This document shows, piece after piece, positions 1 through 64,000 of a DNA stretch of 64,000 nucleotides (positions are counted from its first letter, which is position 1; the number at the start of each line of letters is the position of its first letter). The notes below the pieces were generated by a model. That model did no database searches and had not been told where the DNA came from. It saw nothing but the letters and a program-made list of their open reading frames with translations. Location: IMG/VR virus record IMGVR_UViG_3300026097_001223, positions 118,330 through 182,329 of that record; one strand, given 5' to 3'. This DNA comes from a virus. A program made the translations under genes and the position numbers.

Positions 1-1
1 A

Positions 2-589
2 GCTCCCGAAAGTGCAAACAATGCTGGCAGTCAAACCAGCTTCATTCCCATGCTGGTATTGGGTATACCTACTACTCCTATCATGGCACTGATGATAGCC
101 GCACTCTTAATACACCATGTAGTGCCTGGTCCTCAGATAGTCAGCACCAATCCCGAAGTTTTTTGGGGATTGATTGCCAGTATGTGGATAGGCAATCTGC
201 TGTTGCTGGTTTTGAATCTGCCGTTGATTGGTATTTGGATACGCATGTTAAATATAAGTTATAATATACTGTACCCAATTATACTGATATTTGCATGCCT
301 GGGCGTGTATGTGGTCACCAGCAATGTTGTTCATGTATTAATGACCGTTCCTTTTGCAGTGCTGGGTTATCTGTTTAAAAAATGGGAATGTGAACCCGCG
401 CCATTGATGATGGGATTCATAGTAGGAGCAGCCATGGAAGAACATCTACGCAGGGCCATGACCATCAGCAAAGGTGATTGGATGGTATTTGTGGAAAGAC
501 CTATCAGCGCCACACTGTTGGCTATCGCAACAGCATCTTTGGTTGTTGTGGCAATTTACGTTGCAAGGAGAGTGCGTGTACATTCGTGA
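2..589 (+). CDS. tctA: TctA-type tricarboxylate transporter, C-terminal part (cut by window edge)
   Basis: Large membrane subunit of a tripartite tricarboxylate transporter (TTT), which imports carboxylates across the inner membrane using a periplasmic TctC binding protein. The frame is open from base 2 and begins with the family signature PESANNAG followed by a LGIP stretch, so the true start lies upstream; an internal ATG at 50 is not the start. Several hydrophobic segments follow, with typical TctA C-terminal blocks (HHVVPGPQ, GLIASMWIGN, AMEEHLRRAM). The stop at 589 overlaps the next gene. A second, complete TctA with TctC is found at 43.8-46.3 kb, so this phage carries two TctA genes. 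The N-terminal half cannot be judged here. Confidence 0.9.
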   Translation, partial: APESANNAGSQTSFIPMLVLGIPTTPIMALMIAALLIHHVVPGPQIVSTNPEVFWGLIASMWIGNLLLLVLNLPLIGIWIRMLNISYNILYPIILIFACLGVYVVTSNVVHVLMTVPFAVLGYLFKKWECEPAPLMMGFIVGAAMEEHLRRAMTISKGDWMVFVERPISATLLAIATASLVVVAIYVARRVRVHS

Positions 590-1421
590 AAAAAACGGCA
601 TAGATGATCTGTACGGATACAGTGTTGGCACGGTGTTAAATGATTGCGGACATGACGACAGTAAATTGATTGCAATGCTTATCCAAAAGGCAATGCGCGA
701 CTACAATGTCAATGTATGGTTATGTGATTTCACTGTGAAAAATTTACTTGAATATTCGCAGGCACAAGAACGGTGCGGCGTAGCACAGGTGTATAATAAT
801 TACATTAATGATTTTATCCTAGGAAACAACTATACTCCCAGGCAATATGAATACCCGGCAGATTATGTAATGGGTGCACAAGAGTTCGACGAAAGTGTTA
901 GATTTTACAATGCTACAAAGTTTGCATATTTTTTAGAAAATCCTATCGACAAGTTCCGTGTACCGATTGCTTATAGTTATGGCGACAATAACACACTGTT
1001 AAGACACCCAGGTAACACACGCTACATGTCAATGATGGCAATGCCAGACAATACAGGTGTGCAATTGTTGATTACGGATTTTGTAAAAAATAAACAGATT
1101 TTAGAACATGCAAAAGCACAGTGCACTAACTGTGTTAATCTTGCTGAGTGCACTGCACAAGAAATAGTTGAACTATTTGATTTTAGTACGTACCACGGAT
1201 TAAGTGTGCGATATAGTAATCTTGTAGGAATACAAGTGGTAGAATCTCACAGCCGATTAACAGAATTTTACGAGCCTTTTATTATTTCTTACACTGGTTC
1301 TGAATTGTATGTTAACAAAACCTTGGTCGCACAATTACGTGTCGGTGAAAAAAATCATAAAGATTATTTTTATATGCCTGGCACAAAACATGACTATTTG
1401 CAAATGGAATATGAGTTTTAA
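576..1421 (+). CDS. hypothetical protein, 281 aa, unknown function
   Basis: I do not recognise this protein. GTG at 576 is preferred because AAGGAG lies 5 bases upstream (565-570); the longer frame back to 474 would overlap TctA by more than 110 bases. The start overlaps the TctA stop by 14 bases, which points to translational coupling. The product is soluble-looking, with no membrane segment, and has scattered cysteines including a CTNCVNLAEC cluster in the last third that could bind a metal, although this is only a visual impression. The end overlaps the next gene by 11 bases. Function is unknown. Confidence 0.65.
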   Translation: MYIREKNGIDDLYGYSVGTVLNDCGHDDSKLIAMLIQKAMRDYNVNVWLCDFTVKNLLEYSQAQERCGVAQVYNNYINDFILGNNYTPRQYEYPADYVMGAQEFDESVRFYNATKFAYFLENPIDKFRVPIAYSYGDNNTLLRHPGNTRYMSMMAMPDNTGVQLLITDFVKNKQILEHAKAQCTNCVNLAECTAQEIVELFDFSTYHGLSVRYSNLVGIQVVESHSRLTEFYEPFIISYTGSELYVNKTLVAQLRVGEKNHKDYFYMPGTKHDYLQMEYEF

Positions 1422-2583
1422 ATTTTTTATACCCAATGGCAAACTACTTCGGCAATCCATTGTGCCACAATTTAATTTTTTAGATACACTTGAGTATTTG
1501 AACATTGAGTATACTGTAACCAATAGGCCAGAATCTGACAGTATTCTTTTAATTGTGCCGCTAAATGAAATACAAATTCGAGGCAACGACCACTGGGTCG
1601 AAGGCATAAAAAAATATTTCACAGATCATTCTTGGTCAGGTCCGGTGCTGATTTGGTACCCCGAGGAGCAGTTTGATTGGATATCCGGCGGACATATTTT
1701 AAATGAAATTGTAAAAAAGCTAGGTTATCCAAAACACAATGTTTTTTACGTTAGCGGAGATAAAACACCAGTTGAATCGGCTAACCTAGCTAGCGACAAT
1801 GTTTTGTATTTTCCTTACTTTGCTTATCGTATATCAAGATTAACTGCTCCAACAAGCAAACAACTCAAGTCTGCTCAAAAATCTTTTATTTGTCCAATAT
1901 GGCATGCGAGACCAGCAAGGCAATATCTACTGCATTATCTTTATAAAAATAATTTTTTAGATAAAGGATACGTAAGCTTTGGGAGAAATAAGTATTCCAC
2001 ATTGGAGGTTTTAAAACAGTATTCCAGCAAATACTTACCAGCCAGCGAGCTAGAGCAAATTGCGGAAACCATGACTCTGTTTTTGCCATTGGAAGAAAAC
2101 AATTTTACTCCGCAATATCAATTGACAATCGATGACTCGGGTATGAGTCAAGACAAGGCATGGAGTCATCAGTGGTTGTTAGATCAATTGTATCCTTATA
2201 TGAGATCCACAAAGGTTTATATTTCGCCGGAATCCGGGTGGAATTGGCAAGGGGACTTACCACACCCTACAGGATTTCTCACTGAAAAAACTTTTTTCGC
2301 TGTGTTAAGCAGAATGCCGTTTTTAATTCATGGCGAAAAACATTTAATAAAAACCATGCAAGATCTTGGCTATGAAACATTTTCGGATCATGTAGATGAA
2401 AGCTACGATGAACACGACAGTATTCATCAACGTACATTGGCAATGCTCGATTCACTTAATCAATTTTGTGATATTAGTGACATATCAGTGTTCGATGATA
2501 TTGTCGAACACAATTACAATGTGCTGTTAACCAGCGACTATAAATCTATGTTAACTACTCAATTAGAAAAAATACAGCCTTAA
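1411..2583 (+). CDS. glycosyltransferase-like protein with EKTFFAV / DESYD motif, 390 aa
   Basis: Start chosen at ATG 1411, which overlaps the previous stop; the open frame continues further upstream but only within the preceding gene. The C-terminal third has TEKTFFAVLSRMPFLIHG followed by LGYETF and DESYDEHD. This pattern recalls phage and bacterial glycosyltransferase-like proteins, in which an EKT-x-PFL-x-G block precedes a DESYD block. No membrane segment is visible. It ends just before a tRNA gene. A role in sugar transfer to surface or virion is inference; the family assignment is tentative and from memory. Confidence 0.6.
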   Translation: MSFKFFIPNGKLLRQSIVPQFNFLDTLEYLNIEYTVTNRPESDSILLIVPLNEIQIRGNDHWVEGIKKYFTDHSWSGPVLIWYPEEQFDWISGGHILNEIVKKLGYPKHNVFYVSGDKTPVESANLASDNVLYFPYFAYRISRLTAPTSKQLKSAQKSFICPIWHARPARQYLLHYLYKNNFLDKGYVSFGRNKYSTLEVLKQYSSKYLPASELEQIAETMTLFLPLEENNFTPQYQLTIDDSGMSQDKAWSHQWLLDQLYPYMRSTKVYISPESGWNWQGDLPHPTGFLTEKTFFAVLSRMPFLIHGEKHLIKTMQDLGYETFSDHVDESYDEHDSIHQRTLAMLDSLNQFCDISDISVFDDIVEHNYNVLLTSDYKSMLTTQLEKIQP

Positions 2584-2587
2584 TTGG

Positions 2588-2615
2588 TTGACAAACAAGT
2601 TGTTTAGTGTAAACT
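2588..2615 (+). promoter_or_regulatory. possible sigma70-type promoter for tRNA and B12 region
   Basis: TTGACA at 2588-2593 is a perfect -35 match. The best -10 at normal spacing is weak (TAAACT, 16-base spacer); a better TATAAA at 2615 sits 21 bases away, which is too far. It lies in the short gap before the tRNA and riboswitch. Confidence 0.35.
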
Positions 2616-2626
2616 ATAAACAAGTT

Positions 2627-2703
2627 GGACCTATAGCTCAGTTGGTTAGAGCAGTGAACTCATAATTCATTGGCCCCTGGTTCGAGTCCAGGTGGGTCCA
2701 CCA
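2627..2703 (+). tRNA. tRNA with CAU anticodon (Met or Ile2)
   Basis: Full cloverleaf: acceptor GGACCTA pairs with TGGGTCC (one G-U), D arm AGCTCAGTTGGTTAGAGC, anticodon loop CTCATAA, T arm CTGGTTCGAGTCCAG, encoded CCA at 2701-2703. Anticodon CAU means elongator Met or, if the C is lysidine-modified by host TilS, Ile reading AUA. The sequence alone does not decide; phage CAU tRNAs are often the Ile2 type. Confidence 0.93.
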
Positions 2704-2714
2704 ACTTATTCATA

Positions 2715-2900
2715 GCTGCAACTCGTAGTGCATAACTAAAACTAGGTACAGTTGAGGTCACCGTGAACATAGAGATTCATGGGTAATCGGGGAAGCAGTA
2801 AATCTGCACTGGCCTTGCAACGGTAGAGCGACACTGGGTCGCGAGTCCGAATGCCGTCCTCAATATTCTGGTACCGCAGAGCACAAGGTACTGCTCTGAC
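2715..2900 (+). promoter_or_regulatory. cobalamin (B12) riboswitch upstream of btuB-like gene
   Basis: The RNA leader contains the hallmark core of the cobalamin aptamer: CGGGGAAGCAG, AAATCTGCACTG, TTGCAACGG, and the B12 box GAGTCCGAATGCCGTCC at 2843-2859. Downstream are sequences that could form the expression platform. GTACC at 2871-2875 can pair with GGTAC at 2887-2891 or with GGTAC at 2913-2917, which includes the ribosome-binding region of the next gene. CAGAGCA at 2877-2883 can pair with TGCTCTG at 2892-2898. This suggests control of translation: adenosyl- or other cobalamin bound would shut receptor synthesis. Aptamer boundaries are approximate. Ligand type is not determined. Confidence 0.9.
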
Positions 2901-2920
2901 AACTTACAAAAAGGTACACA

Positions 2921-4531
2921 ATGAAAAAATCTATTCTCTCCATTGGCCTATTGGCCGTGTCTCTTTCTACGTCAGCAGAAACCACTGACATAACAATTTA
3001 TGTTACTCGAACACCAGTTGAACAAAGCATTGACACCAGGAGTTATACTAGAGCGGACTCTTTAGAACAACTGGAACAGTCTCCGGGTATTAATATTGTG
3101 CAGAGCGGACCGCGTGGACAAAATACCAGCATGTTTGCACGAGGCACAGAAAGTGACCATACACTGCTTGCTATCAACGGCATGCCTATCAAAGATCATA
3201 GCACTATATCTGGCAGTGATGACATTGGACAACACAGTTTGGCTGGTATTGATCAACTGTTGTTTATACGAGGTCCAGCCGGTAGCGCCTATGGGCCCAA
3301 TGCTGTAGGAGGTGCTGTTGACTTTATCAGTCGCGGCACAGGCGACAGTGTATCAGCATCAACTGGTACCTATGGTTATAAAAATCTGTATGGCAGTAAA
3401 CGTTTTGCAAAGGATTCCTTTGCTGGTAGCATTGCTGTTGAAACAGAACGTGCCAATGGCATTGATGTTCAGGACAACGGTGATCAGGACAGCTACACCA
3501 AGAAAAACATAAACCTGTATGGCAGTTGGATGCTGGATCAAGGCGACTTGTACTTGAACTATATCCAGTCAGACAATAGCAGTGACCTAGATGGATGGAA
3601 CGAAACCAGTAACTGGCAGTTTGATAACACACAACTTGGCTACGAAACACAAAGTGCTCGGATCGTCTACAATCAAGCAAATCATAAACGCATCTATGAT
3701 ACTTCCAGTGTGTATCTCAGCTCTGACGCTAGACTGTTGACTGAAAAAACCTGGAATCAATGGACAGTGAGCCTAGAGCACAGCAATCATGAGTACGACA
3801 GCAACAGTCGAACTGAGCAAGGGGCAGCTGTTGCTTATAATGATCAGTGGCTAAGTGCCGAATTGCGATCCGATGACACTGAGCTAGGGTCATTTGCCAG
3901 CTGGAGACTGGGCGTTTCTCACAGTGGTTTGCGAGCCAGCGTCGCCAACGGATTTAGAACCCCCAGCCTCTATGAAGTCTACGGTGATGATTTGTATGTA
4001 GAAGAAAACACAGGCCTGCAAGCAGAATATATCACTGCATATGAATTGGGATATAGAAACAGCTGGGTTGATACTGCTTTGTTTTTCAACCAAGAAACAG
4101 ACAGGATCACATACATCACTGATCCAGAGACCTATGTAGGACAGTACACAAACAACATCAAAGACACTGTTCGTACACACGGAGTTGAAACATCTCTTAC
4201 CAAAACTGTGGACGATGTTACTGTGAATTACAACTATACCTATACCTGGAGTGATGCAGACAAGCTGAGACAGCCAGCTCACATGCACAACCTTGCTCTT
4301 TTATATGGCAGTGTAACATATAGTGCACAGTATATAGGATCGCACCTGGACACTGACAGCAACACGTTTACTACAGTGAACATGAATGATGTGCTGTTAC
4401 AGAATTTGTCTTACAAGAAAAAATGGTTCACTGTGACGGTAAATAATATCACTGATCAACAGTATCAACGTCCAGATGGGTATCAACAATACGGACGCAC
4501 TATCACATTAAAGGCAGATTATGAATTCTAA
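2921..4531 (+). CDS. btuB: BtuB-like TonB-dependent outer-membrane cobalamin receptor, 536 aa
   Basis: Outer-membrane TonB-dependent receptor, most likely for vitamin B12 given the cobalamin riboswitch immediately upstream. N-terminal signal peptide (residues 1-19, MKKSILSIGLLAVSLSTSA), then a TonB-box-like TDITIYVTRTP. A plug domain spans roughly residues 45-140, with FARGTESDHTLLAINGMPI and IRGPAGSAYGPNAVGGAVDFIS. A long beta-barrel follows, ending in the terminal Phe typical of barrel proteins (KADYEF). At 536 residues it is shorter than the about 600 of bacterial BtuB, but plug and barrel both look present. The stop overlaps the next membrane gene, so the two are probably co-expressed. 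In a phage it could feed host B12-dependent enzymes during infection, or could block the receptor used by rival phages. Confidence 0.9.
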   Translation: MKKSILSIGLLAVSLSTSAETTDITIYVTRTPVEQSIDTRSYTRADSLEQLEQSPGINIVQSGPRGQNTSMFARGTESDHTLLAINGMPIKDHSTISGSDDIGQHSLAGIDQLLFIRGPAGSAYGPNAVGGAVDFISRGTGDSVSASTGTYGYKNLYGSKRFAKDSFAGSIAVETERANGIDVQDNGDQDSYTKKNINLYGSWMLDQGDLYLNYIQSDNSSDLDGWNETSNWQFDNTQLGYETQSARIVYNQANHKRIYDTSSVYLSSDARLLTEKTWNQWTVSLEHSNHEYDSNSRTEQGAAVAYNDQWLSAELRSDDTELGSFASWRLGVSHSGLRASVANGFRTPSLYEVYGDDLYVEENTGLQAEYITAYELGYRNSWVDTALFFNQETDRITYITDPETYVGQYTNNIKDTVRTHGVETSLTKTVDDVTVNYNYTYTWSDADKLRQPAHMHNLALLYGSVTYSAQYIGSHLDTDSNTFTTVNMNDVLLQNLSYKKKWFTVTVNNITDQQYQRPDGYQQYGRTITLKADYEF

Positions 4532-5009
4532 TATACGACTTTTTTTATTTTTAGCAGGGGCACTGTTTTTATTTAGAATTGTGCCGCATCCTCCAAACTT
4601 TACACCTGTTATCGCGGCAACTGTGTTTGCCGCGTGTGCAGGACAGCGTTTTTGGGAAACCATGGCTGTGGTGCTACTGGCAATGTTTGTGAGTGATTTG
4701 TTTTTAGGATTACATGCTGGTATGCTGTGGGTATACGCCAGCCTGGTACTTGTGTTCGTGACCTCAAGGTATATGAGTTTACTTGCAAGCACACTGATTG
4801 GACCTACAGTATTTTTTGTGTCTAGTAATTTTGCAGTATGGTTGAGCGGATGGTATCCTATGACCCTTGAAGGGTTGATTACTTGTTATGTGGCTGCCAT
4901 ACCATTTTATGCGACCAGCTTGACTGCGACAGTGTTCTATGTTATATTATTTAAAATAATGCAACGTTATCTCGCAGTAGCTCAGCAGGATAGAGCATCG
5001 GACTTCTAA
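4521..5009 (+). CDS. DUF6580-like membrane protein, putative vitamin transporter S-component, 162 aa
   Basis: Integral membrane protein with about five hydrophobic segments. Recognisable blocks RIVPHPPNFTPV, SDLFLGLH and ITCYVAAIPFYATSL match the DUF6580 family as I recall it, a family resembling substrate-binding S components of ECF vitamin transporters and found next to B12-regulated genes. It starts 11 bases before the BtuB stop, so both belong to the riboswitch-controlled unit; a role in moving cobalamin or a precursor across the inner membrane is inference. The last 13 codons (VAQQDRASDF region) read through the 5' half of the tRNA-Arg gene, so the gene end and tRNA overlap by about 39 bases. 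Confidence 0.75.
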   Translation: MNSNIRLFLFLAGALFLFRIVPHPPNFTPVIAATVFAACAGQRFWETMAVVLLAMFVSDLFLGLHAGMLWVYASLVLVFVTSRYMSLLASTLIGPTVFFVSSNFAVWLSGWYPMTLEGLITCYVAAIPFYATSLTATVFYVILFKIMQRYLAVAQQDRASDF

Positions 5010-5047
5010 TCCGAGGGTCGCAGGTTCGAATCCTGCCTGCGAGGCCA
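4971..5047 (+). tRNA. tRNA-Arg(UCU)
   Basis: Acceptor CTCGCAG pairs with CTGCGAG, anticodon stem TCGGA/TCCGA encloses loop CTTCTAA (anticodon UCU, reads AGA), T arm GCAGGTTCGAATCCTGC, discriminator G, encoded CCA at 5045-5047. Its first half overlaps the 3' end of the preceding membrane-protein gene, so the tRNA must be processed out of that mRNA. Confidence 0.95.
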
Positions 5048-5088
5048 ATTATTCCTCTTGCCGCTAAGTACAAAAATAGGAAAAAATC

Positions 5089-5337
5089 ATGAACTTTTTT
5101 ATCATAGTACTATTAAGCGGATCGGTCAATGGAGCCGAAGAGTATTTTATTGTAACTGATCCAACATTTGAAACCATGGAACAGTGCGCAGATCATGGCG
5201 TTAACAACCAAAGTTCAGTGTTACAGGGCATGTACAATGCTACGGGTAGAACAAACTGGGACACAATAGCCTGCGTTGATAAAGAAAGATTACAATACAT
5301 GTTAAGAAATATAAAACCAGAAGGTATAGATGCATAA
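5089..5337 (+). CDS. small exported protein, 82 aa, unknown
   Basis: A short N-terminal hydrophobic stretch (MNFFIIVLLSGSVNGA) looks like a signal peptide or membrane anchor. It is followed by a small domain with two cysteines and the pattern TFETMEQCADHG. A similar TFTTMQECFQAREQ pattern occurs in the small protein at 11591, so the two may be distant relatives. AGGAAAAA lies just upstream of the ATG. Its stop overlaps the NadE start, so they are probably co-translated. Function unknown. Confidence 0.6.
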   Translation: MNFFIIVLLSGSVNGAEEYFIVTDPTFETMEQCADHGVNNQSSVLQGMYNATGRTNWDTIACVDKERLQYMLRNIKPEGIDA

Positions 5338-6091
5338 AACTCCAGAAAACATAAGCAATTGGATAAAAACCTACGCTGAAGATGCTGGACTCGAAACTCT
5401 AGTGGTAGGTGTAAGTGGCGGCATTGACAGTGCTGTAGTGAGCACACTGTGTGCAATGACTGGCATGAACACAGTGGTAGTGAGCATGCCTATTAGACAA
5501 AAGGACGAGCAACATGAACTCAGTGTTGATCATTGTTTGGCATTGCTTGAAAGATTTCCAAATGTTCACTGGGACACTGTGAATCTCACTGAAGCGTTTG
5601 AACAACTAGAAACACTGTTTGCAAACACGCAATACAACAGTGAATTAGCATTTGCCAACAGCCGCAGTAGACTGAGAATGATCACACTGTACCAAATTGC
5701 AGGAAGCACTCGCGGACTTGTGGTGGGCACTGGCAACAAGGTTGAAGACTTTGGCGTTGGGTTTTACACCAAGTATGGCGATGGCGGTGTTGACATTTCG
5801 CCCATTGCAGACCTAACAAAAACTCAAGTTTGGGAAATGGGAAAAACAATCGGCGTCGATCAACGCATCATTGATGCCAAGCCCACCGACGGATTATGGG
5901 ACGATGGTCGAAACGACCAGGATCAATTAGGCGGATTGACCTATTCACAATTAGAAGAAGCCATGCGCCTAGCAGATGCAGTGCGAGCAGGTGCTCCTCT
6001 AGAAGCGCATGAAAAACGACTGCTAGACAAGTACAACGAGATTCGCAAACCAAACCTGCACAAGATGAATCCAATTCCTGTATTTAAATGA
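5330..6091 (+). CDS. nadE: NH3-dependent NAD+ synthetase (NadE), 253 aa
   Basis: Last step of NAD+ synthesis: amidation of deamido-NAD+ with ATP and ammonia, in the cytoplasm. The ATP-pyrophosphatase P-loop SGGIDSA is at residues 29-35, followed later by the conserved SRSRLRM, LVVGTGNKVEDFGVGFYTKYGDGGVDISPIADL region and KPTDGLWDDG. The length matches the short, glutaminase-free form of the enzyme, so ammonia is the expected nitrogen source. All catalytic blocks appear intact. It overlaps the genes on both sides by a few bases. In phages, NAD-making enzymes can support metabolism during infection or restore NAD after depletion by host defence; which applies here is unknown. Confidence 0.95.
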   Translation: MHKTPENISNWIKTYAEDAGLETLVVGVSGGIDSAVVSTLCAMTGMNTVVVSMPIRQKDEQHELSVDHCLALLERFPNVHWDTVNLTEAFEQLETLFANTQYNSELAFANSRSRLRMITLYQIAGSTRGLVVGTGNKVEDFGVGFYTKYGDGGVDISPIADLTKTQVWEMGKTIGVDQRIIDAKPTDGLWDDGRNDQDQLGGLTYSQLEEAMRLADAVRAGAPLEAHEKRLLDKYNEIRKPNLHKMNPIPVFK

Positions 6092-6678
6092 GCAACATAC
6101 CAAAAAATAAAAGCGTTTTAATTTTTGCATATTTTCGAAGTGGTAGCACTGCTCTCTGTGACCAAATTGCTAAACAATTAAATGTCCCTAATTTTGACGA
6201 AGCATTTCATAACTGTTACCCTGACAGAAGAGATGAATTTTTAAAATATTATCCTAAGCGTTGTGTATTCAAAATCATGGGCGATCAAACTGGAGGGAAG
6301 TATACCGCCCAAATTAACAATGCATTCCGAGACTGCTACACTATAAAATTAACAAGACGAGATTTAGCAGCACAATGTACAAGCTGGGTTATAAGTCAAA
6401 TGGGCTACATATGGCATCAATACAAAACTATGCAAATGTCAGATTATACCATTGAAATTGACCATAAATGGTTTAAGTTATATATAAATCAAATTTTGCA
6501 AAGCAATCAACTTATTGATAGTTTTACAAGATATACCAACTTTGACAAACATTTGGTATACGAAGATTTAAAACCAATTACCGGTGACTATATAAAGCGT
6601 AAAAAACCTACTAACTACACGGAAGTATATGATTCGGTTAAAATTATCTTGGAAAGAAATCATGGATATAACTTATGA
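6088..6678 (+). CDS. sulfotransferase-like protein, 196 aa
   Basis: The N-terminus carries a PAPS-binding loop of sulfotransferase type, VLIFAYFRSGSTALCDQIA (residues 10-28). A second motif, IKLTRRDLAAQCTSW, resembles the 3'-phosphate-binding region (R..L..S). Members of this superfamily transfer sulfate from PAPS to sugars or other acceptors; the acceptor here is unknown. It overlaps NadE by ATGA and the next gene by ATGA. Several further sulfotransferase-like genes occur in the window. A kinase of the CysC type, which could make PAPS, is at 47048. Confidence 0.7.
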   Translation: MSNIPKNKSVLIFAYFRSGSTALCDQIAKQLNVPNFDEAFHNCYPDRRDEFLKYYPKRCVFKIMGDQTGGKYTAQINNAFRDCYTIKLTRRDLAAQCTSWVISQMGYIWHQYKTMQMSDYTIEIDHKWFKLYINQILQSNQLIDSFTRYTNFDKHLVYEDLKPITGDYIKRKKPTNYTEVYDSVKIILERNHGYNL

Positions 6679-7349
6679 ATCTTGTTGTATTCGGCGACAG
6701 TTTTGCTCATGGGATTAATAAAGAACCTTATCGCATGTTAAACGAGGAAAGTAACGCACAAAGCTTTGCGCAACAGATTGTTGACCAATCTAATGTGTTT
6801 TCTGAATGTATAAACAATGGCAAATCGGGAAATAGCAACGGTTGCATTGCCCATGATGTGTACCAATATACTCTAGAAAACAATACCAGTAACTGTTTTT
6901 TTCTTATTTGTTGGACCACTCCTTTGAGAAGACATCGGTGGAACGGGAAAACTTATGTGCCTTGTAATGCGCAAATTGCAGAATATACAAATCACAGCAG
7001 AATTTATGAAACTCTTAGAGATATTGCACTTGTAGCAAATTTCTTACAGCATAACAATATTCCATACTTGATGACTCAAGCATTTGATGACTTAAAAAAA
7101 TACACACACGACAAAACCATAATGATTCCTAACTGGATAGAATATCCAGCGCCTAATAACACACTTTTTGACATCTGCGCAAAAAGGTGGCTCAGTGATG
7201 TTGAACACAATGATTACAAAAAAAATCATGCTACGTTTGATGTAGAGACCGAATATCTTGCTGGATGTAAACACCCTAACAAACTAGGTCATCAGAAGAT
7301 TGCAGAAACATTGTTGCCTTACATTTTACAAAAGATTTCAAAAAAATAA
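6675..7349 (+). CDS. SGNH/GDSL-like hydrolase, 224 aa
   Basis: Starts with the GDSL-type nucleophile block VVFGDSFAHG (Ser at residue 10) and ends with a block V motif KHPNKLGHQKIAETLL containing the expected catalytic His. The intermediate Gly and Asn blocks (NGKSGNSNG, CWTTPLRRH) are plausible. SGNH enzymes are esterases or lipases and many modify polysaccharides by adding or removing acetyl groups. No signal peptide is seen, so it acts in the cytoplasm or is used on virion or surface-sugar precursors. It overlaps the sulfotransferase-like gene upstream. Confidence 0.7.
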   Translation: MNLVVFGDSFAHGINKEPYRMLNEESNAQSFAQQIVDQSNVFSECINNGKSGNSNGCIAHDVYQYTLENNTSNCFFLICWTTPLRRHRWNGKTYVPCNAQIAEYTNHSRIYETLRDIALVANFLQHNNIPYLMTQAFDDLKKYTHDKTIMIPNWIEYPAPNNTLFDICAKRWLSDVEHNDYKKNHATFDVETEYLAGCKHPNKLGHQKIAETLLPYILQKISKK

Positions 7350-7362
7350 CCATTATTTGTCA

Positions 7363-7391
7363 TTGACCATACATAAAAAAACTGTTATAGT
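7363..7391 (+). promoter_or_regulatory. sigma70-type promoter for the tRNA trio
   Basis: TTGACC (7363-7368), 17-base spacer, TATAGT (7386-7391), ending 10 bases before the first of three consecutive tRNA genes. Looks like a host-RNA-polymerase (early) promoter. Confidence 0.55.
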
Positions 7392-7401
7392 TAATCATAA
7401 T

Positions 7402-7494
7402 CGAGAAGTGGCCGAGTGGCTGAAGGCGCTCCCCTGCTAAGGGAGTATAGGGTTTGTAGCCCTATCGAGGGTTCGAATCCCTCCTTCTCGGCCA
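7402..7494 (+). tRNA. tRNA-Ser(GCU)
   Basis: Acceptor CGAGAAG/CTTCTCG, anticodon stem CTCCC/GGGAG with loop CTGCTAA (anticodon GCU, reads AGC/AGU), long class II variable arm (TATAGGGTTTGTAGCCCTAT region), T arm AGGGTTCGAATCCCT, encoded CCA at 7492-7494. Confidence 0.95.
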
Positions 7495-7507
7495 ATTTTA
7501 CATATAT

Positions 7508-7584
7508 GCCGCTGTAGCCCAATTGGCAGAGGCGTCTGGTTTAGGTCCAGAAGGTTGGGGGTTCGACTCCCTCCAGCGGCACCA
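7508..7584 (+). tRNA. tRNA-Leu(UAG) with a short variable loop
   Basis: Acceptor GCCGCTG/CAGCGGC, anticodon stem TCTGG/CCAGA with loop TTTAGGT (anticodon UAG, reads CUN), T arm GGGGGTTCGACTCCCTC, encoded CCA at 7582-7584. The variable loop is only about 5 bases (AGGTT), whereas bacterial leucine tRNAs normally have a long class II arm. Charging identity is therefore less certain than the anticodon. Confidence 0.88.
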
Positions 7585-7591
7585 TACATTT

Positions 7592-7666
7592 GCGGGTGTA
7601 GCTCAGTGGTAGAGCCCTTCGTTGCCAACGAAGCTGTCGTGAGTTCGAATCTCATCACCCGCTCCA
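7592..7666 (+). tRNA. tRNA-Gly(GCC)
   Basis: Acceptor GCGGGTG/CACCCGC, anticodon stem CTTCG/CGAAG with loop TTGCCAA (anticodon GCC), T arm TGAGTTCGAATCTCA, discriminator T, encoded CCA at 7664-7666. Last of three tRNAs spaced 7-13 bases apart. Confidence 0.95.
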
Positions 7667-7730
7667 CTTAGAGATATATTCTTTATGTTGAACACAATTT
7701 TAATAAAATTTTTTAAAGTTTACATTTATA

Positions 7731-8762
7731 ATGCAATTATCTGATATACAAAGCTTACAATGTGAAATTACATCCTACTGTAATGCAAGATGTCCGCAGT
7801 GCCCTCGTTTTGATCAATATGGTAATCTTTATCCTGGCTTGACATTGCAGCACTGGAATCACCGTGATATTTTAGCAAACATAGATCTTGATCAACTAAC
7901 CGGTCTAAACTTGGTAAGGATAGAAGGCGACAAAGGCGATCCTGTGATGCATCCAGATTGTTACGATATTGTAAAATTCTTTGTGCAAGCTCCTAGTAAG
8001 CCACTGGTAAGATTGGTTACAAATGGCAGTATTCAAACAGAAGATTGGTGGCACAATCTAGGTGAACTCAGTAATGAAAATAACTTTGATGTGATTTTTA
8101 GCATTGACGGGTTGGAAGATACAAATCATATCTACCGTATAAACACCGACTACAATAAAATCATGAGAAATGCCCGTGCATTCATAAATGCGGGCGGGCA
8201 AGCTATTTGGAAGTTTTTGGTCTTTAAGCACAACGAACATCAGCTTGATACAATTACCACTCTTGCACAAACCATGGGCTTTGCTGCAATTCAAGTTAGA
8301 AAGGCCGACGACTATAGATTTCTTGGCAACAAAAGTTTTGTTGTTTACGATAAAGGAAACCCAGTTGGAGAAATTGAACCTAGCAATATACCAAGAGAAC
8401 AACTGTTGTATTTTAAATGGTTTAACCAAGAAAAAGAATTTATTCCTAGACATGAGATAGACAAACATTGTGTTTGGATGAGTCAAGGTAAAATGAACAT
8501 TACGTTTCAAGGCTATCTCATGCCATGCTGTATGATGCATCATGTGCTCAATGACGTAGACAAAGATCTGGTAAAACAGACTGTTGAACTCATGCACAAT
8601 CCCAATGATTTACTTTTGACAAAACACACCGTCGGTACTATACTGAATAGTAAATTTTATAAATATAATCTAGAAACTCATCTCCAAAGTACTAACCTGC
8701 ATCCAATTTGCGAAACCAACTGTAGATCACAGATAAAGGACAAACTAATTGCAACTGACTAA
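7731..8762 (+). CDS. radical SAM/SPASM-type enzyme, 343 aa
   Basis: Radical SAM cluster motif CNARCPQC gives Cys17, Cys21 and Cys24, which ligate a 4Fe-4S cluster that cleaves S-adenosylmethionine. A TNGS block and an FSIDG block fit the SAM barrel. The C-terminal part has further cysteines (HCVWMSQGKMNITFQGYLMPCC, then ICETNC), typical of a SPASM-type auxiliary cluster domain. Such enzymes often modify peptides or act on small molecules; the substrate cannot be told. No clear ribosome-binding site precedes the ATG. The end overlaps the next small membrane gene by 14 bases. Confidence 0.85.
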   Translation: MQLSDIQSLQCEITSYCNARCPQCPRFDQYGNLYPGLTLQHWNHRDILANIDLDQLTGLNLVRIEGDKGDPVMHPDCYDIVKFFVQAPSKPLVRLVTNGSIQTEDWWHNLGELSNENNFDVIFSIDGLEDTNHIYRINTDYNKIMRNARAFINAGGQAIWKFLVFKHNEHQLDTITTLAQTMGFAAIQVRKADDYRFLGNKSFVVYDKGNPVGEIEPSNIPREQLLYFKWFNQEKEFIPRHEIDKHCVWMSQGKMNITFQGYLMPCCMMHHVLNDVDKDLVKQTVELMHNPNDLLLTKHTVGTILNSKFYKYNLETHLQSTNLHPICETNCRSQIKDKLIATD

Positions 8763-8976
8763 TTTATTAAAATGGCTGGCTACTGGGATACTGGTAATAG
8801 GCACTATATTTAACGCCCTTGGGTATTACCCACTCGGGCCGTATATTCTAGCAACAGGTGGATATGTATGGCTAATAGTTGCAATTCGTTGGCGTGACTG
8901 GGCACTTATACTAACTAATGCTGTAATGAGTACAACAGGATTAGCACTAACACTGTACACAGTGTATTTTACATAG
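8749..8976 (+). CDS. small membrane protein, 75 aa
   Basis: Two to three hydrophobic helices with the blocks NALGYYPLGPYILATGGYVWLI and a TNAVMS turn. Start is TTG at 8749, supported by AAGGA at 8736-8740. The C-terminal half resembles the membrane part of the protein at 23948 (ILATGGYVWLIVAIRW versus LYLLGSISWTVVGIYW). It may belong to the small phage membrane family DUF6552, recalled rather than checked. Function unknown. Confidence 0.65.
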   Translation: MQLTNLLKWLATGILVIGTIFNALGYYPLGPYILATGGYVWLIVAIRWRDWALILTNAVMSTTGLALTLYTVYFT

Positions 8977-8988
8977 GAAAAACAACAA

Positions 8989-10053
8989 ATGAAAATATCA
9001 AAAATCCCAGGGCTGGGTAGATTTGGTGTATTCATCGACGACGTCGATTTTAAAAATATCACAGATGAAGAATGGATGGAAATCGGCAAGATCCATTTAG
9101 ACAGTCTGGTAACCATAATTCGGAACACAAAGCTGGATCCCGATCGCTACAATGAATTGATGTTAAAGTGGGGCACTCCCCGAGGCGTAGAAAACTTTAA
9201 TGTATACAAAAAATATGGTATTAACAGCGGAAAAGAGTTTTACGAAAGATGCTTTGCCGAAGATCCCACTATTGACCAAAAGCACCGAGAGTGGGGGAAA
9301 CATCTTTACAGACTAAGTCATCGTCCTGCTCTTTTACGTGTTTCTGGCAAACTGGACGAAGACGGAAATCCAATTGGCATGTTTGCTGAGGGCGAGCTGT
9401 TGTGGCACAGTAATGAGTCTGGTAACTTAACCTTTACGCCGGGTGTGAGTCTATTAGGCCAGGAAAACATGATTGGGTCATCCACTGGGTTTGTAACCAC
9501 AGTTGATTGGTATGAATCGCAGTCAGATAGTTTCCGCAGCGAGCTGGATGAAATGATTGTGCTTCACAAGTTTACTCCGGGCAAAGTGAATCCAGGCCTG
9601 AGAGAAGAACAAGATGTTCTCATGCGAGCCATGTGTGTAGCAGACGATACTGAAATTCCAATGGTAATGAACAGTCCAGGTGGATTCACTGGGTTGCACT
9701 ACAGTGTAAACACAATGGACCGTATCAAAGGAATGACCAAAGAAGAAAGCGATAAAATATTTGATATCATTGGCAAGGGTATCTTTACTGAAGAAAATAT
9801 CTACGACCATTGGTACCAGCACGACGATGACCTGTTGTTGTTTGACAATTCAATAACACTGCATCGAAGACTGGGCGATGTGAAAGGACGACTTGCATAT
9901 CGAATTCAGTACGACTATGAAACTGTGCTTGACGAGCCATGGATGCCATATCGTCAAGAGCCTTATCAAAGTGAATATATTGAACAGATCACTGAACAGG
10001 TTGAATTTATGGGACCAAGAAAGTCAAGGTTCAAACTTCCAGAGATCTCTTGA
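8989..10053 (+). CDS. TauD/TfdA-like Fe(II)/2-oxoglutarate oxygenase, 354 aa
   Basis: The fold signature is TauD-like. A first iron-binding block, LLWHSNESGN, is near residue 138, and a C-terminal block, NSITLHRRLGDVKGRLAYRIQYD, supplies the second His (about 291) and the 2-oxoglutarate-binding Arg. Such enzymes hydroxylate or otherwise oxidise small molecules. Oddity: the usual HxD carboxylate position reads H-S-N, with a Glu one residue later. Fe/2OG halogenases also lack the carboxylate, but they carry Gly or Ala there, so this is not proof of halogenation. AGGAAA precedes the ATG. Substrate unknown. Confidence 0.8.
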   Translation: MKISKIPGLGRFGVFIDDVDFKNITDEEWMEIGKIHLDSLVTIIRNTKLDPDRYNELMLKWGTPRGVENFNVYKKYGINSGKEFYERCFAEDPTIDQKHREWGKHLYRLSHRPALLRVSGKLDEDGNPIGMFAEGELLWHSNESGNLTFTPGVSLLGQENMIGSSTGFVTTVDWYESQSDSFRSELDEMIVLHKFTPGKVNPGLREEQDVLMRAMCVADDTEIPMVMNSPGGFTGLHYSVNTMDRIKGMTKEESDKIFDIIGKGIFTEENIYDHWYQHDDDLLLFDNSITLHRRLGDVKGRLAYRIQYDYETVLDEPWMPYRQEPYQSEYIEQITEQVEFMGPRKSRFKLPEIS

Positions 10054-10078
10054 CACATGCTCTTTTGTCTAGTACAAT
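10050..10078 (+). promoter_or_regulatory. sigma70-type promoter
   Basis: TTGACA (10050-10055), 17-base spacer, TACAAT (10073-10078), 39 bases before the ATG at 10117, with a strong GAGGAGA ribosome-binding site in between. Likely drives the run of small membrane genes to about 11.2 kb. Confidence 0.75.
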
Positions 10079-10116
10079 AGTAGAACATAAAAGAGTCTAT
10101 CACCGAGGAGAACATT

Positions 10117-10416
10117 ATGACTGGTTGGATTAACTTGGGCACGTTTGCCTATGGGCTATTGGATGGCACGAAAAACGCACTGAAAACTGCACCCATGGAA
10201 TACAAGTATCTGGTCAGCAATCTGCTGGCGGCTATGTGGTGTATTGGATTTGGTATCTACACAGCAGAGTTGTTGTTCATTGGCTACAACATCATCGGGC
10301 ACATCGCTCTTATCACCTGTGTGTTCTTCACATTCTTTGTGTTCACCGCAGAACGCAAAACGTCAGAGCCTGCACCGCCTAATAAGGTTCAATGGGATTT
10401 AGAGCGAGAGGGATGA
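10117..10416 (+). CDS. small membrane protein, 99 aa
   Basis: Two strongly hydrophobic helices around residues 32-75 (LVSNLLAAMWCIGFGIYTAELLFI and IIGHIALITCVFFTFFVF) with a charged C-terminal tail. It has its own sigma70-type promoter and an excellent ribosome-binding site (GAGGAGA), and so is probably expressed early and well. The stop overlaps the next start (ATGA). Not recognised. Confidence 0.75.
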   Translation: MTGWINLGTFAYGLLDGTKNALKTAPMEYKYLVSNLLAAMWCIGFGIYTAELLFIGYNIIGHIALITCVFFTFFVFTAERKTSEPAPPNKVQWDLEREG

Positions 10417-10583
10417 GCAAGTTTCGCAACCTACTTGCAGACCTATTCAAAACAGATGAAGAAAAACTGCGAGATCGTAAACGCCGTGTCCAACATCCAC
10501 ATATAGTTGACAGCAAACGTCACTGGGATTGGGACACGGGATACTCAGACATAGAGGACACCCACAATGACAAAAGAAAGTGA
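10413..10583 (+). CDS. small basic protein, 56 aa
   Basis: ATG at 10413 overlaps the preceding TGA and follows GAGAGG. The product is highly charged (KFRNLLADLFKTDEEKLRDRKRR) and lacks hydrophobic segments. The gene overlaps the next start by 17 bases. Unknown. Confidence 0.6.
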   Translation: MSKFRNLLADLFKTDEEKLRDRKRRVQHPHIVDSKRHWDWDTGYSDIEDTHNDKRK

Positions 10584-10827
10584 TAACTTTTATCGTGATG
10601 CTAAGTTGGTATTAGTTTGGAGCACTATTGTTACTGTGATTGCTTTATTGTTTTCATTAATTGGACAGTATGCATATGCTTCAGAAAACGATTTAGGCTA
10701 CACTCGGCAGATAAAGTGTGAGCAATCACAAGATGGCAGACAGGTCCAGTGCTGGTTAGTAGAAGTTCCTAATCAGCCAGTGCCTGGCATTGACATTTCA
10801 ACGGGGGCGGAGCGTGAAAAAAATTAA
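10567..10827 (+). CDS. small exported or membrane-anchored protein, 86 aa
   Basis: A charged N-terminus and hydrophobic helix at residues 14-40 (LVLVWSTIVTVIALLFSLIGQYAYA) look like a signal anchor or uncleaved signal. A small outside domain follows with two cysteines (IKCEQSQDGRQVQCW) that could form a disulfide in the periplasm. It overlaps genes on both sides. Not recognised. Confidence 0.65.
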   Translation: MTKESDNFYRDAKLVLVWSTIVTVIALLFSLIGQYAYASENDLGYTRQIKCEQSQDGRQVQCWLVEVPNQPVPGIDISTGAEREKN

Positions 10828-11149
10828 CTATCCAGGTACAGCCGGCATTGCTCATGACAGTGCCATTGCCGCTGTAAAAGCAGTGAACGAGGACGACGGG
10901 TATGTGATATTGCCGCCTTATTGGTTAGAAGCCAATCAACATGTTGCATCCGTGGCTCCTGGACACGGACAACTCAGCAATAATAGTGCTATAGATTACT
11001 CAGCGTTTCGAGATGCTGTCAGAGCATTAATCGAAAGTGCAGAACGTGCGGCAGTTGAACTAGCTGGGGAACCTGCTCGAGAAATATTTTGGCAGGAGTT
11101 TATTACACGCAATGAAACACAAAGTGGAAAAATCTGGGAGGATGAATAG
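10814..11149 (+). CDS. hypothetical protein, 111 aa
   Basis: GTG at 10814, preceded by a purine-rich GGGGGCGGAG stretch, is preferred over the longer frame from 10790 because it overlaps the preceding gene less. The protein is soluble-looking and mildly acidic, with an amphipathic helix-rich C-terminal half (FRDAVRALIESAERAAVELAG). Not recognised. Confidence 0.55.
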   Translation: MKKINYPGTAGIAHDSAIAAVKAVNEDDGYVILPPYWLEANQHVASVAPGHGQLSNNSAIDYSAFRDAVRALIESAERAAVELAGEPAREIFWQEFITRNETQSGKIWEDE

Positions 11150-11223
11150 TGGAAGACACAGGGTTTGTACTATTTTGTTTAGGTATTGCATTTTTGTTAG
11201 CAACCATGGTCGCTGATACATAG
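11149..11223 (+). CDS. possible 24-residue single-span membrane peptide
   Basis: GTG at 11149 overlaps the previous TAG by one base and follows GGGAGG at 11136-11141. It encodes a short acidic start (VEDTG) and one hydrophobic span (FVLFCLGIAFLLATMVA). It is too small for confident calling; the ribosome site and membrane-like content are the only support. Confidence 0.4.
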   Translation: MEDTGFVLFCLGIAFLLATMVADT

Positions 11224-11233
11224 CATAAAAGTT

Positions 11234-11241
11234 TATAAATA
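11234..11241 (+). promoter_or_regulatory. late promoter, perfect TATAAATA, in front of tmRNA
   Basis: TATAAATA matches the T4 late-promoter consensus exactly and lies a few bases before the acceptor half of the tmRNA gene. This suggests tmRNA is made late in infection by phage-modified RNA polymerase. Confidence 0.65.
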
Positions 11242-11243
11242 AC

Positions 11244-11560
11244 AGTATTCGTTGAGACGAAGTAATAGGTTGACGGACCCGGGTTCGACCCCCGGCTGCT
11301 CCACCAAAGATACATCTACAACTCCGAGAGAGTAGACCGAAAGGTGAAATAGTAGGAGACGAACGTGGTGTATCTTTGATGGGGCAGATTATGGATTCGA
11401 CGGCGACTGAAAGGCTTCGTGGAGAATCGTCAAGGCAGAAGACGTTAGGATTGGGGGTTCCCGGTCGAAGAAGCAAACTAAAGTAAACGCAAACGATGAA
11501 AACTTTGCACTTGCTGCCTAACTAGGACAGCGGAGAAACAAGGGATGCTTGGCAACAGAA
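11244..11560 (+). ncRNA. ssrA: circularly permuted (two-piece) tmRNA
   Basis: Transfer-messenger RNA, which rescues stalled ribosomes and tags the unfinished protein. The halves are in permuted order. The 3' acceptor part comes first: T arm CCGGGTTCGACCCCCGG, then CTGCTCC-A-CCA ending at 11306. It is followed by an intervening loop whose ends pair (CAAAGATACA 11305-11314 with TGTATCTTTG 11369-11378). The 5' part then starts GGGGCAGATTATGGATTCGACGG at 11381. GGGGCAG pairs with CTGCTCC, and CTTCGT in the 5' part can pair with ACGAAG in the 3' part. The tag is read from 11489-11521 as ANDENFALAA then stop. The outer ends (about 11244 and 11560) are estimates. Confidence 0.93.
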
Positions 11561-11590
11561 AGAACCTTGATTTTTGTGCACCTGCTAAAT

Positions 11591-11773
11591 ATGTGCATGA
11601 TTTATGTATTGGTGTTAATAGGCGTACTCAACTCTACAGCTGAAGTAGAAACTCTTGGCACATTTACCACCATGCAAGAATGTTTTCAAGCACGTGAGCA
11701 GGTTGTGGAATCCATTGGGAGACCAATCATCAACTATCAAGCAGTGTGTGTATTACATAAACACAGTCAATAA
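11591..11773 (+). CDS. small exported protein, 60 aa
   Basis: ATG at 11591 starts a hydrophobic signal or anchor (MCMIYVLVLIGVLNSTA) followed by TFTTMQECFQAREQ and a second Cys. The pattern resembles the small protein at 5089. The frame is open back to 11549 but that part lies in the tmRNA 3' region. Unknown function. Confidence 0.5.
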   Translation: MCMIYVLVLIGVLNSTAEVETLGTFTTMQECFQAREQVVESIGRPIINYQAVCVLHKHSQ

Positions 11774-11815
11774 CATCCATAAAAAAATACCATTGCAAAA
11801 ACCGCTATATTTGCG

Positions 11816-11843
11816 TTGACAACATAGTCTACGTTAATATATA
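11816..11843 (+). promoter_or_regulatory. sigma70-type promoter of the peroxiredoxin-rubrerythrin operon
   Basis: TTGACA (11816-11821), 16-base spacer, TATATA (11838-11843), 33 bases before the ATG at 11876. A strong AAGGAG site precedes that ATG. Confidence 0.65.
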
Positions 11844-11875
11844 GTACACATATACTTTTTAATCAAGGAGTAACA

Positions 11876-12448
11876 ATGAAAGAAGGACAAAAGGTGCCAG
11901 AGGTAACCTTTAAGTATCGTGTTCGCACAGACGGCAAACCCATCACATATGTTGATGAGACCAATGGTGGCGACAATCCATTTGAGTTCAAAGACATTTC
12001 AACAGCAGACATCTTCGGCGGAAAAACAGTTGTAGTATTTTCGCTGCCAGGGGCATACACACCAACCTGTAGTACATATCAAGTGCCAGGATTTGAAGAA
12101 AAATATGCTGATTTTGTAAATCACGGTGTAGATGATATCTACGTATTAAGTGTAAATGACACATTTGTTATGCGTCGTTGGATGATTGATCAGGGTGTGA
12201 AAAACATCAAGTTCATTCCAGATGGCAATGGTGAATTTACAGAAGGCATGGGCATGCTTAATTGCATGACAGCAGTGGGCTTTGGCAACCGCAGTCGTCG
12301 GTATGCCATGATTGTCAAGGATGGCACCATAGAGAAGATGTTTGTTGAACCAGATTCAACAGCAGACAATCCCGATCCATATGGCAAAAGTTCGCCCGAG
12401 TCGGTATTAGAATATCTTTTCGAAGAAACAATAGCTGAGTTAACATAA
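11876..12448 (+). CDS. peroxiredoxin (Prx5 type), 190 aa
   Basis: Reduces hydrogen peroxide and organic peroxides. The active-site block SLPGAYTPTCST places the peroxidatic Cys at residue 65 in the required PxxxTxxC context. FEEKYADF and VLSVND fit the Prx5/AhpE-like fold. No fused glutaredoxin domain is present. Preceded by AAGGAG and its own promoter, and followed 10 bases later by rubrerythrin, so the pair forms a small oxidative-stress operon ended by a terminator at 12917. Likely protects infected cells from peroxide. Confidence 0.92.
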   Translation: MKEGQKVPEVTFKYRVRTDGKPITYVDETNGGDNPFEFKDISTADIFGGKTVVVFSLPGAYTPTCSTYQVPGFEEKYADFVNHGVDDIYVLSVNDTFVMRRWMIDQGVKNIKFIPDGNGEFTEGMGMLNCMTAVGFGNRSRRYAMIVKDGTIEKMFVEPDSTADNPDPYGKSSPESVLEYLFEETIAELT

Positions 12449-12458
12449 GGAGAAAACT

Positions 12459-12893
12459 ATGAGCGTTAAAGGCACTAAAACAGAACAGGCATTGAAAGAT
12501 GCTTTTGCAGGCGAATCAAAAGCAAACCGTCGCTATTTGTATTTTGCAAACATGGCAGACATTGAAGGTGCTCCAGAAGTAGCCAATGTATTCCGTAATA
12601 CAGCAGAAGGCGAGACTGGTCACGCACACGGCCACATGGAGTATCTAATCACAGGCGGTGCAGGTGATCCAGAAACAGATCTTCCAGCAGGCAATGTGGT
12701 AGAAGCATTAGAAAGTGCTATTGCAGGTGAAACGCATGAGTACACCGACATGTACCCAGGCATGGCAAAGACTGCACGTGACGAAGGCTTTGATGAGATT
12801 GCTGATTGGTTTGAAACACTGGCCAAAGCAGAGCGTTCACATGCTAACAAGTTCAAGAAGACACTTGATGCATACAACGAAGAAAACGCATAA
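12459..12893 (+). CDS. rubrerythrin-type di-iron protein, 144 aa
   Basis: Four-helix di-iron peroxidase. It has the rubrerythrin spacing of ligands: GESKANRRY with the first Glu, [10 protein letters not shown] (ExxH), AGETHEY, and [12 protein letters not shown] (ExxH). The C-terminal rubredoxin domain of classical rubrerythrin is absent, so electrons would come from a separate partner. It follows peroxiredoxin in one operon with an AAGGAG site, suggesting joint peroxide removal. Confidence 0.93.
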
Positions 12894-12916
12894 AAATTAA
12901 ATCACTACAATGCCAC

Positions 12917-12944
12917 AAAAGCCCCTCACTGCAGGGGCTTTTTT
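12917..12944 (+). terminator. rho-independent terminator after rubrerythrin
   Basis: Stem GCCCCT (12921-12926) with AGGGGC (12933-12938), loop CACTGC, flanked by AAAA and followed by six Ts. Ends the peroxiredoxin-rubrerythrin transcript. Confidence 0.9.
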
Positions 12945-12945
12945 G

Positions 12946-12951
12946 TAAATA
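12946..12951 (+). promoter_or_regulatory. late-type TAAATA box, 5 nt before ATG 12957
   Basis: GTAAATAC sits directly between the terminator and the start codon at 12957 with only 5 bases left, so a late transcript would have almost no leader. Confidence 0.5.
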
Positions 12952-12956
12952 CAGTT

Positions 12957-13124
12957 ATGGAAAAAGTCTACTGGGTTTTATTGCCAGGATCAGCTCGTGC
13001 GCAGCCTCTTACTCAACAGCAGTATGAATCCTATATGAGAAGTAAATTTAGACTATGGCAAGGCACAATTCAAGGCGTGTCAAAGGCAACTTTAGAGAAA
13101 ACCAGAGACGTTGACAAATTCTAG
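12957..13124 (+). CDS. small hypothetical protein, 55 aa
   Basis: ATG 12957 to TAG 13124. Soluble, moderately basic (MEKVYWVLLPGSARAQPLTQ...). No ribosome-binding site is visible, but a TAAATA box lies 5 bases upstream, as for several other short-leader genes in this window. Not recognised. Confidence 0.55.
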   Translation: MEKVYWVLLPGSARAQPLTQQQYESYMRSKFRLWQGTIQGVSKATLEKTRDVDKF

Positions 13125-13125
13125 T

Positions 13126-13131
13126 TAAATA
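13126..13131 (+). promoter_or_regulatory. late-type TAAATA box
   Basis: TTAAATATT in the gap before the membrane gene at 13172. Confidence 0.45.
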
Positions 13132-13171
13132 TTGTTTCAAATTTTATTAGATTTTATTTTTTTGGAACAAG

Positions 13172-13528
13172 ATGACTGAAACTCAACTGCTTTTTGCACT
13201 ATTCTCCTGGCTGGTTTTAACCAGCATTATATACACTATCACAGGTTGGCAACGTGTTGCTGACTGTTATCGTATGTGGTTTACTCGTGAATACTGGACT
13301 GACTATAACATTATAGAGGCTGCAAGCTGGATTGCCAAAGCCATAATTATTATTCCTGGATTGATTTTTGGAATACAAATTTGGCAATTTTACTTTGTTG
13401 CACTGGCTACCAGCATGACACTGATTTGGGCAAGCAACAAAAAGTTGTTACCAACTCTTGTAGGATTCAACACCCTGTGGATTTGGTTGAGTATGATGGT
13501 AATTGCGCAGAACATAATCGATGTATAG
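13172..13528 (+). CDS. membrane protein, 118 aa
   Basis: Three to four hydrophobic segments (LLFALFSWLVLTSIIYTI, ASWIAKAIIIIPGLIFGI, FYFVALATSMTLIWA, TLWIWLSMMVIAQNII). ATG follows TTGGAACAAG. It overlaps the halogenase start by 8 bases, so the two are probably co-translated. Not recognised; it could be a partner that places or exports the halogenase product, but nothing shows this. Confidence 0.65.
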   Translation: MTETQLLFALFSWLVLTSIIYTITGWQRVADCYRMWFTREYWTDYNIIEAASWIAKAIIIIPGLIFGIQIWQFYFVALATSMTLIWASNKKLLPTLVGFNTLWIWLSMMVIAQNIIDV

Positions 13529-15107
13529 AAAACCAGTAAAAAATATAGTAGTACTAGGTGGCGGCACTGCTGGTTGGCTTGCGGCAGGCTATATCAGCAG
13601 TCAACTGCCCGATGTCACCATAACCGTTATTGAAAGTGACAAGACAAAAATTGTTGGTGTAGGCGAAACCACTGTGCCACAGTTTCGTACACATCTCGAA
13701 AAGATGGGTTTACAAGAAAGTCAATGGATGAAAGCCAGCGGCAGTACATTTAAATATGGCGCACGATTTGATGGCTGGCGCACAGGATCGGACAGCAGGT
13801 GGCATGGGTTCGGTGATTTCCTAGGAGAGAAAAGTATTCTGAAAAGCACTGGCGAAATCAACAAGGCCAGTGCATCCAAGGAAACAGACCATGCAATTGA
13901 CTGCGACTACTGGTTTAAATTATTACAGCAAAACAAAATATCAGGATCTCAGTTGAACTGGTTCAACAGCGAAGCCTACTATCTAATAAAACACAGCCGA
14001 GCACACGCTCTAATGGATGGCACACAGGTTGCAAGTCGGTGTCCAGGGTATGCATACAACATCAATGCGTTCAAAGTAGGGCAAGCAATAAAAGATCTAG
14101 TGGCAATGCCAAATGGAGTTGTGCATAAAGTTGCACACATCGATCAAGTTGTTTACGCAGAAGATCAAAGTGTGGACTATCTCATAGACAGCAATGGACA
14201 AAAGCACACTGCTGATTTGTACATAGATTGCACAGGATTCCGTAGGTTGCTTATTGGAGAGCATTCAAAATGGATTAGTTTCAGTGATCGGTTAGGATGT
14301 CAAAACGCCATCGGCGGCCGAGTGCAATACAACGACGACCAAGAAACTGCTTGTGATCCTGTGTTACACACCACAGCAATGAGTGCAGGGTGGAGTTGGC
14401 GAGTACCTCTACGAGACGACACTGGATCAGGCTGTGTGTTTGACTCACGGTTTATAGATCCAGATGATGCCGAACAAGAGCTGATCGATCTCTGGAAAAG
14501 CAGAGGCAAAGAAATTGACATTAAAGTGCGTATAAAATACGACAACGGTATATTAGATCGCAGTGCTCACAGAAACGTTGTTGCAGTTGGTCTTGCTAGT
14601 AATTTTTTAGAACCATTGGAAGCAACCAGCATCAGCTTTACCACTCTTGCCAACGAATTAATAGTGCAGCTGATACAAAAACACAACGGACACTGGGGGC
14701 ATCGTGACAGCGAAACACTCTCGCGACTGATGCGACGAGAAATTGACTATACTACTGATTTCATTTGGTTACACTATGCGTTAACACAACGAAAAGACAC
14801 AGAATTCTGGCGCCATGTAGGACAGCATCGCGAACAGGCCTTGCAATTGGCATACAGATGGTACCTTGACAACGTCGACATACATCGTCGAGAAAAAGAT
14901 TTCGATCACACACGATATAACAAATTTGATTGGGCACAGATGCTTACTAGCCAGTGTGCCTATCATGACGTTCCTACTCATCCAGTTGACTCTCGTTTTC
15001 TAGAACGGGCACTGATTCAGTATCAATATCGAGATACTGTAGGACAATGGATGTCTCGCACCCTGCCTAGTCATTGGCAATATCTATTGCATATCAATAA
15101 CAGCTAA
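13521..15107 (+). CDS. flavin-dependent tryptophan-halogenase family protein, 528 aa
   Basis: FAD-binding loop VVLGGGTAGWLAA at residues 10-22. The halogenase signature WSWRVP near residue 292 matches the WxWxIP motif with a conservative Ile-to-Val change. The block VGETTVPQFRTHL and FKYGARF (about residue 77) supplies the catalytic Lys expected from PrnA-type enzymes, and NFLEPLEATS (about 362) supplies the conserved Glu region. The family halogenates indole or other aromatics using FADH2, chloride or bromide, and oxygen; a separate flavin reductase is needed and none was seen in this window. Relatives are known from marine phages. The substrate is unknown. Confidence 0.9.
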   Translation: MYRKPVKNIVVLGGGTAGWLAAGYISSQLPDVTITVIESDKTKIVGVGETTVPQFRTHLEKMGLQESQWMKASGSTFKYGARFDGWRTGSDSRWHGFGDFLGEKSILKSTGEINKASASKETDHAIDCDYWFKLLQQNKISGSQLNWFNSEAYYLIKHSRAHALMDGTQVASRCPGYAYNINAFKVGQAIKDLVAMPNGVVHKVAHIDQVVYAEDQSVDYLIDSNGQKHTADLYIDCTGFRRLLIGEHSKWISFSDRLGCQNAIGGRVQYNDDQETACDPVLHTTAMSAGWSWRVPLRDDTGSGCVFDSRFIDPDDAEQELIDLWKSRGKEIDIKVRIKYDNGILDRSAHRNVVAVGLASNFLEPLEATSISFTTLANELIVQLIQKHNGHWGHRDSETLSRLMRREIDYTTDFIWLHYALTQRKDTEFWRHVGQHREQALQLAYRWYLDNVDIHRREKDFDHTRYNKFDWAQMLTSQCAYHDVPTHPVDSRFLERALIQYQYRDTVGQWMSRTLPSHWQYLLHINNS

Positions 15108-15138
15108 AACCCAGCACTTTTCTATTCCCTGATCCTGG

Positions 15139-15144
15139 TAAATA
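15139..15144 (+). promoter_or_regulatory. late-type TAAATA box
   Basis: GGTAAATAC, 21 bases before the preferred start at 15166 and 3 bases before an alternative in-frame ATG at 15148. Confidence 0.5.
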
Positions 15145-15165
15145 CAAATGTCAGGTTGGGGAGCT

Positions 15166-16191
15166 ATGACAGTGAAAATTTCAAACAATATATGGCCGAT
15201 AGCAGCGGTTATTCTGCTTGCGTCGTCTTCGGGATGGGCATTGGAAGATGCCGACGGTGAAGCAGACAGCAGCAGTCTTGTGGTCACAGAAAGTACCACA
15301 ACGACCAACAGTACCGTTAACAGTACAAACACCAATACCAACACCAATAATAATACGGTGAATAGTACTAGCACCAGTACTAATACCAATAACAATGTGT
15401 TGAGTGGTGGTACTAACAATACCAACACAAACATCAACACCAATAATAATATACTAAGTGGTGGTACTGACAACAAAAACACCAATATCAACACCAATAC
15501 CAACAACAGTACTATTAATCAAACAACCAACAATACCAGTAACAGCACGATTAATAATACAACCAACTCAACCATTGATCAGACAACCGACAGCACTATC
15601 AATCAAACCACTGACAGCACTATCGATCAAACTGTTGATCAAACTGTTAACAGCACTAACACAAACACAAACACAAACAACAATACCAATGTTAACACTA
15701 GCACCAGCAATAACACCAACACCAACAATAACAACAACAAGAGCGATGTGACACAAACCATCAAGTCACCGCCGCCCAGTGCCATTGCTCCTACTGTGAA
15801 TGCAGGCGGTAATGATACTTGTACTGTGAGTTACAGTGCCGCAGTGCAGAGTCAGGTACTGGGCATTGCAGGTGGCGGCCATGTTCGTGATCTAAACTGT
15901 GAACGCCTAAAGAATTCTAAACAGTTATACAACATGGGCATGAAGGTTGCGGCTGTGAGTTTGATGTGCCAGGATCCAAAGGTATTTACAGCAATGGAAA
16001 TGGCTGGAACACCTTGTCCGTTCAACGGCAAGATCGGTGAAGAAGCCAAAGAAATGTGGGCAAAGTATCCAGAACTGAAGCCTACAGAACAGGAAGAGGA
16101 AACCAGACGCAATGACACACTCAAGGGCATTGGCTGGGGCATACTCGGCAGTGCTCTGCTCATGTATGCTACTGGTGGCGCCGCTTTCTAA
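15166..16191 (+). CDS. exported protein with long Asn/Thr-rich repeat, 341 aa
   Basis: ATG 15166 follows GGGGAG and begins a clear signal peptide (VKISNNIWPIAAVILLASSSGWA). The in-frame ATG at 15148 has no such site. Residues about 40-200 are a low-complexity run of NTNTN, TNNN, STI and TIDQTTDS repeats. The conserved C-terminal domain starts at PPPSAIAPTV, has three to four cysteines (DTCTV, LNCERL, LMCQD, GTPCPF) and ends in a hydrophobic stretch. Proteins with this repeat-plus-Cys-domain layout recur in marine T4-like phages. Probably cell-envelope located; role unknown. Confidence 0.75.
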   Translation: MTVKISNNIWPIAAVILLASSSGWALEDADGEADSSSLVVTESTTTTNSTVNSTNTNTNTNNNTVNSTSTSTNTNNNVLSGGTNNTNTNINTNNNILSGGTDNKNTNINTNTNNSTINQTTNNTSNSTINNTTNSTIDQTTDSTINQTTDSTIDQTVDQTVNSTNTNTNTNNNTNVNTSTSNNTNTNNNNNKSDVTQTIKSPPPSAIAPTVNAGGNDTCTVSYSAAVQSQVLGIAGGGHVRDLNCERLKNSKQLYNMGMKVAAVSLMCQDPKVFTAMEMAGTPCPFNGKIGEEAKEMWAKYPELKPTEQEEETRRNDTLKGIGWGILGSALLMYATGGAAF

Positions 16192-18160
16192 AGCGGGTCC
16201 TCACGACAACCACACATTCCAAGCACCTGACCACAACGAAATAAAAGATTGGTGGGTAGGCCAGGGCGGCAGCATTGACAGTTATCTTTATTCAGAAAAC
16301 TCAACCACAGGATCGGACGGCGTGTTAGGCAATGAACACATCTGCATAAGAGACGATGTCAACAAAGTGTATGTGGGTCGTTCAGATGTCTGCGTTAATA
16401 GGTCAATGGACTCAACCTATAGTTATATACAGATCGACGAGATAGACTGGGCCACACAGGAATACATTGTGGGACAGACAGGTGACTTGATAGGCGACAC
16501 TTCTCAGTATTGGGATGGTTGTTATACAGTCAATCAAGGATGGGGTGGAACTTCAGGCGGATCATGTCCTACTATTAATGATCAATACGTTGGTGCGGCG
16601 GATGGACAGATTAACTTTGGTTATGTAGAACGCACACTAACAAACCTCGCCGCAATAAACATCGCACTGGAGCAGGCTGGTATTGAAGCAACAGGCTACA
16701 ACTATTCGTGGAGCATAAAGAACAACGATGCTGAATACAAAGACAGTGGTAATGGCAGAAACACACCAGATACGTTCTATGTGGAAGTGGTTATTCGTGA
16801 CACACAAGGAAATGCAGTGTTTTCTAAAACCTATGACTACAGTCAATATTACAGTAGTTGGACACCTGTTACAGGAGAGGAAACATTTGCCGATCCTTTT
16901 GATGTAAGCACACTGGAATCTATTCAACTGAATGTCACAGGTAAGGATTTGGGATACTGGGCAGGATACTATGGTCCAGAGTTCAAGGATCCTTCGATAA
17001 AACTTAACTACAGATACGCAGGCAATCCTGTGGCAGAAGAAAGCCTAGAGGATACGGTATTGCTGTCAGCACAGTGTTCAGCAGATCCTACATTCTCCCC
17101 AGAATGCCCAGGCTACAATGACGCATTTATGGCTAACATAAACACAGGAGCACCTACAATAGACGATGTCACAACTGGGATGCTAGATCCTATAACAGAC
17201 ACTGCTTCAACGGGAGGATTTTCTAATGACCCAATGGATACAACAAATAATGGATTGGTGGGAATGGCATCGTCTTCGCCAGCACCAGGATCAAATGTGC
17301 AAGAAACACAAGCCGCAACCTCAGATACAGCAACAGAATCAGTTGCAGAATCAACAGGCGAAACCAGCACAGGAGCAGGAAGATCACTGAATGCCAATGA
17401 ACTGAACGCACTCAGTGCCGCTGAAGATGTAGCCAGTGCCGCAACCAGCATAGCCGCAGAGAGTAGCACACAGAGTCTTACAAGCAGTAACACCGGCACT
17501 AGCACAGGGGCTCCTGGCACCACAGGCGGCTTTGACACCAACGGTGTTGCGGGTGCTTCTAACTTTGGTGGCGGCTTTGGCGGTAGCAGTTTTGGTTCAG
17601 ACAGCACCAACTCAGGAATGGATTCTAACATGGGCAACACAGGAATGGACAGCAACTCAGGCGATTCTGCTAGCATGGATCTTGCCATGGGCGGGTCAGT
17701 GCAAACTGAAGATATCACAGGTGAATCTGCACTGAGCGCATCAGAGCAGTTGACTCAAGGTGCTGACATGGCAGACATAGAACTGGCCAGTTTGGATTTG
17801 GATTTGATACGAGACATTGTGAACAGTGTTGCAGAACGCACACTACAAGATATCAAAGACGAACAAGAAGACAGTATGGAAGAAGCCAATGAGGCCAGCA
17901 TTGCACAAGCCAACGCAGAAGAAGATAGACTGGCACAGGCTGCAATGGCAGGCAGCACAGATGAATCAGCACTGGTAGCACTGTTGGGATATAATCCCGA
18001 CTTTAGAGCATATCAACAACCGCAAATGGCAGACGGTGATTTATACCCGCCAAAGGATATATACACGGACAAGAAAAACTATGACAATCCTGCAGCTCGA
18101 TTTTTCAATGGAGCCAGCGATGCAAAACACAAGTCGATGGTAAGGAGCCAATACAGATAA
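16112..18160 (+). CDS. large exported protein, 682 aa, unknown
   Basis: The start at ATG 16112 lies inside the preceding gene (80-base overlap), but it supplies a convincing signal peptide (ALAGAYSAVLCSCMLLVAPLSKA). The N-terminal half (about residues 30-310) is a folded, aromatic- and Gly-rich beta-type region with paired cysteines. The middle (about 350-560) is low-complexity, rich in Ser, Thr, Ala and Gly. The C-terminal part is helical and acidic (LIRDIVNSVAERTLQDIKDEQEDSMEEANEA), then a short basic tail. It sits at the head of a cluster of envelope-type proteins. Function unknown; a periplasmic or surface structure is inferred. Confidence 0.7.
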   Translation: MTHSRALAGAYSAVLCSCMLLVAPLSKAGPHDNHTFQAPDHNEIKDWWVGQGGSIDSYLYSENSTTGSDGVLGNEHICIRDDVNKVYVGRSDVCVNRSMDSTYSYIQIDEIDWATQEYIVGQTGDLIGDTSQYWDGCYTVNQGWGGTSGGSCPTINDQYVGAADGQINFGYVERTLTNLAAINIALEQAGIEATGYNYSWSIKNNDAEYKDSGNGRNTPDTFYVEVVIRDTQGNAVFSKTYDYSQYYSSWTPVTGEETFADPFDVSTLESIQLNVTGKDLGYWAGYYGPEFKDPSIKLNYRYAGNPVAEESLEDTVLLSAQCSADPTFSPECPGYNDAFMANINTGAPTIDDVTTGMLDPITDTASTGGFSNDPMDTTNNGLVGMASSSPAPGSNVQETQAATSDTATESVAESTGETSTGAGRSLNANELNALSAAEDVASAATSIAAESSTQSLTSSNTGTSTGAPGTTGGFDTNGVAGASNFGGGFGGSSFGSDSTNSGMDSNMGNTGMDSNSGDSASMDLAMGGSVQTEDITGESALSASEQLTQGADMADIELASLDLDLIRDIVNSVAERTLQDIKDEQEDSMEEANEASIAQANAEEDRLAQAAMAGSTDESALVALLGYNPDFRAYQQPQMADGDLYPPKDIYTDKKNYDNPAARFFNGASDAKHKSMVRSQYR

Positions 18161-18354
18161 TGGAAGCAATAATATTTGCAGGCGCACTCAGTTATTTTGG
18201 GTTTGCCGGAGCAGAATGGGCACATGAAAAAGTAGAAAAATACTTTGAAAAACAATCAGAACAAGTAGAACAACAAGAAGAAAATCGCCCAGCACAGGGC
18301 AAGATACGGCTGATTCAACGCGGAAAAGTCGTTGCCGAAACAAAACTAGATTGA
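18160..18354 (+). CDS. small membrane-anchored protein, 64 aa
   Basis: N-terminal hydrophobic helix (IIFAGALSYFGFAGAEWA), then a highly charged Glu/Gln-rich helix (EKVEKYFEKQSEQVEQQEE) and a short basic end. TAATG overlap with the previous stop. Unknown. Confidence 0.6.
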   Translation: MEAIIFAGALSYFGFAGAEWAHEKVEKYFEKQSEQVEQQEENRPAQGKIRLIQRGKVVAETKLD

Positions 18355-18364
18355 GGAGTTATAC

Positions 18365-18742
18365 ATGGCAGAAGAAACAATCAAACCTACAACACCTGTA
18401 GAAAATGCAACCGTAACAGTGGACAAAGATGCCATTGATGGTGCAGATCTCAACGGAGACGGACACGTTTCTAAAGAAGAGATGGATATGCATTTAGAAT
18501 TTAAACGCAAAGAACTCGAAGACAAAGACGCACAGCGTGACGCAATTCGCAAGATGGCCTGGTTTTCACTGTTTGGTCTTCTGCTGTACCCAATTGGTAT
18601 TTTCCTTACCTCAGCGTTTGGCTTAGACACAGCAGCACAACTAATTGCTGACATTGCTCCAACTTATTTTGCTTCAATTGCAGTGTTGGTTTCTGCATTC
18701 TTTGGAGCTGATGCATTCGCTAACAAAGGCAAGAAACAATGA
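18365..18742 (+). CDS. EF-hand membrane protein, 125 aa
   Basis: One canonical calcium-binding loop: D28-L-N30-G-D32-G-H34-V-S36-K-E-E39, with all ligand positions filled. After a charged helix there are two hydrophobic spans (MAWFSLFGLLLYPIGIFLTSAFG and FASIAVLVSAFFGADAF). It follows GAGGAG and overlaps the nuclease gene by ATGA. EF-hand proteins next to secreted-type nucleases occur in marine T4-like phages. Possibly senses or binds calcium on one side of the membrane. Confidence 0.85.
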   Translation: MAEETIKPTTPVENATVTVDKDAIDGADLNGDGHVSKEEMDMHLEFKRKELEDKDAQRDAIRKMAWFSLFGLLLYPIGIFLTSAFGLDTAAQLIADIAPTYFASIAVLVSAFFGADAFANKGKKQ

Positions 18743-19203
18743 CACAAAATGAATATGACGTCGTTGTGATTAATGTGGTCGATGGCGACACTGTGGACGT
18801 GGACATTGATTTGGGCTTTGGTATTACACTAAGAGACGAACGAGTACGTATCATGGGCATTGACACAGAAGAAAGCCGCACGTCAGACAAGGTAGAAGAC
18901 TTGTTTGGCGAAACTGCTAAGGCTCGTGTGAAAGAACTTATGAAGTCTGGCGCCAAGCTCATTACCACTGAAGACAAGGGTGGTGAAGATATGAAAGGCA
19001 AGTTTGGTCGCATCCTGGGAGACTTCCGTCTACCAAGCGGCAAGACACTTACCGAAACTCTCATTGAGGAACATCTTGCCGTTCCCTATCACGGACAGAG
19101 CAAGGATGATATCCGAGCACAACACCTTGCCAACAGAGAGCAACTGCTCAATGAAGGTGTTGTTAGTAAAGAAGAATATGAAAAAAGGTTAAAAGATGAC
19201 TGA
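18739..19203 (+). CDS. thermonuclease (SNase-like) nuclease, 154 aa
   Basis: Staphylococcal-nuclease fold: VVDGDTVDVDIDLGFG holds the calcium-binding Asp residues, RVRIMGIDTEES gives the first catalytic Arg and the Glu, and KGKFGRILGDF gives the second Arg. All expected active-site residues are present. Family members are calcium-dependent and cut DNA and RNA. There is no signal peptide, unlike many secreted relatives, so it may act in the cytoplasm, for example on host nucleic acid. It sits between an EF-hand protein and a lipase. Confidence 0.88.
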   Translation: MTQNEYDVVVINVVDGDTVDVDIDLGFGITLRDERVRIMGIDTEESRTSDKVEDLFGETAKARVKELMKSGAKLITTEDKGGEDMKGKFGRILGDFRLPSGKTLTETLIEEHLAVPYHGQSKDDIRAQHLANREQLLNEGVVSKEEYEKRLKDD

Positions 19204-19933
19204 TCATATCAAACACTGCCATTTAATGGCCCGGTGCGCCGGAACGGCTTATCTTGATGGTGCAGACGCCAAGGCAAAATTCAAAGAGTTAGGATTCACT
19301 GGACACAAGTTTTTTGACAAAGATGGTGCACAGTGTCATGCAGTTTGGAACACTGACATGTATGTGTTGTGTTTTAGAGGAACAGAACCAGATGAACTCA
19401 GTGACATTAAAGCTGATCTCAATGCTTGGCCAGATCGCGGCGAAAGCGGCGGGTTGGTTCACAACGGCTTTCAGAATGAAGTTGACAAGCTGTGGAGCGA
19501 TATAGAAAAGCATGTTGAAAAAAACTGCAAAGACAAACTGTTTTACATCTGTGGTCACAGCCTAGGTGGTGCAATGGCTAGTGTAGCCGGCAGCAGATAC
19601 AAAGATTCTGTGCACTGTGTATACACCTACGGTTCTCCTCGAGTTGGCAACGGCGCCTGGGTACGCAGCTGGAAAGATGTTCCACACTATAGACACAAAA
19701 ACAACAATGACATTGTAACCAGTGTGCCGTTTTGGTTCATGGGCTATAGACATCACGGGTCGTTGCGCTACATCAACTTTTACGGTAATGTCCGCAAGTT
19801 GACACCCTGGCAAAAGATCAAAGACAGCTGGAGAGGACGCTGGGCAGCATTGTGCACAGGTTCACCGTTTGACGGAGTAGCTGATCACGACATTGGTGCT
19901 TACATTGAATTTACAGGACGAAACAATGATTGA
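19196..19933 (+). CDS. class 3 lipase-like hydrolase, 245 aa
   Basis: Alpha/beta hydrolase with nucleophile elbow GHSLGG (Ser near residue 121), the oxyanion-side CFRGTEPDE block, YTYGSPRVGN, and a downstream Asp-His region (NNDIVTSVPF, ADHDIGAYIEF). This is the class 3 (fungal-type) lipase arrangement. No signal peptide. Possible roles are membrane remodelling or lysis help; substrate unknown. Overlaps both neighbours. Confidence 0.87.
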   Translation: MTDHIKHCHLMARCAGTAYLDGADAKAKFKELGFTGHKFFDKDGAQCHAVWNTDMYVLCFRGTEPDELSDIKADLNAWPDRGESGGLVHNGFQNEVDKLWSDIEKHVEKNCKDKLFYICGHSLGGAMASVAGSRYKDSVHCVYTYGSPRVGNGAWVRSWKDVPHYRHKNNNDIVTSVPFWFMGYRHHGSLRYINFYGNVRKLTPWQKIKDSWRGRWAALCTGSPFDGVADHDIGAYIEFTGRNND

Positions 19934-20195
19934 CCGACTATTTGATGATACACTGTGGATATATACAGCAATACTTGGCTCAGTGTTTGGTGCAGCATTT
20001 CTTGCATACTTTAAAGACACAAGAGCAGGGCTATGGTGCTACGCCAAGCTGGATGAAACGCTGGATTTTCTTGTTGAGCGCTGGGGCTGGACTTGGTTTG
20101 AACAACCCGTGGATGCATGGCGTAAAAAGTATCCATATGTTACCAAAAAAATTGACGAATTAGAAAAACGCATAGAGGAGCTAGAACAAAAATGA
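19926..20195 (+). CDS. small membrane protein with coiled-coil tail, 89 aa
   Basis: ATG at 19926 overlaps the lipase stop. One hydrophobic span (WIYTAILGSVFGAAFLAYF), then a Trp-rich region and a C-terminal coiled-coil-like stretch (KKIDELEKRIEELEQK). Overlaps the next gene by ATGA-type spacing. Unknown. Confidence 0.6.
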   Translation: MIDRLFDDTLWIYTAILGSVFGAAFLAYFKDTRAGLWCYAKLDETLDFLVERWGWTWFEQPVDAWRKKYPYVTKKIDELEKRIEELEQK

Positions 20196-20353
20196 GTTGG
20201 ATTAAAGACAGACTATTTGAAAGAACAACCTGGGACGGCGCTGTTCTCATTGGTGCAGGACTGGCATTTTTGCTGTTCAAGCCAATTGCAAGTCTAGTAG
20301 CATATGGTGCAATAGCATATGGTGCTTGGACTTTATACACTAAAGAAAAATAA
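20192..20353 (+). CDS. small membrane protein, 53 aa
   Basis: ATG 20192 overlaps the previous stop; a GGAG lies upstream within the previous gene. One or two hydrophobic segments (AVLIGAGLAFLLFKPIASLVAYGAIAYGAW) after a charged start. Below 60 residues but the context and content support it. Unknown. Confidence 0.6.
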   Translation: MSWIKDRLFERTTWDGAVLIGAGLAFLLFKPIASLVAYGAIAYGAWTLYTKEK

Positions 20354-20368
20354 CAAAGGAATGGAAGA

Positions 20369-20989
20369 ATGGCTGACAAAGATCTAGGCGAAAGCATCGA
20401 AAACTTCGAGAACGAAGTAGAAAATCTAAAAAATACAAAGATGAAGATTTTTGGCATATCAATGACCCCAACCAATATAGGTGCGGCCTTGGCCCTGGTG
20501 TCAGCTATTCTTGGCACACTGTATGGCGCATTTGAAAGTTACAAAGCATTTCAAGAAATGAGCGAAAAGCTAGAAAAAATGGACATTGAAGCAGTAGAAG
20601 CTCGCAATGTTGCTATTGAAACCAAACTAGCTGATGCTATTGACTACACTCGCGACATTAAGAACGGACTGCGGGACGACATACTGCGAATCGAACAACA
20701 GGTCAACAGAATGGAAGACAAGGTAGAGGACAGCGAAGACCGTGTTAAAGACAGCCAAGACGCTATTGAAACACATCTAGAAACCATTCGTGACGAAATG
20801 AACGACGTAAGAAAGGATGTGGCACAGAGCACCCGTGAGATTGAAGGTCTAATGCGCGAAACTGAAAAAGACGTTCGTGATACCATGCGTAGCACAGAAG
20901 ACAGAATTGATTCAGACATGCGTCAACTTGACAAGGATCTTAACGAAAAGTTGCAGGAGGCATTAGACAACCCTCTTAACGATATGTAA
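20369..20989 (+). CDS. membrane-anchored coiled-coil protein, 206 aa
   Basis: A cytoplasmic helix, one hydrophobic span at about residues 35-52 (TNIGAALALVSAILGTLYGAF), then about 140 residues of heptad-rich, highly charged coiled coil (RIEQQVNRMEDKVEDSEDRVKD and onwards). ATG follows AAGGAATGGAAG. Could form a scaffold or rod at the membrane; resembles nothing I can name. Confidence 0.7.
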   Translation: MADKDLGESIENFENEVENLKNTKMKIFGISMTPTNIGAALALVSAILGTLYGAFESYKAFQEMSEKLEKMDIEAVEARNVAIETKLADAIDYTRDIKNGLRDDILRIEQQVNRMEDKVEDSEDRVKDSQDAIETHLETIRDEMNDVRKDVAQSTREIEGLMRETEKDVRDTMRSTEDRIDSDMRQLDKDLNEKLQEALDNPLNDM

Positions 20990-21050
20990 TCGAAAAAATA
21001 TTTGAGTGCACAAGAGCAACCTAAGTTGCCGCGCACAGGAGCTAGAAAAA

Positions 21051-21488
21051 ATGATCGCTGAATTAGCAGCCGCTAATGCCGCGTTTGATGTTATCAAGCA
21101 AAGCATTCAGAACGGCAAAGAAATCTACGAGGCTGGCGAAGCAGTTGCGGAATACTTCGGACTAAAAAACGAAATACAAAAACGAGCACACGAACACGGA
21201 TACAAAAGTGATCTTCAAGCGTTCATGGCCGCTGAACAACTCAAGAAACAAGAAGATGAATTGAAGAACATGATGATCTATCAAGGCCGCGGCGGCATGT
21301 GGAACGACTGGCTAAAGTTTCAATCAGACATGAAAAAATCTCGCGACGAAGAAGCTAGACAAAAGAAATTGGCAAAAGCCAAACGCAAGAAAGTGTTGAT
21401 AAATGTTTTAATTATCGCCAGTGCAGTAGTTGGAACTGGTGCACTTGTTGCTGCAGGAATTTATTTGTTAATTGCCTTAGCAAAATAA
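21051..21488 (+). CDS. helical protein with C-terminal membrane span, 145 aa
   Basis: ATG 21051 with CAGGAG upstream is preferred to the GTG at 21006. Mostly helical and charged, ending in a basic patch (KKLAKAKRKK) and one hydrophobic helix (VLINVLIIASAVVGTGALVAAGIYLLIALA). Last member of the envelope-type cluster. Unknown. Confidence 0.6.
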   Translation: MIAELAAANAAFDVIKQSIQNGKEIYEAGEAVAEYFGLKNEIQKRAHEHGYKSDLQAFMAAEQLKKQEDELKNMMIYQGRGGMWNDWLKFQSDMKKSRDEEARQKKLAKAKRKKVLINVLIIASAVVGTGALVAAGIYLLIALAK

Positions 21489-21497
21489 TTATGTGTT

Positions 21498-22229
21498 ATG
21501 GATAAGTTTAAAATTTATGATAATGATAAAAATCTCGGCAGACCATACAAAACAAAATGGGCTGGGATGGACAATGAAGATTTGTTCAATCATAATAAAA
21601 AACTTATGGAAAAAACAAGTCCGCATTGGATATATTTTACTAAAGATGTCTCTTACATAAGAAACAGCAACGGATTTAGAGAAAAATCATTTTCAGACGT
21701 TGACTGGGTAAACAGTATTGTGCTGTTTGGATGCTCGACTGTCGAAGGAGTAGGCGTAGCTGAAGAAGACAGTCTGCCCCGACAATTAGAATCGTTAATG
21801 AATATTCCAGTTGTAAACATGGGCATAGGAGGAGCAGCTGTAGATATAACATGCTGGAACTCTACAATTTTACATGATCACTACCCTATTCCTCGAGCTA
21901 TTGTGCATGTCTGGACTGGACTAGATAGATACAGCGACCTAACGGATGCCGGCACTTACAAAAAATCAAATCCAACCAGTAACGATTATCAAATTGTCCT
22001 AAATTGGGCACATAGGTCATTGGAATACATTAGGTCTGACAGAGCCATGTGGAAAAACAAAACTTTTTATATTGAAGGAACCTACTTTCGCGGAAACTAC
22101 GACGATCGGATAATGAAATTTAAAACAATTGATCTAGCCAGAGACTTATCGCATCCTGGTATACAAAGTCACAAACAAGCAGCCGCGAAAATAAAAGAAA
22201 GATTGTTAGAACAAGGGTTTCGCAAGTGA
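21498..22229 (+). CDS. SGNH-like hydrolase family protein, 243 aa
   Basis: Contains NSNGFREK and then IVLFGCSTVEGVGV, a GDSL-like block in which the usual Asp-Ser is Cys-Ser, an NMGIGGAAVD block and a C-terminal DLSHPGIQSHKQAA with the expected Asp and His. It shares the NSRGFRD / GGSxxxGxG arrangement with the twin genes at 49449 and 50288. Whether it is an active esterase is unsure. Followed by a long leader region with a promoter. Confidence 0.6.
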   Translation: MDKFKIYDNDKNLGRPYKTKWAGMDNEDLFNHNKKLMEKTSPHWIYFTKDVSYIRNSNGFREKSFSDVDWVNSIVLFGCSTVEGVGVAEEDSLPRQLESLMNIPVVNMGIGGAAVDITCWNSTILHDHYPIPRAIVHVWTGLDRYSDLTDAGTYKKSNPTSNDYQIVLNWAHRSLEYIRSDRAMWKNKTFYIEGTYFRGNYDDRIMKFKTIDLARDLSHPGIQSHKQAAAKIKERLLEQGFRK

Positions 22230-22278
22230 ATGGTTTATATATTGTTCTAGTACATTTATTATTTTTACAACATAAAGG

Positions 22279-22307
22279 TTGCAATACCAGTATAACTAGC
22301 ATATAAT
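22279..22307 (+). promoter_or_regulatory. sigma70-type promoter with perfect TATAAT
   Basis: TTGCAA (22279-22284), 17-base spacer, TATAAT (22302-22307). Predicted start near 22314, about 100 bases before the next ATG at 22412. Confidence 0.75.
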
Positions 22308-22333
22308 ACTAGTATGCTGTAAAAAGCATATCC

Positions 22334-22390
22334 GCTGCTCAATTCCCACTGAGCACCGTCAAGAAGGTTGACTCCCAATCAACCTTCTTG
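22334..22390 (+). other. two tandem hairpins in the leader of the gene at 22412
   Basis: TGCTCA (22336-22341) pairs with TGAGCA (22350-22355). CAAGAAGGTTGA (22360-22371) pairs perfectly with TCAACCTTCTTG (22379-22390) around a 7-base loop. No T-tract follows, so this is not a standard terminator. It could be an mRNA-stabilising leader, an attenuator or a small RNA. Confidence 0.6.
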
Positions 22391-22411
22391 CTTTGCTTAC
22401 TTGGAGATAAT

Positions 22412-22735
22412 ATGGATCTATTTTTACAATTTTTGACAACCATGGCCATAATGTATGCATTCATGCGTGTAGGACATTCGCTATCCAGTATACCACAAGA
22501 AGATTTAGAGCCAGTGGACGAAGATAATTTTGTAATTCTAGGTTACATTACACGGGAACAGGATGTCTTTTATGTGTGGAATTATGCCACAGATGAATTT
22601 CTTGGACAAGGCCGAACAAAGCATGAGCTCGAAGGTCATTTGCGAAGCAATTTGGATGAGTTGTATCAGCAGCTAAACATTGTAGACAAAGACAACGGAA
22701 TCACTCTGCAGGCATATCGTGAGCTTAACCAATAA
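22412..22735 (+). CDS. hypothetical protein with N-terminal membrane span, 107 aa
   Basis: ATG at 22412 follows TTGGAG; the frame extends upstream but only through the hairpin region. A hydrophobic N-terminal helix (LFLQFLTTMAIMYAFM) precedes an acidic soluble domain. Behind the sigma70-type promoter at 22279, so probably early. Unknown. Confidence 0.65.
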   Translation: MDLFLQFLTTMAIMYAFMRVGHSLSSIPQEDLEPVDEDNFVILGYITREQDVFYVWNYATDEFLGQGRTKHELEGHLRSNLDELYQQLNIVDKDNGITLQAYRELNQ

Positions 22736-22919
22736 TATCATTACACTACCTCAAGAGAAAACATTAATAGAATGGTTTCACTGGCTGAGCAATCATGGAT
22801 TTTATATCAAAGAACACTACGGATGGGTAAGTACAGACACAGGACTTGGTGTCCAGTTTTTCAAAGAAAGTCATGCTAACAGTGTTAGAAGTTTAATGGT
22901 TCTTAAACGCAATACGTAA
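22719..22919 (+). CDS. small hypothetical protein, 66 aa
   Basis: GTG start overlapping the previous gene by 17 bases. Soluble, aromatic-rich (IEWFHWLSNHGFYIKEHYGW). Unknown. Confidence 0.5.
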   Translation: MSLTNNIITLPQEKTLIEWFHWLSNHGFYIKEHYGWVSTDTGLGVQFFKESHANSVRSLMVLKRNT

Positions 22920-22936
22920 CTCTATCGGAGAGATAA

Positions 22937-23221
22937 ATGAGTGTTAAAAATTTAGCCAACGAAGCAGAACGCATGCTTGCAAATCTTTCTCTGAGAGATA
23001 AGTACAACCTATTTGAAATTGTGTTGCAACAGCTCGGAAAACGACAATCACCCGAGAAACAAGCAGAACTTAATGCGGTGTATCGGGCAATAGTGCAAGA
23101 TCGAGACACTGACAAGACCACGCTTAGGCAAAAAGAACGTGGGTATCAGAACAGTATCAGTGATGACATACGTGGCGGTGATTTGACTGGCAATGCTCGG
23201 AAAAACAGGAAAAAGGCATGA
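22937..23221 (+). CDS. small helical hypothetical protein, 94 aa
   Basis: ATG follows CGGAGAGATAA. Charged, helical, with a basic C-terminus (GNARKNRKKA). Overlaps the next gene by ATGA. Unknown. Confidence 0.65.
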   Translation: MSVKNLANEAERMLANLSLRDKYNLFEIVLQQLGKRQSPEKQAELNAVYRAIVQDRDTDKTTLRQKERGYQNSISDDIRGGDLTGNARKNRKKA

Positions 23222-23922
23222 AAGCACGAATTAGAAAGTACCCAACTTGGTTTGGTCCACATCACTTAGTTGAAAAGATCTTCTTCTGGGCAGAAAGCTG
23301 GGATGAATACGGATTGCCAGATCGTCCACAGTGGGTCCACAATGCCGGATCGTGGTATGCGGATACCTGGCTGGGTAGAGGACATTCTTGGTTGGCTGAA
23401 CGGTATATGGCGTGGCAGGAAGGTCGTCGTGTGAGTGTAAAACTTGATTCCTGGGATACTTGGAATGCCGACGACACACTGGCACATATTGTGTTGCCTA
23501 TGCTGGTTGATCTTAAACTGACCAAGCAAGGTGCTCCTAATGTTGATCCGGAAGATGTTCCAGAGAATCTTCGACCAGGCAAACTTGAAGTAGAACAGTA
23601 CAAGATGGATGGCACCGCAGATGCACTGTTCTTTAAGCGTTGGGATTATGTCCTAGACGAAATGATTTGGGCGTTCTCAGAACATGTCAAAGATTACGAC
23701 GAAGCAGAAGGACGGTTCCACACAGGCACAATTGACATGTTAAGTGTGCCCGTTGACGAAGCGGGCAATGAAGTTGCCGAGAAAGATGCCAAATACTTCC
23801 GCATGGATCGTGGACCCAACGACACCAGCCATTTTGACAAAGCAGGCTGGGAAGTGTATCATAATCGCAAGCAGAACGGATTCAGACTTTTTGGCAAATA
23901 CTACACCTGTCTGTGGAGTTAA
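23218..23922 (+). CDS. conserved phage protein, 234 aa, unknown function
   Basis: Soluble, Trp- and His-rich protein with blocks WFGPHHLVEKIFFWAE, DTLAHIVLPMLVDLK and FFKRWDYVLDEMIWAFSEH. This looks like a protein widespread in T4-like phages whose function is not established. No catalytic motif is recognised. Ends just before a TAAATA box. Confidence 0.75.
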   Translation: MKARIRKYPTWFGPHHLVEKIFFWAESWDEYGLPDRPQWVHNAGSWYADTWLGRGHSWLAERYMAWQEGRRVSVKLDSWDTWNADDTLAHIVLPMLVDLKLTKQGAPNVDPEDVPENLRPGKLEVEQYKMDGTADALFFKRWDYVLDEMIWAFSEHVKDYDEAEGRFHTGTIDMLSVPVDEAGNEVAEKDAKYFRMDRGPNDTSHFDKAGWEVYHNRKQNGFRLFGKYYTCLWS

Positions 23923-23925
23923 ATA
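23920..23925 (+). promoter_or_regulatory. late-type TAAATA box
   Basis: GTTAAATATCG spanning the stop of the previous gene, 23 bases before the ATG at 23948. Confidence 0.5.
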
Positions 23926-23947
23926 TCGCCACACCTACTGAGGCACT

Positions 23948-24370
23948 ATGAATAAAATGGAACAAGTATTAAGCGAAAAACCTGACATTGAACAGGAGCA
24001 TGTTCATGTTGACGAAGACAGTCCTCGTATTAGCACACGAGCCACTCAGCTGGCTATGGAGTTGTCAAAAGAGAAAAAACGTCTCAACGAAGAACTCAGT
24101 GCCCTGCAAGCAGAATATGAAAATCTTGCTCCTACTACACCAGTAGGAACCGTTGACTGGTATATCAAATGGGTAGCAGTGGTTGCGGCTGTGAGCGGTA
24201 TTTTCATTACCAGTGCTGGCCTTTTTATTGTCGGGCAACTGTTGTATCTACTGGGCAGTATAAGTTGGACAGTTGTTGGTATCTACTGGAATGACAAGGC
24301 CATTATACTGGGCAGTATTATTCCTGCAACTGCTGTAGCACTCAACTTAGTTAGGACACTGTTTTCGTGA
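23948..24370 (+). CDS. membrane protein with cytoplasmic coiled coil, 140 aa
   Basis: An acidic N-terminal region is followed by a heptad-like stretch (LAMELSKEKKRLNEELSALQAEYENL), then three hydrophobic segments. The last two (GQLLYLLGSISWTVVGIYWNDKAIILGSI) resemble the small protein at 8749, suggesting a shared membrane module. Behind a TAAATA box. Unknown. Confidence 0.65.
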   Translation: MNKMEQVLSEKPDIEQEHVHVDEDSPRISTRATQLAMELSKEKKRLNEELSALQAEYENLAPTTPVGTVDWYIKWVAVVAAVSGIFITSAGLFIVGQLLYLLGSISWTVVGIYWNDKAIILGSIIPATAVALNLVRTLFS

Positions 24371-24816
24371 CTGCACCGAAACGTAGAAAGCCTGATAATG
24401 TAGCCGATAATCCAATGGACAAAGCATACGGTACTAATGTTGGTGCCCCTGCTATTACTTTACCCGATGTAGACGGATATAAAAAAGGCATTGCAGCAGA
24501 AGCCAGTCATAGATTTCACACACGCTATCGAGAGCTAGAGCAAGAGTATATAACACTTATGGAAGAAGCTGAATATAACGACAGACTTATAAATGCAACC
24601 ATTGCATTCAAGCCAACCATCGGCACAGTGTACTATCTTTACAACAACGGCAATGATTTCATCAGCATGCTTTCCCCCGACGACTGGGGCGAAAGTTATA
24701 TGCAAAATAAAACTTTTGTTGGCGCTTTTTGCATCATGTCGGACAATGTTTGGAAGCAGATTCCTTATCCTCCTGAACCAGATAAAACCATTGATTCTTT
24801 TATAGAAAAAGATTGA
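24367..24816 (+). CDS. DUF2452-like protein, 149 aa
   Basis: GTG start overlapping the previous TGA. The blocks VGAPAITLPDVDGYKKGIAAEASHRF, LINATIAFKPTIGTVYYLY and SPDDWGESY match the DUF2452 family as I remember it, found in marine phages and some bacteria. Function of the family is not known. Confidence 0.7.
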   Translation: MTAPKRRKPDNVADNPMDKAYGTNVGAPAITLPDVDGYKKGIAAEASHRFHTRYRELEQEYITLMEEAEYNDRLINATIAFKPTIGTVYYLYNNGNDFISMLSPDDWGESYMQNKTFVGAFCIMSDNVWKQIPYPPEPDKTIDSFIEKD

Positions 24817-24841
24817 CAACTCGGATCCTTTTTGCTACTAT
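24813..24841 (+). promoter_or_regulatory. sigma70-type promoter
   Basis: TTGACA (24813-24818), 17-base spacer, TACTAT (24836-24841). It overlaps the end of the previous gene and precedes the ATG at 24873 by 31 bases. Same -35, spacer length and -10 as the promoter at 57637. Confidence 0.75.
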
Positions 24842-24872
24842 AATTGCATAGTTAGGACAAAGGACACACAGT

Positions 24873-25505
24873 ATGTTTTCGCAAGAACAAGTTTGGGCAG
24901 GCGCTGTTATGGCACACAAACTCAACGGTGGGTACTATAATAAAACACGTTGTTTTTATGAAGGCAGCCTTGACAAACACCAGCGACGCAGTAACACTGC
25001 ACTGATCATGAGTGCGCTCAAAGAAGAAAGCGACTTTGACCCAGGGTTAATCAAACAAGGTCAAACTGTTCGCTCTTATCTCAGTCGAATCTACACAGGC
25101 AAAAGTCTTGCCAGCAATCTCAATGAGTTCGAAAGCAAAGATGCTAGTGTGATCAGTAAAACCGAGTTCGGCACAGACGATGTGTTTGACGTAGCCAACG
25201 TGGCCCGTTTGATTCAACGCTATGAAGAGTTTCTTGCCACAGAACACTGTTTGAGTCGTGTTCCTGAAAACTGCATAGGCGAAGTCAAGCAACGCAGAGA
25301 TTTTGATATGTCAGTTGTAAGCAGTACCTACAGTACAAAATACGACAGTTATATTGTAAAAGGCATTGTCAATGACAAAGTGCCTGTAATGTTCTTCTAT
25401 AAGAAGCCTTTGGAAAATAACATCACAGTGTCAGCTCGTGCTACTGTTAAACGTTATAGTCCAGACATTGTTCAACTAAATCGAGTAATCATAAACGAGG
25501 GATAA
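24873..25505 (+). CDS. hypothetical protein, 210 aa, early-promoter gene
   Basis: First gene behind the strong promoter at 24813. Starts with MFSQEQVWAGAVMAHKLNGGYY; no membrane segment, no motif recognised. Its C-terminal half is beta-rich and mentions no catalytic pattern. It has its own early-type promoter, so it may act early in takeover of the host; this is inference. Confidence 0.7.
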   Translation: MFSQEQVWAGAVMAHKLNGGYYNKTRCFYEGSLDKHQRRSNTALIMSALKEESDFDPGLIKQGQTVRSYLSRIYTGKSLASNLNEFESKDASVISKTEFGTDDVFDVANVARLIQRYEEFLATEHCLSRVPENCIGEVKQRRDFDMSVVSSTYSTKYDSYIVKGIVNDKVPVMFFYKKPLENNITVSARATVKRYSPDIVQLNRVIINEG

Positions 25506-25507
25506 TC

Positions 25508-25813
25508 ATGAGTGAACGCACATACACTGTAGCAGGTACAGCACGTCAAAATGGCATTGTAAAAACACGCTTTGCTAACGACTTTTACAATAGGATTAAA
25601 ATCCTAAACAAAGCTGGGTGCAAAGATATCAAGCTAGTAGAACTGCCAGAACCAATGAGCAAACTACAGGCTTTGCAGTATATCAAGAATCTGCCTGACT
25701 TCCAGGATTCAGACAGTGCCATGGCTATTGACATCAAACTGGATGAAAAAATTGCCATTGCCAAGAAAAATGCTTACAAACAGGTTTCTAGTAAAGTGGC
25801 AGCGTTGGCATAA
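25508..25813 (+). CDS. small conserved hypothetical protein, 101 aa
   Basis: ATG two bases after the previous stop. Lysine-rich, soluble (NDFYNRIKILNKAGCKDIKLVELPEPMSK). Unknown; arranged in the same operon as its neighbours. Confidence 0.65.
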   Translation: MSERTYTVAGTARQNGIVKTRFANDFYNRIKILNKAGCKDIKLVELPEPMSKLQALQYIKNLPDFQDSDSAMAIDIKLDEKIAIAKKNAYKQVSSKVAALA

Positions 25814-25815
25814 GT

Positions 25816-26064
25816 ATGGACATGGACGAAGAAACAGAAGACGAAGGCATACATAATACCATACTTGATGTGTTAAGTGTATTGCTGGTGCACGGCTATG
25901 ATCAAGTGAACATTGGTGGCTTGATGCGCATTCTCGGTGTCGAGCCAGAAATAGCCGAACCTTATGATTCTGTTGATGTGCCTATCTTAGATGGGTTAGA
26001 AAACACGGAACAGCTGATTATGACAGCAGTTTCGCAAGACACAGGCAATACAACAATACACTAA
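25816..26064 (+). CDS. small acidic protein, 82 aa
   Basis: Very acidic N-terminus (MDMDEETEDEG) and a helix-turn-helix-like length but no clear DNA-binding motif (LLVHGYDQVNIGGLMRILGV). Overlaps the next gene by TAATG. Unknown. Confidence 0.6.
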   Translation: MDMDEETEDEGIHNTILDVLSVLLVHGYDQVNIGGLMRILGVEPEIAEPYDSVDVPILDGLENTEQLIMTAVSQDTGNTTIH

Positions 26065-26345
26065 TGCAATCTTTTTTATCTGTGTGGACGGAAGGCTATC
26101 GCACCGATCGATTGGCTTTCTACCTTGAATTTATCAGTTTTGTTTTCACTGTAGTAGCCAGTTTAACTCTTGCAATAAATGCAAATGCACCCAATATGAT
26201 GGTTGTGTATCCTGCTTTCTTTGTTGGAGCAGTGACACAGTGTGTTGCAAGTTATCGACGCGGCGCAGCCTGGGTAATGCTGTTGACTTTTTATTTTAGT
26301 ATAATAAACACGTTTGGCTTTGGAAGAGCCATCGGATGGTGGTAG
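26064..26345 (+). CDS. membrane protein, 93 aa
   Basis: Three hydrophobic segments (FYLEFISFVFTVVASLTLAI, MMVVYPAFFVGAVTQCV, GAAWVMLLTFYFSIINTFG). Similar in size and layout to the small membrane proteins at 8749 and 23948. Ends one base before the amidinotransferase start. Unknown. Confidence 0.65.
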   Translation: MQSFLSVWTEGYRTDRLAFYLEFISFVFTVVASLTLAINANAPNMMVVYPAFFVGAVTQCVASYRRGAAWVMLLTFYFSIINTFGFGRAIGWW

Positions 26346-26346
26346 C

Positions 26347-27435
26347 ATGAGCAATTACCCAACAGTAAACAGTCACAATAGCTGGAGTCGGTTGGAAGAA
26401 GTGATGCTGGGCGATGTGTATCCAGACTCTTGGTACAGTCACTTGCCAGACGAAATCGAAGACACGTTCTGTCGACTCAGTGAGATAACTCGTGCAGATC
26501 TCGCAATAATTGAAAACAAATTGCAAGAATTTGGTGTTCAAGTGCGTAGGCCAAACTATGAAAAAATTGAGAATCATCTTGCGCCAGACACTGAAACTCT
26601 TAAAAAGCCTGACATTACGCCCAGAGACTACTGCGTGGTAATCGGCAATCAGTTAGTAATTGGTAACCCTAGAACGTTCGAAATACCGGAATCGCCGTGG
26701 CATTACCTTTATCAAGAATACGGCCTCAGTTGTGTTAACAGTCATGACTTGGAACGCAGCGTAAGCGGCAAAGAAATGATCAACTGGCACCGCGGGTTTA
26801 ACGGAGCCAATGTTGTTAGATACGGAGACACTATTCTCTGGGATAATCCTTCGTTGCCCGATGATAAAAAAGCACAAGCAACGACGGATCTACAAACATT
26901 GTTTCCTGACTACAAGTTCCACATTGTGGACAATGGCGGCCATATAGATGGCTGTTTTCACACTGTGCGCCCGGGACTGCTATTAACTTCTCACTATTTC
27001 GACGATTACGAAACATATTTTCCAGGTTGGGAGTGCATTGCAATTCACGGCGAGCCAGAATTTGCTCGACACAACAACAACGGGAAAATAGACACTAGGC
27101 AAGTATATGGAAATGGACGCTGGTGGCTTAAAGGTGTTGACATGCCAATGTCCTTTAATAAACACATTGTGCAGTTTGCGCATGACTGGGTAGGTGAACC
27201 ACAAGAAACATACTTTGAAGTAAATGCATTGGTTGTTGATGAGAAAAATATTCTTATTTTAGGTGAAAACGATGCAGTATTTAGACGCTTTGAAGAATTA
27301 GGAATCACTGCACACAGTGTGCCATTTAGAGCAAGAACATTTTGGGATGGCGGACTTCACTGTCTGACAGTGGATGTGCGCAGACAAAGCAAGATAGAAA
27401 ACGTTTTTGAGATTGACACAAGCCAGTATCTCTAG
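26347..27435 (+). CDS. amidinotransferase-family (guanidino-group) enzyme, 362 aa
   Basis: Glycine-amidinotransferase-like pentein fold. Blocks include RGFNGANVVRYGDTI, DNGGHIDGCFHTVRPGLLL with the catalytic His region, and GGLHCLTVDVRR near residue 338 with the nucleophilic Cys. Family members move an amidino group from arginine to an amine, or act as arginine deiminases or dihydrolases. ATG at 26347 is preferred to the upstream in-frame start at 26314, which lies in the preceding gene. The acceptor is unknown. Could serve DNA-base or small-molecule modification, but nothing in the context decides. Confidence 0.82.
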   Translation: MSNYPTVNSHNSWSRLEEVMLGDVYPDSWYSHLPDEIEDTFCRLSEITRADLAIIENKLQEFGVQVRRPNYEKIENHLAPDTETLKKPDITPRDYCVVIGNQLVIGNPRTFEIPESPWHYLYQEYGLSCVNSHDLERSVSGKEMINWHRGFNGANVVRYGDTILWDNPSLPDDKKAQATTDLQTLFPDYKFHIVDNGGHIDGCFHTVRPGLLLTSHYFDDYETYFPGWECIAIHGEPEFARHNNNGKIDTRQVYGNGRWWLKGVDMPMSFNKHIVQFAHDWVGEPQETYFEVNALVVDEKNILILGENDAVFRRFEELGITAHSVPFRARTFWDGGLHCLTVDVRRQSKIENVFEIDTSQYL

Positions 27436-27460
27436 TAGTATTAAAGCTTGGGGGTAACCA

Positions 27461-27829
27461 ATGAACAATATAGATCTAAGCAACATGACATTCGATCTTG
27501 ATCACAGTGATTTTGCTACGGTGACTGTTCCTGACGACACTATTGATCTTGGCATGTTTGATGCCGACAGCTTAACAATCAGTCTCAGCGACGATTGGCT
27601 ATCTTCAAGCAATGTGCAAAGACTAACTGGCCCGGACGCTGATTTAGAAATCAATGGCAAGAGTGTGTTACAAACTCTTGAACGACTGGAGCAAAGACTG
27701 GCAATCATTGAAGAAAATCCAGAGCTAGAAGATGACTGGCAGGAATTAAAGTCTCTAGGCGATCAGTATCGTGCTCTTGAAGCAGAAATCAACAACAAAC
27801 TCAAAACTTACAATACCTTAAAGGACTAG
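27461..27829 (+). CDS. acidic hypothetical protein with C-terminal coiled coil, 122 aa
   Basis: Good site GGGGGTAACC before the ATG. An Asp-rich beta-type first half (DLDHSDFATVTVPDDTIDLG) and a helical end (LQTLERLEQRLAIIEENPELEDDWQELK). Such small proteins in marine T4-like phages are often virion parts, but this is unproven. Confidence 0.65.
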   Translation: MNNIDLSNMTFDLDHSDFATVTVPDDTIDLGMFDADSLTISLSDDWLSSSNVQRLTGPDADLEINGKSVLQTLERLEQRLAIIEENPELEDDWQELKSLGDQYRALEAEINNKLKTYNTLKD

Positions 27830-27832
27830 TGT

Positions 27833-28273
27833 ATGACCATGCATCTAGCACAGGGATTAAGTACCCTGCAAACACGCAAGCCAACTGCGCCGAAGCTTAC
27901 AAAAACCAAGCGCAAAAAACTACAAGAAGAGTTACGACTGTACAATAAAAAAATGAAGCAGCAAGGACGCCACAGCGAACAGTTAGATTTTGACAGCTAT
28001 GTTCAGAAACTGCATGGTAAATTAGACACTGTAGCACGAGCAGATCGGCAAATGGCCACAGAAGTAAAAACATTTGAGTACAAACTACCAGATACCAGCC
28101 GCAATCGCCAATACAAAAGTCATGACAGTGGCAAGGGATTTGCGGCCATGCCGCAGCGCAAGGAGTACACAGGTACACTGGTCAAAGGAATTGCTACAAT
28201 GCACAAATCAAACGCAGTGCCTGTTATCTCAGACGAAGAAGCAGAAAGCATATCTAAAATGCGTAGAAACTAA
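27833..28273 (+). CDS. basic conserved phage protein, 146 aa
   Basis: Lysine/arginine-rich (KLTKTKRKKLQEELRLYNKKMKQ), with FEYKLPDTSRNRQYKSHDSG and a C-terminal MPQRKEYTGTLVKGIATMHKSNAVPV block that I associate with marine T4-like phages. May bind nucleic acid by charge. Function unknown. Confidence 0.65.
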   Translation: MTMHLAQGLSTLQTRKPTAPKLTKTKRKKLQEELRLYNKKMKQQGRHSEQLDFDSYVQKLHGKLDTVARADRQMATEVKTFEYKLPDTSRNRQYKSHDSGKGFAAMPQRKEYTGTLVKGIATMHKSNAVPVISDEEAESISKMRRN

Positions 28274-28284
28274 ACAGGAATACA

Positions 28285-28902
28285 ATGCTTTTACAAGAAT
28301 ATTTGCTACGGCAAGCACTCAAAGAATACGATATTGTTGATGCTGAGATACAGATAGATCACAAAAATGGTAAAAATACCGTGAACTCTATTGAACTAGG
28401 TATCAAATATCCACAGGAATACTTGGAAAAAATTTCAACTCTTAATCAAGATAAACTGTATGATTATGGATTTGTGGGTTCCTTAACGGACGGAAAAGGT
28501 AGAAAAGAAATACTAGAAAAATATCATATCTTGAACAGTAAAATCAGTCATTCTAGCAATGGTAGAAATCCCAAAGTAAAATATGGATTTGACACTGAAT
28601 ACTATCAAACAATGGTTAATTCTAAATTCAGTCTTTGCCCAGGGCATCCTGCAATGCCAAAGCATCCTAATCGCTGGACATATAGATTTATTGAAAGTGC
28701 TTTTTGTAGATCAATACCAGTAAATTTCAAAGAAACTGTGTACGGGGATAACTTTGTTAAAGATATATTTTTTGTATGGGATGATGATGTTCCTTGCGAG
28801 ATCAAAGATTACAACGCTATAGTAGAGCAAAATTATATCACAGCGGTTACACGTTGGACTTTACAACCTAGTGAAGCAGAATTAATCAAAAAGAATAGTT
28901 AA
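28285..28902 (+). CDS. exostosin/glycosyltransferase-like protein, 205 aa
   Basis: The C-terminal half has the pattern SKFSLCPGHPAMPKHPNRWTYRFIESAFCRSIPVNF. It resembles the nucleotide-sugar-binding region of exostosin-type glycosyltransferases (FxLCPxG ... RxxEAxxxGxIPV). It is short, so only part of a normal two-domain enzyme is present. Converges with the minus-strand gene, overlapping it by 17 bases. Confidence 0.6.
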   Translation: MLLQEYLLRQALKEYDIVDAEIQIDHKNGKNTVNSIELGIKYPQEYLEKISTLNQDKLYDYGFVGSLTDGKGRKEILEKYHILNSKISHSSNGRNPKVKYGFDTEYYQTMVNSKFSLCPGHPAMPKHPNRWTYRFIESAFCRSIPVNFKETVYGDNFVKDIFFVWDDDVPCEIKDYNAIVEQNYITAVTRWTLQPSEAELIKKNS

Positions 28903-29497
28903 AATAATTTATGGTGTTTTTGTATACTTTTTCGACTTTTTCTTTTGTACTGTTTGAATATAAATTTCTATAATCTTTTTCTGTGCGAAAGCCGGTCTTG
29001 AGTTTTGTAGTTTTAAGTTCATTGTTATATGATAACCCTATTCTGGATAACACGAATTCAAAATCTGTTTCTAGTTGATTGTATTGCATAACATAATTGA
29101 CTAGAGGAACATTATTTTCTGTATACAGTCTCCATCCCCCCATATGAGAAATTTTTTTATCATTTAATACAAAATTTTCAAAACCTTTTTCTGTTCGTTT
29201 AGGGTCACGACTCATAGCCCAATAATACTGGCTTACTACTTTATCCCAAGGATTTCGTTCGACTGTAAATTTAAAAAAATTATTATATTCTATCGGAAAG
29301 TGTTGTTTTACAAATAAGATACTATGATGTTCAATATTTTTATGAGTATTCACTGGGGGCATATTTTCCGTGCCCATTCCGCCAAATACTAAATTATCAT
29401 CATCGGATATCTTATCTAACAATATTTTTTCAATACTAGATCCTGCTGTTTTTTGTGTTTTTATAAAAATAAACTTGTATTTTGGCGAAATAATCAT
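28886..29497 (-). CDS. sulfotransferase family protein, 203 aa
   Basis: PAPS-binding P-loop FIKTQKTAGSSIEKILL at the N-terminus, ERNPWDKVVSQYYWAM (3'-phosphate-binding Arg and Ser) and a C-terminal YRNLYSNSTKEKVEKVYKNTINYF typical of the sulfotransfer_2 type. Probably transfers sulfate to a glycan. It lies on the opposite strand to its neighbours and has its own late-type promoter 6 bases before the ATG, so it looks like an inserted cassette. A+T content is visibly higher than in the flanking genes. Confidence 0.8.
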   Translation of the reverse strand: MIISPKYKFIFIKTQKTAGSSIEKILLDKISDDDNLVFGGMGTENMPPVNTHKNIEHHSILFVKQHFPIEYNNFFKFTVERNPWDKVVSQYYWAMSRDPKRTEKGFENFVLNDKKISHMGGWRLYTENNVPLVNYVMQYNQLETDFEFVLSRIGLSYNNELKTTKLKTGFRTEKDYRNLYSNSTKEKVEKVYKNTINYFNYSF

Positions 29498-29503
29498 TAA
29501 ACT

Positions 29504-29509
29504 TATTTA
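29504..29509 (-). promoter_or_regulatory. late-type TAAATA box, 6 nt before minus-strand ATG
   Basis: Reverse complement reads AATAAATAAGTTTA then ATG; drives the sulfotransferase-like gene. Confidence 0.5.
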
Positions 29510-29541
29510 TTATATTACAAGGACTAGTAGCATTAAGCCTA

Positions 29542-29549
29542 GATAAATA
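29542..29549 (+). promoter_or_regulatory. late-type GATAAATA box
   Basis: GATAAATATCTA, 26 bases before the ATG at 29575; an AAGGAA site lies between. Nearly the same extended sequence (ATAAATATCTA) occurs at 31891. Confidence 0.6.
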
Positions 29550-29574
29550 TCTACAAGGAAAAAGTTAAATTACT

Positions 29575-29901
29575 ATGATTAATATAACAGAACCAGCTCA
29601 GGCCAAACTGCGTGAACTCCTAGACAGCCAAGACGAAGAAAATCTACGTTTTCGAGTGTTTGTCCAAGGCGGAGGTTGCTCGGGATTTCGTTATGGATTT
29701 ACCTTTGACGATCAAATCATTGATGGTCAAGATTGGACCTTTGATGCAGGTGATGTCCCTTGTGTTGTAGACCAACTCAGCTACAGCTACCTATCAGAAG
29801 CCGTGGTTGACTTTGAAGACTCGCCTTTTAACAGCTCTTTTATTGTTAAGAATCCCAAGGCCGTGAGCACCTGTGGGTGTGGCGAAAGCTTTGCAGTGTG
29901 A
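29575..29901 (+). CDS. IscA/ErpA-type iron-sulfur carrier, 108 aa
   Basis: A-type carrier that receives and delivers iron-sulfur clusters. The three ligand cysteines are in place: Cys35 in GGGCSGFRYGF and Cys100/Cys102 in STCGCGESF. Full family length. Behind a late-type promoter and just before the tail-fibre gene, so probably expressed late. Known in marine T4-like phages. Confidence 0.93.
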   Translation: MINITEPAQAKLRELLDSQDEENLRFRVFVQGGGCSGFRYGFTFDDQIIDGQDWTFDAGDVPCVVDQLSYSYLSEAVVDFEDSPFNSSFIVKNPKAVSTCGCGESFAV

Positions 29902-29914
29902 TGCTTCGGTAGAC

Positions 29915-29920
29915 TAAATA
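29915..29920 (+). promoter_or_regulatory. late-type CTAAATAG box
   Basis: ACTAAATAGTT, 18 bases before the ATG at 29939; a GAGG site lies between. Confidence 0.55.
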
Positions 29921-29938
29921 GTTTACTGAGGTATTATA

Positions 29939-31876
29939 ATGAGTCGTGAAATTATTAACGTTGGCAACACAGCCAACGATGGTGCTGGTGATCCGCTACG
30001 CACTGCAATGATCAAAACCAACAACAACTTTAGTGAAATCTATGACACTGGGTTGATCACCAGTAATCTTTCAATTTCTAACACCACTGTTACTGTAACA
30101 AGTGCCAATGCTAATCTGGTACTAAGTGCCAATGGCACCGGTGTGTTACAAAGTACATCAAACATCCTGCCCAGTGGCAATATTATACTGGACATTGGAT
30201 CTAATTCTAACAGATTTGCTGCAGTGTATGCTAACAGTATTGATATCAGCGGCACTGCTGATGTTGTAGGTAATCTAAGTGCAGGCAATTTAGAAACTCC
30301 AGGTAATCTAACCGCAGGTGCAATAACTGTTTCTGGTAACGTGTCATTTGCTAACACCTCAGTGCAAAACATTACTGTTACAGAAACCACTACAACAAAT
30401 AATATCAGCGTTACAAACACTGTGACAGCAGACACTGTTACAGCATCGGGCAACATCACAGCAGAAAATATCAGTGCTAATGTATTCCTTGAAGCAGCCA
30501 CAGTGGATGCAACAGGCAACATCGAAGGCGCTAATTTCGTAACCAGTGGTAATGTAGAAGTTACTGGAAATGTCAACACGAATAATTTAATTGCAACCAA
30601 TGATGTCGAAGTAGGCGGCAATTTGCTATTGTCAGGCCTGTCGGGCTTTACAGTATTTGGCGACATCAGCAGTGGTACCGGTAATATACAAGCAGATACA
30701 GGTAACATCATTGGTAACATAGACAGTGTTACAGCAACAATTGCAACTATAAATGCAAACACTGTAACTGCTGCCGATAGCATTCAAAGCGATGGCTCAT
30801 TGGAAGCAGTTGGTAATCTAACCATCGGCGACGCCAGTACCATAACAGAAAACACAATCTATGGTAATCTCACAGTCACAGATATATTAACAGTAGATGG
30901 TCAAATAATTGGCAATGTTACCATAAGTGGCAACGCAGATTTAGACATTGTTACAGCAAACAGTTTTCAAGGACCGTTGTCCGGCAATGTAAACGGCAAT
31001 CTCACAGGCACTGCTAGTCAAGCCTTTGGTGTCTATGTACTAGAAACATCTGATCCAAATGCAACTTACAACATCCCGTTTATGGCATTAACTGGCGCTG
31101 GCAACATATTTACAGGACTACAAGTAGACAATGGTGGTCTTACATTTAATCCTGACACAAACACACTAAGTATTGCCACCGGTACTAACGGTATTGTTAA
31201 CACCGTAACAGTGGTTGCCAGCGGAAACATAAGTGCAGGGAATACCAGTACTTCGGGCACTGCGTCAGTAACAGGTAATATCACCGGCGGAAACATCAAC
31301 ACAGGCGGAACTGTTAATGCAACAGGTCAAGTCACAGCCGGTAATGTACAGGCTACTAACACAGTGTTTGCTGCGGCAGCTACAATCACAGGCAATATAA
31401 GTGGTGGCAATATTTCAACTGCCGGCACAGTAGGTGCAGCTGGAAACATTTCCGGCGGTAATATCTTTACAGGTGGAATTGTTACAGCCACTGGCAACAT
31501 ATCTGGCGGCAATCTAGTAACTGCTGGCGATATTGTAACAAGTAGTGGTAATGTAGATGTCACCGGCAATGTAAATGCAGGCAATGTAGATGTCACTGGC
31601 AACGTAGATGTTGGTGGCGATTTAAATTTTGGACTCGGTGCATCCTTAAATCTACCACTGGGCAACATAACAGGTGGCAATTTAATAGCAGTTAACAGAT
31701 CAACTGCTAACACCGTACAGGTACAAGGTTCCGCACCTGCAAGCAGTGTAGGTGCTGCAGGCGATCAACAAGGTGACATAGCTGTGGATACCAATTATAT
31801 CTATGTGTGCACTGCAAATTATGATGGTATTGCCAACATTTGGAAACGTTCTGCCCTAGACGGAACTCCGTTCTAA
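29939..31876 (+). CDS. repetitive virion (tail-fibre-like) protein, 645 aa
   Basis: N-terminal module REIINVGNTANDGAGDPLRTAMIKTNNNFSEIYD (residues 2-36) is a common head of marine phage fibre or baseplate-attached proteins. The long middle consists of degenerate repeats of the type (A/S)GNIxxGNxxTxG, V/T/N-rich, expected to form a beta-helical shaft. The C-terminal module GAAGDQQGDIAVDTNYIYVCTANYDGIANIW recurs in the short gene at 31919. Behind a late-type promoter. Probably a structural shaft or fibre part; exact position in the virion unknown. Confidence 0.82.
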   Translation: MSREIINVGNTANDGAGDPLRTAMIKTNNNFSEIYDTGLITSNLSISNTTVTVTSANANLVLSANGTGVLQSTSNILPSGNIILDIGSNSNRFAAVYANSIDISGTADVVGNLSAGNLETPGNLTAGAITVSGNVSFANTSVQNITVTETTTTNNISVTNTVTADTVTASGNITAENISANVFLEAATVDATGNIEGANFVTSGNVEVTGNVNTNNLIATNDVEVGGNLLLSGLSGFTVFGDISSGTGNIQADTGNIIGNIDSVTATIATINANTVTAADSIQSDGSLEAVGNLTIGDASTITENTIYGNLTVTDILTVDGQIIGNVTISGNADLDIVTANSFQGPLSGNVNGNLTGTASQAFGVYVLETSDPNATYNIPFMALTGAGNIFTGLQVDNGGLTFNPDTNTLSIATGTNGIVNTVTVVASGNISAGNTSTSGTASVTGNITGGNINTGGTVNATGQVTAGNVQATNTVFAAAATITGNISGGNISTAGTVGAAGNISGGNIFTGGIVTATGNISGGNLVTAGDIVTSSGNVDVTGNVNAGNVDVTGNVDVGGDLNFGLGASLNLPLGNITGGNLIAVNRSTANTVQVQGSAPASSVGAAGDQQGDIAVDTNYIYVCTANYDGIANIWKRSALDGTPF

Positions 31877-31891
31877 CACTCAGTCTTGCCA

Positions 31892-31897
31892 TAAATA
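31892..31897 (+). promoter_or_regulatory. late-type ATAAATA box
   Basis: CATAAATATCTATAAC, 22 bases before the ATG at 31919, with GAGG between. Confidence 0.6.
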
Positions 31898-31918
31898 TCT
31901 ATAACAAAGAGGTCATTT

Positions 31919-32179
31919 ATGGCAAGGCAAATCATCAACATCGGAACATCAGCAAACGACGGAACAGGCGATCCGTTGAGAACCTGTTTCGATAAAACCA
32001 ACGACAACTTTCAAGAACTATACATTCGCTATCAGCCAACTGTGCCTGATACTAGCAAAGGCAACACAGGTGATGTAGCGGGCATGTATGCGGCTGATGC
32101 AACACATTTTTACTATTGCACTGACAACTACGACGGTGTTACTGATATCTGGTACAGAGTAGCAGGAAGCACATTTTAA
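31919..32179 (+). CDS. mini virion protein: head and tail modules of the fibre gene without its shaft, 86 aa
   Basis: Residues 2-35 (RQIINIGTSANDGTGDPLRTCFDKTNDNFQELY) align with the N-terminal module of the protein at 29939. Residues 45-86 (KGNTGDVAGMYAADATHFYYCTDNYDGVTDIW) align with its C-terminal module. The repeat shaft is missing. It has its own late promoter and overlaps the next gene by one base. Likely a small virion component that packs with or replaces the long one. Confidence 0.8.
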   Translation: MARQIINIGTSANDGTGDPLRTCFDKTNDNFQELYIRYQPTVPDTSKGNTGDVAGMYAADATHFYYCTDNYDGVTDIWYRVAGSTF

Positions 32180-35100
32180 TGTCATCATATGACTATGAAA
32201 ATCCGCCCGAAGGACAGCCAGTCTGGATCACAGAATCTGGAAGCCTTGGCAAAATTCAAGAAGGTATCTTTTATCAATTGCCTTTGCTGGCGTTTCTGCC
32301 CAGCGACCCTGACAACAAAGATGTTCTCTATTATGAAATGATTGCAGGTGAACTGCCGGAAGGTATTCAATGTAGGCTCAATGGATTGATTGAAGGCACG
32401 CCCAAGGCAGTGAGTAGTTTACAGGGTGTCGCTGCAGATGTCGACGAAGACACTGTGAGCGAATTTTGTGTGCGAGTGTATACCGAAAGGCTGTTGCCCG
32501 ATGGCACAGAGGTTCCTTATAGAGTTGCTGATAGAACATTCAGTCTCACAGTTACTGGACAGGATCAACCGGAGTGGATAACTCCTCCTGGGCAGATAGC
32601 ACAAACACTAGACGGCGAACTGTTTGAGTTCCAAATGGAATACCAAGATCGAGATCCAGGCGATACTCCAACAGTAACATTCGAAGGCGGTGACCTGCCG
32701 CCGCAGTTGTCTGTGAGTGAAACAGGATTAATATCTGGATTTCTTGAACCAGTTACCAGCCTCAACGAAGGTGCAGTAGCAGGCTATGACGGCAACGACG
32801 GCAAAGACGCATACCCGTTTGACTTTACCACAAGAAGCATAAGCAAAAACTACGAATTTACCTTGGGCATCAGCGACGGCAAGGACACTATACTGCGGGA
32901 TTTCAGCATTTTTGTTTACAGCACAGACAGCTTAGCCGGCGACAACAACGAAATCACGGGCGACAACAGTTTTATCCGCGGTGACACAAGCACAGTGAGA
33001 ACTCCGCTGTTGCTGAACACTGAAACTGATCTTGGCACTTATCGACACGACAATTTCTTTGCTTTTAAATTTAACGGCATTGATCTAGACGGCGATGCTA
33101 TAGAATATGTGCTCAGTTTAGGAAGTGGTGTAGGCTATGATGCCACGCCATTTACCGGAGTCAGAGTTGATCTAGAATGCACAGGCACTGCAGGTAACGA
33201 TACTTTAGAAATAACCAGTCTAGTAGACAGCAGTTTGCCAGACAGTGTGGATGAATTGCGTATTGGAATGACTCCTAGGGTATTGGGTGTTCCAGCAGAT
33301 GCTAGAATTATAAGTGTATCCGGAGATACAATTACACTGGATAAAAATCTCAATCTTGATGTAGATGGATTTGTTGTATTCCTTTACAGCCCAGGCGCCG
33401 GAGTAGACATCGAAGGCGGATTTGACCGAGATGGCAGCCAATTCGACCGATCAGGTCTGAGTTTACCACCTGGTCTCAGTATAAACAGTGACACTGGCTG
33501 GCTGACTGGCTATCTGCCAGATCAAAGCATCACAGAAATTACCTATAGATTTGCAGTGCAGGTAAGAAAACGTGACAACCCAGTTATCAGCAGTGAATAC
33601 TATTTCTTTACAATGACTGTTATTGGCGATATTGAAACTGAAGTCACATGGCTAAGCCCGGAATTTTTAGGCAACATTGTAGCCGGCACACAGAGTCAAT
33701 TCAAGATAGAAGCAGAAACACGCAGTGGCGTAGATCTCAGCTACAGACTAAAAAGCGGCGAATATCCGCTAGGAGCAGGGCAATACAATCGCCTGCCACA
33801 AGGCCTGAGATTACTCACCAGCGGCGAAATTGTAGGAACTACCACATTTAACACTTTCAGTTTAGATAGAGGCACAACCACATTTGACAGAGAACTGGAA
33901 ACTCGCAGGGAAATTGACGAAACCACGTTTGACTTGAATTTTGAGTTCACAGTGAATGCTTTCAACAACAGCAGTATTACAGAGTTTAGAAGTTTAACTG
34001 CTATCAATGTGTCAACTGTTGGCGAAAACTATTTAACACCGCCTACCGTGAGTTTTACACCAGAGCCACAGGGCAGTAATGCTATCCCTGCAACAGCTGG
34101 TGCTGTAACACTCAGTGATGGTGTTGTTGTGGATATTTCTGTTGATTCACCTGGCACAGGATACGAATCCGGAACAACTGGTGTAACAATTGTCCGCACT
34201 GGAATTGAATCCGAAACCACAGTGGATGCAGATGCTGTTGCAGTAGTAAACGAAAGCGGAGGTGTAGCAAATATTATAATAACACAGCCCGGTGCAAACT
34301 ACGGAAACGTGCCGGGTGTAATTATCACCGGGACAGGAACAGGCGCAACAGCTACAGCAACTCTAGGCAACGGTGCTGTCACTGCTATTCAACTTGGTAA
34401 TCCAGGTGCAGGTTACACACAAAATCCAAATGTAGTAATAAACAACTTTACAGCAAATACATTAGCAACGGGCAACATAGGCGATGACTTTGTTAATTTA
34501 GTTAACCCCGACGGCACTGCTGCTACAATTGCAGGACTGGTCTCGGGCTTATCTGTCACTGGTAACGGAATTGCGTCGGGCAGTAATGTAGACACGATTT
34601 CAGGAAGCACCGTAACGCTGACTGCTAACTTAACAGCCAATGTGGACAACGTGATATCATTTACCGACAACAGTGGCGCTGGTGCAACAGCTACAGCAAA
34701 CAGCTTTGTTAGCGAAACCACCGGCGGTATCAGTGTATTCAAGACTTTTAACATACAGGTAATTAGAGAGTACACTGAACCTTACGAGAGTTTGTATATC
34801 AAAGCATTGCCCCCAAAAGAAGACAGACAAGCAATATATGAGTTTTTATCAGACAGTTCTATTTTTCAACCAGAGTTCATCTATCGCAAGGACGACCCAA
34901 ATTACGGAGTGGCAACAGATGTTGTTTATGATCATGCATACGGACTCAAGGCTGGCGCTATAAGTTCTTATGTACAAGCCATGGATTTTAATCACTATGA
35001 ACGTGACATTACACTTGGCCCGCTGAAAACCGCTCAAGCTGTTGACGAAAATGATAACGTGGTATACGAAGTTGTATACAGCGAGGTTGTAGATAATCTC

Positions 35101-35709
35101 GTAAACTCAGAAAATCAAAGCGTCAGTAAAAGCGTCGTACTACAACAGCCTGTAGAAGTCGATGGTACAGACATAACCACAGTGTATCCTAACAGTTTGT
35201 TTAACATGAGAGAACAGATAATCGATCAGATTGGCCGAGTGACCCCTGCACTGCCTCAGTGGATGACCAGCAAACAGGCAGACGGACGAATACTGGGATT
35301 TACAAGAGCATGGGTAATAGCGTATACTGTATCGGGTAAAAGTGGCAGAGTAAAATATGACATTGAGCAAGCATATCCAGAAGGGTTTAACTTTGTTGAC
35401 TTTGAAATTGATCGATATGATATTAACAAACGATTAACCAATAATTGGAATCCCACAGTTGACATTCCTGGCGATACTGTAGACAGTACAGAACCCACTG
35501 TAGATAGTATACGAATAACCACAGACCTGGCGCCTCGAACAGGTAATTGGCAACCCAGCACCGGTATGACTACATTCGACAGAAACAGTGGCGACGAAAC
35601 AGTGTTTGACAGTGGAGCAATGAGATTTGTATCGCCTGTGGATCAATACAATGCCAGCGATGAATTCGACAAGTACGTGATTTATCCTAAGGTTACTATT
35701 TTACAATAG
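32179..35709 (+). CDS. large virion protein with Ig-like repeats, 1176 aa
   Basis: Multi-domain beta-rich protein. Repeated putative-Ig (He_PIG-like) units are visible: LPEGIQCRLNGLIEGTP, LPPQLSVSETGLISGF, LPPGLSINSDTGWLTGYLP and LPQGLRLLTSGEIVGT, in the first 560 residues. Then Gly-rich repeats (GANYGNVPGVIITGTGTGATATATLGNG) at about 680-780. The C-terminal 300 residues are a distinct, mixed domain. Ends just before a late promoter for the next structural gene. Likely a baseplate, wedge or fibre-linked protein; no T4 gene is assigned. Confidence 0.75.
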   Translation: MSSYDYENPPEGQPVWITESGSLGKIQEGIFYQLPLLAFLPSDPDNKDVLYYEMIAGELPEGIQCRLNGLIEGTPKAVSSLQGVAADVDEDTVSEFCVRVYTERLLPDGTEVPYRVADRTFSLTVTGQDQPEWITPPGQIAQTLDGELFEFQMEYQDRDPGDTPTVTFEGGDLPPQLSVSETGLISGFLEPVTSLNEGAVAGYDGNDGKDAYPFDFTTRSISKNYEFTLGISDGKDTILRDFSIFVYSTDSLAGDNNEITGDNSFIRGDTSTVRTPLLLNTETDLGTYRHDNFFAFKFNGIDLDGDAIEYVLSLGSGVGYDATPFTGVRVDLECTGTAGNDTLEITSLVDSSLPDSVDELRIGMTPRVLGVPADARIISVSGDTITLDKNLNLDVDGFVVFLYSPGAGVDIEGGFDRDGSQFDRSGLSLPPGLSINSDTGWLTGYLPDQSITEITYRFAVQVRKRDNPVISSEYYFFTMTVIGDIETEVTWLSPEFLGNIVAGTQSQFKIEAETRSGVDLSYRLKSGEYPLGAGQYNRLPQGLRLLTSGEIVGTTTFNTFSLDRGTTTFDRELETRREIDETTFDLNFEFTVNAFNNSSITEFRSLTAINVSTVGENYLTPPTVSFTPEPQGSNAIPATAGAVTLSDGVVVDISVDSPGTGYESGTTGVTIVRTGIESETTVDADAVAVVNESGGVANIIITQPGANYGNVPGVIITGTGTGATATATLGNGAVTAIQLGNPGAGYTQNPNVVINNFTANTLATGNIGDDFVNLVNPDGTAATIAGLVSGLSVTGNGIASGSNVDTISGSTVTLTANLTANVDNVISFTDNSGAGATATANSFVSETTGGISVFKTFNIQVIREYTEPYESLYIKALPPKEDRQAIYEFLSDSSIFQPEFIYRKDDPNYGVATDVVYDHAYGLKAGAISSYVQAMDFNHYERDITLGPLKTAQAVDENDNVVYEVVYSEVVDNLVNSENQSVSKSVVLQQPVEVDGTDITTVYPNSLFNMREQIIDQIGRVTPALPQWMTSKQADGRILGFTRAWVIAYTVSGKSGRVKYDIEQAYPEGFNFVDFEIDRYDINKRLTNNWNPTVDIPGDTVDSTEPTVDSIRITTDLAPRTGNWQPSTGMTTFDRNSGDETVFDSGAMRFVSPVDQYNASDEFDKYVIYPKVTILQ

Positions 35710-35722
35710 TGAAAAAAGCAGA

Positions 35723-35728
35723 TAAATA
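35723..35728 (+). promoter_or_regulatory. late-type GATAAATA box
   Basis: GATAAATAAATC, 32 bases before the ATG at 35760; AAAGGATG site between. Confidence 0.6.
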
Positions 35729-35759
35729 AATCTATACAGATTAGAAAGGATGACAATTT

Positions 35760-36809
35760 ATGACTAGTTCAATTGTACCGGCTGATATCGATGGCACTTA
35801 TCCGATTGCCGGACAAGACAACGATTCACAAGGGTTCAGAGACAACTTTACCAATATCAAAAACAACTTCGAGCGAGCAGCTGACGAACTCACTGATCTG
35901 CAGGCCAAAGTTGTACTGAAAAGTGCTCTCACCGGTACCAGCAGTGTAAACAACAACATGGGCGGCGTGGTTATTTCCAGTGCCAAACTACAGGATACAC
36001 GACTAACACACGTGGATCTAGGCACTGTTAGCGGCACTGTAAACGTTAACTACGGACTAGGACATTACCAAAGTGCTACACTAGGTGCTAGCACCACAAT
36101 TGATTTTGGAAGTACATTCCCAGGAAGCACATTGAACAGTGCAGGGTTTATTATTCTGCAAATTAAAATCACAGACACTGCATACACATTGACATTTGCT
36201 AGTCCAGTTGGCAATGGCGATGCTGCCAAGAGCTTAAGCAGTTTGCAAGGTGTATCGGGGCAAACTATTACGTTTGCGGAAACAGGCACATATGAATTTG
36301 AATTTTATACCACTGACGGCGGCGACACTGTGTTTGTCAATGAACTCACTCGCCCAAGAGGTGTGTTTCAAGACACTGCCACATTTGCCGGCGGTGTAGA
36401 TGTTACAGCGAATACCGCTGCAACCAGTACCAGCACTGGCAGTATAGTCACAGCCGGCGGTGCCGGTATTGCAGGCAGTATAGCAGTAGGTGGATTGTAT
36501 CTTGATAAAAACACCAAGGGCGATGTTACCGGTGATGAAAGTCTCAGTTTAAGTACCAGTGTAGATGTGTTTACTACCAGTGCTAATACAGCAGTAACAC
36601 TGGGCACTGGTGTCGAGGGACAGTACAAAACATTGATTGCCAACGATGTATCAAGTGGTAACGTAACATGCACACTGGATACAGTAGGCGAAAGCGGTTG
36701 GGGCGGCAGTGGCGAAATCCTGTTCAGCAACAACGGCGAAGCCTGCACACTGATCTACACCAGCAGCAAATGGTTTGCTGTGGGCAATAACGGTGCAACC
36801 TTCTCTTAA
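35760..36809 (+). CDS. virion protein, fibre-like, 349 aa
   Basis: N-terminal QDNDSQGFRDNFTNIKNNFERAADELTDLQ resembles the head module of the fibre gene at 29939 in role (DPLRTAMIKTNNNFSEIYD type). The middle is Thr/Gly/Ala-rich beta structure and the C-terminal part ends SGEILFSNNGEACTLIYTSSKWFAVGNNGATFS. Followed directly by a terminator, so it closes the structural gene run begun at 29.9 kb. Confidence 0.75.
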   Translation: MTSSIVPADIDGTYPIAGQDNDSQGFRDNFTNIKNNFERAADELTDLQAKVVLKSALTGTSSVNNNMGGVVISSAKLQDTRLTHVDLGTVSGTVNVNYGLGHYQSATLGASTTIDFGSTFPGSTLNSAGFIILQIKITDTAYTLTFASPVGNGDAAKSLSSLQGVSGQTITFAETGTYEFEFYTTDGGDTVFVNELTRPRGVFQDTATFAGGVDVTANTAATSTSTGSIVTAGGAGIAGSIAVGGLYLDKNTKGDVTGDESLSLSTSVDVFTTSANTAVTLGTGVEGQYKTLIANDVSSGNVTCTLDTVGESGWGGSGEILFSNNGEACTLIYTSSKWFAVGNNGATFS

Positions 36810-36830
36810 GGTTGCATTGTTGCTTTCTTT
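36794..36830 (+). terminator. rho-independent-like terminator after the structural genes
   Basis: Stem TGCAACCTT (36794-36802) with AAGGTTGCA (36808-36816), loop CTCTT, then a T-rich tail broken by G and C. The stem overlaps the stop codon of the preceding gene. Confidence 0.7.
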
Positions 36831-36840
36831 CTGTTAGTAT
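36812..36840 (+). promoter_or_regulatory. possible sigma70-type promoter with start at the ATG
   Basis: TTGCAT (36812-36817), 17-base spacer, TAGTAT (36835-36840). The ATG at 36847 lies where transcription would start. Overlaps the terminator stem. Confidence 0.45.
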
Positions 36841-36846
36841 ACTTGT

Positions 36847-37074
36847 ATGCAACATCCACTAATTGGCAACTTAGATGATCTTTCACTGGATCAACTTCAT
36901 GAAAAAATCGCCGAGCTTAATAGCAAAATGACCTTTGCTATTAGTTCGGGCAATGAACACTTGATTAATCAAATCTACATGGCACTAGAAAGCTATCAAA
37001 CTGAATACAAAAAACGCACACAAGCAAGTCAAAAACCTGATCAAGACTTTTCGGACAAAATCGACATTTCATGA
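36847..37074 (+). CDS. small helical protein, 75 aa
   Basis: Soluble helical protein (LDDLSLDQLHEKIAELNSKM ... YQTEYKKRTQ), overlapping the next gene by ATGA. No ribosome-binding site is seen and the promoter predicts a nearly leaderless mRNA. Unknown. Confidence 0.65.
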   Translation: MQHPLIGNLDDLSLDQLHEKIAELNSKMTFAISSGNEHLINQIYMALESYQTEYKKRTQASQKPDQDFSDKIDIS

Positions 37075-37577
37075 TACGAGATAATGTAGGGCAACTGATT
37101 GCCACTGATCAAGATCTGATCAATGCAATAATGAGCGACAATCTAGAACTGTTTCAGCGCACTGTGTTAGTGGATTCATCTGTGGATATCAACAGTATTG
37201 CTTTGCAGTTAGAAGACTGTAACTTACAAACTGCCGGCAGTTATAACACAGTCGACGAGTTTGATGAAAAAAATCAAGCAAATTGGCACATGCCCGATGA
37301 ATACAAAAATATGGATATTGCAGAACACGTGCTTGGATTATGCAACGGCGAAGCTGAACTGCAACGTGCCGGGCATGAACTATTGCTGTATCAAGAACGT
37401 GATTTGTTTGATCTGCTGTGTTATTGCGTTTATCTAGTTGATACCATGAAAGATAACAATATCATTTGGGGCGTAGGCCGCGGCAGTAGTGTAAGCAGTT
37501 TTGTGTTATATCTAATTGGTATACACCAGGTAAACAGCTTGTACTATGAATTACCAGTGGAAGAATTTCTACGTTAA
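37071..37577 (+). CDS. DNA polymerase III alpha (DnaE)-like fragment, 168 aa
   Basis: The C-terminal half reads IIWGVGRGSSVSSFVLYLIGIHQVNSLYYELPVEEF. This corresponds to the GxGRGSxxGSxVxYxLGI...DPxxY...FERF segment at the PHP/palm boundary of bacterial DnaE. It stops there, so the catalytic palm carboxylates and the rest of the polymerase are absent. It cannot be a polymerase by itself. It may be a domain reused by the phage, or a decoy binding a host replisome partner. Overlaps the gene upstream by ATGA. Confidence 0.65.
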   Translation: MIRDNVGQLIATDQDLINAIMSDNLELFQRTVLVDSSVDINSIALQLEDCNLQTAGSYNTVDEFDEKNQANWHMPDEYKNMDIAEHVLGLCNGEAELQRAGHELLLYQERDLFDLLCYCVYLVDTMKDNNIIWGVGRGSSVSSFVLYLIGIHQVNSLYYELPVEEFLR

Positions 37578-37581
37578 ATAC
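37576..37581 (+). promoter_or_regulatory. late-type TTAAATA box
   Basis: CGTTAAATACCC spanning the previous stop; GAGGG site follows, then ATG at 37603. Confidence 0.5.
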
Positions 37582-37602
37582 CCACGCAGAAGAGGGAATA
37601 CA

Positions 37603-38124
37603 ATGAATAGACGAATTTATACATCTGCTAGAGGCAAAAAAATTGACCTAGGCGATGTGATGTTAAAGAATGAAGATGTCCGTGCTGTTGGCAACATGCC
37701 AGTGAATGCTCGCGGTGACATTATCGACAGCAACAATAAAACAGTAGTGCCTCGAAACAAAAATGTAGCAAAACACTACAGCAAACAAACCAACGTTGTT
37801 GATGAGCCTGTGTTTGCAACCAAAGCCGAAGCCAGAGCCGCAAAAGCAAAAACTGTTGATGATACTGAATCAGCAGACGAGCAAACACCTGTAACCGTAG
37901 TAGAACCTACGATACAGGAACAAGTCTCAGAGAAGCCATCTGAAACTGAATCTATTGTGGAACAGGCAGCCGAGGAAATGATGGAAGAGGTAGAAGAAAC
38001 TGAATCCACGGACCAGCAAGAAGACAAACCATCTGGGCTAGCGGCAGCAATTGCAAAAAGTCGCAAGGTCACACAAACTAAAACCACGCCACCTGGCAAG
38101 AAAAAGAAAAACATGAGACTGTAA
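37603..38124 (+). CDS. virion-associated-type protein with disordered acidic tail, 173 aa
   Basis: ATG 37603 follows GAGGGAATACA; the in-frame ATG at 37546 lies in the preceding gene. The N-terminal MNRRIYTSARGKKIDLGDVMLKNEDVRAVGNMPVNARGD is a pattern I associate with T4-like marine phage proteins of unknown role. From about residue 60 it is low complexity, Glu/Thr/Ser-rich, ending in a basic tail (PPGKKKKNMRL). Followed 9 bases later by the gp31-like gene. Confidence 0.7.
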   Translation: MNRRIYTSARGKKIDLGDVMLKNEDVRAVGNMPVNARGDIIDSNNKTVVPRNKNVAKHYSKQTNVVDEPVFATKAEARAAKAKTVDDTESADEQTPVTVVEPTIQEQVSEKPSETESIVEQAAEEMMEEVEETESTDQQEDKPSGLAAAIAKSRKVTQTKTTPPGKKKKNMRL

Positions 38125-38133
38125 GGAGAATAA

Positions 38134-38577
38134 ATGAAACTGGATGCAGGCGGATCACAAAAGTACCTACGCCCACTAGAAGGCTTTAAATCAATTCGTG
38201 CATTGCATGATGATGTACTGGTTGTTGATATGAATTTTGAAGCAAGACTAAGTGCAGGCGGTATTTTCATACTAGGAGACGATGGCACTCAAAGAGGACT
38301 ACGCCCACGCTGGGGACTGGTGTACACTGTAGGACCTGATCAAACTGATGTAAAAGCAGGGCAATGGATATTGGTAGAACACGGTCGCTGGACTCGCGGT
38401 TTTGAGTTTATCAACAGCGAAGGTGATACACAAACCTTGAGAAAAGTAGATCCAGAGTGTATACTGTTGGTCAGTGATGAAGACCCTACCGGTTACATTG
38501 ATTCTATAAATGCAGATGAAATTGATACCAGCCCTGGTGTTCAACATCGCCCAGAAGATTTCGGTGCTGGACAATAA
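38134..38577 (+). CDS. GroES/gp31-like head-assembly cochaperonin, 147 aa
   Basis: GroES-type beta-barrel cap. HDDVLVVDMNFEARLSAGGIFILGDDG covers the family start and a mobile-loop-like stretch, followed by WGLVYTVGPDQTDVKAGQWILVEHGRWT. In T4, gp31 replaces GroES on host GroEL so the large major head protein can fold. At 147 residues it is longer than GroES (97) and than T4 gp31 (111), owing to an acidic C-terminal tail. Preceded by AAGGAG. Confidence 0.78.
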   Translation: MKLDAGGSQKYLRPLEGFKSIRALHDDVLVVDMNFEARLSAGGIFILGDDGTQRGLRPRWGLVYTVGPDQTDVKAGQWILVEHGRWTRGFEFINSEGDTQTLRKVDPECILLVSDEDPTGYIDSINADEIDTSPGVQHRPEDFGAGQ

Positions 38578-38716
38578 CAATCAGTCTAGTGCGGATCCTG
38601 AGAACACTGTTCCACAGGAGGTATGCGACTATGACTTTAGCGATGCCCCGGAGTGGGCTGTTCCCCGAGAGTGGTTTATCGAAGGCCGCTACGATCTTGA
38701 ACAAGACATAATATAA
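38564..38716 (+). CDS. small hypothetical protein, 50 aa
   Basis: Starts at GTG 38564 overlapping the gp31-like gene by 14 bases. Acidic, Trp-rich (DYDFSDAPEWAVPREWFIEGRYDLEQD). Frame continues upstream to 38510, so the start is uncertain. Unknown. Confidence 0.45.
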   Translation: MLDNNNQSSADPENTVPQEVCDYDFSDAPEWAVPREWFIEGRYDLEQDII

Positions 38717-38722
38717 TCCACT

Positions 38723-38890
38723 ATGAAAACAGCCTGGGAATATTGGTGCAAGGCCATTGGCCAGAAAGCCTATGATGATAGTAACAAGGCAGATCATGTT
38801 GCAATTATCCGAACTGGATGGGTGCTCTTGCATGTTGTAACCTGTTGTGCTATAATAGCAGGAAATGGACGCACACTAGGATTTTGGTAA
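38723..38890 (+). CDS. small membrane protein, 55 aa
   Basis: ATG 38723 to TAA 38890. MKTAWEYWCKAIGQKAYDDSNKADHVAIIRTGWVLLHVV-type sequence with one membrane helix; closely similar small proteins occur in marine T4-like phages near the clamp-loader genes, as I recall. TAATG overlap with the next gene. Confidence 0.65.
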   Translation: MKTAWEYWCKAIGQKAYDDSNKADHVAIIRTGWVLLHVVTCCAIIAGNGRTLGFW

Positions 38891-39012
38891 TGAATATAAA
38901 TGATTACAACAGAGAAGACGGCTGGTTATTAGTAAGTGTGTACGCATTCGGCTTGATTCTACATAACAAATACACAAAACAAACTGTGAGGGTACCGCAA
39001 GAGCATGAATAA
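38890..39012 (+). CDS. small hypothetical protein, 40 aa
   Basis: ATG 38890 overlaps the preceding TAA. Short beta-type peptide (GWLLVSVYAFGLILHNKY). Overlaps the clamp-loader start by 8 bases. Placement in a tight gene run is the main support. Confidence 0.45.
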   Translation: MNINDYNREDGWLLVSVYAFGLILHNKYTKQTVRVPQEHE

Positions 39013-39922
39013 TCTTTGGGTTGAAAAATACAGACCAAGTACTGTTGATGGTTATGTGTTTCGCGACGAAGCACAGCGAACACAGGTTAACAATTGGGTC
39101 AAGGAAGGCACTGTTCCGCATTTGCTTTTTTCTGGTGCAGCAGGAGTAGGTAAAACTACACTTGCTAGAATATTAATCAATCAACTTGAAGTCAGTGAAT
39201 ATGATGTGCTAGAGATCAACGCCAGTCGTGAGAACAGTGTTGATACTATTCGTGACAAGATCACTGGCTTTGTTAGCACATTGCCGTTTGGTGATTTTAA
39301 AGTTGTGCTACTAGACGAGGCTGATTATATTTCGCCCAATGGGCAGGCAGCACTGCGCGGTGTAATGGAAACCTATCATGCCAGTGCACGATTTATACTA
39401 ACCTGTAACTATCCGAACAAGATTATCCCTGCATTACACAGTCGCTGTCAAGGATTCCACATTGACAAAATTGATCAAGTGGAGTTTACAGCTCGTGCCG
39501 CTACTGTGCTAGTAGAAGAAGGTGTAGAGTTTGAATTGGACATTCTCGACAGCTATGTTAAAGCAACCTATCCAGATCTGCGTAAATGCTTGAATACACT
39601 GCAACAGAACAGTACAGACGGTGCATTGAAAGACCCAGCGGAAGATGTGTCAGCAGCAAATGATTGGAAACTGCAGGCTGTTAACTTGTTCAAGAGTGGC
39701 GATATCAAACAGGCTAGAACTGTGATGTGTAGCAGTGTACGTCCTGAAGAAATGGATGATGCATATCGTTGGTTGTATGACAATTTGGATCTGTGGAGTA
39801 CAGATGAGGAAATCCAAGATCAAGCTATCGTGATTATTCGCAACGGGCTAGTAAATCACAGCCTTGTTGCAGATCCGGAGATCAATCTCAGTGCTACGCT
39901 AATTGAGTTGACCGCTCTCTAA
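39005..39922 (+). CDS. sliding-clamp loader ATPase, T4 gp44-like, 305 aa
   Basis: ATPase subunit that opens and loads the sliding clamp onto DNA for replication, and in T4-type phages also supports late transcription. Begins WVEKYRPSTVDGYVF as in RFC small subunits. Walker A GAAGVGKT at residues 44-51, Walker B VVLLDEADY at about 103-111, sensor and arginine-finger block HSRCQGF near residue 144. C-terminal collar helices present. Length fits T4 gp44 (319 residues). The partner gp62 and clamp gp45 were not recognised in this window. Confidence 0.93.
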   Translation: MNNLWVEKYRPSTVDGYVFRDEAQRTQVNNWVKEGTVPHLLFSGAAGVGKTTLARILINQLEVSEYDVLEINASRENSVDTIRDKITGFVSTLPFGDFKVVLLDEADYISPNGQAALRGVMETYHASARFILTCNYPNKIIPALHSRCQGFHIDKIDQVEFTARAATVLVEEGVEFELDILDSYVKATYPDLRKCLNTLQQNSTDGALKDPAEDVSAANDWKLQAVNLFKSGDIKQARTVMCSSVRPEEMDDAYRWLYDNLDLWSTDEEIQDQAIVIIRNGLVNHSLVADPEINLSATLIELTAL

Positions 39923-40642
39923 CAGTTGTTTCCATAATTGTTCAAACCAATCAAGGTTGCTGTTTTCTTGTACTCGAACCCATGAACGGTAACCTTGATT
40001 CTTTTCCAAAAACTCTGTGTAAATTTGCTCCAGGCTGTCTGTTGGTTCAAACGTCTTGCTAAGAAAACACGCTACACTGTTTAACTCGGCGATAAAAGTA
40101 TCATAGCAGAAAAAATTTTCAAAAGCAAAGTCGTAACATGAATTATTGCACGGTTGCCAATCATGTGAAAACTGTGTGATCTTATGTATAAACAAACTTT
40201 CAAGTTCTTGAACTGTGTACACAGACTTGTTGCCAATGTCGGCCTGTAAACTGGCTAACAGTTGTCTACCTTGCTCGCAGGCTAGTAGTTGTGATTCGGT
40301 ATCTTGAGCTAACTCTCCGAGGTTGATATTATTACCGTTTGTTCGTGCATAATGATTTATCAATACCAGCGGATATAATTTACTAGGCACAACAATACGT
40401 ATTACCTGTTCCCCTGGATTATAACTTAGTTTTTTCCCGCTCCAATGCCAGGCCTGCACAGGTCTGTTATTAAAATCAGAATGCCAGGTCCCATGGCTGT
40501 TGCCATTGTTTGTAAACCAGTTGTCATCGGCATATACTGGGTCGTTGAGCACGAATCTCGAAATAATTCTTTCCAGGAAATTACCATGGCTGCCGGCAAC
40601 AAAGTCAATTTTTATTTTGGTAAAATTCTTGCCTTTTTGCAT
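39899..40642 (-). CDS. P-loop sulfotransferase-like phage protein, 247 aa
   Basis: N-terminal IKIDFVAGSHGNFLERIISRFV looks like a nucleotide-binding loop of a type found in marine phage proteins loosely related to sulfotransferases. The rest is soluble with a cysteine-rich stretch (QPCNNSCYDFAFENFFCYD). On the minus strand, ending tail-to-tail with the clamp loader and overlapping it by 24 bases. Its start overlaps the next minus-strand gene, so both belong to one inserted pair. Activity unproven. Confidence 0.5.
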   Translation of the reverse strand: MQKGKNFTKIKIDFVAGSHGNFLERIISRFVLNDPVYADDNWFTNNGNSHGTWHSDFNNRPVQAWHWSGKKLSYNPGEQVIRIVVPSKLYPLVLINHYARTNGNNINLGELAQDTESQLLACEQGRQLLASLQADIGNKSVYTVQELESLFIHKITQFSHDWQPCNNSCYDFAFENFFCYDTFIAELNSVACFLSKTFEPTDSLEQIYTEFLEKNQGYRSWVRVQENSNLDWFEQLWKQLLESGQLN

Positions 40643-41279
40643 GATGGTAGTTCACTCTGCTTCGAACGTGGTTCTTGGTAAAAAGTTTGCCACGGTAATA
40701 AACTTCGTCGGGACTGTGACTTCGGCTTAATGCAACCTGCCAGATATGTTTTGCATGTTCAGGAAAATTCATACCTAACACATTTTGTAGAATTTGCCAG
40801 CCATTGTCGTTGAGCATGTCAGCTAATGTTACTGTACTTGCACCCGATATTGTAACGCCGTTGTTACCGTGTAAAGAAACTTCGCATTCATGCTCAATTT
40901 TTTTACACATTTCTTGCACAGTTAACTTTTCTGCCGAATTAAACATAAATGATTTTACAATATGTTCCCAGGCTCTTTTAACACATTGCTCGATGTCTGT
41001 GTGGTCATGTAAAATGTAAATAGCTTTATCGTAGTCGTCAAGCATATCCTCACGTCGTGACAGCACCCACTGAAATTCAGAAATTCTTTTTAGTCCCGAG
41101 TGTTCCTTGTACACCTGATATTTCCCTGGATAATTTCCAGGATTTTTATTTTGTATAGTCCTGCCTGTGTACGAATCAATGTTCCAAGATTGCTGGACAT
41201 CTGGATTTAACATTCTTATGAGATATTGTTGAACAAAATCTGTGCGTACTCCGCCAGGACCGGAAACCAGTATATTCAT
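40605..41279 (-). CDS. P-loop sulfotransferase-like protein, 224 aa
   Basis: Begins MNILVSGPGGVRTDFVQQYLIRM, a loop similar in position to the sulfotransferase PAPS loop and to the one in the gene at 43185. YILHDHTDIEQCVKRAWEHIVKSF and SRREDMLDDYDKAIY follow; no further signature. Has a perfect TATAAATA late promoter 6 bases before its ATG, shared back-to-back with the gene at 41308. Acceptor and activity unknown. Confidence 0.5.
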   Translation of the reverse strand: MNILVSGPGGVRTDFVQQYLIRMLNPDVQQSWNIDSYTGRTIQNKNPGNYPGKYQVYKEHSGLKRISEFQWVLSRREDMLDDYDKAIYILHDHTDIEQCVKRAWEHIVKSFMFNSAEKLTVQEMCKKIEHECEVSLHGNNGVTISGASTVTLADMLNDNGWQILQNVLGMNFPEHAKHIWQVALSRSHSPDEVYYRGKLFTKNHVRSRVNYHHAKRQEFYQNKN

Positions 41280-41285
41280 AATGTC

Positions 41286-41293
41286 TATTTATA
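41286..41293 (-). promoter_or_regulatory. late promoter, perfect TATAAATA on the minus strand
   Basis: Reverse complement reads TATAAATA followed by GACATT and the ATG of the gene at 40605-41279; 6-base gap predicts a near-leaderless mRNA. Confidence 0.65.
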
Positions 41294-41296
41294 AAC

Positions 41297-41302
41297 TAAA
41301 TA
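41297..41302 (+). promoter_or_regulatory. late-type CTAAATAG box, divergent from the previous one
   Basis: ACTAAATAG then GTTGT and ATG at 41308; 5-base gap. Forms a compact divergent pair with the minus-strand promoter. Confidence 0.55.
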
Positions 41303-41307
41303 GTTGT

Positions 41308-41847
41308 ATGAAAGAAGATATCTTCAAAGGCGACACTGATTATTGGCAGGTAGCCGAACTTATAAAAAATGTATACTTTAGCGAAGGAACGCTGGCTACG
41401 CTCATGGATTATGAACGTGTACTCGATCAGCTAGACATCTATGCTTTTCGTAATTGGGCACTAGGTGAACTGGTTGACGGTCCAGACATTTCGCGCTATA
41501 AGGTGAGTGCTACCTGGATGTATCCAATAAAAAACATGCCAGATCCTAGAGGCGCTGCTAGATTGTTGCCGTTTGATGCAGAAGTAAAATATAAAAAAAC
41601 CACAATCACTGTGCCTATCAAAGTCACAGATCCCAGTGACTTTCGCCCGGGAACACACAAGCCTAAATTGATAAAAAAACCTGTGTGGTTAGTAGAAATC
41701 ACACTGCCCAAGAGTCTCATGACCGACATACAAAAAGGCAGCATTGAGCTAGAAGACGAAATCATTGACCTCAGCGAAATTGAAGACAGTTACGCAGAGG
41801 ATCTCGATCAAGAACAGTACCAAGACACAGAAGAGACACAACTATGA
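41308..41847 (+). CDS. conserved phage protein, 179 aa, unknown
   Basis: ATG 41308 chosen because the TAAATA box sits 5 bases upstream; in-frame ATG 41281 would lie before the promoter. Soluble, with a folded first two-thirds (DYWQVAELIKNVYFSEGTLATLMDYERVLDQ) and an acidic tail (EDSYAEDLDQEQYQDTEE). Overlaps the next gene by ATGA. Probably a core phage gene, since it resumes the plus-strand run after the inserted minus-strand pair. Confidence 0.65.
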   Translation: MKEDIFKGDTDYWQVAELIKNVYFSEGTLATLMDYERVLDQLDIYAFRNWALGELVDGPDISRYKVSATWMYPIKNMPDPRGAARLLPFDAEVKYKKTTITVPIKVTDPSDFRPGTHKPKLIKKPVWLVEITLPKSLMTDIQKGSIELEDEIIDLSEIEDSYAEDLDQEQYQDTEETQL

Positions 41848-42371
41848 GCCTGGATTACAAAGACCTCGAGGGCATGCTTGACAACACTGTCAGTATTGAC
41901 AAATACGAAAGTAAAATGGGCGACGATGATGACATTGTTACTCTAGGGTTCATGGTTAAAGACGAACAGGCCGCCGACGATCTAGTGAATTGGTTTGAAA
42001 AAGGCTACGACTTTGTGATGGATGCTGATCGTTCACCCGGAGAAATCAAGCCAAATAGATTTCTTGTTTTTGTTGAACTCAAGCGCAGAACCAATGTGCC
42101 AGAGCATGTAGAAAGACTGTTGAATGATTTAGAAACTCTAACTGATCTTGATCTAGCTGATTGGAAGTTTGAATACAAGAAAAACAGTCAACCATGGAGT
42201 CAAGACGAACTCAGCAGACAGGTGCCACTGAGTCCTGCAACCTACCGTCGAGAAGAGCAAGCCTTTGATAGTGATCTCGATGCAATGAAAACCACTGCTG
42301 GACTTGACATAGAAGCCAAGCAAGTGGTTGATAAAGATCTCAAGGACATGCAAAACATCGCAGGTATCTAA
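41844..42371 (+). CDS. conserved phage protein, 175 aa, unknown
   Basis: Compact alpha/beta protein: IVTLGFMVKDEQAADDLVNWFEKGYDFVMDADRSPGEIKPNRFLVFVELKRR. Appears to be a core gene of marine T4-like phages of unknown role. Converges with the methyltransferase gene, overlapping it by 4 bases. Confidence 0.65.
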   Translation: MSLDYKDLEGMLDNTVSIDKYESKMGDDDDIVTLGFMVKDEQAADDLVNWFEKGYDFVMDADRSPGEIKPNRFLVFVELKRRTNVPEHVERLLNDLETLTDLDLADWKFEYKKNSQPWSQDELSRQVPLSPATYRREEQAFDSDLDAMKTTAGLDIEAKQVVDKDLKDMQNIAGI

Positions 42372-43102
42372 ATTTTGCGATAGCTGAAAAACAGTCTGTT
42401 GTTTGAGTCACGCTTGAACGTAAGCAAGTCTAGATTGTACTTTAATGCCAGTTCTTGTGCAACTTCAAAACTCCAAGGAAAAATATCGACATAAGGGCCG
42501 TTTTTATGTGAGATCCCTGGGTTGGCTCTTAGATAGAATGAGCCACCTGTTTTTAACAGATCTACACAATGAGAAAAACGAGCTTCGATCTCATCTCTGC
42601 TGTTAAAGTTAATACTGCCTAGTGCAATGACCACATCATATGTTTCTTTTAACACTGTGTACTCTAGTACATCAACCATGTAATCAGCATTGTCGTTGTA
42701 AGGATCAATGCCCACAATGTTCTGAACTCGTTCTTTAAATGGATGGTAGCCACAGCCAACATCCAATACTGCCTCTGGCTCTAGCTCGTTGATTTCTTTA
42801 ACCAAGCTCCAACCCGTATAATTGTAATCGTCAGTTCTTGGTCTCCACATTTCTTGAAAAAATCTATGGCTGTATTTTCTGTCGAGATCTGCTACAGCAT
42901 CTTCAATGGTTTTATCTAGATCAATTTCAAACCACGCTTCCTGCTCAATAGCTTGTATAAACTTGCGTTGCCTTGCCGGAGTCCACGGTAGGCTGTTGAG
43001 CACAGTGTGTTTATCTATGCTGTTTCTCACTGATTCAAAGCGATCTAAATGAAACGCTTCGTTGATTTTTTCAGTAACCAGTGCAAAAATTTTAGTGTTC
43101 AT
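42368..43102 (-). CDS. class I SAM-dependent methyltransferase, 244 aa
   Basis: SAM-binding motif I LDVGCGYHPFKERVQ, an acidic end of strand 2 (VGIDPYNDN), and motif IV-like YDVVIALGSINF with LLKTGGSFYLRANP after it. The start is ATG (43100-43102 on the complement), preceded by AAAGGAAA; the frame is open further upstream without such a site. Acceptor unknown; surface glycan or small-molecule methylation is possible. Minus-strand insertion between plus-strand genes. Confidence 0.82.
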   Translation of the reverse strand: MNTKIFALVTEKINEAFHLDRFESVRNSIDKHTVLNSLPWTPARQRKFIQAIEQEAWFEIDLDKTIEDAVADLDRKYSHRFFQEMWRPRTDDYNYTGWSLVKEINELEPEAVLDVGCGYHPFKERVQNIVGIDPYNDNADYMVDVLEYTVLKETYDVVIALGSINFNSRDEIEARFSHCVDLLKTGGSFYLRANPGISHKNGPYVDIFPWSFEVAQELALKYNLDLLTFKRDSNNRLFFSYRKI

Positions 43103-43132
43103 TAAAAAATTTCCTTTTCGAGCAAAAAAATG

Positions 43133-43138
43133 TAAATA
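43133..43138 (+). promoter_or_regulatory. late-type GTAAATAC box
   Basis: TGTAAATACC in the divergent gap, 46 bases before the ATG at 43185, which has its own AAAGGAA site. Confidence 0.4.
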
Positions 43139-43184
43139 CCAAGCAATTTTTTGCAATATAATATAATTATCTAAAAGGAAATAC

Positions 43185-43808
43185 ATGAAGTATATTTTTG
43201 TAGCTGGAGCACCGGGTAGTAAGTGGAGTTCAGTGGTTAAAAACATTTACTGGAGTCCAAGCTTGGATCAAAGTGACTATACAGAAGACAGAACCTATTG
43301 GCATGATGCCAGCGGCAAATATCAGCTTATGCACCTTGGCGCTTACTGGGATCCGGGCATGGAGTTCGGAAACAAGTTTGATCGGTTAAGCAGAACACCG
43401 CCAGAAATTGCAGAAAAAGAATTCCAACGTCCATTTAGAAAAGCCAAGGGCACTAAAATTATAAAAAGTCATGTGTTCTGTCATCAGTTGAATTATCTCA
43501 AAGAAGAGTTTCCAGATGATCCAAGGATTGTGGTACTGCGAGATTCAGACGCATGCCTGGGTTGGTGGGTGCGCTGTGGACACTTTGATATTACATATCC
43601 TGACTATGCAGAATACTATGTTGATTTAAAACACATGGCCAAGCAGATTGATCAGCAAAACACCGATGCAAGACAATTCTTGCAGGGAAATCCTGCAACC
43701 CAGGTACACAACAATCACGAACTTTGCCAGGCACTGGGCATACACCTACCGCCCAAGGAGTATGCTCAAGATTATGATAAAGCAAATATAGAAGTTTATC
43801 TAGCATGA
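43185..43808 (+). CDS. sulfotransferase-like P-loop protein, 207 aa
   Basis: N-terminal YIFVAGAPGSKWSSVVKNIYW resembles the PAPS-loop, KIIKSHVFCHQL and IVVLRDSDACLGWWVR sit where sulfotransferases have the SHxP and R..D blocks. Soluble. ATG follows AAAGGAA. Overlaps the TctA start by ATGA. Together with the genes at 6088, 28886, 39899 and 40605 it makes a set of divergent sulfotransferase-like proteins. Confidence 0.6.
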   Translation: MKYIFVAGAPGSKWSSVVKNIYWSPSLDQSDYTEDRTYWHDASGKYQLMHLGAYWDPGMEFGNKFDRLSRTPPEIAEKEFQRPFRKAKGTKIIKSHVFCHQLNYLKEEFPDDPRIVVLRDSDACLGWWVRCGHFDITYPDYAEYYVDLKHMAKQIDQQNTDARQFLQGNPATQVHNNHELCQALGIHLPPKEYAQDYDKANIEVYLA

Positions 43809-45259
43809 TAGAAATAGTCGCCGCAGTACTAGCAGGTACCGTTTACGGGTTAATCATTGGCATTATACCCAGTGCCGGCGCTACTACTGGACTGGTAGCA
43901 CTGTTTGGATTTATCGGATGGTTCATGAGTTTTGATCCTTACCTGGGTGTGATATTCACTATGGCAGTTGTTGCTGCTAGTACCACAGGCGACAGTTTCA
44001 GTGGTGTATTGTTGGGTATACCTGGCGCCAACAGCGCGGCTGCTACAATGGTAGATGGATTTCCATTGGCACTGCAAGGACGAGCAACATATGCACTCAC
44101 AGCCGCAGTTGTAACAAGCACAGCAAACGGATTAATCTGGGGCACACTGACCTTTGCACTGTTGCCTTGGTACAGTCAGTTGATCATGGTGTTTGGTATT
44201 CCCGAGCTGTGGGCATTTGTTTTTCTTGCATTAACCACTGTGGGTTTTGTGAGCAGCAAATATTGGTTACGCAGCATACTGGCTATCCTAGTTGGGTGCT
44301 TTGTGGGCCTAATAGGTCTGGATCCAAACACAGCCGCAGATAGATTCACATTTGGCTGGGACTACCTAGGCGACGGTGTGCAGCTGATGCCGTTTGTAGC
44401 AGGACTGTTTGCAGTTCCAGAAATTGTAGATGGACTGGTCAACAGAAAACAAACTGCTGAAATTTCTCGAGAAGGGCAACGTGGACAAACCGTACAAGGT
44501 ATACGTGCTGTTTGGACGAATTGCTGGGACGGACTGCGTGGTGGAGTAATTGGTGCATTCATTGGACTGTTGCCCGGGCTTGGTGGAGCAATGAGTGATT
44601 GGATGGCCTATGGTGCAACCACAGCAGCAAACAAAAATGAATCAGTGCCATTTGGCAAAGGCAACATCAAAGGAGTAATTGGACCAGAAGGATCCAACAA
44701 TGCACAAAAAGCAACTTCAATGATTCCCACTGTGCTGTTTGGCATTCCAGGTGCCAGTTTTGCTGCCATTGTAATGGGGTTGTTTATGTATCTAGATTTT
44801 GAACTGGGCACGCCTGCGCTAGCTAGCGACACCAAGTTTTTTGACAGCATGTTTATAGGATTCATGGCCGCCACAGTGTTGGTATGTGCAATTTGTTTGA
44901 TGTTCACTAGACATATAGCCAAGATCACATACTTGCCATACTGGATTTACACACCAGCATTGCTGGCGTTTGTGGTGTGGTCTTGTGTTCAGTACACCGG
45001 CGGCTGGGAAGATTATGCTGTGTTTGTAATCTGTAGTGCGCTTGGTATATTTGCCAAGTATTACAAGTTCAGTCGTCCTAGTATGCTGATTGCATTTATT
45101 CTTGCAGAAAGAATAGAAGCACTTAGCCTGCAAATGAGCAACTTATATACCGTGGATATGTTGTTAGACCGTCCACTGTTTTTGACCCTGATAGCATGTG
45201 CTTTTGCAATGTTTGTCTGGGGTGTGTTCTTTAATCAGAACAAACTTGATTACACATGA
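43805..45259 (+). CDS. tctA: TctA, large membrane subunit of a tricarboxylate transporter, 484 aa
   Basis: About ten to twelve hydrophobic segments. Signatures of TctA: GIIPSAGATTGLVALFGF, a LLGIPGANSAAATMVDGFPLALQGRA block near residue 70-95, and a second, similar half with LLPGLGGAMSDWMAYG, GVIGPEGSNNAQKATSMIPTVLFGIPGASFAAI. Complete in length. Works with a periplasmic TctC, encoded 9 bases downstream; the third subunit TctB is not found in this window. Substrate is probably a carboxylate, not definable from sequence. A second TctA end is at the window start. Confidence 0.93.
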   Translation: MIEIVAAVLAGTVYGLIIGIIPSAGATTGLVALFGFIGWFMSFDPYLGVIFTMAVVAASTTGDSFSGVLLGIPGANSAAATMVDGFPLALQGRATYALTAAVVTSTANGLIWGTLTFALLPWYSQLIMVFGIPELWAFVFLALTTVGFVSSKYWLRSILAILVGCFVGLIGLDPNTAADRFTFGWDYLGDGVQLMPFVAGLFAVPEIVDGLVNRKQTAEISREGQRGQTVQGIRAVWTNCWDGLRGGVIGAFIGLLPGLGGAMSDWMAYGATTAANKNESVPFGKGNIKGVIGPEGSNNAQKATSMIPTVLFGIPGASFAAIVMGLFMYLDFELGTPALASDTKFFDSMFIGFMAATVLVCAICLMFTRHIAKITYLPYWIYTPALLAFVVWSCVQYTGGWEDYAVFVICSALGIFAKYYKFSRPSMLIAFILAERIEALSLQMSNLYTVDMLLDRPLFLTLIACAFAMFVWGVFFNQNKLDYT

Positions 45260-45268
45260 GGAAATAAT

Positions 45269-46327
45269 ATGATCAAAAAACTATTTGCCACTGCGGCACT
45301 AGCAGCGTCAATTTCGACGACGGCAATAGCCGAGTACACCATTGTTGTTCCACAAAAGCCAGGCGGTGGAACAACTGTTTGGACAGAAATTGTAACACAA
45401 CAGTTAGAGAAACATCTTGGCAAGGAAATCACACTGAAATTGATTCCAGGCGCACGTGACATTCCGGGTATTAATGCTTGGCACAATGAGTACCGCTTCG
45501 ATGATAAAACCATTGTGGTTACACACGGCGGCAACGGTGTGAGCTTTCTTCAGGAGCAGGTTGACTACAACTATGCAGATTATGAATCAATCGGCTTGAT
45601 GAACTTGAACATTATTGCTGGTAAAACAGCCGGCGATGACATGAGCAATCCAAGATTTGCAGCTGGTTCGGGCATGGTACCGGAAGCATTTGCTATGACT
45701 ATGTTGCTTTGTGGCCCGGAGAAGTCTGTAGATGAATACGTGGCATGTTTCAAGGATAACGTTAACTGGGTGCCAGGTATGAGTGGCGGAGAAAGACGCC
45801 TTGCATTCCAGCGTGGCGAGCTGAACGGTACTCGTGAAAATCCAGCAAAATTCAAGAGTTCAGTACAGCCATTGATTGATTCTGGTGATGCAGAAGTTTG
45901 GTTCCATCATGGCATTCTACAAACCGATGGTAGTCACGCAGATGACCCAAACTACCCAGGCATGCAGTTTGAAATTTTATTCAAACAGCGTTGGGGAGTT
46001 GCGCCGAGTGGTGAACTATACGATGCTTATAAACTGGTTAAAAGCTTCCGTGACGGACTACAGAAAGCAATATGGATAAACACAGGCAATCCAAACCGTC
46101 AAGAGCTGGTTGATGCACTCACAGCCATGGTCAACGATCCAGAAAGCATGGCAGTGATTGAGAGCAAGGTAGGGCAGTATGATTGGGTAATTGGCGACGC
46201 TGGTAATGCACATAGAGATACACTAATGACATTTGTCACAAAACCTGCGTTGAAAAACCTAGTGAAGTTTAATCAACAAGCACTTGGATTGAATAGTGTT
46301 TTAAAGTCTGAACTTTACGAAAAGTAA
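45269..46327 (+). CDS. tctC: TctC-type periplasmic binding protein, 352 aa
   Basis: Signal peptide MIKKLFATAALAASISTTAIA, then the family opening YTIVVPQKPGGGTTVWTEIVTQQL, which forms part of the ligand pocket, and KLIPGARDIPGINAWHNEY. Length is a little above the usual about 320. GAGGAAA precedes the ATG. Encoded right after TctA in the same operon, so it most likely supplies ligand to it. TctC sequences are diverse and ligand prediction is not possible here. Confidence 0.88.
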   Translation: MIKKLFATAALAASISTTAIAEYTIVVPQKPGGGTTVWTEIVTQQLEKHLGKEITLKLIPGARDIPGINAWHNEYRFDDKTIVVTHGGNGVSFLQEQVDYNYADYESIGLMNLNIIAGKTAGDDMSNPRFAAGSGMVPEAFAMTMLLCGPEKSVDEYVACFKDNVNWVPGMSGGERRLAFQRGELNGTRENPAKFKSSVQPLIDSGDAEVWFHHGILQTDGSHADDPNYPGMQFEILFKQRWGVAPSGELYDAYKLVKSFRDGLQKAIWINTGNPNRQELVDALTAMVNDPESMAVIESKVGQYDWVIGDAGNAHRDTLMTFVTKPALKNLVKFNQQALGLNSVLKSELYEK

Positions 46328-46336
46328 AAAACCGAG

Positions 46337-46342
46337 TAAATA
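46337..46342 (+). promoter_or_regulatory. late-type GTAAATAC box
   Basis: GAGTAAATACACTC, 25 bases before the ATG at 46368; the box is flanked by a short inverted repeat CGAGT/ACTCG. AAAGGAA site between. Confidence 0.5.
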
Positions 46343-46367
46343 CACTCGTTAACAAAAGGAATTCCTG

Positions 46368-47048
46368 ATGACAATCGATAAATCATCTTTCTCTAGCAAC
46401 TGGGCATACGGCCAAGCTAAGAGTAACTATCATTTCAACAATGATCTACTAGACAAAATGGGTCAATACTCATTTGCAGCTGGTCGCTTTGAGGGCGATT
46501 GGAATGCAGAACTTGAAACTGTCAAAGCCAGCATTGCTCCATTGAATTGGAGAAACAGAAAAGACACTGTAAGCGACATGATCGACGCCGAAGAAGCAGA
46601 TCTTGTAGCTGCAGGTGCACCTGCTGATATGACAATTTCAGACTATTACACAGGTGACTGGTCAAACATTCCTGTGATCAACAGCATGATTGACGTTTTT
46701 GGTCTCAACAATGTAGAAAAGAAACTGCATGTGCACAGTCTTGGGCAAGGCTGGAACATTCACATTGATAAACTGGAAGATCGCAATCCAAGCGATCCAA
46801 GTCGTGTTTATCGTTTTATGGTACAGCTAACTGATTGGGAACCTGGTCATTTTGTACTCTACGGTAACCACCATCATCAAGGTTGGAAAGCAGGTGATAT
46901 TACATGGTTTGACTGGGCAAATACCCCACACGCCACAGCAAACATGAACTACAAGCCAAGAATCATGCTCATGGTTACTGGTGTTGCAACTGCTAAAACT
47001 GACGAGTTTATCAACAACGCTACTATAAAAAATCGTTACTCAGTTTAA
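46368..47048 (+). CDS. 2-oxoglutarate/Fe(II) oxygenase, beta-hydroxylase-like, 226 aa
   Basis: Jelly-roll oxygenase resembling aspartyl/asparaginyl hydroxylases: first metal pair H131-x-D133 in WNIHIDKLED, second His near residue 188 in NTPHATANM, and an Arg near 197 (KPRIMLMVTG) for 2-oxoglutarate. The HxD...H triad is intact. Behind a late-type promoter. It overlaps the kinase gene by one base. Protein or small-molecule substrate is not known. Confidence 0.78.
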   Translation: MTIDKSSFSSNWAYGQAKSNYHFNNDLLDKMGQYSFAAGRFEGDWNAELETVKASIAPLNWRNRKDTVSDMIDAEEADLVAAGAPADMTISDYYTGDWSNIPVINSMIDVFGLNNVEKKLHVHSLGQGWNIHIDKLEDRNPSDPSRVYRFMVQLTDWEPGHFVLYGNHHHQGWKAGDITWFDWANTPHATANMNYKPRIMLMVTGVATAKTDEFINNATIKNRYSV

Positions 47049-47470
47049 TGATTAAAATTCTTGTTATGGGATTGCCAGGCTCCGGAAAGACCTGGCTTTC
47101 CCAACGTTTACAAAAACATCTCGAGTGTGCATGGTACAATGCAGATGCTCTTAGAGAAATGGCCAACGATTGGGAGTTTAATCAGGAGGCTAGACAACGT
47201 CAAGCTCTAAGAATGCGAAACATTGCTGACTTTGAACGCAATCAAGGCAAATCAGTTATCTGCGATTTTGTGTGCCCTACTAAAATTACACGAACATTGT
47301 TTAAAGCTGATGCTGTGATTTGGGTAGACACCATCGACAGCGGTAGATTTGAAGACACAAACCGTGTGTTTGAACCGCCAGAATCAGTTGATTATCATAT
47401 CACTGAACATTTATCAGATGCCGAGATTGCTGACCTAGCAGAGCAAATCAAGCATGACAGAGGTATCTAA
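47048..47470 (+). CDS. adenylylsulfate-kinase (CysC)-like P-loop kinase, 140 aa
   Basis: Walker A GLPGSGKT at residues 8-15, then WYNADALREMANDWEF and ICDFVCPT, matching the APS-kinase-type fold in which NADxxR and DF/VC blocks bind the substrate. Shorter than normal CysC (about 200), lacking part of the C-terminal region. Related kinases phosphorylate cytidine-diphosphoramidate and similar compounds, so the substrate may differ from adenylylsulfate. Overlaps DUF2061 downstream. Confidence 0.65.
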   Translation: MIKILVMGLPGSGKTWLSQRLQKHLECAWYNADALREMANDWEFNQEARQRQALRMRNIADFERNQGKSVICDFVCPTKITRTLFKADAVIWVDTIDSGRFEDTNRVFEPPESVDYHITEHLSDAEIADLAEQIKHDRGI

Positions 47471-47669
47471 AACAAGACACCTAGCAAAAGCAGTAACCTG
47501 GAGAGTTGTAGCCAGTATTACCACGGCCGCTATTGCATGGTATTTCGGCTTGCCAGCAAAAGCCGTTGGATTTGTGTTTGCAGCAGATTTAGTTATCAAG
47601 TTTGTTTTGTACTATATACATGAGAGAATATGGTACAAGCATATTAAATTTGGAGTGAAAGATGTTTGA
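47454..47669 (+). CDS. DUF2061 membrane protein, 71 aa
   Basis: Short membrane protein with ALAKAVTWRVVASITTAAIAWYF-type first helix region and FVLYYIHERIWYKHIKFG at the end. This is the DUF2061 pattern (WRxxxS...YYxHERxW), a family seen beside sulfate-activation and nucleotidyltransferase genes. Lies between the kinase and the nucleotidyltransferase, overlapping both. Role unknown. Confidence 0.85.
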   Translation: MTEVSKTRHLAKAVTWRVVASITTAAIAWYFGLPAKAVGFVFAADLVIKFVLYYIHERIWYKHIKFGVKDV

Positions 47670-48063
47670 TTGGAAAAAGCCTACAACACAGATGCTGGGC
47701 AGGTGGCAACCTTGGCACGATGGACACACTGCACTGTTTAAAAAAGCATTAGCAGAAACAGGGCAAGTGATTATCATGTGCAGAGATGTGCCCAAAGATG
47801 TTGAAGCAAATGCTCGGGTTCCTGGTCAGAACGACAATCCTTTTGACTACAGCAGGGTAGTAATAAATATAAGAGAAGGACTTGCAAAACACGGCTTTTA
47901 CGAAGACCAGCACTATGTGATAATGCAAGTGCCAAACATTGTGGACATCAGTTATGGACGCGGTGTAGGATATACATTCACTGAGCATGATCTCGGTGAT
48001 GACATTCACAGTATTTCTGCAACAAAGATTCGTGCAGAGATGAGAAACAAAGGCGAACTATAA
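47662..48063 (+). CDS. cytidylyltransferase-type nucleotidyltransferase, 133 aa
   Basis: HxGH superfamily nucleotidyltransferase: GRWQPWHDGH at residues 13-22 binds ATP or CTP phosphates and ISATKIR near residue 120 is the second signature. It would activate a sugar or phospho-compound by attaching a nucleotide. Clusters with a CysC-like kinase and DUF2061, suggesting one pathway, possibly for a surface glycan or phosphoramidate-like decoration; this is inference. Confidence 0.82.
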   Translation: MFDWKKPTTQMLGRWQPWHDGHTALFKKALAETGQVIIMCRDVPKDVEANARVPGQNDNPFDYSRVVINIREGLAKHGFYEDQHYVIMQVPNIVDISYGRGVGYTFTEHDLGDDIHSISATKIRAEMRNKGEL

Positions 48064-48072
48064 GGATTTAAA

Positions 48073-48537
48073 ATGAAACTAAGCGAAAACTTTACAATGG
48101 CAGAATTTACCAAAAGCCAAACAGCAGAGCGTAAAGGCATTGACAACACACCCGAAGGCGATCACTTGGAAGCTGCCAAAGCATTGTTTGAAAATGTTGT
48201 ACAGAAAGTGAGAGATCACTTTGGACCTACAGTGATCAATTCAGGCTATCGTTCGCCAGAGCTGAACGAAGCAGTTGGCGGAAGTTCACGTTCACAGCAT
48301 TGCAAAGGTGAAGCGGCTGACATTGAAGTACCGGGCGTGCCAAATGCAGAGCTAGCAGAATGGATCCGTGACAACTTGGAATTTGACCAACTGATCCTTG
48401 AGTTTTACACTCCAGGCATTCCAGATTCGGGTTGGGTACACGTTTCATATCTTGCAGACGGTGACAATCGCGGTGAGTGCCTGACAGCAACTCGCATTAA
48501 TGGTAAAACTGAGTATTCAGTAGGGATCAATGGCTGA
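48073..48537 (+). CDS. peptidase M15-type endolysin, 154 aa
   Basis: Zinc-dependent peptidase of the D-Ala-D-Ala carboxypeptidase or endopeptidase family, cutting peptidoglycan peptides. INSGYRSPELNEAVGG, then SQHCKGEAADIEV (the HxxGxAxD zinc pattern, His near 76 and Asp near 83) and GWVHVSY with the third zinc His. Single domain without signal peptide, so a holin or other exit is needed; none was confidently seen. Followed by spanin-like genes, forming a lysis cassette. AAGGAT site. Confidence 0.88.
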   Translation: MKLSENFTMAEFTKSQTAERKGIDNTPEGDHLEAAKALFENVVQKVRDHFGPTVINSGYRSPELNEAVGGSSRSQHCKGEAADIEVPGVPNAELAEWIRDNLEFDQLILEFYTPGIPDSGWVHVSYLADGDNRGECLTATRINGKTEYSVGING

Positions 48538-48691
48538 GTGTACTCATTGTTTTAATCAGTGTCATCAAGACAAGCCAATCACTATTCACATCAATGGTAG
48601 TGACATTGGCTTACCTGAGTACGTAACACTGTGCCAACAATGTCAATGCAGCGATTGCAAAAAGCAGAGCAAAGAAGAAGATGGGGATTAA
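48530..48691 (+). CDS. small Cys-rich protein, possible zinc-binding, 53 aa
   Basis: ATG 48530 overlaps the endolysin stop by 8 bases. Contains CTHCFNQC and CQQCQCSDC clusters that could hold one or two metals. Stop at 48691 overlaps the next gene. Below the usual size cut-off but well placed. Unknown role inside the lysis cassette. Confidence 0.55.
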   Translation: MAECTHCFNQCHQDKPITIHINGSDIGLPEYVTLCQQCQCSDCKKQSKEEDGD

Positions 48692-49142
48692 ACTAGCAGG
48701 AGCAATGGCACTAGTACTTGCACTGGTACTAGCGGCTTTTTACTGGTACTACTCTGACACTCAGGAACGCATTGGAGTGCTGAGAGAAAACAATGCACGT
48801 CTTGAAATTGCAGTACAAACGTCCGAAGCAAGTTTAAAAACCATGCAGTCAGAAATGACTCGACTCAGTGATCTTGCTAGCAATCTGCAAGCTGATCTTC
48901 AACGTGCAGAAGCATACGGCGACGAACTGCGTACAAAGCTCAGAGAGCACAATCTCACAGCACTGGCTATAAAAAAGCCAGGTCAACTAGAAGGTAAAAT
49001 GAATGGCGCTACAGCAAAACTATGGCGTGAAATCATGTCTGATACCGGCGGCAATGGTAGCAAGCCTCTTCCTCAGTGGTTGCAGCCTATTCCCGAGTCC
49101 GGAACCCAAGACACAGATAGTAACACAGATACAGAAAACTGA
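48681..49142 (+). CDS. Rz-like inner-membrane spanin, 153 aa
   Basis: N-terminal membrane anchor (LAGAMALVLALVLAAFYWYY, residues 5-24), then a coiled-coil periplasmic domain (RENNARLEIAVQTSEASLKTM, LQADLQRAEAYGDELRTKLREH), as expected for an i-spanin. It is followed in a different frame by an overlapping lipoprotein gene (140-base overlap). This nested layout is the classical Rz/Rz1 arrangement, in which the two proteins bridge the inner and outer membranes during lysis. Confidence 0.75.
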   Translation: MGIKLAGAMALVLALVLAAFYWYYSDTQERIGVLRENNARLEIAVQTSEASLKTMQSEMTRLSDLASNLQADLQRAEAYGDELRTKLREHNLTALAIKKPGQLEGKMNGATAKLWREIMSDTGGNGSKPLPQWLQPIPESGTQDTDSNTDTEN

Positions 49143-49452
49143 GATTCCTGTTGTTGCTAGGCCAAAGCCGGTACAACTGGTTGACACGCAGATCTTTGTG
49201 GTCAATCAAGACAACTATGACGAATTTGTAAAACAGTTCACTGAAATCAACGGCGACCTGGCCTATGTTGCTCTAGCCATCAAAGACTACGAAAACCTTG
49301 CCTTAAACATCTCAGAACTCAAAAGATATATTGACCAACAACAGGAAATCATTGTATACTATGAACGTGCAGTATCACCAGAAGACACACAAGAATCTGA
49401 TGATGTTGACGCCAGTAACGTACTAAGTGAAACTACTGTTGGCAATCAGTGA
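49003..49452 (+). CDS. Rz1-like outer-membrane lipoprotein spanin, 149 aa
   Basis: Signal peptide ending in lipobox LSGC (CLIPAAMVASLFLSGC), so it is a lipoprotein. Its start lies inside the i-spanin gene in another frame. Larger than the classical about 60-residue Rz1: a proline-containing stretch (RPKPVQL) is followed by a soluble helical domain (KRYIDQQQEIIVYYERAV). It probably contacts the coiled coil of its partner. Overlaps the next gene by four bases. Confidence 0.72.
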   Translation: MALQQNYGVKSCLIPAAMVASLFLSGCSLFPSPEPKTQIVTQIQKTEIPVVARPKPVQLVDTQIFVVNQDNYDEFVKQFTEINGDLAYVALAIKDYENLALNISELKRYIDQQQEIIVYYERAVSPEDTQESDDVDASNVLSETTVGNQ

Positions 49453-50294
49453 TAGAAAACATACGAAATATCTGCAGAGAAAATCAACAATTACTTTGGC
49501 TAGCAACTGACCGGCCTGAGCGCACAGGATCTCCTTTGACATCTAATATCAATTATCGGTTTAACAGCAGGGGATTTCGCGATCATGAGTGGCCTGACAA
49601 CCTCGACAACACGTCGTGGTTATTAGGTGGATCTCATATGGTAGGGGTAGGACTTTCATTCGAAGATACTGCCACTGTACAGTTAAACTCTATTAATGTG
49701 AGTATACTGAATGCCAGTAACTCGTGGATTGCAAGGCAAATACTTTGGTTGTTTGCAGAAAATATTAAAATCAATAATGTTATAATACAATGGCAAAGTG
49801 TTTTAAGCACTGAGCTAGATTTAAAACAAGCTAAGTCACTGGAGTTTTTAGCATTGTACAAAGATATTAAAAAGTTTCATTGGCCTAAGGTAAAAACTGT
49901 TCAAGATTTAAATCTTGTCAATCCAATTATCATGGAAAATCTTGATCAAGACCCATACGGGCGTAAAGTAAATCGAATGAGAGGTGCTCAAGAAACTGCA
50001 CAAATTCCTTATCGCCCTGAACGATTGTTCTGCATGGGAGGGGCAAGAAGTTTGATTGAAGATATTGTCAGTGTCGAAGCAGCATGTCTCTGTGATACAA
50101 AACTTATTCATGCATTTGCACCTGGCTTTGCAACAGACAAAGAAAAACAATACATATATTCGACATTGGATGAAATGCAGATTTCCTATGTACCTGAATT
50201 AAAACAAATAGACTACAGTAGAGATAACAAGCACAGCGGTATACAAACCGTCCGCCATTTTGTTGCACAAGTAAAAGATCAATTGGTATGCTAA
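49449..50294 (+). CDS. SGNH-like phage protein, copy 1 of a tandem pair, 281 aa
   Basis: GTG start overlapping the previous TGA. MIENIRNICRENQQLLWLATDRPE and FNSRGFRDHEWPDNLDNTSWLLGGSHMVGVGL match the next gene nearly block for block. A GGSH element sits where SGNH enzymes have the catalytic GDS. KHSGIQTVRHF supplies a C-terminal His. Related also to the gene at 21498. May be an acyltransferase or esterase on surface glycans; activity unproven because the catalytic Ser context is unusual. Confidence 0.6.
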   Translation: MIENIRNICRENQQLLWLATDRPERTGSPLTSNINYRFNSRGFRDHEWPDNLDNTSWLLGGSHMVGVGLSFEDTATVQLNSINVSILNASNSWIARQILWLFAENIKINNVIIQWQSVLSTELDLKQAKSLEFLALYKDIKKFHWPKVKTVQDLNLVNPIIMENLDQDPYGRKVNRMRGAQETAQIPYRPERLFCMGGARSLIEDIVSVEAACLCDTKLIHAFAPGFATDKEKQYIYSTLDEMQISYVPELKQIDYSRDNKHSGIQTVRHFVAQVKDQLVC

Positions 50295-51154
50295 ACAACA
50301 TACGAAATATATGTAGAGAAAATAAAACTTTGCAATGGTTTGCAACCGACCAGCTAGAAAGTTGCGATCCTAGTTGGGTCACCCCTATTGAATACAGTTT
50401 TAACAGTCGTGGTTTTAGAGATCGCGAATGGCCCAGTGATTTAACAAATGTCATTTGGTTTGTTGGGGGTAGTGAACTATTAGGCACAGGAGTAGCCTAT
50501 CAAGATGCTCCGCCTAGAGTGGTTGAAAATTTAACACAGCGTCGATGCATAGATATCAGCATTCAGCGAGCAAGTAACAACTGGATTGCAAGGCAGGTAC
50601 ATAACATTCTCGACAGCGATGCTAACCCGCAAACCATTGTAGTACAATGGAGCTTTACAACACGATGGGAATTGAGTAAACAACAAGCCAAAGATCAGGA
50701 GTTACAATGGTTGTATCAGGCAATCAAGCTCGACAACTGGCCTGAGCAAATCAAGTCGTTTGCTGAGTACAAAAAATTACCAGAAGAAATACAATACGCG
50801 GTTGCGCAAGATGAATATTTTCAAAAGATATGCAATATGTCGGGTGCAGAAGAAAGTGGACAAATTCATTATAAAAAAGAACTGTTGCTTGATTGGGCAG
50901 GTGCTAAACACACACTAGATCTAGTGAGCCAAATTGAACAAAAAAGAAATCTTACTCAAGTAATATACACATTTGTGCCAAAGTTTGCCGAACCTGATGA
51001 ACGTGAATTTGTGTACAAGGAACTTGACAAAATAGGTGCAGACTATATTCCAGAGTATAACCAGATTGATCTAGCTCGTGACAGAAGTCACAGTGGTCCA
51101 GAGACATTTAAATTATTTGGCCGTAGAATAACCGCAAAGATTGAAGATTTATGA
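50288..51154 (+). CDS. SGNH-like phage protein, copy 2 of a tandem pair, 288 aa
   Basis: Closely parallels the preceding gene: MLNNIRNICRENKTLQWFATDQLE, FNSRGFRDREWPSDLTNVIWFVGGSELLGTGV, SNNWIARQ, and a C-terminal SHSGPETFKLFG His region. Overlap of 7 bases with the upstream copy and 4 with the methyltransferase. Divergence between the copies is considerable outside those blocks, so the duplication is old or selection differs. Confidence 0.6.
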   Translation: MLNNIRNICRENKTLQWFATDQLESCDPSWVTPIEYSFNSRGFRDREWPSDLTNVIWFVGGSELLGTGVAYQDAPPRVVENLTQRRCIDISIQRASNNWIARQVHNILDSDANPQTIVVQWSFTTRWELSKQQAKDQELQWLYQAIKLDNWPEQIKSFAEYKKLPEEIQYAVAQDEYFQKICNMSGAEESGQIHYKKELLLDWAGAKHTLDLVSQIEQKRNLTQVIYTFVPKFAEPDEREFVYKELDKIGADYIPEYNQIDLARDRSHSGPETFKLFGRRITAKIEDL

Positions 51155-52005
51155 TTATTGATAATGCAAAATTCCTTGAGCATGCTAGCAAAAATCTAGC
51201 ACTGTGCAGTTTAAAAACCTACAGCGACACCCTGTTGTTTTACTATCTTGGATATCTTGCTGTAAATTACACTAGACAGCCAATAGCAGAAATAGGTGTC
51301 GGCGGCAGTAGTGCTGCACTACAAGAACTCAGCGAAAAATACAACACAGTCTACTACGCTATTGATAACACTCAGGAAAGATTAGACAATTTTGCCTCAC
51401 TTAGTGGAATGTTTCCTAATAGTAAAACACAGCATGTATGCAAATACAGTGACCGATTATCCAGTGAAGAGTTTGATTCACTGGGATACATACACCTTGA
51501 TGGAGACAAAAACCGAGCAACAGCCGAAAACGATCTTGTATTTGCAGCAAATGCATTGTCAAAAAATGGTATAATCTGTCAAGACGACTATGGTAACAAC
51601 AAGTGGCCTAGTATAACAAGAGCAGTGCACAACATTTGTGCACAAGGCAATCTAAAGCCTATCCTAATCGGTGACAGCAGTATCTGGTTAGTAAAACCAG
51701 AGAATCACAGCCGCTGGATGAGCTGGTTACGTCAAGACAGTGAACTAAAAATATTATCGCAGTATATAAACCTATCACACAGCAACAGTATAGGCGACGA
51801 GGATTACTTCTATATGAATTATTTTAGTTTTATCAACTTTATTGACACAGCGCCGCATGCCGAGTATTATAAAAGACTAGACAAATATCACAGCAAGCAC
51901 TATCTGCAAATGCCGTATAAGGTGCAAAGTCGCCCTGGGCAGCACACAAAACATCGTATCTTGGATAAACTAAATGGATTACTATCAAGTTCTAGGCATT
52001 TCTAG
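51151..52005 (+). CDS. class I SAM-dependent methyltransferase, 284 aa
   Basis: SAM motif I AEIGVGGSSAALQEL, strand 2 end YYAIDNTQERLD, and YIHLDGDKNRATAENDLVFAANALSKNGIICQDDYGNNKW, matching the cephalosporin-hydroxylase or glycosyl-O-methyltransferase-like family (methyltransf_24 type). Acceptor unknown. The C-terminal end overlaps the DnaJ-like gene by 32 bases. Confidence 0.78.
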   Translation: MIIDNAKFLEHASKNLALCSLKTYSDTLLFYYLGYLAVNYTRQPIAEIGVGGSSAALQELSEKYNTVYYAIDNTQERLDNFASLSGMFPNSKTQHVCKYSDRLSSEEFDSLGYIHLDGDKNRATAENDLVFAANALSKNGIICQDDYGNNKWPSITRAVHNICAQGNLKPILIGDSSIWLVKPENHSRWMSWLRQDSELKILSQYINLSHSNSIGDEDYFYMNYFSFINFIDTAPHAEYYKRLDKYHSKHYLQMPYKVQSRPGQHTKHRILDKLNGLLSSSRHF

Positions 52006-52750
52006 AAATTCCGACGAACAAGAAATTAAACGTGCATATCGAAAACTGGCCATGAAGCATCATCCAGATCGCGGCGGCAACCCTGAAGAGTTTGCTAAAG
52101 TGCAGGAGGCGTACGACATGTTGACTAATACACAAGCTCGCGGGCACTTTGATAGTCCTCAGCCCGACTTTGATTTCAGTGGCGGCGGATTCGAAGATAT
52201 TTTCTCTCATGTGTTTGGCACAGACGGTTCATTTGGGTTTGGGCCCAGGCAACAAAGACAGCAGCGAATGCAACGTATTCAAGTGCCGATTGATTTTAAA
52301 ACCAGTCTAACCGGCGGTGTTCAGCATATTGCACTTGCCGGATTCCGGGACCCGATTGAAATTCAAGTGCCCAGTGGAGTTGACAACGGAGATCAAATAC
52401 GCTATCCTAGACTATTACAAGGTGAAGATCTTGTGGTACTGTTTAGAGTTCATCCTCATCCGGAATATCATCGTGATAGACTGGATCTACACACGGAAAT
52501 ATCTGTAGACGTGTTTGATCTCATTCTAGGGCACACTGTGATGTTTACTTCGCTGTGTGGTAAAACCATAAAACTTAATATCAAAGCTGGCACTCAACCG
52601 GAAACAGTTTTGAGAATACCGCACATGGGTGTAGAAAAGGGGCATGTTAAAGGCAACCTATACATCAAAGTAAGAGCAAGAATACCAGACAATGTCGACG
52701 ACAACGTATTAAATACTATCAAAGCCAACAGAGAAAAAAATGAGCAATAA
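51974..52750 (+). CDS. DnaJ/Hsp40-type cochaperone, 258 aa
   Basis: J domain at residues 1-60 with the HPD motif at about 33-35 (KHHPDRGGN), required to stimulate DnaK ATPase. A Gly-rich linker follows (SGGGFEDIFSHVFG). The C-terminal domain has DLVVLFRVHPHPEYHRDRLDLHTEISVDVFDLILG, as in type B (CbpA-like) cochaperones, with no zinc finger. It recruits host DnaK. It is immediately followed by the ClpA-like gene, overlapping by 11 bases, suggesting a joint protein-folding and unfolding unit. Confidence 0.92.
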   Translation: MDYYQVLGISRNSDEQEIKRAYRKLAMKHHPDRGGNPEEFAKVQEAYDMLTNTQARGHFDSPQPDFDFSGGGFEDIFSHVFGTDGSFGFGPRQQRQQRMQRIQVPIDFKTSLTGGVQHIALAGFRDPIEIQVPSGVDNGDQIRYPRLLQGEDLVVLFRVHPHPEYHRDRLDLHTEISVDVFDLILGHTVMFTSLCGKTIKLNIKAGTQPETVLRIPHMGVEKGHVKGNLYIKVRARIPDNVDDNVLNTIKANREKNEQ

Positions 52751-54974
52751 AAATCCCGAAATTGAAGGCATCCTTGCCCATGCAACTGAAATTGCAACCA
52801 AGGCAAATCACGAGTATGTTACCTGTGAACATTTGCTATCTGCACTGGTTCAGCATCCTCCATTTGAAAAGTGTTTACAGGAGTTCGGCGCAGACACTGA
52901 ACAGCTGATTGCAGAACTGGACGCTTACTTGGAAAGTCTCAACAGCATTATCAGCACTGCCGGCGGCCGTCCTAGGAAAACAGCGGCGCTGGAGCGAGTG
53001 TTCAATAGAGCGATGACTCAAGTGCTGTTTACTGGCAGGGACAATGTGAGCACTGTTGACCTTTATCTTGCTATCATGGCCGAGACCAACAGCTTTGCTC
53101 AATACTTCTTGCTCAAGCAAAACATCACTAGAGAACAATTTGCTGACCACTGGCACGAAACCTATGACTCCGGTGACTACAGCAAAGTTTCTGGCGCACA
53201 AGCAAACAAAGTATTGTCAGAGTATTGTACCGATGTTACAGCACGAGCCGAGACCGGTGAGCTTGAACCAATGATTGGTCGAGAAAAAGAAGTTGACGAA
53301 ATTGTAACGGTGTTGGCCAAAAAATGGAAGGCTAATGTAATGCTGATCGGCGACCCAGGAGTAGGAAAAACAGCCATTGTGGAAGGGCTGGCACAATCCA
53401 TTGCAGATAAGTCTGTTCCAGAGTACCTGCAGACTGCAAGAATTTGGAGTCTCGAAGTTGGCAACTTGGTCGCGGGCAGTAAGTATCGCGGAGACTTTGA
53501 AGAAAAACTTAAAAATGTGCTTGAAGCACTGGAAAGTATTCCCAACAGCATCTTGTTTATTGACGAAGCACACACCATCAAAGGTGCAGGCAGTGTAAGC
53601 AAAGGCGAAGGTCTTGACTTTGCAAACATGTTGAAACCACATATCACAACTGGTAAAATCAAGGTTATTGCCAGCACTACCTGGGAAGAATACTACGAAA
53701 GCTTCGAAAAAGATCGTGCATTGATGCGCAGATTCTACAATGTTAATGTAGACGAGCCCGACAACGACACCACGGTAAAGATCATGCTTGGATTGAAAAA
53801 ACGCCTGGAAAGCTATCACGGAGTTGAAATTGACCAAGCCGCTGTAGAAGAAACTGTGCAACTAACTGCTCGATATATCCCGGACAGAAAAAATCCAGAC
53901 AAGAGTATAGATCTACTAGACACAACCTGTGCGTATGTACGCAGTCACAGCGATGTGGGCAAAGAGATTACTAAAAATCTTGTGATGAATAGACTGAGTC
54001 ATATCACTGGCATTCCAGAAAACAAGTTGAAAAGTAACGCTAGTGCTAAGATACAGAATCTAGAAGGTGCAATCAAAGAAAAACTCTACGGACAAGACAG
54101 CGTAGTTGACAGTGTGCTGGACAGAATTTACATGAGCTTCGGCGGACTAGGCAGTGCCAATCGGCCACAAACCAGTATGTTATTCCTAGGCCCAACTGGC
54201 ACAGGTAAAACTGAGCTAGCTCGTCAACTAAGCAAGAACCTCGACATGCATCTACTGCGCTATGATATGAGTGAGTATCAAGAGCGACACAGTGTCAGCA
54301 GTTTACTAGGAGCGCCTCCGGGTTATGTGGGGTTCGGCGAAGCCAGTCAAGGCGGCGGCAGATTGATCAGCGATATCAGCAAGCATCCGTTTAGTGTTCT
54401 GTTGTTCGACGAAGTGGAAAAGGCACACCCAGATGTGTACAATATTTTTCTACAGATGCTAGACGAAGGCACTATCACTGGCACAAATGGCAAAACAGTA
54501 AATGTTAAAAACTGTATTGTAATAATGACATCAAATCTGGGTGCCAGGGCCAATGAACAGAACGCAATTGGGTTTGGATCACTGGAAAACACCGGCAAAG
54601 AAGATCAAGAACTAAAGGACTTTTTCCGTCCTGAATTGAGAAACAGAATCGATCTTGTGTGCAAGTTTGATAAACTGGACAATCTCAGTGTGCGCAAAGT
54701 TGTGTTAAAATTCTTGCATGAACTAGAAGCACGATTAAAAGACAAAAACATCACTGTGGAATTCACAGAAGCATTGATCGGGCACGTTGCTGAAAATGGT
54801 TATGACAGTGCCATGGGTGCTAGACCATTGGCTAGATATATCGATGAACATGTAAAAGTTCCGCTGAGCAAGCAGATCTTGTTCCAGGAACTGCAGGATA
54901 CACACATCAAGCTGGATATCAGCAACGGCGAAGTGGTCATATCTCAACACGAAAAGTCATTAAGCAATGCATAA
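52740..54974 (+). CDS. ClpA-like AAA+ unfoldase, 744 aa
   Basis: Two AAA+ modules: Walker A GDPGVGKT near residue 204 and GPTGTGKT near 484, with Walker B ILFIDEAH and LLFDEVEKAHPDV. A Clp N-terminal domain occupies about residues 1-140. The long M-domain of ClpB is missing, so the layout is that of ClpA. A loop NAIGFGSLEN near residue 609 resembles the IGL/IGF docking loop that engages ClpP; no clpP gene was seen, so the partner could be host ClpP. Could unfold tmRNA-tagged proteins. Overlaps DnaJ and the next gene. Confidence 0.9.
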   Translation: MSNKNPEIEGILAHATEIATKANHEYVTCEHLLSALVQHPPFEKCLQEFGADTEQLIAELDAYLESLNSIISTAGGRPRKTAALERVFNRAMTQVLFTGRDNVSTVDLYLAIMAETNSFAQYFLLKQNITREQFADHWHETYDSGDYSKVSGAQANKVLSEYCTDVTARAETGELEPMIGREKEVDEIVTVLAKKWKANVMLIGDPGVGKTAIVEGLAQSIADKSVPEYLQTARIWSLEVGNLVAGSKYRGDFEEKLKNVLEALESIPNSILFIDEAHTIKGAGSVSKGEGLDFANMLKPHITTGKIKVIASTTWEEYYESFEKDRALMRRFYNVNVDEPDNDTTVKIMLGLKKRLESYHGVEIDQAAVEETVQLTARYIPDRKNPDKSIDLLDTTCAYVRSHSDVGKEITKNLVMNRLSHITGIPENKLKSNASAKIQNLEGAIKEKLYGQDSVVDSVLDRIYMSFGGLGSANRPQTSMLFLGPTGTGKTELARQLSKNLDMHLLRYDMSEYQERHSVSSLLGAPPGYVGFGEASQGGGRLISDISKHPFSVLLFDEVEKAHPDVYNIFLQMLDEGTITGTNGKTVNVKNCIVIMTSNLGARANEQNAIGFGSLENTGKEDQELKDFFRPELRNRIDLVCKFDKLDNLSVRKVVLKFLHELEARLKDKNITVEFTEALIGHVAENGYDSAMGARPLARYIDEHVKVPLSKQILFQELQDTHIKLDISNGEVVISQHEKSLSNA

Positions 54975-55671
54975 AACTGTGGTGCGCACTGATCTCTGGT
55001 ACGGCAAGTACTCCTACAAAATGCATGGAGTTTTGCCTCTTGCATTTGTGATCAGAGAATGGTGGCTCACAAACGAAGATGACATCTATGAGTCATGTCA
55101 ACGTAGAAAAGACTGGATGCAGATGGTTCCGCGCACCATGCGGCCCATCCATTCTAGATCGGATGTTCATACATCATTTACATCCACCAGGTTAGATCCA
55201 ATGGATTGTGTGGAATCTTTGATTGACACCTGTCTTTATCTACAGGATAATGCCGATTATGTGCAAACAGTAATCGAAGGCGACTGGTTTAGATTGTACA
55301 CAGATGAAGAAAGCATTGTCAATGACTTTATGAGCCGCAGTGTTATACAGAGAAAACAAAGCAGTCAAGTGTCAGTGGTTGGGCCTAAAAACGCAGTGCT
55401 ACTTAAAAAAAGCCAGTATGCTAAACGCTGTGTTCTGCAAGGACTAAAAACAGATGACAAACAAAAAAGTATCCTGGCTCACTGGATTGAGACCAACGAT
55501 GTAAAAGCATGTCCTACTCTTAAAGAATTTTACAAAAACGACATGCCTTGGTATAACTATGTACCGCGAGACACGTTTTTTGATTTTAACGACGAAAAAC
55601 TGTTAACCAGTTTGTGTCTAACACTGCCTGGTATAGTTAAAGAAATTAAACCGATTGTTATCTATAAATAA
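54967..55671 (+). CDS. conserved phage protein, 234 aa, unknown
   Basis: Soluble protein with no motif recognised. Blocks include WYGKYSYKMHGVLPLAFVIREWWLTNEDDIYESCQRRKDW and a C-terminal FFDFNDEKLLTSLCLTLPGIVKEI. Starts 8 bases before the ClpA stop. Ends at a TATAAATA box for the next gene. Unknown. Confidence 0.65.
   Translation: MHKTVVRTDLWYGKYSYKMHGVLPLAFVIREWWLTNEDDIYESCQRRKDWMQMVPRTMRPIHSRSDVHTSFTSTRLDPMDCVESLIDTCLYLQDNADYVQTVIEGDWFRLYTDEESIVNDFMSRSVIQRKQSSQVSVVGPKNAVLLKKSQYAKRCVLQGLKTDDKQKSILAHWIETNDVKACPTLKEFYKNDMPWYNYVPRDTFFDFNDEKLLTSLCLTLPGIVKEIKPIVIYK
55663..55670 (+). promoter_or_regulatory. late promoter, perfect TATAAATA, 5 nt before ATG 55676
   Basis: TATAAATA then AAGTT then ATG. 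It overlaps the stop region of the preceding gene. The gap of 5 bases implies a near-leaderless mRNA. Confidence 0.7.
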
Positions 55672-55675
55672 AGTT

Positions 55676-55843
55676 ATGGCAAAGATTCAAGAAGAAGTAT
55701 TAGTTGTAAAACTCAGCAAGCTGTTGCGAGACACAGACACCGAAACACCCGTGCTCAATGAAGAAACCTATGAGCAACTGCATGCAGTGTTGCAAGAACT
55801 TGCAGGTTCAGGTGTACTGGTTGAATTGCAACCTGCGGATTAG
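55676..55843 (+). CDS. small hypothetical protein, 55 aa
   Basis: MAKIQEEVLVVKLSKLLRDT-type helical protein. Start at 55676 supported by the late promoter; the upstream in-frame start at 55655 lies before it. Followed closely by two virion-type proteins. Unknown. Confidence 0.6.
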   Translation: MAKIQEEVLVVKLSKLLRDTDTETPVLNEETYEQLHAVLQELAGSGVLVELQPAD

Positions 55844-55845
55844 AA

Positions 55846-56214
55846 ATGAAAACCAGCAGTTTACAATTATTACCAACAACAACACACGGAACCCCCAGCG
55901 GCAATTACGATGGCAGTAGCACTGATTTTTTTGGTGACAAGCAAAAAGCTGCCAGTTATTATCTACAGGGCAATGAGCTACAAACTGTTGCACTGTTCGC
56001 AACCAGTCTTGTGGGCACAATAACTGTTCAAGCATCATTGGCCGAAGAACCACAGTCAACTGATTGGTTTGATATTCACACATTCCCCAGCGACGGCAGC
56101 TCGCAGTACACAGACAATGTTGCAGTTAATTTAACTGGCAATTATGTTTGGATAAGAGCAAGCGTAGCTGAATTCACAGACGGTACTATTAATAAAGTAA
56201 CACTGTCATACTGA
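55846..56214 (+). CDS. virion-type beta protein, 122 aa
   Basis: Ser/Thr/Gly-rich all-beta protein (ATSLVGTITVQASLAEEPQSTDWFDIHTFPS) with the look of an adaptor, decoration or tail-associated protein in marine myoviruses. Overlaps the next start by one base (TGATG). Function unproven. Confidence 0.65.
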   Translation: MKTSSLQLLPTTTHGTPSGNYDGSSTDFFGDKQKAASYYLQGNELQTVALFATSLVGTITVQASLAEEPQSTDWFDIHTFPSDGSSQYTDNVAVNLTGNYVWIRASVAEFTDGTINKVTLSY

Positions 56215-56627
56215 TGAATTATATAAAAATCACTGCATCAGCGTCAGGCCCTCTAGACGATCGCATAGGATTCAGCGCGAGCAAAAACGACGACATTCAT
56301 CCTCGTGCTCAGGCGTTTCCTTATACCTATGAAATAAATGTATCAGCAGGAGACACTGTACACCTGTTTTTATCCGGTAAACAAGACGATCACACTGTGA
56401 TTCACAATGGCACAGTAACAGACACTGTCGAAATAAGCATAGATCAAGTATTGCTGGACAGTGTAGATATCACAGACAAGTTTATAAAGCAGTGCACCTA
56501 CAGGCACGGCTATAACGGCACCGGCGACAGTGTCAACGATGTTTTTTATGGCACCATGGGATACAACGGCGAAGTGATCATGCAGTTTGACAGAGATCCG
56601 GTTGCATGGTTAGCAAATCTGTGTTAG
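56214..56627 (+). CDS. virion-type beta protein, 137 aa
   Basis: All-beta protein with INVSAGDTVHLFLSGKQDDH and a C-terminal HGYNGTGDSVNDVFYGTMGYNGEV. Paired with the preceding gene. Probably a structural or decoration protein; no family named. Confidence 0.6.
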   Translation: MNYIKITASASGPLDDRIGFSASKNDDIHPRAQAFPYTYEINVSAGDTVHLFLSGKQDDHTVIHNGTVTDTVEISIDQVLLDSVDITDKFIKQCTYRHGYNGTGDSVNDVFYGTMGYNGEVIMQFDRDPVAWLANLC

Positions 56628-56635
56628 TATAAATA
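56628..56635 (+). promoter_or_regulatory. late promoter, perfect TATAAATA, 5 nt before ATG 56641
   Basis: TATAAATA, CTCAT, ATG. The same spacing as at 55663. Near-leaderless transcript expected. Confidence 0.7.
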
Positions 56636-56640
56636 CTCAT

Positions 56641-57618
56641 ATGAAAACAGTCGTTATAGTACCCGGCGGATATCATCCGTTTCACCAAGGACATCGAGCA
56701 CTTTATGATCAAGCCAAAAAGGCTTATCCCGGCGCTGACATCTATCTTGCCGCTACTGATGTTCAAACCGACAGACCTTTTCCGTTTAAAATAAAGCAGG
56801 CTCTTGCAAAACTAGCAGGCATTCCTACAGCACGTTTTGTGCAAGTTAAAAATCCGTTTCAGCCTCGAGAAATAGTAAGCAACTACGATCCCGACAACAC
56901 TGTACTGGTTTTTGTGCGCAGTGACAAAGATCGAGATCAAGCTCCTGTACCAGGTAGAAAACGCAAGGATGGCACGCCAGGATATCTACAACCAGCAGAC
57001 GACAGCATGCAGCCAATGAGCAAGTTTGCCTATATGGACTATGTACCCACTGTGACTTTTGGCAAAGACATGACCAGTGCCACACAGATTAGGCAAGCCT
57101 GGCCTGACATGGACACAGAACAAAAAGCTCAATTGGTAACAACACTGTATCCTGCTGTTGCCAACAACGACGCACTGAAAAACAAAACCATTGAAATGCT
57201 AGACACTGTGCTTGGCACCAGTGTGAAAGAAGCTGTTATTGTAAACGATCCAGAAGTAGGACTACAAATTCGTCCTAGCGGCGGCATGGGCACCTATGAT
57301 GAACGCAGTTTACAAAGCAGTGCAGTGCGTGACCTACGCAGTGCGCTACAAGCACTGGAGCGCGGTATGTACAGCAATGCTGAGCATGTGCTCTATGGTG
57401 CTGGTGCATTCCAGCGTAAACTACGTGCACTCAAGCAACTGGAAGACTTCCAGGAAAAACAAGGCAGCCGGTCCATTGCCAAAGGTCGTGAAATAGATCT
57501 CGGCGAAGACTATGTTGCCGAAAAATGGAGCAAAAAATACAAACAGAGTATAGACTGCGCAAACCCTAAAGGCTTCTCACAACGAGCACACTGTGACAGC
57601 CGCAAGAAAAAATCTTAA
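56641..57618 (+). CDS. HxGH nucleotidyltransferase with a phage C-terminal tail module, 325 aa
   Basis: N-terminal nucleotidyltransferase-like fold with GGYHPFHQGH (residues 9-18) and SATQIRQ near residue 144. Then a helical linker (LRSALQALERGMYSNAEH) and a C-terminal tail WSKKYKQSIDCANPKGFSQ-RAHCDSRKKK, a Cys-containing module I recall at the end of otherwise different marine phage proteins. No ribosome-binding site; the promoter is 5 bases upstream. Possibly a virion-bound or late enzyme. Substrate unknown. Confidence 0.72.
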   Translation: MKTVVIVPGGYHPFHQGHRALYDQAKKAYPGADIYLAATDVQTDRPFPFKIKQALAKLAGIPTARFVQVKNPFQPREIVSNYDPDNTVLVFVRSDKDRDQAPVPGRKRKDGTPGYLQPADDSMQPMSKFAYMDYVPTVTFGKDMTSATQIRQAWPDMDTEQKAQLVTTLYPAVANNDALKNKTIEMLDTVLGTSVKEAVIVNDPEVGLQIRPSGGMGTYDERSLQSSAVRDLRSALQALERGMYSNAEHVLYGAGAFQRKLRALKQLEDFQEKQGSRSIAKGREIDLGEDYVAEKWSKKYKQSIDCANPKGFSQRAHCDSRKKKS

Positions 57619-57636
57619 ATCTTTTTATCAAAAAGG

Positions 57637-57665
57637 TTGACACCCTGCCCAATGTTTAGTACTAT
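57637..57665 (+). promoter_or_regulatory. sigma70-type promoter
   Basis: TTGACA (57637-57642), 17-base spacer, TACTAT (57660-57665), same design as at 24813. Precedes the gene at 57698, which has AAGAGGTAAAAG before its ATG. Confidence 0.75.
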
Positions 57666-57697
57666 GTATATATAGGGTTAAGCAAGAGGTAAAAGAT

Positions 57698-57964
57698 ATG
57701 TTTCGTATTCCAACTGGTTATGTATTTGCTCCGAGTTTCGAAGATGCTGCTAAACTGATTACTGCTCGTGGACGAGGTGACATGCTGGAAGGCATGTTGA
57801 GTCTGGACCGCATGTATGAAGAATATGTAGCCAGCACACACACTGATGCTCCACTTTTCGAAAGTGACGATGATTTCTATTACACTTACAGTTATGAGTT
57901 GAATGCGTACAATGTAGTGTACGAGAACATGAGCAGGTTGTTTGCACAAAAGAACACAGCATGA
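57698..57964 (+). CDS. small protein in its own promoter-terminator cassette, 88 aa
   Basis: Tyr-rich soluble protein (DDDFYYTYSYELNAYNVVYENMS), with a folded N-terminal part (FRIPTGYVFAPSFEDAAKLITARG). Flanked by an early-type promoter and a terminator, so it is a single-gene unit expressed independently of the late genes around it. Unknown; such cassettes often encode small host-takeover proteins. Confidence 0.7.
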   Translation: MFRIPTGYVFAPSFEDAAKLITARGRGDMLEGMLSLDRMYEEYVASTHTDAPLFESDDDFYYTYSYELNAYNVVYENMSRLFAQKNTA

Positions 57965-57992
57965 CGCTATAACACCAAAACTATTGCTCCGG

Positions 57993-58028
57993 GCTTAGAT
58001 ATGCTATATAGTGTATCTAAGCTTTTTT
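57993..58028 (+). terminator. rho-independent terminator
   Basis: Stem GCTTAGATA (57993-58001) with TATCTAAGC (58014-58022), 12-base loop, then TTTTTT. Closes the single-gene cassette at 57698. Confidence 0.85.
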
Positions 58029-58047
58029 ATATCACAAAGGACCTTTT

Positions 58048-58914
58048 ATGACCGAAGAAACACAAGCGCAGGTTGACCCGCAAAACCAAATTCAAGTAGA
58101 TATTGAATATCTACGCACCACTCGTGTACACATCTGTATGCCATGCTATGGTGGCATGCTCACAGAACAGGTGTTCATGAGTTTTATCAAATGGAGTAAC
58201 ACATGTCGTCAGTTGGGCATTGACTGGACATTGGAGACCATGACAAACGAAAGTTTGATCAGTCGTGCAAGAAACACACTGGTAGCCAAGTTCCTTAACA
58301 ACCCAGACAGCACACACCTGTTCTTTGTTGACGCAGACATCGGCTGGGAGCCATGGCAACTGCTGGTGTTGTTGAACCACCAAAAAGACGTAGTCGGCGG
58401 TTTATACCCTATGAAGACTCTTCCAATTAAGTGGGTAGTTAACGGTATAGAAGGTGCCGAGACTGAAGACAACGGCAACTTGCTGGAAGTCAGTAAAACT
58501 GGCACAGGCTTTATGTTGATCAAGCGTGATGTGTTTGACAAGGTCAAAGAGCACGACGATACCGTTCACTTCAACAATGACATTGGACTTGATCCTGCAC
58601 TGGACAAGAACATGTATACATTCTTTGACACAGTGGTCCGTGATGGTCGCTACTATTCTGAAGACTGGGACTTCTGCGAAAAGTTCCGTGACCTTGGCGG
58701 TAAGATCTGGGTAGACAAGCGAGTGCTACTGCGCCACACAGGCACATTTGTATTCAATCACGAAGTTCAAGACAAGCTGTATCTCGAATTGGATAAACTG
58801 GCCAAAGAAAATGCTGCTCAGCAGTCAGAAACTGCGGTAATAGAACCTGCAGAGGATGCACCAGTTGACCCTGAAATAGTGGTTGAAGATCAGTCTAGCA
58901 AAGACGACGCATAA
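58048..58914 (+). CDS. GT-A-type glycosyltransferase, 288 aa
   Basis: Family-2-like glycosyltransferase. VHICMPCYGGMLTEQ starts the nucleotide-sugar domain, SRARNTLVAKFL is followed by HLFFVDADIGWEP with a DxD-type motif near residue 94, and YYSEDWDFCEKFRDLGGKIWVDK marks the C-terminal acceptor region. Acidic tail. AAGGACC ribosome site. Common in marine myoviruses; likely glycosylates a virion protein or modified DNA base, target unknown. Confidence 0.85.
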   Translation: MTEETQAQVDPQNQIQVDIEYLRTTRVHICMPCYGGMLTEQVFMSFIKWSNTCRQLGIDWTLETMTNESLISRARNTLVAKFLNNPDSTHLFFVDADIGWEPWQLLVLLNHQKDVVGGLYPMKTLPIKWVVNGIEGAETEDNGNLLEVSKTGTGFMLIKRDVFDKVKEHDDTVHFNNDIGLDPALDKNMYTFFDTVVRDGRYYSEDWDFCEKFRDLGGKIWVDKRVLLRHTGTFVFNHEVQDKLYLELDKLAKENAAQQSETAVIEPAEDAPVDPEIVVEDQSSKDDA

Positions 58915-58917
58915 ATA
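58912..58917 (+). promoter_or_regulatory. late-type ATAAATAG box
   Basis: GCATAAATAGAG across the previous stop; ATG at 58946 with GGAG between. Confidence 0.5.
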
Positions 58918-58945
58918 GAGTTTTAAACATTATTGGAGTTTGTTT

Positions 58946-59275
58946 ATGTTAGACCCTAAAGATTTTACAGCACAAATCGCACGTGATTGCGAAGAACTAT
59001 ATCAGTACCATGAAAACTCAGTCAAGGAGTTCATGGCCAGCACACCAAGCGATGAAGACTTTGTACAGTACTTCACAAACAGAATGATCAATGAGCGCAT
59101 CAATTGCACAGAGATCAGTCGCCGTGTAGCAAACCTAGACCTTGACACACCAGCAGAAGACATGTTTATTCTCAGCAAACAAGCATGGGATGAAGCCAAG
59201 CACTTCCGCATGGTAAAAGAAATTGTTGAATTTTACAAAGGCAGCGAAGTTGATGTAGAAGAAGATGAAAGCTAG
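58946..59275 (+). CDS. di-iron ferritin-like protein, half 1 (first helix pair), 109 aa
   Basis: Carries one E...ExxH pair: Glu50 in INERINCTEI and E83-A-K-H86 in WDEAKHFRM, the first half of a four-helix di-iron site. The second half with its own E...ExxH is in the next gene. GGAG before ATG 58946. The end overlaps the next start by 11 bases in a different frame. Together they look like a ferritin or rubrerythrin-like fold split between two chains. Function unknown; an oxygen-activating or iron-storage role is possible. Confidence 0.75.
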   Translation: MLDPKDFTAQIARDCEELYQYHENSVKEFMASTPSDEDFVQYFTNRMINERINCTEISRRVANLDLDTPAEDMFILSKQAWDEAKHFRMVKEIVEFYKGSEVDVEEDES

Positions 59276-59642
59276 CCGTGAAAGAGAACAACAAGGAGGT
59301 GACATCCGTCCCGCAACACTGCTAGAAAAGTTCGAAGCCAGCGAAGATCCACTGAGCATTGCAGTGTATCAGTTTATTGCAGAAGGCATGGCAGCCCGTA
59401 ATTGGGATATGCAAGCTAAAACTGCGCCAAACGATTTTGTTCGCTCACGCTACGAAGAAATTGCCAAGGACGAAAAGTTCCACAGCAACATCGGCAAGCG
59501 CAGTCTTGAAATGCTAGCCACAGACGAAGAAACTCAAGCCAAAGCAAAAATGATCTCAGACGAAGTTATCAACCTACTTTGGAACATTGGCTGTATCGCA
59601 CAGCATGTACCAACACACGCAATGGAAGACCTCAAGGCATAA
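59265..59642 (+). CDS. di-iron ferritin-like protein, half 2 (second helix pair), 125 aa
   Basis: Carries Glu40 in YQFIAEGMAARNW and E70-K-F-H73 in AKDEKFHSN, matching helices 3 and 4 of a di-iron four-helix bundle. Its ATG lies within the end of the previous gene, with AGAAGAAG as a weak site. A programmed frameshift joining both frames is possible but no slippery sequence is obvious. The C-terminal WNIGCIAQHVPTHAMEDL is extra. Confidence 0.75.
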   Translation: MKASREREQQGGDIRPATLLEKFEASEDPLSIAVYQFIAEGMAARNWDMQAKTAPNDFVRSRYEEIAKDEKFHSNIGKRSLEMLATDEETQAKAKMISDEVINLLWNIGCIAQHVPTHAMEDLKA

Positions 59643-59664
59643 CATTGCTACAGTTTGTTCAGCG

Positions 59665-59672
59665 CATAAATA
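59665..59672 (+). promoter_or_regulatory. late-type CATAAATA box, 4 nt before ATG 59677
   Basis: GCATAAATATGTT then ATGCGC. The same box-plus-start (TAAATA, 4-5 bases, ATGCGC) recurs at 62360 and 62855. Confidence 0.65.
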
Positions 59673-59676
59673 TGTT

Positions 59677-61818
59677 ATGCGCTTGAATGAACTACCCGAA
59701 CACGACAATAACAAAGAAGACGCCAGCTCTGATCAACCTCCTAAGCCAGGAAGAGAAGAGCTGAGCCGTTTCTTCGAATCAGCAGATACCAACAGCCAAC
59801 TTGAAATGCGTATTGCACTCAAAATGCAAAACCGCGCACAGGTGCTTGACCTATTAGAAGCTGGTGGCTATATTCCAGTAAACAACAAAGAAGCACAAGA
59901 CCCACGTTTTAAAACTGCACTCACAGTGGATATCAAGCCAGGTGAAGTTCAGCGTCAAGCTAAGAAAATGGGCTTCACTACAGATCGTGCCGGTGTGCCA
60001 CCATTGTTACACAAATCAGCTGCAAAAAACACAAGTGCAAACAAGGCATACAACATTGGACTTGCAGAAGATGCAAATCGTAGTCCTCAGGTAACCCAGG
60101 CAGACTTAAATGCACTAGAACAGTATGCCGACAAACTGTTTGGTAAAGTTGGCATTGATGTTGAATTTACTCGTCATTTCTTGGATAGAGTAAACGACGA
60201 GCGCAACCTAAAACAGATTACCATAGCCGAACTAACAAGACTGTTTAAGCAGGAATACAAGCGTTGGGGCAAGCGTATTGCACAACTTGGTCCAGATGCA
60301 CAAGCTGTAATGAAAGACATGCGCACCGACGTTAACATGCCGTTTGTGTTGACATGGGACGCACAAAATCAAGAACTGGATCTAGTTGCTAAAACAGTTA
60401 TGCGTAAAAAAGATTTTAAAACCAGCAATCAAGAATTTGCCATTGAAGACGGGCCTCTTGCAACAATTCAAAGAGCTGTTGCTCCAAAAATAAAACGCAA
60501 GGCCTATGACTATGCCGCTAAAACACTGCATGATGTAATACAGCGTAAAAAAGCCACAGGACAAAAACTTGTCCACACATTGGAATATTACGCACAGCGT
60601 GTGGGCAACAGTATCAAAGGCATTGATTATAGAGCTTTAACTGACTACTATATCGAACAGTATGGGACACCCGAGAGCTATACCGACCTAGAGCGATCTG
60701 TACTAGAATCAGGATACAGTCTAGACGACCTCGATGAAAACTTTGCGAATGGGAAGAAAATAAATGAAAAACTAAAATATCAGTCAAGTCTATCTAAAAA
60801 AATATTCAACCCTAGCGGGTATATAGAAAATCAAGGTGATTCAATTTACGGGTTGTGGCTTCCTTTGTCAGATAGCATAGTGAATAAAATTATCCCTAAA
60901 CAAAGAGCAAGGGTCTTTCACGTTACCGGAGTAGGAAACATAAACAAGATGTTTAACCTACAAGGACAGAAAAAAAGCATAAGTGCTTTCACAAATATGG
61001 ATTCCTATTATTTAGATAAAGGAATTGTTAGCGGAGGCGGAGGAGGTGTAATCTTTGAATTAGATGCCAATGTGCTTGGTGCTTTTAATCAAGATGTTGA
61101 AAGTGCTCCAGACACCGGCGGAAGGCGATGGATAACCCTCGACGCACTGATAGAGTTTAGTGGTAAAAATCGCAACGATCTAAAACCAATGTACGGTGAG
61201 ATGGCCAAACTTATCCAAAGTTTGCTGGATAAACATGCTCCTGACATGGATTATACAGACGAATATGATGATTATGAACTTACTGTCGATAAATGGACAG
61301 AACTGGGACAAAAATTGACCGCCGACGGCGACGGTAAAAAAATATCTGTTTTAATCAAAGATTATATAGATGGTGTATATGCAATAATGATCAAACATGC
61401 CAAACCCATAGGGCAAGCATTACAATCGTCTCTGTCAGACTCTGAAGGTTTAGATACAGACTGGAACGAAATAGTTGTAAATGACATCAAAGTTTTGCAG
61501 ATGCATGTGTTAAAAGATAGCGTAGAAAATTTAGAAAAACTCAAAGAGTTGGAATCTAAAGGCATAAAAGTTCGTGTATGGAATTCACCACAAGAACTTT
61601 CCAACTATACGAAAAAAGTCGGAGCACAACAGAAATTAGGTGAAAACTTTGCTGATGGTAAAAAGAAAGGCAAAAGCAGACCGGGGCGTGTAAAACGTGC
61701 AGGTGCTAGTTGCAAAGGGTCAGTCACTGATCTCAGAGCCAAGGCCAAAAAGTATTCCGGCGAACGTGGTAAAATGTATCACTGGTGCGCTAATATGAAA
61801 TCTGGTAAAAAGAAATGA
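59677..61818 (+). CDS. composite virion-associated protein with an inserted domain, 713 aa
   Basis: ATG 59677 is chosen for the adjacent late promoter; upstream frame is not needed. Residues about 140-260 (VEFTRHFLDRVNDERNLKQIT ... LDLVAKTVMRKKDFKTSN) are a domain I associate with marine T4-like structural proteins. The middle (about 365-655) has RVFHVTGVGNINKMF, KKSISAFTNM and GGGVIFELDANV, faintly like an ADP-ribosyltransferase-type fold. The tail CKGSVTDLRAKAKKYSGERG-KMYHWCANMKSGKKK is a Cys-containing C-terminal module. The middle segment lies between imperfect direct repeats (60736 and 61642). Confidence 0.7.
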   Translation: MRLNELPEHDNNKEDASSDQPPKPGREELSRFFESADTNSQLEMRIALKMQNRAQVLDLLEAGGYIPVNNKEAQDPRFKTALTVDIKPGEVQRQAKKMGFTTDRAGVPPLLHKSAAKNTSANKAYNIGLAEDANRSPQVTQADLNALEQYADKLFGKVGIDVEFTRHFLDRVNDERNLKQITIAELTRLFKQEYKRWGKRIAQLGPDAQAVMKDMRTDVNMPFVLTWDAQNQELDLVAKTVMRKKDFKTSNQEFAIEDGPLATIQRAVAPKIKRKAYDYAAKTLHDVIQRKKATGQKLVHTLEYYAQRVGNSIKGIDYRALTDYYIEQYGTPESYTDLERSVLESGYSLDDLDENFANGKKINEKLKYQSSLSKKIFNPSGYIENQGDSIYGLWLPLSDSIVNKIIPKQRARVFHVTGVGNINKMFNLQGQKKSISAFTNMDSYYLDKGIVSGGGGGVIFELDANVLGAFNQDVESAPDTGGRRWITLDALIEFSGKNRNDLKPMYGEMAKLIQSLLDKHAPDMDYTDEYDDYELTVDKWTELGQKLTADGDGKKISVLIKDYIDGVYAIMIKHAKPIGQALQSSLSDSEGLDTDWNEIVVNDIKVLQMHVLKDSVENLEKLKELESKGIKVRVWNSPQELSNYTKKVGAQQKLGENFADGKKKGKSRPGRVKRAGASCKGSVTDLRAKAKKYSGERGKMYHWCANMKSGKKK
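60736..60760 (+). repeat. direct repeat, left copy, at the edge of the inserted segment
   Basis: GAAAACTTTGCGAATGGGAA encodes ENFANGKK. The right copy at 61642 encodes ENFADGKK. The copies are 906 bases apart, in frame. Confidence 0.7.
61642..61666 (+). repeat. direct repeat, right copy
   Basis: GAAAACTTTGCTGATGGTAA, followed by the tail module of the composite protein. Imperfect match to 60736-60760 (differences at a few third-codon and one second-codon positions). Confidence 0.7.
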
Positions 61819-62366
61819 ACATAGAAACATTTGCAGATCCTTGGACTCATGCTATTGTTGACAATTTTTTCACATTTGAAGAAAATCATATCATTAGAAA
61901 CTATGCTAGAAATGAATTCCAACACTTGCCAAACGACCAAACGTTTAAATTTATATTACGTGAAAATAAAAAGTTTAAAGGCAGACATCACGACAGATCT
62001 ATTTGGAATTATTGCAGTAATATTGCTAGGTCAAAGTTCCCAGAATTGTGCAAGCACCTAAATGTTCCAGAAATTGACCACGAACTCTGGGTTGAATTTT
62101 CATGTTTTGGCTCTGCATGTCCTAGAGGTATACACAATGATCGCCCGGAAAAATACATAAGCTGTCTTGTTTATTTGGATGGCACAGGGTCAGGCACCTG
62201 GTTATATTCAGATTCTGAGACTCTAGAAAAGAAAATAGAATTTCGTCATAACCGGGCGTTTGTTTTTCACAACACACGAAACAAAATACATGCAGTTGGC
62301 GACAATAAACCTGGTGATTACAGAACAGCAGTTAACTTTATTTTTGCACAGCCAGCAGATAAATAA
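61815..62366 (+). CDS. 2-oxoglutarate/Fe(II) oxygenase-like protein, 183 aa
   Basis: Prolyl-4-hydroxylase-like jelly roll: GIHNDRPEK gives HxD near residue 106, NKIHAVGD (about 158) gives the second His, and DYRTAVNFIF (about 170) the 2-oxoglutarate Arg; EFRHNRAFVFHNT in between. Overlaps the previous gene by ATGA. A hydroxylase on proteins or small molecules; target unknown. Such genes are numerous in marine T4-like phages. Confidence 0.78.
   Translation: MNIETFADPWTHAIVDNFFTFEENHIIRNYARNEFQHLPNDQTFKFILRENKKFKGRHHDRSIWNYCSNIARSKFPELCKHLNVPEIDHELWVEFSCFGSACPRGIHNDRPEKYISCLVYLDGTGSGTWLYSDSETLEKKIEFRHNRAFVFHNTRNKIHAVGDNKPGDYRTAVNFIFAQPADK
62360..62365 (+). promoter_or_regulatory. late-type GATAAATA box, 4 nt before ATG 62370
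   Basis: GATAAATAATAT then ATGCGC; overlaps the previous stop. Confidence 0.6.
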
Positions 62367-62369
62367 TAT

Positions 62370-62558
62370 ATGCGCATAAATGAACTACAACGTGGACTCA
62401 AGCTGTACAAGGCTCGAATTAAATTCCCTAAGAGCAGCTTCAAGGGCAGCACACACATCACTGTGTTTGCTCGCAATCCTGCCATGGCTCGTAGACAAAT
62501 TCAAAGCCAATACGGACGACACGCTCTCATTGGCAACGTAAAACAAATCCGTAGATGA
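62370..62558 (+). CDS. small basic conserved phage protein, 62 aa
   Basis: MRINELQRGLKLYKARIKFPKSS; Arg/Lys-rich with ITVFARNPAMARRQIQSQYGR. Shares its opening (MRxNEL) and upstream box with the gene at 59677. Likely virion-associated or nucleic-acid-binding; unknown. Confidence 0.65.
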   Translation: MRINELQRGLKLYKARIKFPKSSFKGSTHITVFARNPAMARRQIQSQYGRHALIGNVKQIRR

Positions 62559-62857
62559 CAGACAACCGTTTTGTAAAAGTTTTATTTGATGTAAAAAGAA
62601 CCGACCGATCTCCGGTGGACGGAGGTTATCGTGTGTATGTCAATGACGAACTGTTTACCCAGCGTACCTGGAGTGGCAGTAATTTTTACCTCAGAGAAAT
62701 GGTGCAGATATTGGCGCCACCTGGCAAATACAATATCACCATCGAACAAAATCCTGGCACTGTAGCACAATTCAAACCCAGCAATTTTAAAGTGATATAC
62801 GGACCTGGCAAGGTCAGCACCGACGGTGTACTCACAGTAAGTACGTCTCGCCGATAA
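62555..62857 (+). CDS. small beta-rich phage protein, 100 aa
   Basis: Overlaps the previous stop (ATGA). Beta-rich sequence (GGYRVYVNDELFTQRTWSGSNFYLREMVQILAPPGKYNI), probably a small virion protein. Unknown. Confidence 0.6.
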   Translation: MTDNRFVKVLFDVKRTDRSPVDGGYRVYVNDELFTQRTWSGSNFYLREMVQILAPPGKYNITIEQNPGTVAQFKPSNFKVIYGPGKVSTDGVLTVSTSRR

Positions 62858-62860
62858 ATA
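62855..62860 (+). promoter_or_regulatory. late-type GATAAATA box, 5 nt before ATG 62866
   Basis: CCGATAAATATTGTT then ATGCGC, overlapping the previous stop. Confidence 0.65.
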
Positions 62861-62865
62861 TTGTT

Positions 62866-63018
62866 ATGCGCTTATACGAAATCATACAAGAAACCACTAC
62901 ATCGGGCAGTATTGCACCTGTAGTCCAGCCATTAGGTATCATGCAGACACGTTCCGGTAACACTAAATACAATACTCGTAAAAAGAAGAAACCGGAATAT
63001 GCTCGCAGAAGATCTTAA
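62866..63018 (+). CDS. small basic protein, 50 aa
   Basis: MRLYEIIQETTTSGSIAPVV opening, then a Lys/Arg-rich tail (NTRKKKKPEYARRRS). Third gene sharing the TAAATA-5 nt-ATGCGC start. Its end overlaps the next gene by 20 bases. Unknown. Confidence 0.6.
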   Translation: MRLYEIIQETTTSGSIAPVVQPLGIMQTRSGNTKYNTRKKKKPEYARRRS

Positions 63019-63439
63019 AAGTTTACTAGCGTCAAGTTACGCTTTTACCATTAAAGCCCAGTACTTTCATTGGAATGTGGAAGGGCCTGACTTTTATCAG
63101 CTCCATGAATTTTTTCAGGACGTATACGAAGAAGTATACGCCAGCATTGATACAATAGCCGAGCACATCAGAACACTGGACGAATACACTCCAGGTAGTT
63201 TTGAACGCTTTGCAGAACTCACAGTGGTTCAAGGACAAATCCTGGTGCCACGTGCCGAACTCATGTTAGAAGAACTGTTGTCAGACTGTGAAGCAATGAT
63301 AAATCTACTAAACGACTGTTTTTCTAGTGCAGAAAACGAAAACAAGCAAGGTGTAGCAGACTACATTGCAGGTCGTATAGATGCATTTAGAAAGCATCAG
63401 TGGATGCTCCGCAGTTTCACGAAAAAGGATAGAGCATAA
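62999..63439 (+). CDS. Dps/ferritin-like protein, 146 aa
   Basis: Matches the Dps ferroxidase signature: H24 (FHWNVEG), H36 (QLHEFF), D51 and E55 (SIDTIAEHI). The ligand spacing of 12, 15 and 4 residues is that of Dps. The rest is helical, of Dps length without a long N-terminal DNA-binding tail. Might oxidise iron or protect DNA; in phages such proteins may also be virion-linked. TAATG overlap with the next gene. Confidence 0.85.
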   Translation: MLAEDLKSLLASSYAFTIKAQYFHWNVEGPDFYQLHEFFQDVYEEVYASIDTIAEHIRTLDEYTPGSFERFAELTVVQGQILVPRAELMLEELLSDCEAMINLLNDCFSSAENENKQGVADYIAGRIDAFRKHQWMLRSFTKKDRA

Positions 63440-64000
63440 TGGAAGACAAACACATGTTAGATATCCTTTCTGGATTTGACAAGGCCAGCAAAGGACAAAG
63501 ACCCACAGACAGCAACACAAAACAAAAGCTCATGGCAGACAATGACATGACAGCTATCATGGAAAGCTTTAACAATGTATCCGAAGGCAAGAAGCAAAAA
63601 GCAGGTGACCAGGTTAAAGGATCAGATCCTGCGCCGAAAGCTGAACCAGGACGCACCGAACATCCGTTCAAGGACAAACTGGTAGGCGAAGATCAACAAG
63701 AATCAGCAGGTGTGCAAACTGAAGACCTTATAGCAGATCTCAAAGACAAGTTTGCAGATTTCCTACAGGGTATGGACGATACTGTAAAAGACAAAGAACT
63801 GGTTGTGCCACAAGACGACACTGTGAAGACATATACCACAGACGACGGCCATACAATCAGTATTCATGGCAATCAAGGCGAAGGATTTAGAATCAAGATC
63901 GACGCCAAACCCAGTAAAAACAAATTTCACAGCTTGGAAGAAGCTGAACTGGCTTGCGAAATGTTTCAATCGCGTAGAAACAAGCAGGCAGTAGATCCAA
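63439..64000 (+). CDS. virion-associated-type protein, N-terminal part (cut by window edge)
   Basis: ATG 63439 overlaps the previous TAA; frame open to the end of the window (187 codons read). Acidic and Lys-rich, low hydrophobicity (MEDKHMLDILSGFDKASKGQ, then ADLKDKFADFLQGMDDTVKDKE). Probably a structural or scaffold-type protein of a marine T4-like phage, judged from composition and position only. Confidence 0.6.
   Translation, partial: MEDKHMLDILSGFDKASKGQRPTDSNTKQKLMADNDMTAIMESFNNVSEGKKQKAGDQVKGSDPAPKAEPGRTEHPFKDKLVGEDQQESAGVQTEDLIADLKDKFADFLQGMDDTVKDKELVVPQDDTVKTYTTDDGHTISIHGNQGEGFRIKIDAKPSKNKFHSLEEAELACEMFQSRRNKQAVDP

Follow-up and report, generated by a model that had tools for sequence, protein, structure and literature searches.

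The window analysed here is a 64 kb stretch (G000:118330-182329) of a 182,329-base virus record, and coordinates without a prefix are window positions. Near its start, a leader resembling a cobalamin riboswitch precedes two overlapping genes on the same strand, which encode a BtuB-like TonB-dependent receptor (TBDR) and a DUF6580 membrane protein (Table 1). This cassette occupies the interval from tRNA-Met to tRNA-Arg; at another viral locus, L178, the receptor gene is similarly placed, with a tRNA on one side and tRNA-Arg(TCT) on the other. A sigma-70-like site is present ahead of tRNA-Met, sites of this kind being also common by chance (8 found against 5.2 expected). As the promoter scan gave no site from tRNA-Met to the aptamer, the tRNA and the operon may share a transcript. 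At the right border, the DUF6580 frame runs into tRNA-Arg, where positions 4971-5009 supply its final 12 codons and the stop; it looks as though the gene was severed and rejoined at this point.

Table 1. Features of the cassette and its borders (window positions).
Feature	Position	Strand	Basis or remark
Sigma-70-like promoter, TTGACA-16-TAAACT	2588..2615	+	Ahead of tRNA-Met; 10/12 matches
tRNA-Met (CAT), left border	2627..2703	+	ARAGORN; Rfam 71.2 bits
Cobalamin riboswitch aptamer, divergent member of clan CL00101, nearest RF00174	2738..2876	+	Covariance model, 29.2 bits
GGTAC, 5' strand of the predicted aptamer-closing helix, partner of GTACC 2871-2875	2745..2749	+	Whole-leader minimum free energy (MFE) fold
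GTACC, candidate switching strand	2871..2875	+	Pairs with 2745-2749 (aptamer closed, Shine-Dalgarno free) or 2913-2917 (Shine-Dalgarno covered)
Hairpin CAGAGCA-CAAGGTAC-TGCTCTG, between aptamer and ribosome-binding site	2877..2898	+	In both predicted states
Shine-Dalgarno AAGG (2911-2914) inside AAGGTAC	2911..2917	+	Sequence
BtuB-like TonB-dependent outer-membrane receptor, 536 aa	2921..4531	+	Plug PF07715, 48.6 bits; Foldseek; tree
Integral membrane protein of family DUF6580, 162 aa; candidate S-component of CbrT-like type	4521..5009	+	PF20221, 112.6 bits
tRNA-Arg (TCT), right border	4971..5047	+	ARAGORN; Rfam 72.2 bits

The record encodes a terminase as well as baseplate and virion proteins, from which we judge it to be a tailed phage. 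Its terminase large subunit (L004:4921-6471) is 54.6% identical to that of the Pseudomonas jumbo phage PA5oct over 93% and 51-54% identical to those of Phosso and Atu_ph07. Eighty terminase relatives in IMG/VR show 70-76% identity and sit on contigs of up to 342 kb, so the 182 kb record is probably a fragment of a jumbo phage. Several other genes of this phage were noted in passing. NadE (NAD synthase, 5330-6091) lies directly downstream of the cassette and has relatives in 406 viral stretches. TctA, the large membrane subunit of tripartite tricarboxylate transporters, is encoded twice, at 50-589 (the gene end, close upstream of the cassette) and at 43805-45259; at the viral locus L189, a TctA gene (L189:5767-7053) immediately follows the DUF6580-TBDR pair. 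The phage also carries a tryptophan halogenase gene (13521-15107, E 1e-89) and a permuted, two-piece tmRNA (11214-11612, tag ANDENFALAA) that scores 97 bits with RF04321 and 60 bits with alpha_tmRNA.

The preliminary description had placed a cobalamin aptamer directly ahead of the receptor gene. Indeed, the RF00174 covariance model matched the leader along its full length of 189 positions (29.2 bits, E 1.1e-5 over 451 nt), and a search of the whole record returned this match only (E 1.1e-6). The aptamer ends 44 nt ahead of the receptor start codon. Its score falls 2.3 bits below the RF00174 gathering score of 31.5, hence it is unlisted in a default Rfam scan and was detected with lowered thresholds; the E-value is still significant, and we class the element as a divergent clan member, not as a curated-level RF00174 member. 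A second model, R1, trained on eight viral leaders and one bacterial leader with the window excluded, gave a single match in the 64 kb (2769-2864, 19.9 bits, E 0.0033). R1 scores 18-26 bits on bacterial RF00174-type leaders against mostly 82-98 bits, and twice 60-62 bits, on viral AdoCbl-II (Cbl-II) leaders. The window score resembles the former, which puts the aptamer on the RF00174 side; judged from R1, it is probably not a member of AdoCbl-II (RF01689, cut-off 36.5 bits). No close relatives of the window leader were found, so the aptamer structure is without covariation support of its own.

It had also been proposed that GTACC (2871-2875) pairs alternatively with GGTAC at 2887-2891 or with GGTAC at 2913-2917, over the ribosome site. 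The second pairing is well supported by the computed folds: when 2866-2935 was folded alone, GTACC paired with 2913-2917 over the Shine-Dalgarno sequence (z -2.5, 2 of 200 shuffles as good). The first was rejected on energy, its constrained fold (-47.1 kcal/mol) being about 6 kcal/mol worse. Moreover, the proposal had missed a third copy of GGTAC, at 2745-2749, which is the partner in the MFE fold and closes the aptamer. This pairing has a probability of 0.58 against 0.22 for that over the Shine-Dalgarno sequence, and the constrained folds with the aptamer closed (-53.3 kcal/mol) and with the Shine-Dalgarno sequence covered (-52.8 kcal/mol) lie within 0.5 kcal/mol of each other. Since about 5% of shuffles also offer one pentamer three exact partners, the number of copies by itself carries little weight. 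Such near-equal predicted states fit a translational switch, in which the hairpin at 2877-2898 may be a stand-in for P13. At face value, closure stabilised by the ligand would free the ribosome site, the opposite of the usual case, in which B12 importers are repressed; this polarity is tentative, as the computed folds leave out any kissing-loop contact.

The receptor shows the plug domain and beta-barrel of the TBDR superfamily, as judged from PF07715, the AF2 model (pLDDT 83.8) and Foldseek, and by eye its N-terminus carries a putative signal peptide and the TonB-box-like ITIYVTRTP. BtuB was the best match in a PDB sequence search (E 7.8e-19, the next kind at 2.5e-7), and the BtuB equivalog TIGR01779 was the best NCBIfam model, at 123.8 bits for a cut-off of 599.7. 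The first 12 structures retrieved by Foldseek were all BtuB (best E 7.9e-29, TM 0.81), ahead of Cir (1.9e-23) and FepA-type receptors. The nearest solved structures are therefore BtuB, and the original view of the gene as a BtuB-like receptor is confirmed by sequence and by fold.

The second gene overlaps the first by 11 nt and its product scores 112.6 bits with PF20221, far above the cut-off of 27, as expected for the overlapping DUF6580-like protein described initially. The likeness to a vitamin-transporter S component, also suggested then, came down to one weak match: searched against the PDB up to an E-value of 10, the DUF6580 profile retrieved only 6FNP chain A (E 0.013). The 6FNP structure was deposited for ECF-CbrT, a vitamin B12 ECF transporter (PMC5997447); from its length of 182 aa and its name, 'Membrane protein', we infer that chain A is the S-component itself. 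The AF2 model of the phage protein is helical (pLDDT 81) and returned nothing below 0.001 in Foldseek, ECF S-components being among the better of its weak matches, none of them significant. No ECF module was seen beside the phage gene. Cys122 is invariant in alignment A6, not in all viral rows; BtuM, a solitary B12 S-component, has a conserved cysteine for decyanation.

Do bacteria associate the same two genes with cobalamin riboswitches? A single-protein scan of bacterial genomes was negative for DUF6580, which reflects a limit of sensitivity, as an alignment-based scan found at least 584 bacterial stretches with this gene. Eighty of these were kept. Fifteen loci with a TBDR near DUF6580 were examined, selected for having both genes. 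A cobalamin riboswitch above the gathering score (67-125 bits) was found in 14 of these 15, and in 13 it immediately precedes a TBDR>DUF6580 pair on the same strand; at L273 it precedes a divergent TBDR. At the fifteenth locus, L288, 127 nt separate the TBDR start from the end of the contig. The argument is one of guilt by association, but it is strong and suggests B12 as the substrate. An operon of this kind also lies in a 1.2 Mb alphaproteobacterial genome (L455), whose class is that of G101, the source of the Pelagibacteraceae locus L303; it has a Cbl-II riboswitch (71.9 bits), TBDR and DUF6580 arranged as in the window.

The operon is no one-off among viruses: the gene pair recurs, and Cbl-II riboswitches stand ahead of it in phages where genes for structure and replication lie alongside. 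Relatives of the TBDR are encoded by 68 viral contigs, and DUF6580 was also present in 29 of the 50 TBDR-bearing viral records checked; DUF6580 occurs on at least 101 viral contigs, many of which yielded no TBDR. (Here too, single-protein scans were negative for both genes for lack of sensitivity, and alignment-based scans found many.) The viral genes usually overlap and DUF6580 usually comes first, the window's order being seen in L389, L391, L395 and L397-L399. The seven viral leaders tested all proved to be RF01689 AdoCbl-II riboswitches (72-93 bits) ahead of the cassette. R1 finds strong Cbl-II riboswitches at 24 viral loci on 21 distinct contigs, a count biased by five that were fetched by riboswitch pattern. 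Some sit between terminase or structural genes and gp32/UvsX-like genes. Thus L374 reads terminase, virion protein, riboswitch, DUF6580, TBDR, SSB, UvsX-like, and L218 has the same order from the virion protein onwards, its terminase lying elsewhere in the record; L380 has terminase, virion protein, riboswitch and the pair, and in L420 and L423 the riboswitch is at the DUF6580-TBDR junction.

The distribution is nevertheless uneven. In viral relatives such as L225 and L189, the pair is present and no cobalamin riboswitch was detected. No phage hallmark genes were shown near the cassettes of the AT-rich groups L189/L213, so their phage status rests on IMG/VR. Neither DUF6580 nor the riboswitch was found in 50 records of related jumbo phages, many of which are fragmentary, and cultured phage records gave no match to two DUF6580 queries. 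TBDR matches in INPHARED were left uncounted, as they fell on apparent bacterial contigs filed as phage (Salmonella with 16S rRNA, Acinetobacter) or on short faecal contigs.

Other elements were noted around the viral genes. Upstream of the TBDR-DUF6580 pair of L398 lie RNA elements at 2671-2718 and 2956-3161 of that locus, a glutamine riboswitch (48.4 bits, above its cut-off) and a manA RNA (47.5 bits, E 4.6e-11, below its cut-off), followed by a stem resembling a terminator and a site resembling a promoter. A short conserved leader, TTACCGTATT(T/A)AACAAT..AGGTTGGGGT(A/G)AT(A), stands just ahead of DUF6580 in L225, L227-L229, L232 and L353-L358, and in L358 it comes in tandem after a Cbl-II riboswitch. 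In viral groups without DUF6580 (L176, L178, L202, L207, L187), a short membrane-type frame with the common stretch LELWC.AY.L lies just upstream of the TBDR. In several of L382-L394, a frame of 118-120 aa overlaps the DUF6580 start; it resembles a beta-barrel end, is unmatched by the TBDR profile and is perhaps a different outer-membrane partner.

In a careful TBDR tree, 18 viral receptors, including that of the window, form a clade with one bacterial receptor (L455; support 100/99). This clade adjoins Pelagibacteraceae and SAR116 rows (98/95), in agreement with a larger quick tree; the window receptor is a long branch within it and its nearest kin are unsure. The bacterial sampling of the trees is only what the scans returned. 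Viral and bacterial rows are intermixed in the DUF6580 tree (5 changes), so this tree does not show a single transfer. In the best reading, the phage operon derives from a bacterial riboswitch-btuB-DUF6580 operon, probably of alphaproteobacterial source according to the TBDR tree.

We consider a phage-encoded B12-scavenging operon of bacterial origin to be the best reading of the locus, and a quite probable one. It agrees with the riboswitch-controlled B12 uptake put forward in the preliminary description, for which the aptamer match, the gene identities, the BtuB sequence and fold, the bacterial operon context, the recurrence in viruses and the DUF6580-CbrT match now speak, all obtained by computation; ligand binding, transport, regulation with its direction and the benefit to the phage are what we infer from them. 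By this reading, the leader would sense cellular cobalamin and set the translation of both overlapping genes. The BtuB-type receptor would bring cobalamins over the host outer membrane, powered through the host TonB-ExbBD, and the DUF6580 protein, acting either by itself or as the S-component of an ECF module of the host, would move them on over the inner membrane. During phage replication, more B12 would thus be available in the infected cell to B12-dependent host enzymes, such as methionine synthase. We assume a benefit through host enzymes because no PF02310 B12-binding domain was detected in the record (nor in the Cbl-II phages tested), with the reservation that PF02310 misses some B12 enzymes, and the phage has a class I ribonucleotide reductase, which leaves no phage enzyme found to require B12. 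Supply of B12 to a phage class II ribonucleotide reductase was rejected for this record, which encodes the class I proteins NrdA and NrdB.

The receptor might instead import another substrate, a siderophore or only cobinamide-like corrinoids, under a leader that was inherited and is drifting. The short receptor (536 aa against 614 in E. coli BtuB, to which it is about 22% identical in the fold alignment), the aptamer below the gathering score and viral pairs such as L225 and L189 that show no cobalamin riboswitch would all agree with this. However, BtuB precedes Cir and FepA-type receptors among the fold matches, in bacteria the pair goes with strong cobalamin riboswitches and other viruses retain strong Cbl-II riboswitches, and we hold a different substrate to be unlikely. 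Less likely still is a role at the surface only, close to the receptor masking raised in the preliminary description. BtuB is a receptor for phages and colicins, so a relative of it in sequence and fold, whose PDB match list includes BtuB with colicin E3, could replace or dilute the host protein and shield the infected cell from BtuB-using phages or colicin-like toxins; such a role would need neither the accompanying DUF6580 gene nor a B12 sensor. Finally, that bacterial DNA was joined wrongly into a viral contig, as the absence of the cassette from the 50 relatives and the existence of bacterial homologues might suggest, was considered and rejected as highly improbable, because tRNAs and phage genes flank the cassette on both sides (viral-type NadE, baseplate-type proteins, terminase), the receptor clusters with viral receptors and other phages have the pair beside terminase, SSB and UvsX-like genes.

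In the sea B12 is scarce, and many bacteria are unable to make it. If the B12-scavenging reading is true, infection alters who captures B12, viral import of a nutrient is governed by a metabolite riboswitch, natural carriers are provided for a riboswitch class described from marine DNA, and DUF6580, a family without an assigned function, gains a testable role. More broadly, many viruses, mostly marine on circumstantial grounds, may share an old, virus-adapted module of BtuB-like receptor and CbrT-like DUF6580 protein under viral cobalamin riboswitches, viruses being a main home of the marine AdoCbl-II class; for this wider proposal we see the balance as even. RF01689 was first listed as 'AdoCbl-variant, Marine' with no carrier given, and manA and wcaG RNAs have been reported in cyanophages (PMC2864571). 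Phage riboswitches are known but rare, being of the glutamine type in phage Melnitz and pelagimyophages; the host of Melnitz carries a single cobalamin riboswitch, which precedes btuB (PMC9004378). The open-access literature searched yielded no account of phage-borne B12 uptake or of a phage BtuB/DUF6580 operon. The parts were known already and, within that literature, their combination in viruses seems new.

Compared with known systems, the window phage is like the marine Melnitz and pelagimyophages in having a predicted metabolite riboswitch and a two-piece tmRNA, whereas theirs is a glutamine riboswitch and no B12 uptake genes were described (PMC9004378). The aptamer is of the same clan as RF01689, strong examples of which stand before the DUF6580-TBDR pair of other phages, but is closer to RF00174, given its low R1 score beside most viral ones. 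The receptor has the plug, barrel and TonB-box-like N-terminus of E. coli BtuB; it differs in its shorter length, identity of 20-23% and score below the TIGR01779 cut-off. The DUF6580 protein is a helical membrane protein similar in length to CbrT (6FNP, PMC5997447), its profile's only PDB sequence match, although that match is weak, the fold match is not significant and the phage gene has no ECF module in view. The closest parallel in organization is provided by the bacterial riboswitch-btuB-like TBDR-DUF6580 operons (such as L274, L278, L303 and L455): these are chromosomal, whereas the window genes overlap, wedged between tRNAs behind a weaker aptamer, and the window TBDR is only 36-38% identical to its nearest relatives, but the three parts, their order and their strand are common to both.

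What the first reader, a model, noticed from the sequence alone, without database searches (positions are those of the whole stretch)
11234..11560. Circularly permuted tmRNA on a phage, behind a perfect late promoter
The acceptor half precedes the coding half, the spacer ends can pair, and the reading frame gives ANDENFALAA. The tag resembles gamma/beta-proteobacterial tags, whereas permuted tmRNA is best known from alphaproteobacteria, some cyanobacteria and a few betaproteobacteria. TATAAATA immediately upstream suggests late, phage-controlled expression. A phage that rescues ribosomes with its own tag may preserve ribosomes while host mRNA is degraded.
Basis: partly seen in the sequence, partly recalled or inferred. 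Interest (0 to 1): 0.85.

Follow-up and report, generated by a model that had tools for sequence, protein, structure and literature searches.

The report
Late-promoted permuted tmRNA in jumbo phage
A large environmental bacteriophage carries an apparently intact, rearranged ribosome-rescue RNA gene of the kind found in some betaproteobacteria, placed behind what looks like the phage's own late switch; such genes are already known in phages, but the late switch and its placement look new.

Summary
Window 11247-~11569 (+) is a circularly permuted tmRNA gene: Rfam RF04321 97 bits against a cut-off of 47, ARAGORN permuted call, encoded CCA, G3-U70 acceptor stem, paired spacer ends, tag ANDENFALAA. 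The phage is a T4-superfamily relative of the jumbo phages PA5oct and Phosso.

Phage-borne permuted tmRNA is already published (PMC9004378), so this is a new member of a known kind.

TATAAATA is the most start-associated of 56 equal-composition octamers in the record (6 of 10). Here it ends 9 nt before the first conserved RNA motif, where 7 of 8 beta cell genes have a -10-like box. TAAATA lies upstream of 15 of 31 distinct phage genes, 0 of 8 beta and 1 of 17 alpha cell genes. The published phage case was assigned an early promoter. Function, timing and host remain inferred.

The parts
11234..11241 (+). TATAAATA, T4-type late promoter box; predicted start near 11247
   Evidence: 6 of 10 copies in the record, this one not among them, lie within 60 nt upstream of an ORF start; it ends 9 nt before the GTTGAG motif. 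The late-promoter geometry is recalled from T4.
11247..11306 (+). acceptor (3' tRNA-like) piece of the permuted tmRNA, T arm and encoded CCA; 5' end uncertain
   Evidence: RF04321 match starts at 11247; ARAGORN puts the gene start at 11214 and the alpha model at 11190; acceptor stem CTGCTCC pairs 7 of 7 with GGGGCAG including G3-U70
11307..11380 (+). 74-nt intervening spacer whose ends pair, extending the acceptor stem; presumably removed
11381..11569 (+). coding (5' tRNA-like plus mRNA-like) piece; 3' end approximate
   Evidence: RF04321 to 11521 and RF01849 to 11569; ARAGORN gene end 11612
11489..11521 (+). tag reading frame ANDENFALAA with TAA stop
51974..52750 (+). DnaJ-like chaperone, next to the ClpA-like gene as in PA5oct; lineage context, not shown to act with the tmRNA
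   Evidence: Pfam DnaJ and DnaJ_C; PA5oct gp187-gp186
52740..54974 (+). ClpA-like AAA+ unfoldase; possible handler of tagged proteins
   Evidence: NCBIfam TIGR02639 790 bits, below its 993 cut-off

Best explanation
This is an apparently intact, phage-controlled copy of a permuted tmRNA gene of the betaproteobacterial and phage group. Shown by sequence: the permuted order, a tRNA-like domain with the alanine identity pair, a tag frame ending in ALAA, covarying spacer ends, and a TATAAATA box at the register where cellular beta genes have a -10-like box. Inferred: late in infection the phage-modified RNA polymerase starts at about 11247; RNase P and 3' processing enzymes of the host cut out the spacer hairpin; host AlaRS and SmpB charge and load the two-piece RNA, since no SmpB was found in the record; ribosomes stalled on broken mRNA are released; the tagged fragments go to host ClpXP or ClpAP. 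The likely benefit is keeping ribosomes working during late virion production.
For: Gene. Spacer pairing kept by covariation. Beta and phage group, not alpha; kin tmRNAs exceed the beta cut-off in 3 of 5. Late box: of 56 octamers with the same letters TATAAATA has most copies near ORF starts (6 of 10, all 56 together 83 of 752; binomial 2.6e-4); one copy lies 23 nt before the 1081-aa ORF that matches tail sheath gp18. Register: a -10-like hexamer 9 nt before G[CT]TG in 7 of 8 beta cell genes, 10 nt in the other; a late box at 9 nt in the window and kin L152 (7 of 7 scored letters) and in L154 (6 of 7, tied with another place at 13 nt). General: with one fixed rule (TAAATA 58-105 nt before the end of CCA, no locus dropped), 15 of 31 distinct upstream regions from 65 phage loci, 0 of 8 beta and 1 of 17 alpha cell genes, and 170 of 13,000 random windows of the same phage loci. 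A first count with automatic anchors gave 13 of 29, 0 of 21 and 89 of 13,000.
Against: No late sigma factor (gp55), gp33 or clamp gp45 was found in the record with single-sequence searches, although the record may be incomplete. 16 of 31 distinct phage regions have no TAAATA, among them L005-L010, L053 and the kin L154, and the three named phages have none; one alpha cell gene, L225, has it (it had been dropped for want of an anchor). In L153 and L155 the box lies 16 and 14 nt away, not 9. The phage regions are not independent: many come from one clade. ARAGORN and the alpha model start the gene at 11214 and 11190, which would put the box inside it; ARAGORN sets the outer end about 30 nt beyond the RF04321 match in kin and cell genes too, so I read this as its convention. 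The window tmRNA is the most divergent of the five kin (branch 1.0 and 0.75) and misses the beta cut-off. No RNA or protein evidence of any kind.
Confidence: 0.7

Rival explanations
1. The tmRNA is real but constitutive or early, and TATAAATA is a coincidence in AT-rich DNA; expression comes from read-through or a sigma-70 promoter.
For: 5 TATAAATA in the window against 2.9 expected; the Melnitz tmRNA was assigned an early promoter (PMC9004378, passages); no late sigma factor found here; 16 of 31 distinct phage regions lack TAAATA.
Against: Position at the cellular -10 register, chance about 8e-5 from the octamer's density; late-box cores in kin and in 15 of 31 distinct phage regions; the simple sigma-70 scan of 10500-13600 lists no site between 10987 and 11816 on the + strand.
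Confidence: 0.2
2. The phage tmRNA is a decoy or inhibitor that ties up host SmpB or ribosomes rather than rescuing them, as reported for the tag-less tmRNA of phage DS6A.
For: The DS6A form is reported to inhibit endogenous tmRNA (PMC11915505, passage); no SmpB in the record.
Against: Complete tag frame with stop, paired acceptor and G3-U70; tags stay open and end in AA in the four full kin genes.
Confidence: 0.05
3. Together with the phage's ClpA-like protein the tmRNA forms a phage-run tag-and-unfold module that recycles host or broken proteins.
For: ClpA-like gene in 3 of 16 records, exactly the three over 180 kb, all of which carry the tmRNA; the 175- and 157-kb records without tmRNA lack it (Fisher p 0.036 over 16).
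Against: PA5oct has the DnaJ-ClpA pair and ClpS but no tmRNA; three further tmRNA carriers show no ClpA, though they are fragments; record length is confounded; no ClpP or SspB; ClpS, also present, is recalled to turn ClpA away from SsrA tags.
Confidence: 0.12

Closest known systems
Phage Melnitz (OM43) two-piece tmRNA, and the 53 of 133 unique phage tmRNA structures suggested as two-piece (PMC9004378)
   Same: Permuted tmRNA with a full tag on a T4-like phage.
   Different: The paper groups the Melnitz gene with alphaproteobacteria, places it behind an early promoter and links it to a glutamine riboswitch; here beta and phage type, late-type box, and no riboswitch over its cut-off in 11150-11900.
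Betaproteobacterial permuted tmRNA (Rfam RF01850; cell genes G095 and G211)
   Same: Permuted order, identical tag ANDENFALAA in G095 and G211, paired spacer ends, same start register.
   Different: Window gene below the RF01850 cut-off; spacer 74 nt against 24-42 nt in 8 beta cell genes; late box in place of the -10-like box.
Unannotated permuted tmRNA in Xanthomonas phage XacN1, Pseudomonas phage SM1, Alcaligenes phage QDWS595
   Same: RF04321 123, 119 and 111 bits; long paired spacers of 114, 112 and 74 nt.
   Different: Other tags; no TAAATA upstream in any of the three; cultivated phages with known hosts.
Jumbo phage PA5oct
   Same: Terminase 54.5% and capsid 68.3% identical over the parts searched; DnaJ-ClpA, ClpS, bS21 and GroES-like genes with homologues in this record.
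   Different: No tmRNA by ARAGORN or Rfam.

Membership tests
Permuted tmRNA (Rfam RF04321) | covariance score over the curated cut-off | tested here: met
   97 bits, cut-off 47
Permuted tmRNA (Rfam RF04321) | acceptor half upstream of coding half, 7-bp acceptor stem with G3-U70 | tested here: met
   (the parser favours stems with U70)
Permuted tmRNA (Rfam RF04321) | open tag frame starting with the resume codon and ending in a stop | tested here: met
   ANDENFALAA-stop
Permuted tmRNA (Rfam RF04321) | transcript cut into two pieces held by pairing | not testable with these tools
   only the spacer hairpin and covariation are seen
Permuted tmRNA (Rfam RF04321) | works with SmpB | tested here: inconclusive
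   no SmpB in the 182-kb record; host unknown
Alphaproteobacterial tmRNA (RF01849) | score over the cut-off | tested here: met
   60.4 against 50, but a beta cell gene scores 86.9 on the same model while 17 hits score 115-311
Alphaproteobacterial tmRNA (RF01849) | groups with alphaproteobacterial genes | tested here: not met
   all 16 alpha rows on one side of a 99/99 or 100/97 branch, window on the other
Betaproteobacterial tmRNA (RF01850) | score over the cut-off | tested here: not met
   52.7 against 84; kin L152-L154 pass with 155.6, 134.6, 102
T4-type late promoter | TATAAATA at the right place before the start | tested here: met
   the start itself is not mapped
T4-type late promoter | phage late sigma factor (gp55) encoded | tested here: inconclusive
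   not found with HTVC008M or PA5oct gp55; record may be incomplete
T4-type late promoter | transcription late in infection | not testable with these tools
   uncultivated phage, no RNA data

The most novel reading that the evidence does not exclude
In a set of T4-superfamily phages, several of them jumbo relatives of PA5oct, a cellular-type permuted tmRNA gene has been rewired: the host -10 box is replaced by the phage late box, in the window and at least one relative at the very same distance from the RNA, so that trans-translation is switched on late by the phage itself. This is the opposite of the early timing proposed for the one published case.
Probability: 0.5. Interest if true: 0.62.

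Novelty: new member of a known kind. Interest (0 to 1): 0.45.

Why it matters
Why phages carry tmRNA is open. The Melnitz paper offers two ideas, upkeep of the hijacked machinery and tagging of host proteins for recycling, and places the latter early so as to spare viral proteins (PMC9004378, passages). A late box at the cellular start register argues for ribosome rescue during virion production and makes the question testable by timing and deletion. The same kind of gene lies unannotated in three cultivated phages that I checked out of ten matching records, so a first functional test does not need the uncultivated phage, though those three lack the late box. One of them infects Pseudomonas, whose own tmRNA is one-piece (recalled), so gene form need not match the host.

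Tried and rejected
Alphaproteobacterial origin, suggested by the Rfam clan winner: rejected by the trees and because a beta cell gene itself scores 86.9 on the alpha model. 'Tag seen only in one-piece cells': the exact-codon tag search of 84,980 species gave 26 loci, and ARAGORN called 24 of the 26 one-piece with this tag (L168 also got a second, overlapping permuted call with another tag, taken as spurious); L175 and L178 gave no gene, L178 being a partial RF00023 at the locus edge. I first took this to mean that no permuted cellular gene has the tag (note). That was wrong: my pattern left out TGA stops, on another genome set, found two permuted cellular genes with it (G095 ends in TGA; G211 ends in TAA and is not among the 26 loci). 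'No cellular gene has TAAATA upstream': wrong in one case; the recount found L225, which one search had dropped. Riboswitch in or after the tmRNA: none over its cut-off in 11150-11900 (freshwater-2 21.9 bits against 49.9, taken as chance). Small genomes in the family of G095 made me think of Polynucleobacter (searched papers for it), but nothing here tests it. ClpA coupling: weakened by PA5oct. SspB as phage adaptor: none in 7 records. tmRNA of the window in the phages collection: no match.

The two structural pattern scans demand exact letters and fixed spacer ranges, so their 58 viral loci are a biased sample. In one search, 3 of 25 cell loci failed to parse, L225 had no anchor, and the automatic anchor is off in some rows; one search repeats the count with a fixed region and all 65 phage and 25 cell loci. 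Trees used 11 of the 60 loci from the viral pattern scans and 16 of 17 alpha loci (L232 not parsed); cyanobacterial permuted genes were not sampled. L156 was left out as truncated. Rows with long branches (L001, L005, L257-L259) have unsure places inside the beta and phage group. Of ten phage records found three were examined.

Full report
What is there. The window is bases 118330-182329 of a 182,329-base virus record. At 11234-11241 stands TATAAATA; from 11247 follows an acceptor piece with a T arm and an encoded CCA that ends at 11306; then a 74-nt spacer; then from 11381 a coding piece with GGGGCAG, a D-loop of the TGGATTCGAC type and a tag frame at 11489-11521 that reads ANDENFALAA. Rfam's general permuted-tmRNA model gives 97 bits against a cut-off of 47. 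The acceptor stem pairs 7 of 7 with G3-U70, as in the 38 other genes that the script parsed (39 of 41; L005 and L232 failed, and L005 was then placed by hand; the parser favours stems with U70). The folded RNA shows the spacer ends continuing the acceptor stem.

Is the spacer pairing real? For nine phage genes found without any spacer criterion, the ends of the same spacer pair over 9.7 bp on average; ends taken from different genes pair over 5.2 bp, and 0 of 72 such swaps reach the native median. For 19 phage genes the figures are 9.0 and 5.4. Beta cell genes behave alike (9.0 against 6.2), alpha genes less clearly (6.4 against 4.9, where 27% of swaps reach the native median). Phage spacers are longer (23-114 nt, median 74) than those of 8 beta cell genes (24-42 nt; Mann-Whitney p 0.008) and of 16 alpha genes (23-115 nt; p 0.0065), with kin L155 (23 nt) an exception.

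Which tmRNA lineage? The clan winner in Rfam is the alpha model, at 60.4 bits, and the beta model gives 52.7, under its cut-off. This is misleading. A betaproteobacterial gene (G095) itself scores 86.9 on the alpha model, whereas 17 other hits in the same phylum search score 115-311. In trees of 40 and 43 genes, with spacer and most of the tag removed, one well-supported branch (99/99 and 100/97) separates all 16 alpha genes from all phage and beta genes, the window's included. Places inside that group are mostly unsure. Three of five jumbo kin pass the beta cut-off (155.6, 134.6 and 102 bits; L155 instead passes the alpha cut-off with 64, and L156 is truncated). Cyanobacterial genes were not sampled.

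The tag. Exact-codon searches (TAA or TAG stop) found the tag in 26 loci of 84,980 species; 24 of the 26 were called one-piece with this tag, all in records titled as gammaproteobacteria or Neisseriaceae, or as genera that I know as such. But 3 of 150 genomes in the order of L159's genome have clear permuted genes, a fourth match over the cut-off being one-piece by ARAGORN. In the family of one of them, 6 of 61 genomes have permuted genes over the cut-off, with tags ANDENFALAA (2), ANDESYALAA (3) and ANDDKFALAA (1). So tag and form go together in a cellular lineage. Among viral contigs the exact codons occur on two more contigs, L005 and L006, with what looks like one and the same permuted gene that ARAGORN missed.

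The phage. Its major capsid protein is 72.8% identical to that of Sinorhizobium phage Phosso and 68.3% to that of Pseudomonas jumbo phage PA5oct; its terminase is 54.5% identical to that of PA5oct. Of 36 such records searched, 5 carry the permuted gene over the cut-off, one of them cut by the contig end, and two more have weak matches below it; of the 11 records of 80 kb or more, 5 do. The record has a ClpA-like gene next to a DnaJ gene, as PA5oct does, plus ClpS, ribosomal protein S21 and a GroES-like gene, but no SmpB, ClpP or SspB was found. PA5oct has no tmRNA, so the chaperone set does not depend on it. A ClpA-like gene was found in 3 of 16 records, all three among the 6 tmRNA carriers.

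The late box. Of 56 octamers made of the same letters, TATAAATA has the most copies within 60 nt upstream of an ORF start: 6 of 10, against 83 of 752 for all 56 together (binomial 2.6e-4). One copy lies 23 nt before the ORF that holds the tail-sheath match. At the tmRNA the box ends 9 nt before the first conserved motif. In 7 of 8 beta cell genes a -10-like hexamer ends 9 nt before the same motif, in the eighth 10 nt. Kin L152 has GATAAATA at 9 nt, L154 AATAAGTA at 9 nt (6 of 7 letters, tied with another place), L155 ACTAAATA at 14 nt, L153 AATAAATA at 16 nt. With one fixed region for every gene and no locus dropped, TAAATA occurs in 15 of 31 distinct upstream regions (65 phage loci), 0 of 3 named phages, 0 of 8 beta and 1 of 17 alpha cell genes, and in 170 of 13,000 random windows of the same phage loci. 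The phage regions are related to each other, so they are fewer than 31 independent cases. In T4 the box spans about -13 to -6 (recalled), which puts the start at 11247, the first position of the RNA model; ARAGORN and the alpha model begin further upstream, at 11214 and 11190. No late sigma factor was found.

Known or new? Buchholz and colleagues (name recalled; PMC9004378, passages) described the two-piece tmRNA of phage Melnitz, counted 53 suggested two-piece among 133 unique phage structures, and placed the Melnitz gene behind an early promoter. PMC11915505 (passages) lists 79 phage tmRNA sequences. Pf16 (PMC5587285, passages) has perfect TATAAATA boxes and an SspB-like gene but no tmRNA. 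My searches for permuted or two-piece tmRNA with phage, pelagiphage, phage-encoded trans-translation, late promoter, ClpA, Polynucleobacter and XacN1 listed no paper that I recognised, from listings only, as describing a late-promoted phage tmRNA; each listing is capped and the library lacks most subscription journals. The XacN1 paper has no occurrence of the word tmRNA in its main text (PMC5852040, term search and passages), yet XacN1 holds a permuted gene of 123 bits that is sister to kin L152 (98/91).

Verdict. A genuine gene of a known kind, with a supported new detail: a phage late box in place of the cellular promoter, here at the same start register. What it does for the phage is inference; ribosome rescue in the late phase is the most likely role.

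Noticed in passing
L257, L258, L259 (XacN1, SM1, Alcaligenes phage QDWS595): Permuted tmRNA genes over the Rfam cut-off with no feature annotated over them in the deposited records.
   Followed up: partly
L154, spacer of the tmRNA: The 98-nt spacer holds an ATG frame of about 41 codons, rich in Trp and hydrophobic residues, that runs into the coding piece (read by eye).
   Followed up: no
window 11549-11773 and just upstream of the tmRNA in L153: By eye a short Cys-containing protein of similar pattern lies beside the tmRNA in both phages; the window copy matches phrog_5579 weakly, E 5.6e-5.
   Followed up: no
window 2921-4531: A TonB-dependent receptor like BtuB on a phage: Plug domain 48.6 bits; best NCBIfam the vitamin B12 receptor at 123.8 bits, below its cut-off.
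   Followed up: no
window 43805-46327: TctA transporter gene (Pfam 315 bits) followed by a 352-aa protein without a Pfam match; odd cargo for a phage.
   Followed up: no
window 11876-12893: Peroxiredoxin and rubrerythrin genes soon after the tmRNA, with a sigma-70-like site at 11816-11845 before them.
   Followed up: no
window 13521-15107: Tryptophan halogenase (Pfam 299 bits); HTVC008M also has one annotated.
   Followed up: no
window 37071-37577: A short stretch of DNA polymerase III alpha (PF07733, 40 bits), perhaps a split or remnant polymerase gene.
   Followed up: no
L017 17841-18961 (record 97841-98961): Ribosomal protein S21 and ClpS genes close together, with a TATAAATA at record position 98090 between them.
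   Followed up: partly

Follow-up and report, generated by a model that had tools for sequence, protein, structure and literature searches.

Boxes near start codons in the window

The window, a stretch of 64 kb that belongs to a 182-kb phage record, contains genes whose ATG directly follows a TAAATA box (Table 1). Nine TAAATA-to-ATG gaps had been listed in the original prediction, and all were found to be exact when the window sequence was re-checked: 5 nt at five plus-strand ATGs, 4 nt at two and, on the minus strand, 6 nt at two. The interval to which the pattern had been assigned, 41286-62866, indeed holds it, but these limits were too narrow as the pattern runs across the record. The genes starting at 41279 (minus strand) and 41308 (plus strand) are divergent, with 28 bp between their start codons and two opposed boxes inside. 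The box at 62360..62365 shares bases with the stop codon of the ORF before it (61815-62366). Besides, terminator-like hairpins were found immediately 5' of two near boxes. The one preceding the box at 12946..12951 lies within 12908-12945 (fold -15.4 kcal/mol, z -2.93) and was not in the output of a pattern scan for hairpins.

It had also been claimed that genes with longer gaps possess a visible ribosome site. This was clear for three of the four genes named; the fourth, 29575, is weak as a contrast because its AAGGA lies 15 nt from the ATG, beyond the usual Shine-Dalgarno (SD) distance. Over the whole record 30 called genes have ATAAATA 16-50 nt from their start, often with an SD. An SD was present in 18 of these 30 distant-box genes vs 0/17 near genes, an absence that is partly automatic since the box sits in the SD position.

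Table 1. Near and distant boxes in the window (window positions)
Feature	Position	Strand	Distance to start	Gene or site downstream
TAAATA box	12946..12951	+	5 nt to ATG 12957	55-aa ORF 12957-13124
TAAATA box	29504..29509	-	6 nt to ATG 29497	isolated minus-strand gene 28886-29497, sulfotransferase-like
TATAAATA box	41286..41293	-	6 nt to ATG 41279	gene 40605-41279, 224 aa, no assigned function
TAAATA box	41297..41302	+	5 nt to ATG 41308	gene 41308-41847, virion structural family phrog_12928
TATAAATA box	55663..55670	+	5 nt to ATG 55676	55-aa ORF 55676-55843
TATAAATA box	56628..56635	+	5 nt to ATG 56641	gene 56641-57618, 325 aa
TAAATA box	59667..59672	+	4 nt to ATG 59677	gene 59677-61818, 713 aa, phrog_23027, no assigned function
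TAAATA box	62360..62365	+	4 nt to ATG 62370	62-aa ORF 62370-62558
TAAATA box	62855..62860	+	5 nt to ATG 62866	50-aa ORF 62866-63018
Distant box	29542..29575	+	25 nt to ATG 29575	AAGGA 15 nt from ATG
Distant box	29915..29939	+	18 nt to ATG 29939	GAGGT present
Distant box	31892..31919	+	21 nt to ATG 31919	GAGGT present
Distant box	35723..35760	+	31 nt to ATG 35760	AAGGA present

Box-to-ATG spacing in the record and in relatives

As the original prediction had proposed, the distances from box to ATG were counted against randomised sequence, over both strands of the record and in separate pieces of 20 kb. This revealed an excess at gap 5 that lay beyond all 200 second-order Markov simulations (mean 2.12, maximum 7 at this gap): an ATG followed 18 of the 104 TAAATA boxes at gap 5, two at gap 4 and four at gap 6, and the background per offset had a mean of 1.82 and a maximum of 7 (offsets 30-299). 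Half of the gap-5 sites (9/18) read ATAAATA. Other start codons were rare at gap 5 (GTG 2, TTG 0, CTG 3). The window alone contributed 6/39 boxes; outside it the peak was seen again, with 12/65 boxes vs 1.1 expected (Poisson P 2e-9). For 14 other orders of the same letters the top count at any one gap from 0 to 7 was 9, and the orders reaching 9 occur more often (150-258 each), two of them (ATAAAT and AAATAT) overlapping the box itself.

Twenty-four ATGs at gap 4-6 were found in the record, genes being called by a simple script and not by a gene finder, and 20 of them, including that of the portal gene, were judged credible gene starts. Those at genome positions 11431, 88233 and 94481 were dropped as their ORFs comprise only 21, 17 and 14 aa, and the ATG at window position 11597 was dropped because it is inside the tmRNA gene. 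One credible gene (genome 98954-99745, minus strand, 263 aa) straddled two 20-kb pieces and was checked separately. The 17 near genes used for the homologue, SD and -1 counts include the tmRNA artefact, which has no homologues, and leave out three short ORFs and the 99745 gene. They are all ATG-started by construction, only ATG having been sought, so that the restriction to ATG rests on the GTG and TTG counts.

The spacing was also found in homologues. A box stood 3-8 nt from the ATG in 75 of 128 distinct upstreams of box-gene homologues vs 4/510 for other genes, when only alignments starting at residue 1-4 were taken and identical 20-base upstreams were counted once; in these counts and in those for position -1 a few gene families dominate and kinship is ignored. 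The 74-aa gene at genome position 6629 showed gap 5 in 34/47 distinct upstreams at a median protein identity of 46%, and in divergent homologues the box-ATG spacing was kept while the spacer bases varied. A near box was present in 3/6 homologue upstreams of ORF 55676-55843 (gap 3-8) and in 4/10 of gene 56641-57618. In the loci of 80 relatives an ATG followed 92/647 TAAATA and 65/241 ATAAATA boxes at gap 5, with GTG (6) and TTG (10) at background level. In homologues the gap varies between 4 and 8 nt, and the 648-aa gene had 8/11 of its near boxes at gap 7-8. This implies that +1 need not be the A of the ATG everywhere and that leaders of 1 to about 3 nt are allowed. For the portal gene a near box was found in just 8/35 homologue upstreams, and in three sequenced outgroups no box touches the portal start.

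The base directly 5' of the ATG was a pyrimidine in 74/78 near-box homologue sites vs 186/399, and within the record in 15/17 near genes vs 86/175. Transcription prefers to start with a pyrimidine at -1 and a purine at +1. At the expected -1/+1 of 23 T4 boxes T (57%) is followed by A (65%); behind the distant boxes of the relatives pyrimidines showed no peak at that -1 (44% of 63). An A preceded TAAATA in 34/41 gap-5 homologue sites, that is, at the second box position, as in the T4-type box. In a search for a -35 element in 20 sites no column outside the box exceeded 0.5 bit; at least four of the six letters of TTGACA occurred at spacer 15-19 in 5/20 sites, a raw count without a control set. 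The near genes did not differ in the base content of codons 2-5, nor was the folding of their first 30 nt weaker (P 0.94).

Predicted late mRNAs and other readings

In the T4 numbering the 8-bp box opens with A(-13) and closes at -6, and a 5-nt gap then places +1 on the A of the AUG. The boxes (ATAAATA) would be T4-type late promoters, presumably read by a gp55-class sigma on the host RNA polymerase, with transcription starting at the A of the AUG or no more than about 3 nt away from it. About 20 genes, virion genes included, would give leaderless or nearly leaderless mRNAs, and the translation of these would proceed without SD pairing, presumably by 70S initiation at the 5'-terminal AUG. In further genes of this phage the box stands at a greater distance, often with an SD. 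The proposal of near-leaderless late mRNAs is supported by the gap-5 peak, the kept spacing, the pyrimidine at -1 and the presence of gp55 in relatives, and we put its probability at about 0.78. Promoter use of the boxes, the exact 5' end, late timing and 70S initiation are predictions from sequence.

The gp55 gene, beside gp47 and gp46, was present in 11/11 relatives whose stretch was examined. Searches of the 182-kb record did not find gp55, gp46 or gp47; the absence of gp55 probably reflects a missing left end of the record. For gp45 there was neither a phrog_223 match nor a tblastn match of T4 gp45 in the record, and two gp33 sequences gave no tblastn match there. Two candidates for a role in leaderless translation were rejected. 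The tRNA-Met at 2627-2703 of the window is no initiator, as it has a paired acceptor end and lacks a GGG/CCC anticodon stem; an initiator tRNA has an unpaired acceptor end and a GGG/CCC anticodon stem. A phage IF3 as in CBB is not indicated either, the CBB IF3 being without tblastn match at E 0.01.

TAAATA and ATG are both common in a genome of 42% G+C, and gap-5 matches also occur in nine named phages, where they make up 50/437 matches at gaps 0-12 (11% vs 7.7% if even), mostly from PA5oct (15/126) and T4 (10/58). Nevertheless, 18 of the 40 TAAATA-ATG matches at gaps 0-12 in the record fall on gap 5, the simulations never exceeded 7 and the peak recurs outside the window, so that chance, to which we give next to no credence, is refuted as an explanation of the sites taken together; it may account for individual ones, and 4/24 were dropped. 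It is hardly more probable that the true starts lie further downstream behind an SD of their own, with ordinary leaders. The start codons are predicted, having been called from ORFs, and among the 20 ORFs three comprise just 50-62 aa and have no homologue support here, but the homologue alignments start within the first four residues at the near ATGs, and the portal has its M(A/S)(S/T)WK-like N-terminus in common with CBB, 2.275.O and PA5oct.

That TAAATA serves at the near sites as an A/U-rich, ribosome-recruiting translation-initiation signal and not as a promoter seems very unlikely. It does occupy the place of the SD, and an effect of its spacing to the ATG would be expected; against this stand the 30 genes that carry ATAAATA at a distance, often with their own SD, the description of this motif as late-promoter-like before structural genes of CBB and GAP32 in PMC5259590, and the 28-bp divergent intergenic region, which has no other room for two promoters. 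The boxes could also be real late promoters while most translation of the genes takes place on longer read-through mRNAs, coupled to the gene upstream, and the short mRNAs count for little. Several near genes do come directly after a gene on the same strand, with the box overlapping or following its stop codon, and transcripts begun upstream may in addition cover some of the near genes. As the main route, however, read-through is unlikely: it leaves the exact 5-nt peak and its conservation unexplained, the minus-strand genes (41279 and 29497 in the window; 80886, 99745 and 115201 in the genome) are mostly isolated or divergent, hairpins stand 5' of two boxes, and a read-through mRNA would also be without SD as the box fills its position.

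Late promoters of T4 type set at the start codon thus remain our preferred reading. We lean towards the wider view that a clade of the T4 superfamily has fused the late promoter with the start codon in a gene set including virion genes, giving exactly leaderless messages and a second, SD-independent class of late translation that is switched gene by gene between relatives. In such a phage group exact 5' ends would be predictable from sequence. Leaderless translation has so far been studied mostly on a few model mRNAs, and relatives that retain a leader before this portal AUG would form natural pairs showing when leaderless messages are employed. For annotation, SD-dependent start calling could miss or shift near-box genes.

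Comparison with known systems

Titles, beginnings of abstracts and passages of the literature, with subscription papers largely outside this coverage, contained no earlier description of T4-type late mRNAs as leaderless; a remark that phage transcripts are often leaderless occurs in one paper (PMC5312081). The phiKZ-type late promoters described there resemble the boxes in being a phage late promoter motif that contains the letters ATG, but both motif (TATG) and machinery differ, a phage multisubunit polymerase starting at G. According to PMC5259590, the jumbo phages CBB and GAP32 have the same ATAAATA late-promoter motif before structural genes, and gp55 without gp33 or gp45 homologues. In the examined stretch of CBB, however, the boxes are well upstream, and the portal gene has no near box but an SD-like GGAG before its start.

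The T4 late promoters (TATAAATA; gp55, gp33, gp45) have the same AT-rich box, and the record is that of a T4-superfamily phage with a gp55 homologue in its relatives. T4 possesses gp33 and gp45, neither of which was found in this record. In T4 itself the ATGs cluster 21-29 nt after TATAAATA, whereas here many boxes would place +1 on the A of the AUG. Among 225 T4 boxes there are 10 gap-5 TAAATA-ATG pairs (neighbouring gaps 0-7), and 4/10 open ORFs of at least 40 aa. In Caulobacter crescentus 375 leaderless mRNAs have been reported (PMC4117421), with +1 at or beside the AUG and no SD. Here such a 5' end is predicted from the box spacing, in this case for the late regulon of a phage, whose phage-type promoter is itself predicted from sequence.

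Spacing between predicted late-promoter boxes and start codons

The original prediction, that TAAATA boxes lie 4-6 nt before ATG at nine positions of the window, was borne out in its gaps (nucleotides between box and ATG) at 9/9 sites. Both strands of the 182,329-base record, whose bases 118330-182329 form the window and which is assigned to the T4 superfamily, hold 104 TAAATA boxes, with ATG at gap 5 after 18, at gap 4 after 2 and at gap 6 after 4. The background was 1.82 ATG per offset (mean over offsets 30-299; maximum 7). The record-wide count also exceeded simulated sequence: 200 second-order Markov simulations gave a mean of 2.12 and a maximum of 7 at gap 5. A gap-5 ATG followed 6/39 boxes inside the window and 12/65 outside it, in sequence on which the prediction had not drawn (Poisson, P 2e-9). 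Gap 5 accounted for 18/40 TAAATA-ATG matches at gaps 0-12.

After simple gene calling, 20 of the 24 ATGs at gaps 4-6 were kept as credible genes. The four dropped comprised ORFs of 21, 17 and 14 aa and one ATG within the tmRNA gene. This tmRNA gene is permuted (two-piece; window 11214-11612, tag ANDENFALAA); that of a relative (locus L238, 16069-16461) has the tag ANAANDEVFALAA. The tmRNA matches alphaproteobacterial and permuted Rfam models, a possible clue to the class of the host. At window 2627-7666 there are five tRNA genes (Met-CAT, Arg-TCT, Ser-GCT, Leu-TAG, Gly-GCC), none of them more than 8 kb from the window's start; ARAGORN, run on the remaining pieces of the record, found no others. 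The sulfotransferase-like gene stands isolated on its strand with its own near box.

Genes among the 20 credible ones with a near box, i.e. a box almost touching the start codon (genome, whole record)
Gene or match	Position	Strand
Portal	genome 4899	
Virion structural family match	genome 46483	
Cytidylyltransferase/mannose-phosphate-isomerase-like	genome 53724	
Radical-SAM-like	genome 80886	
Tail-spike matches	genome 86292	
648 aa, weak virion match	genome 95894	
Sulfotransferase-like, phrog_3347 (named galactose-3-O-sulfotransferase)	window 28886-29497	minus
Virion structural family match	window 41308	

Conservation and sequence signatures of the near starts

Strong E-values link the record's portal protein, prohead protease and major capsid protein to phage families. 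Its capsid protein shares 64-67% identity with those of jumbo phages, among them Vibrio 2.275.O, PA5oct and CBB, and several of the record's replication genes (ssDNA-binding protein, RecA, helicases, ribonucleotide reductase, clamp loader) have matches in CBB. In the best 80 of 599 capsid-gene matches, loci that overlap in gene content and are not independent, ATG was at gap 5 after 92/647 TAAATA and 65/241 ATAAATA, with smaller peaks at the leadered gaps 20, 24 and 27 (41, 37 and 30 of 647 TAAATA). The gap-5 share of matches at gaps 0-12 was 73/380 (19%) in twelve large relatives and 50/437 (11%) in nine named phages. A box at gap 3-8 preceded homologues of the box genes in 75/128 distinct upstreams, against 4/510 for homologues of the record's other genes. 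For the 74-aa gene following the portal, gap 5 was kept in 34/47 homologue upstreams (median identity 46%), and the spacer bases varied widely. The 648-aa gene had a near box in 11/16 (gaps 5-8). The portal was mixed (8/35); in the outgroups CBB, 2.275.O and PA5oct it has a similar N-terminus and its start showed no near box. Of these, 2.275.O has a clear SD-like sequence there and CBB has one too. A near box is thus probably the derived state.

Transcription initiation tends to favour A following a pyrimidine. A pyrimidine directly preceded ATG at 74/78 near sites versus 186/399 box-less starts (Fisher 2e-17, uncorrected for kinship), and within the record at 15/17 near genes versus 86/175 (P 0.002), which fits initiation at that A. 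It likewise adjoined ATG at 19/21 sites with gaps 7-8, consistent with a start site tracking ATG inside its usual window or with a translational preference. SD-like letters were found in the record before 0/17 near genes, 18/30 genes with a distant box and 80/187 without a box.

Context of the predicted promoters and the late sigma factor

The start codons of the divergent pair 41279/41308 are 28 bp apart, with two opposed boxes between them. Folding revealed terminator-like hairpins directly ahead of two boxes, one at window 12957 and one at genome 83563; a pattern scan picked up the latter and missed the former. A homologue of gp55, the T4 late sigma factor, adjoins gp47 and gp46 in 11/11 relatives, out of twelve in all, for which the DNA preceding the capsid gene was fetched (E-values from 2e-40 to 9e-27; a contig end truncates one gp55). 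All three were looked for in the 182,329-base record and not found. In CBB they lie upstream of the portal, gp55 by about 9.4 kb, and the record begins 4.9 kb before its own portal; its left end is thus probably missing. A search of the record for gp45 and gp33 found neither, and a passage of PMC5259590 describes both as missing in CBB. The gp55-like proteins of CBB (286 aa) and Deifobo (280 aa) compare with 185 aa in T4; the frames at locus L226 (9217-10122) and at the loci of ten other relatives are of comparable length, with about 300 codons (one is cut) and an additional segment within the gp55 match.

Proposed mechanism and comparison with T4

Host RNA polymerase carrying a gp55-class sigma would open the box, the transcript would start on the A of AUG or at most about 3 nt before it, and the message would be translated without an SD, presumably by 70S ribosomes binding the 5'-terminal AUG. 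Such binding is given as the main leaderless route in a part of the review PMC9031893, which also states that GUG, UUG and CUG are far less effective in E. coli. We infer box use, late timing and ribosome route from sequence. Leaderless mRNAs are known, and described as common in Caulobacter in a section of PMC4117421; ATAAATA late promoters were predicted earlier for CBB and GAP32, as a section of PMC5259590 records. Our literature search found no prior report of a T4-type late box at +1 = A of AUG in a gene set of a phage clade, and this combination is the predicted new part.

According to PMC2988020, the first base of the 8-bp T4 box is -13, so that the box ends at -6 and five bases lead to +1, which at gap 5 falls on the A of ATG; by this numbering, gap-5 boxes should start transcription at AUG. 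T4 itself has ATG at gap 5 after 1/32 TATAAATA, and 26/40 ATG matches at gaps 0-30 fall at 21-29 after TATAAATA. In Syn9, gap-5 ATG follows 1/38 ATAAATA, versus 9/38 in the record. For TAAATA alone, T4 has gap 5 in 10/225, mildly higher than adjacent gaps. At 113433 of T4 (NC_000866, plus strand) TAAATA-N5-ATG opens a 335-aa frame, so isolated near-start boxes may occur in T4 too.
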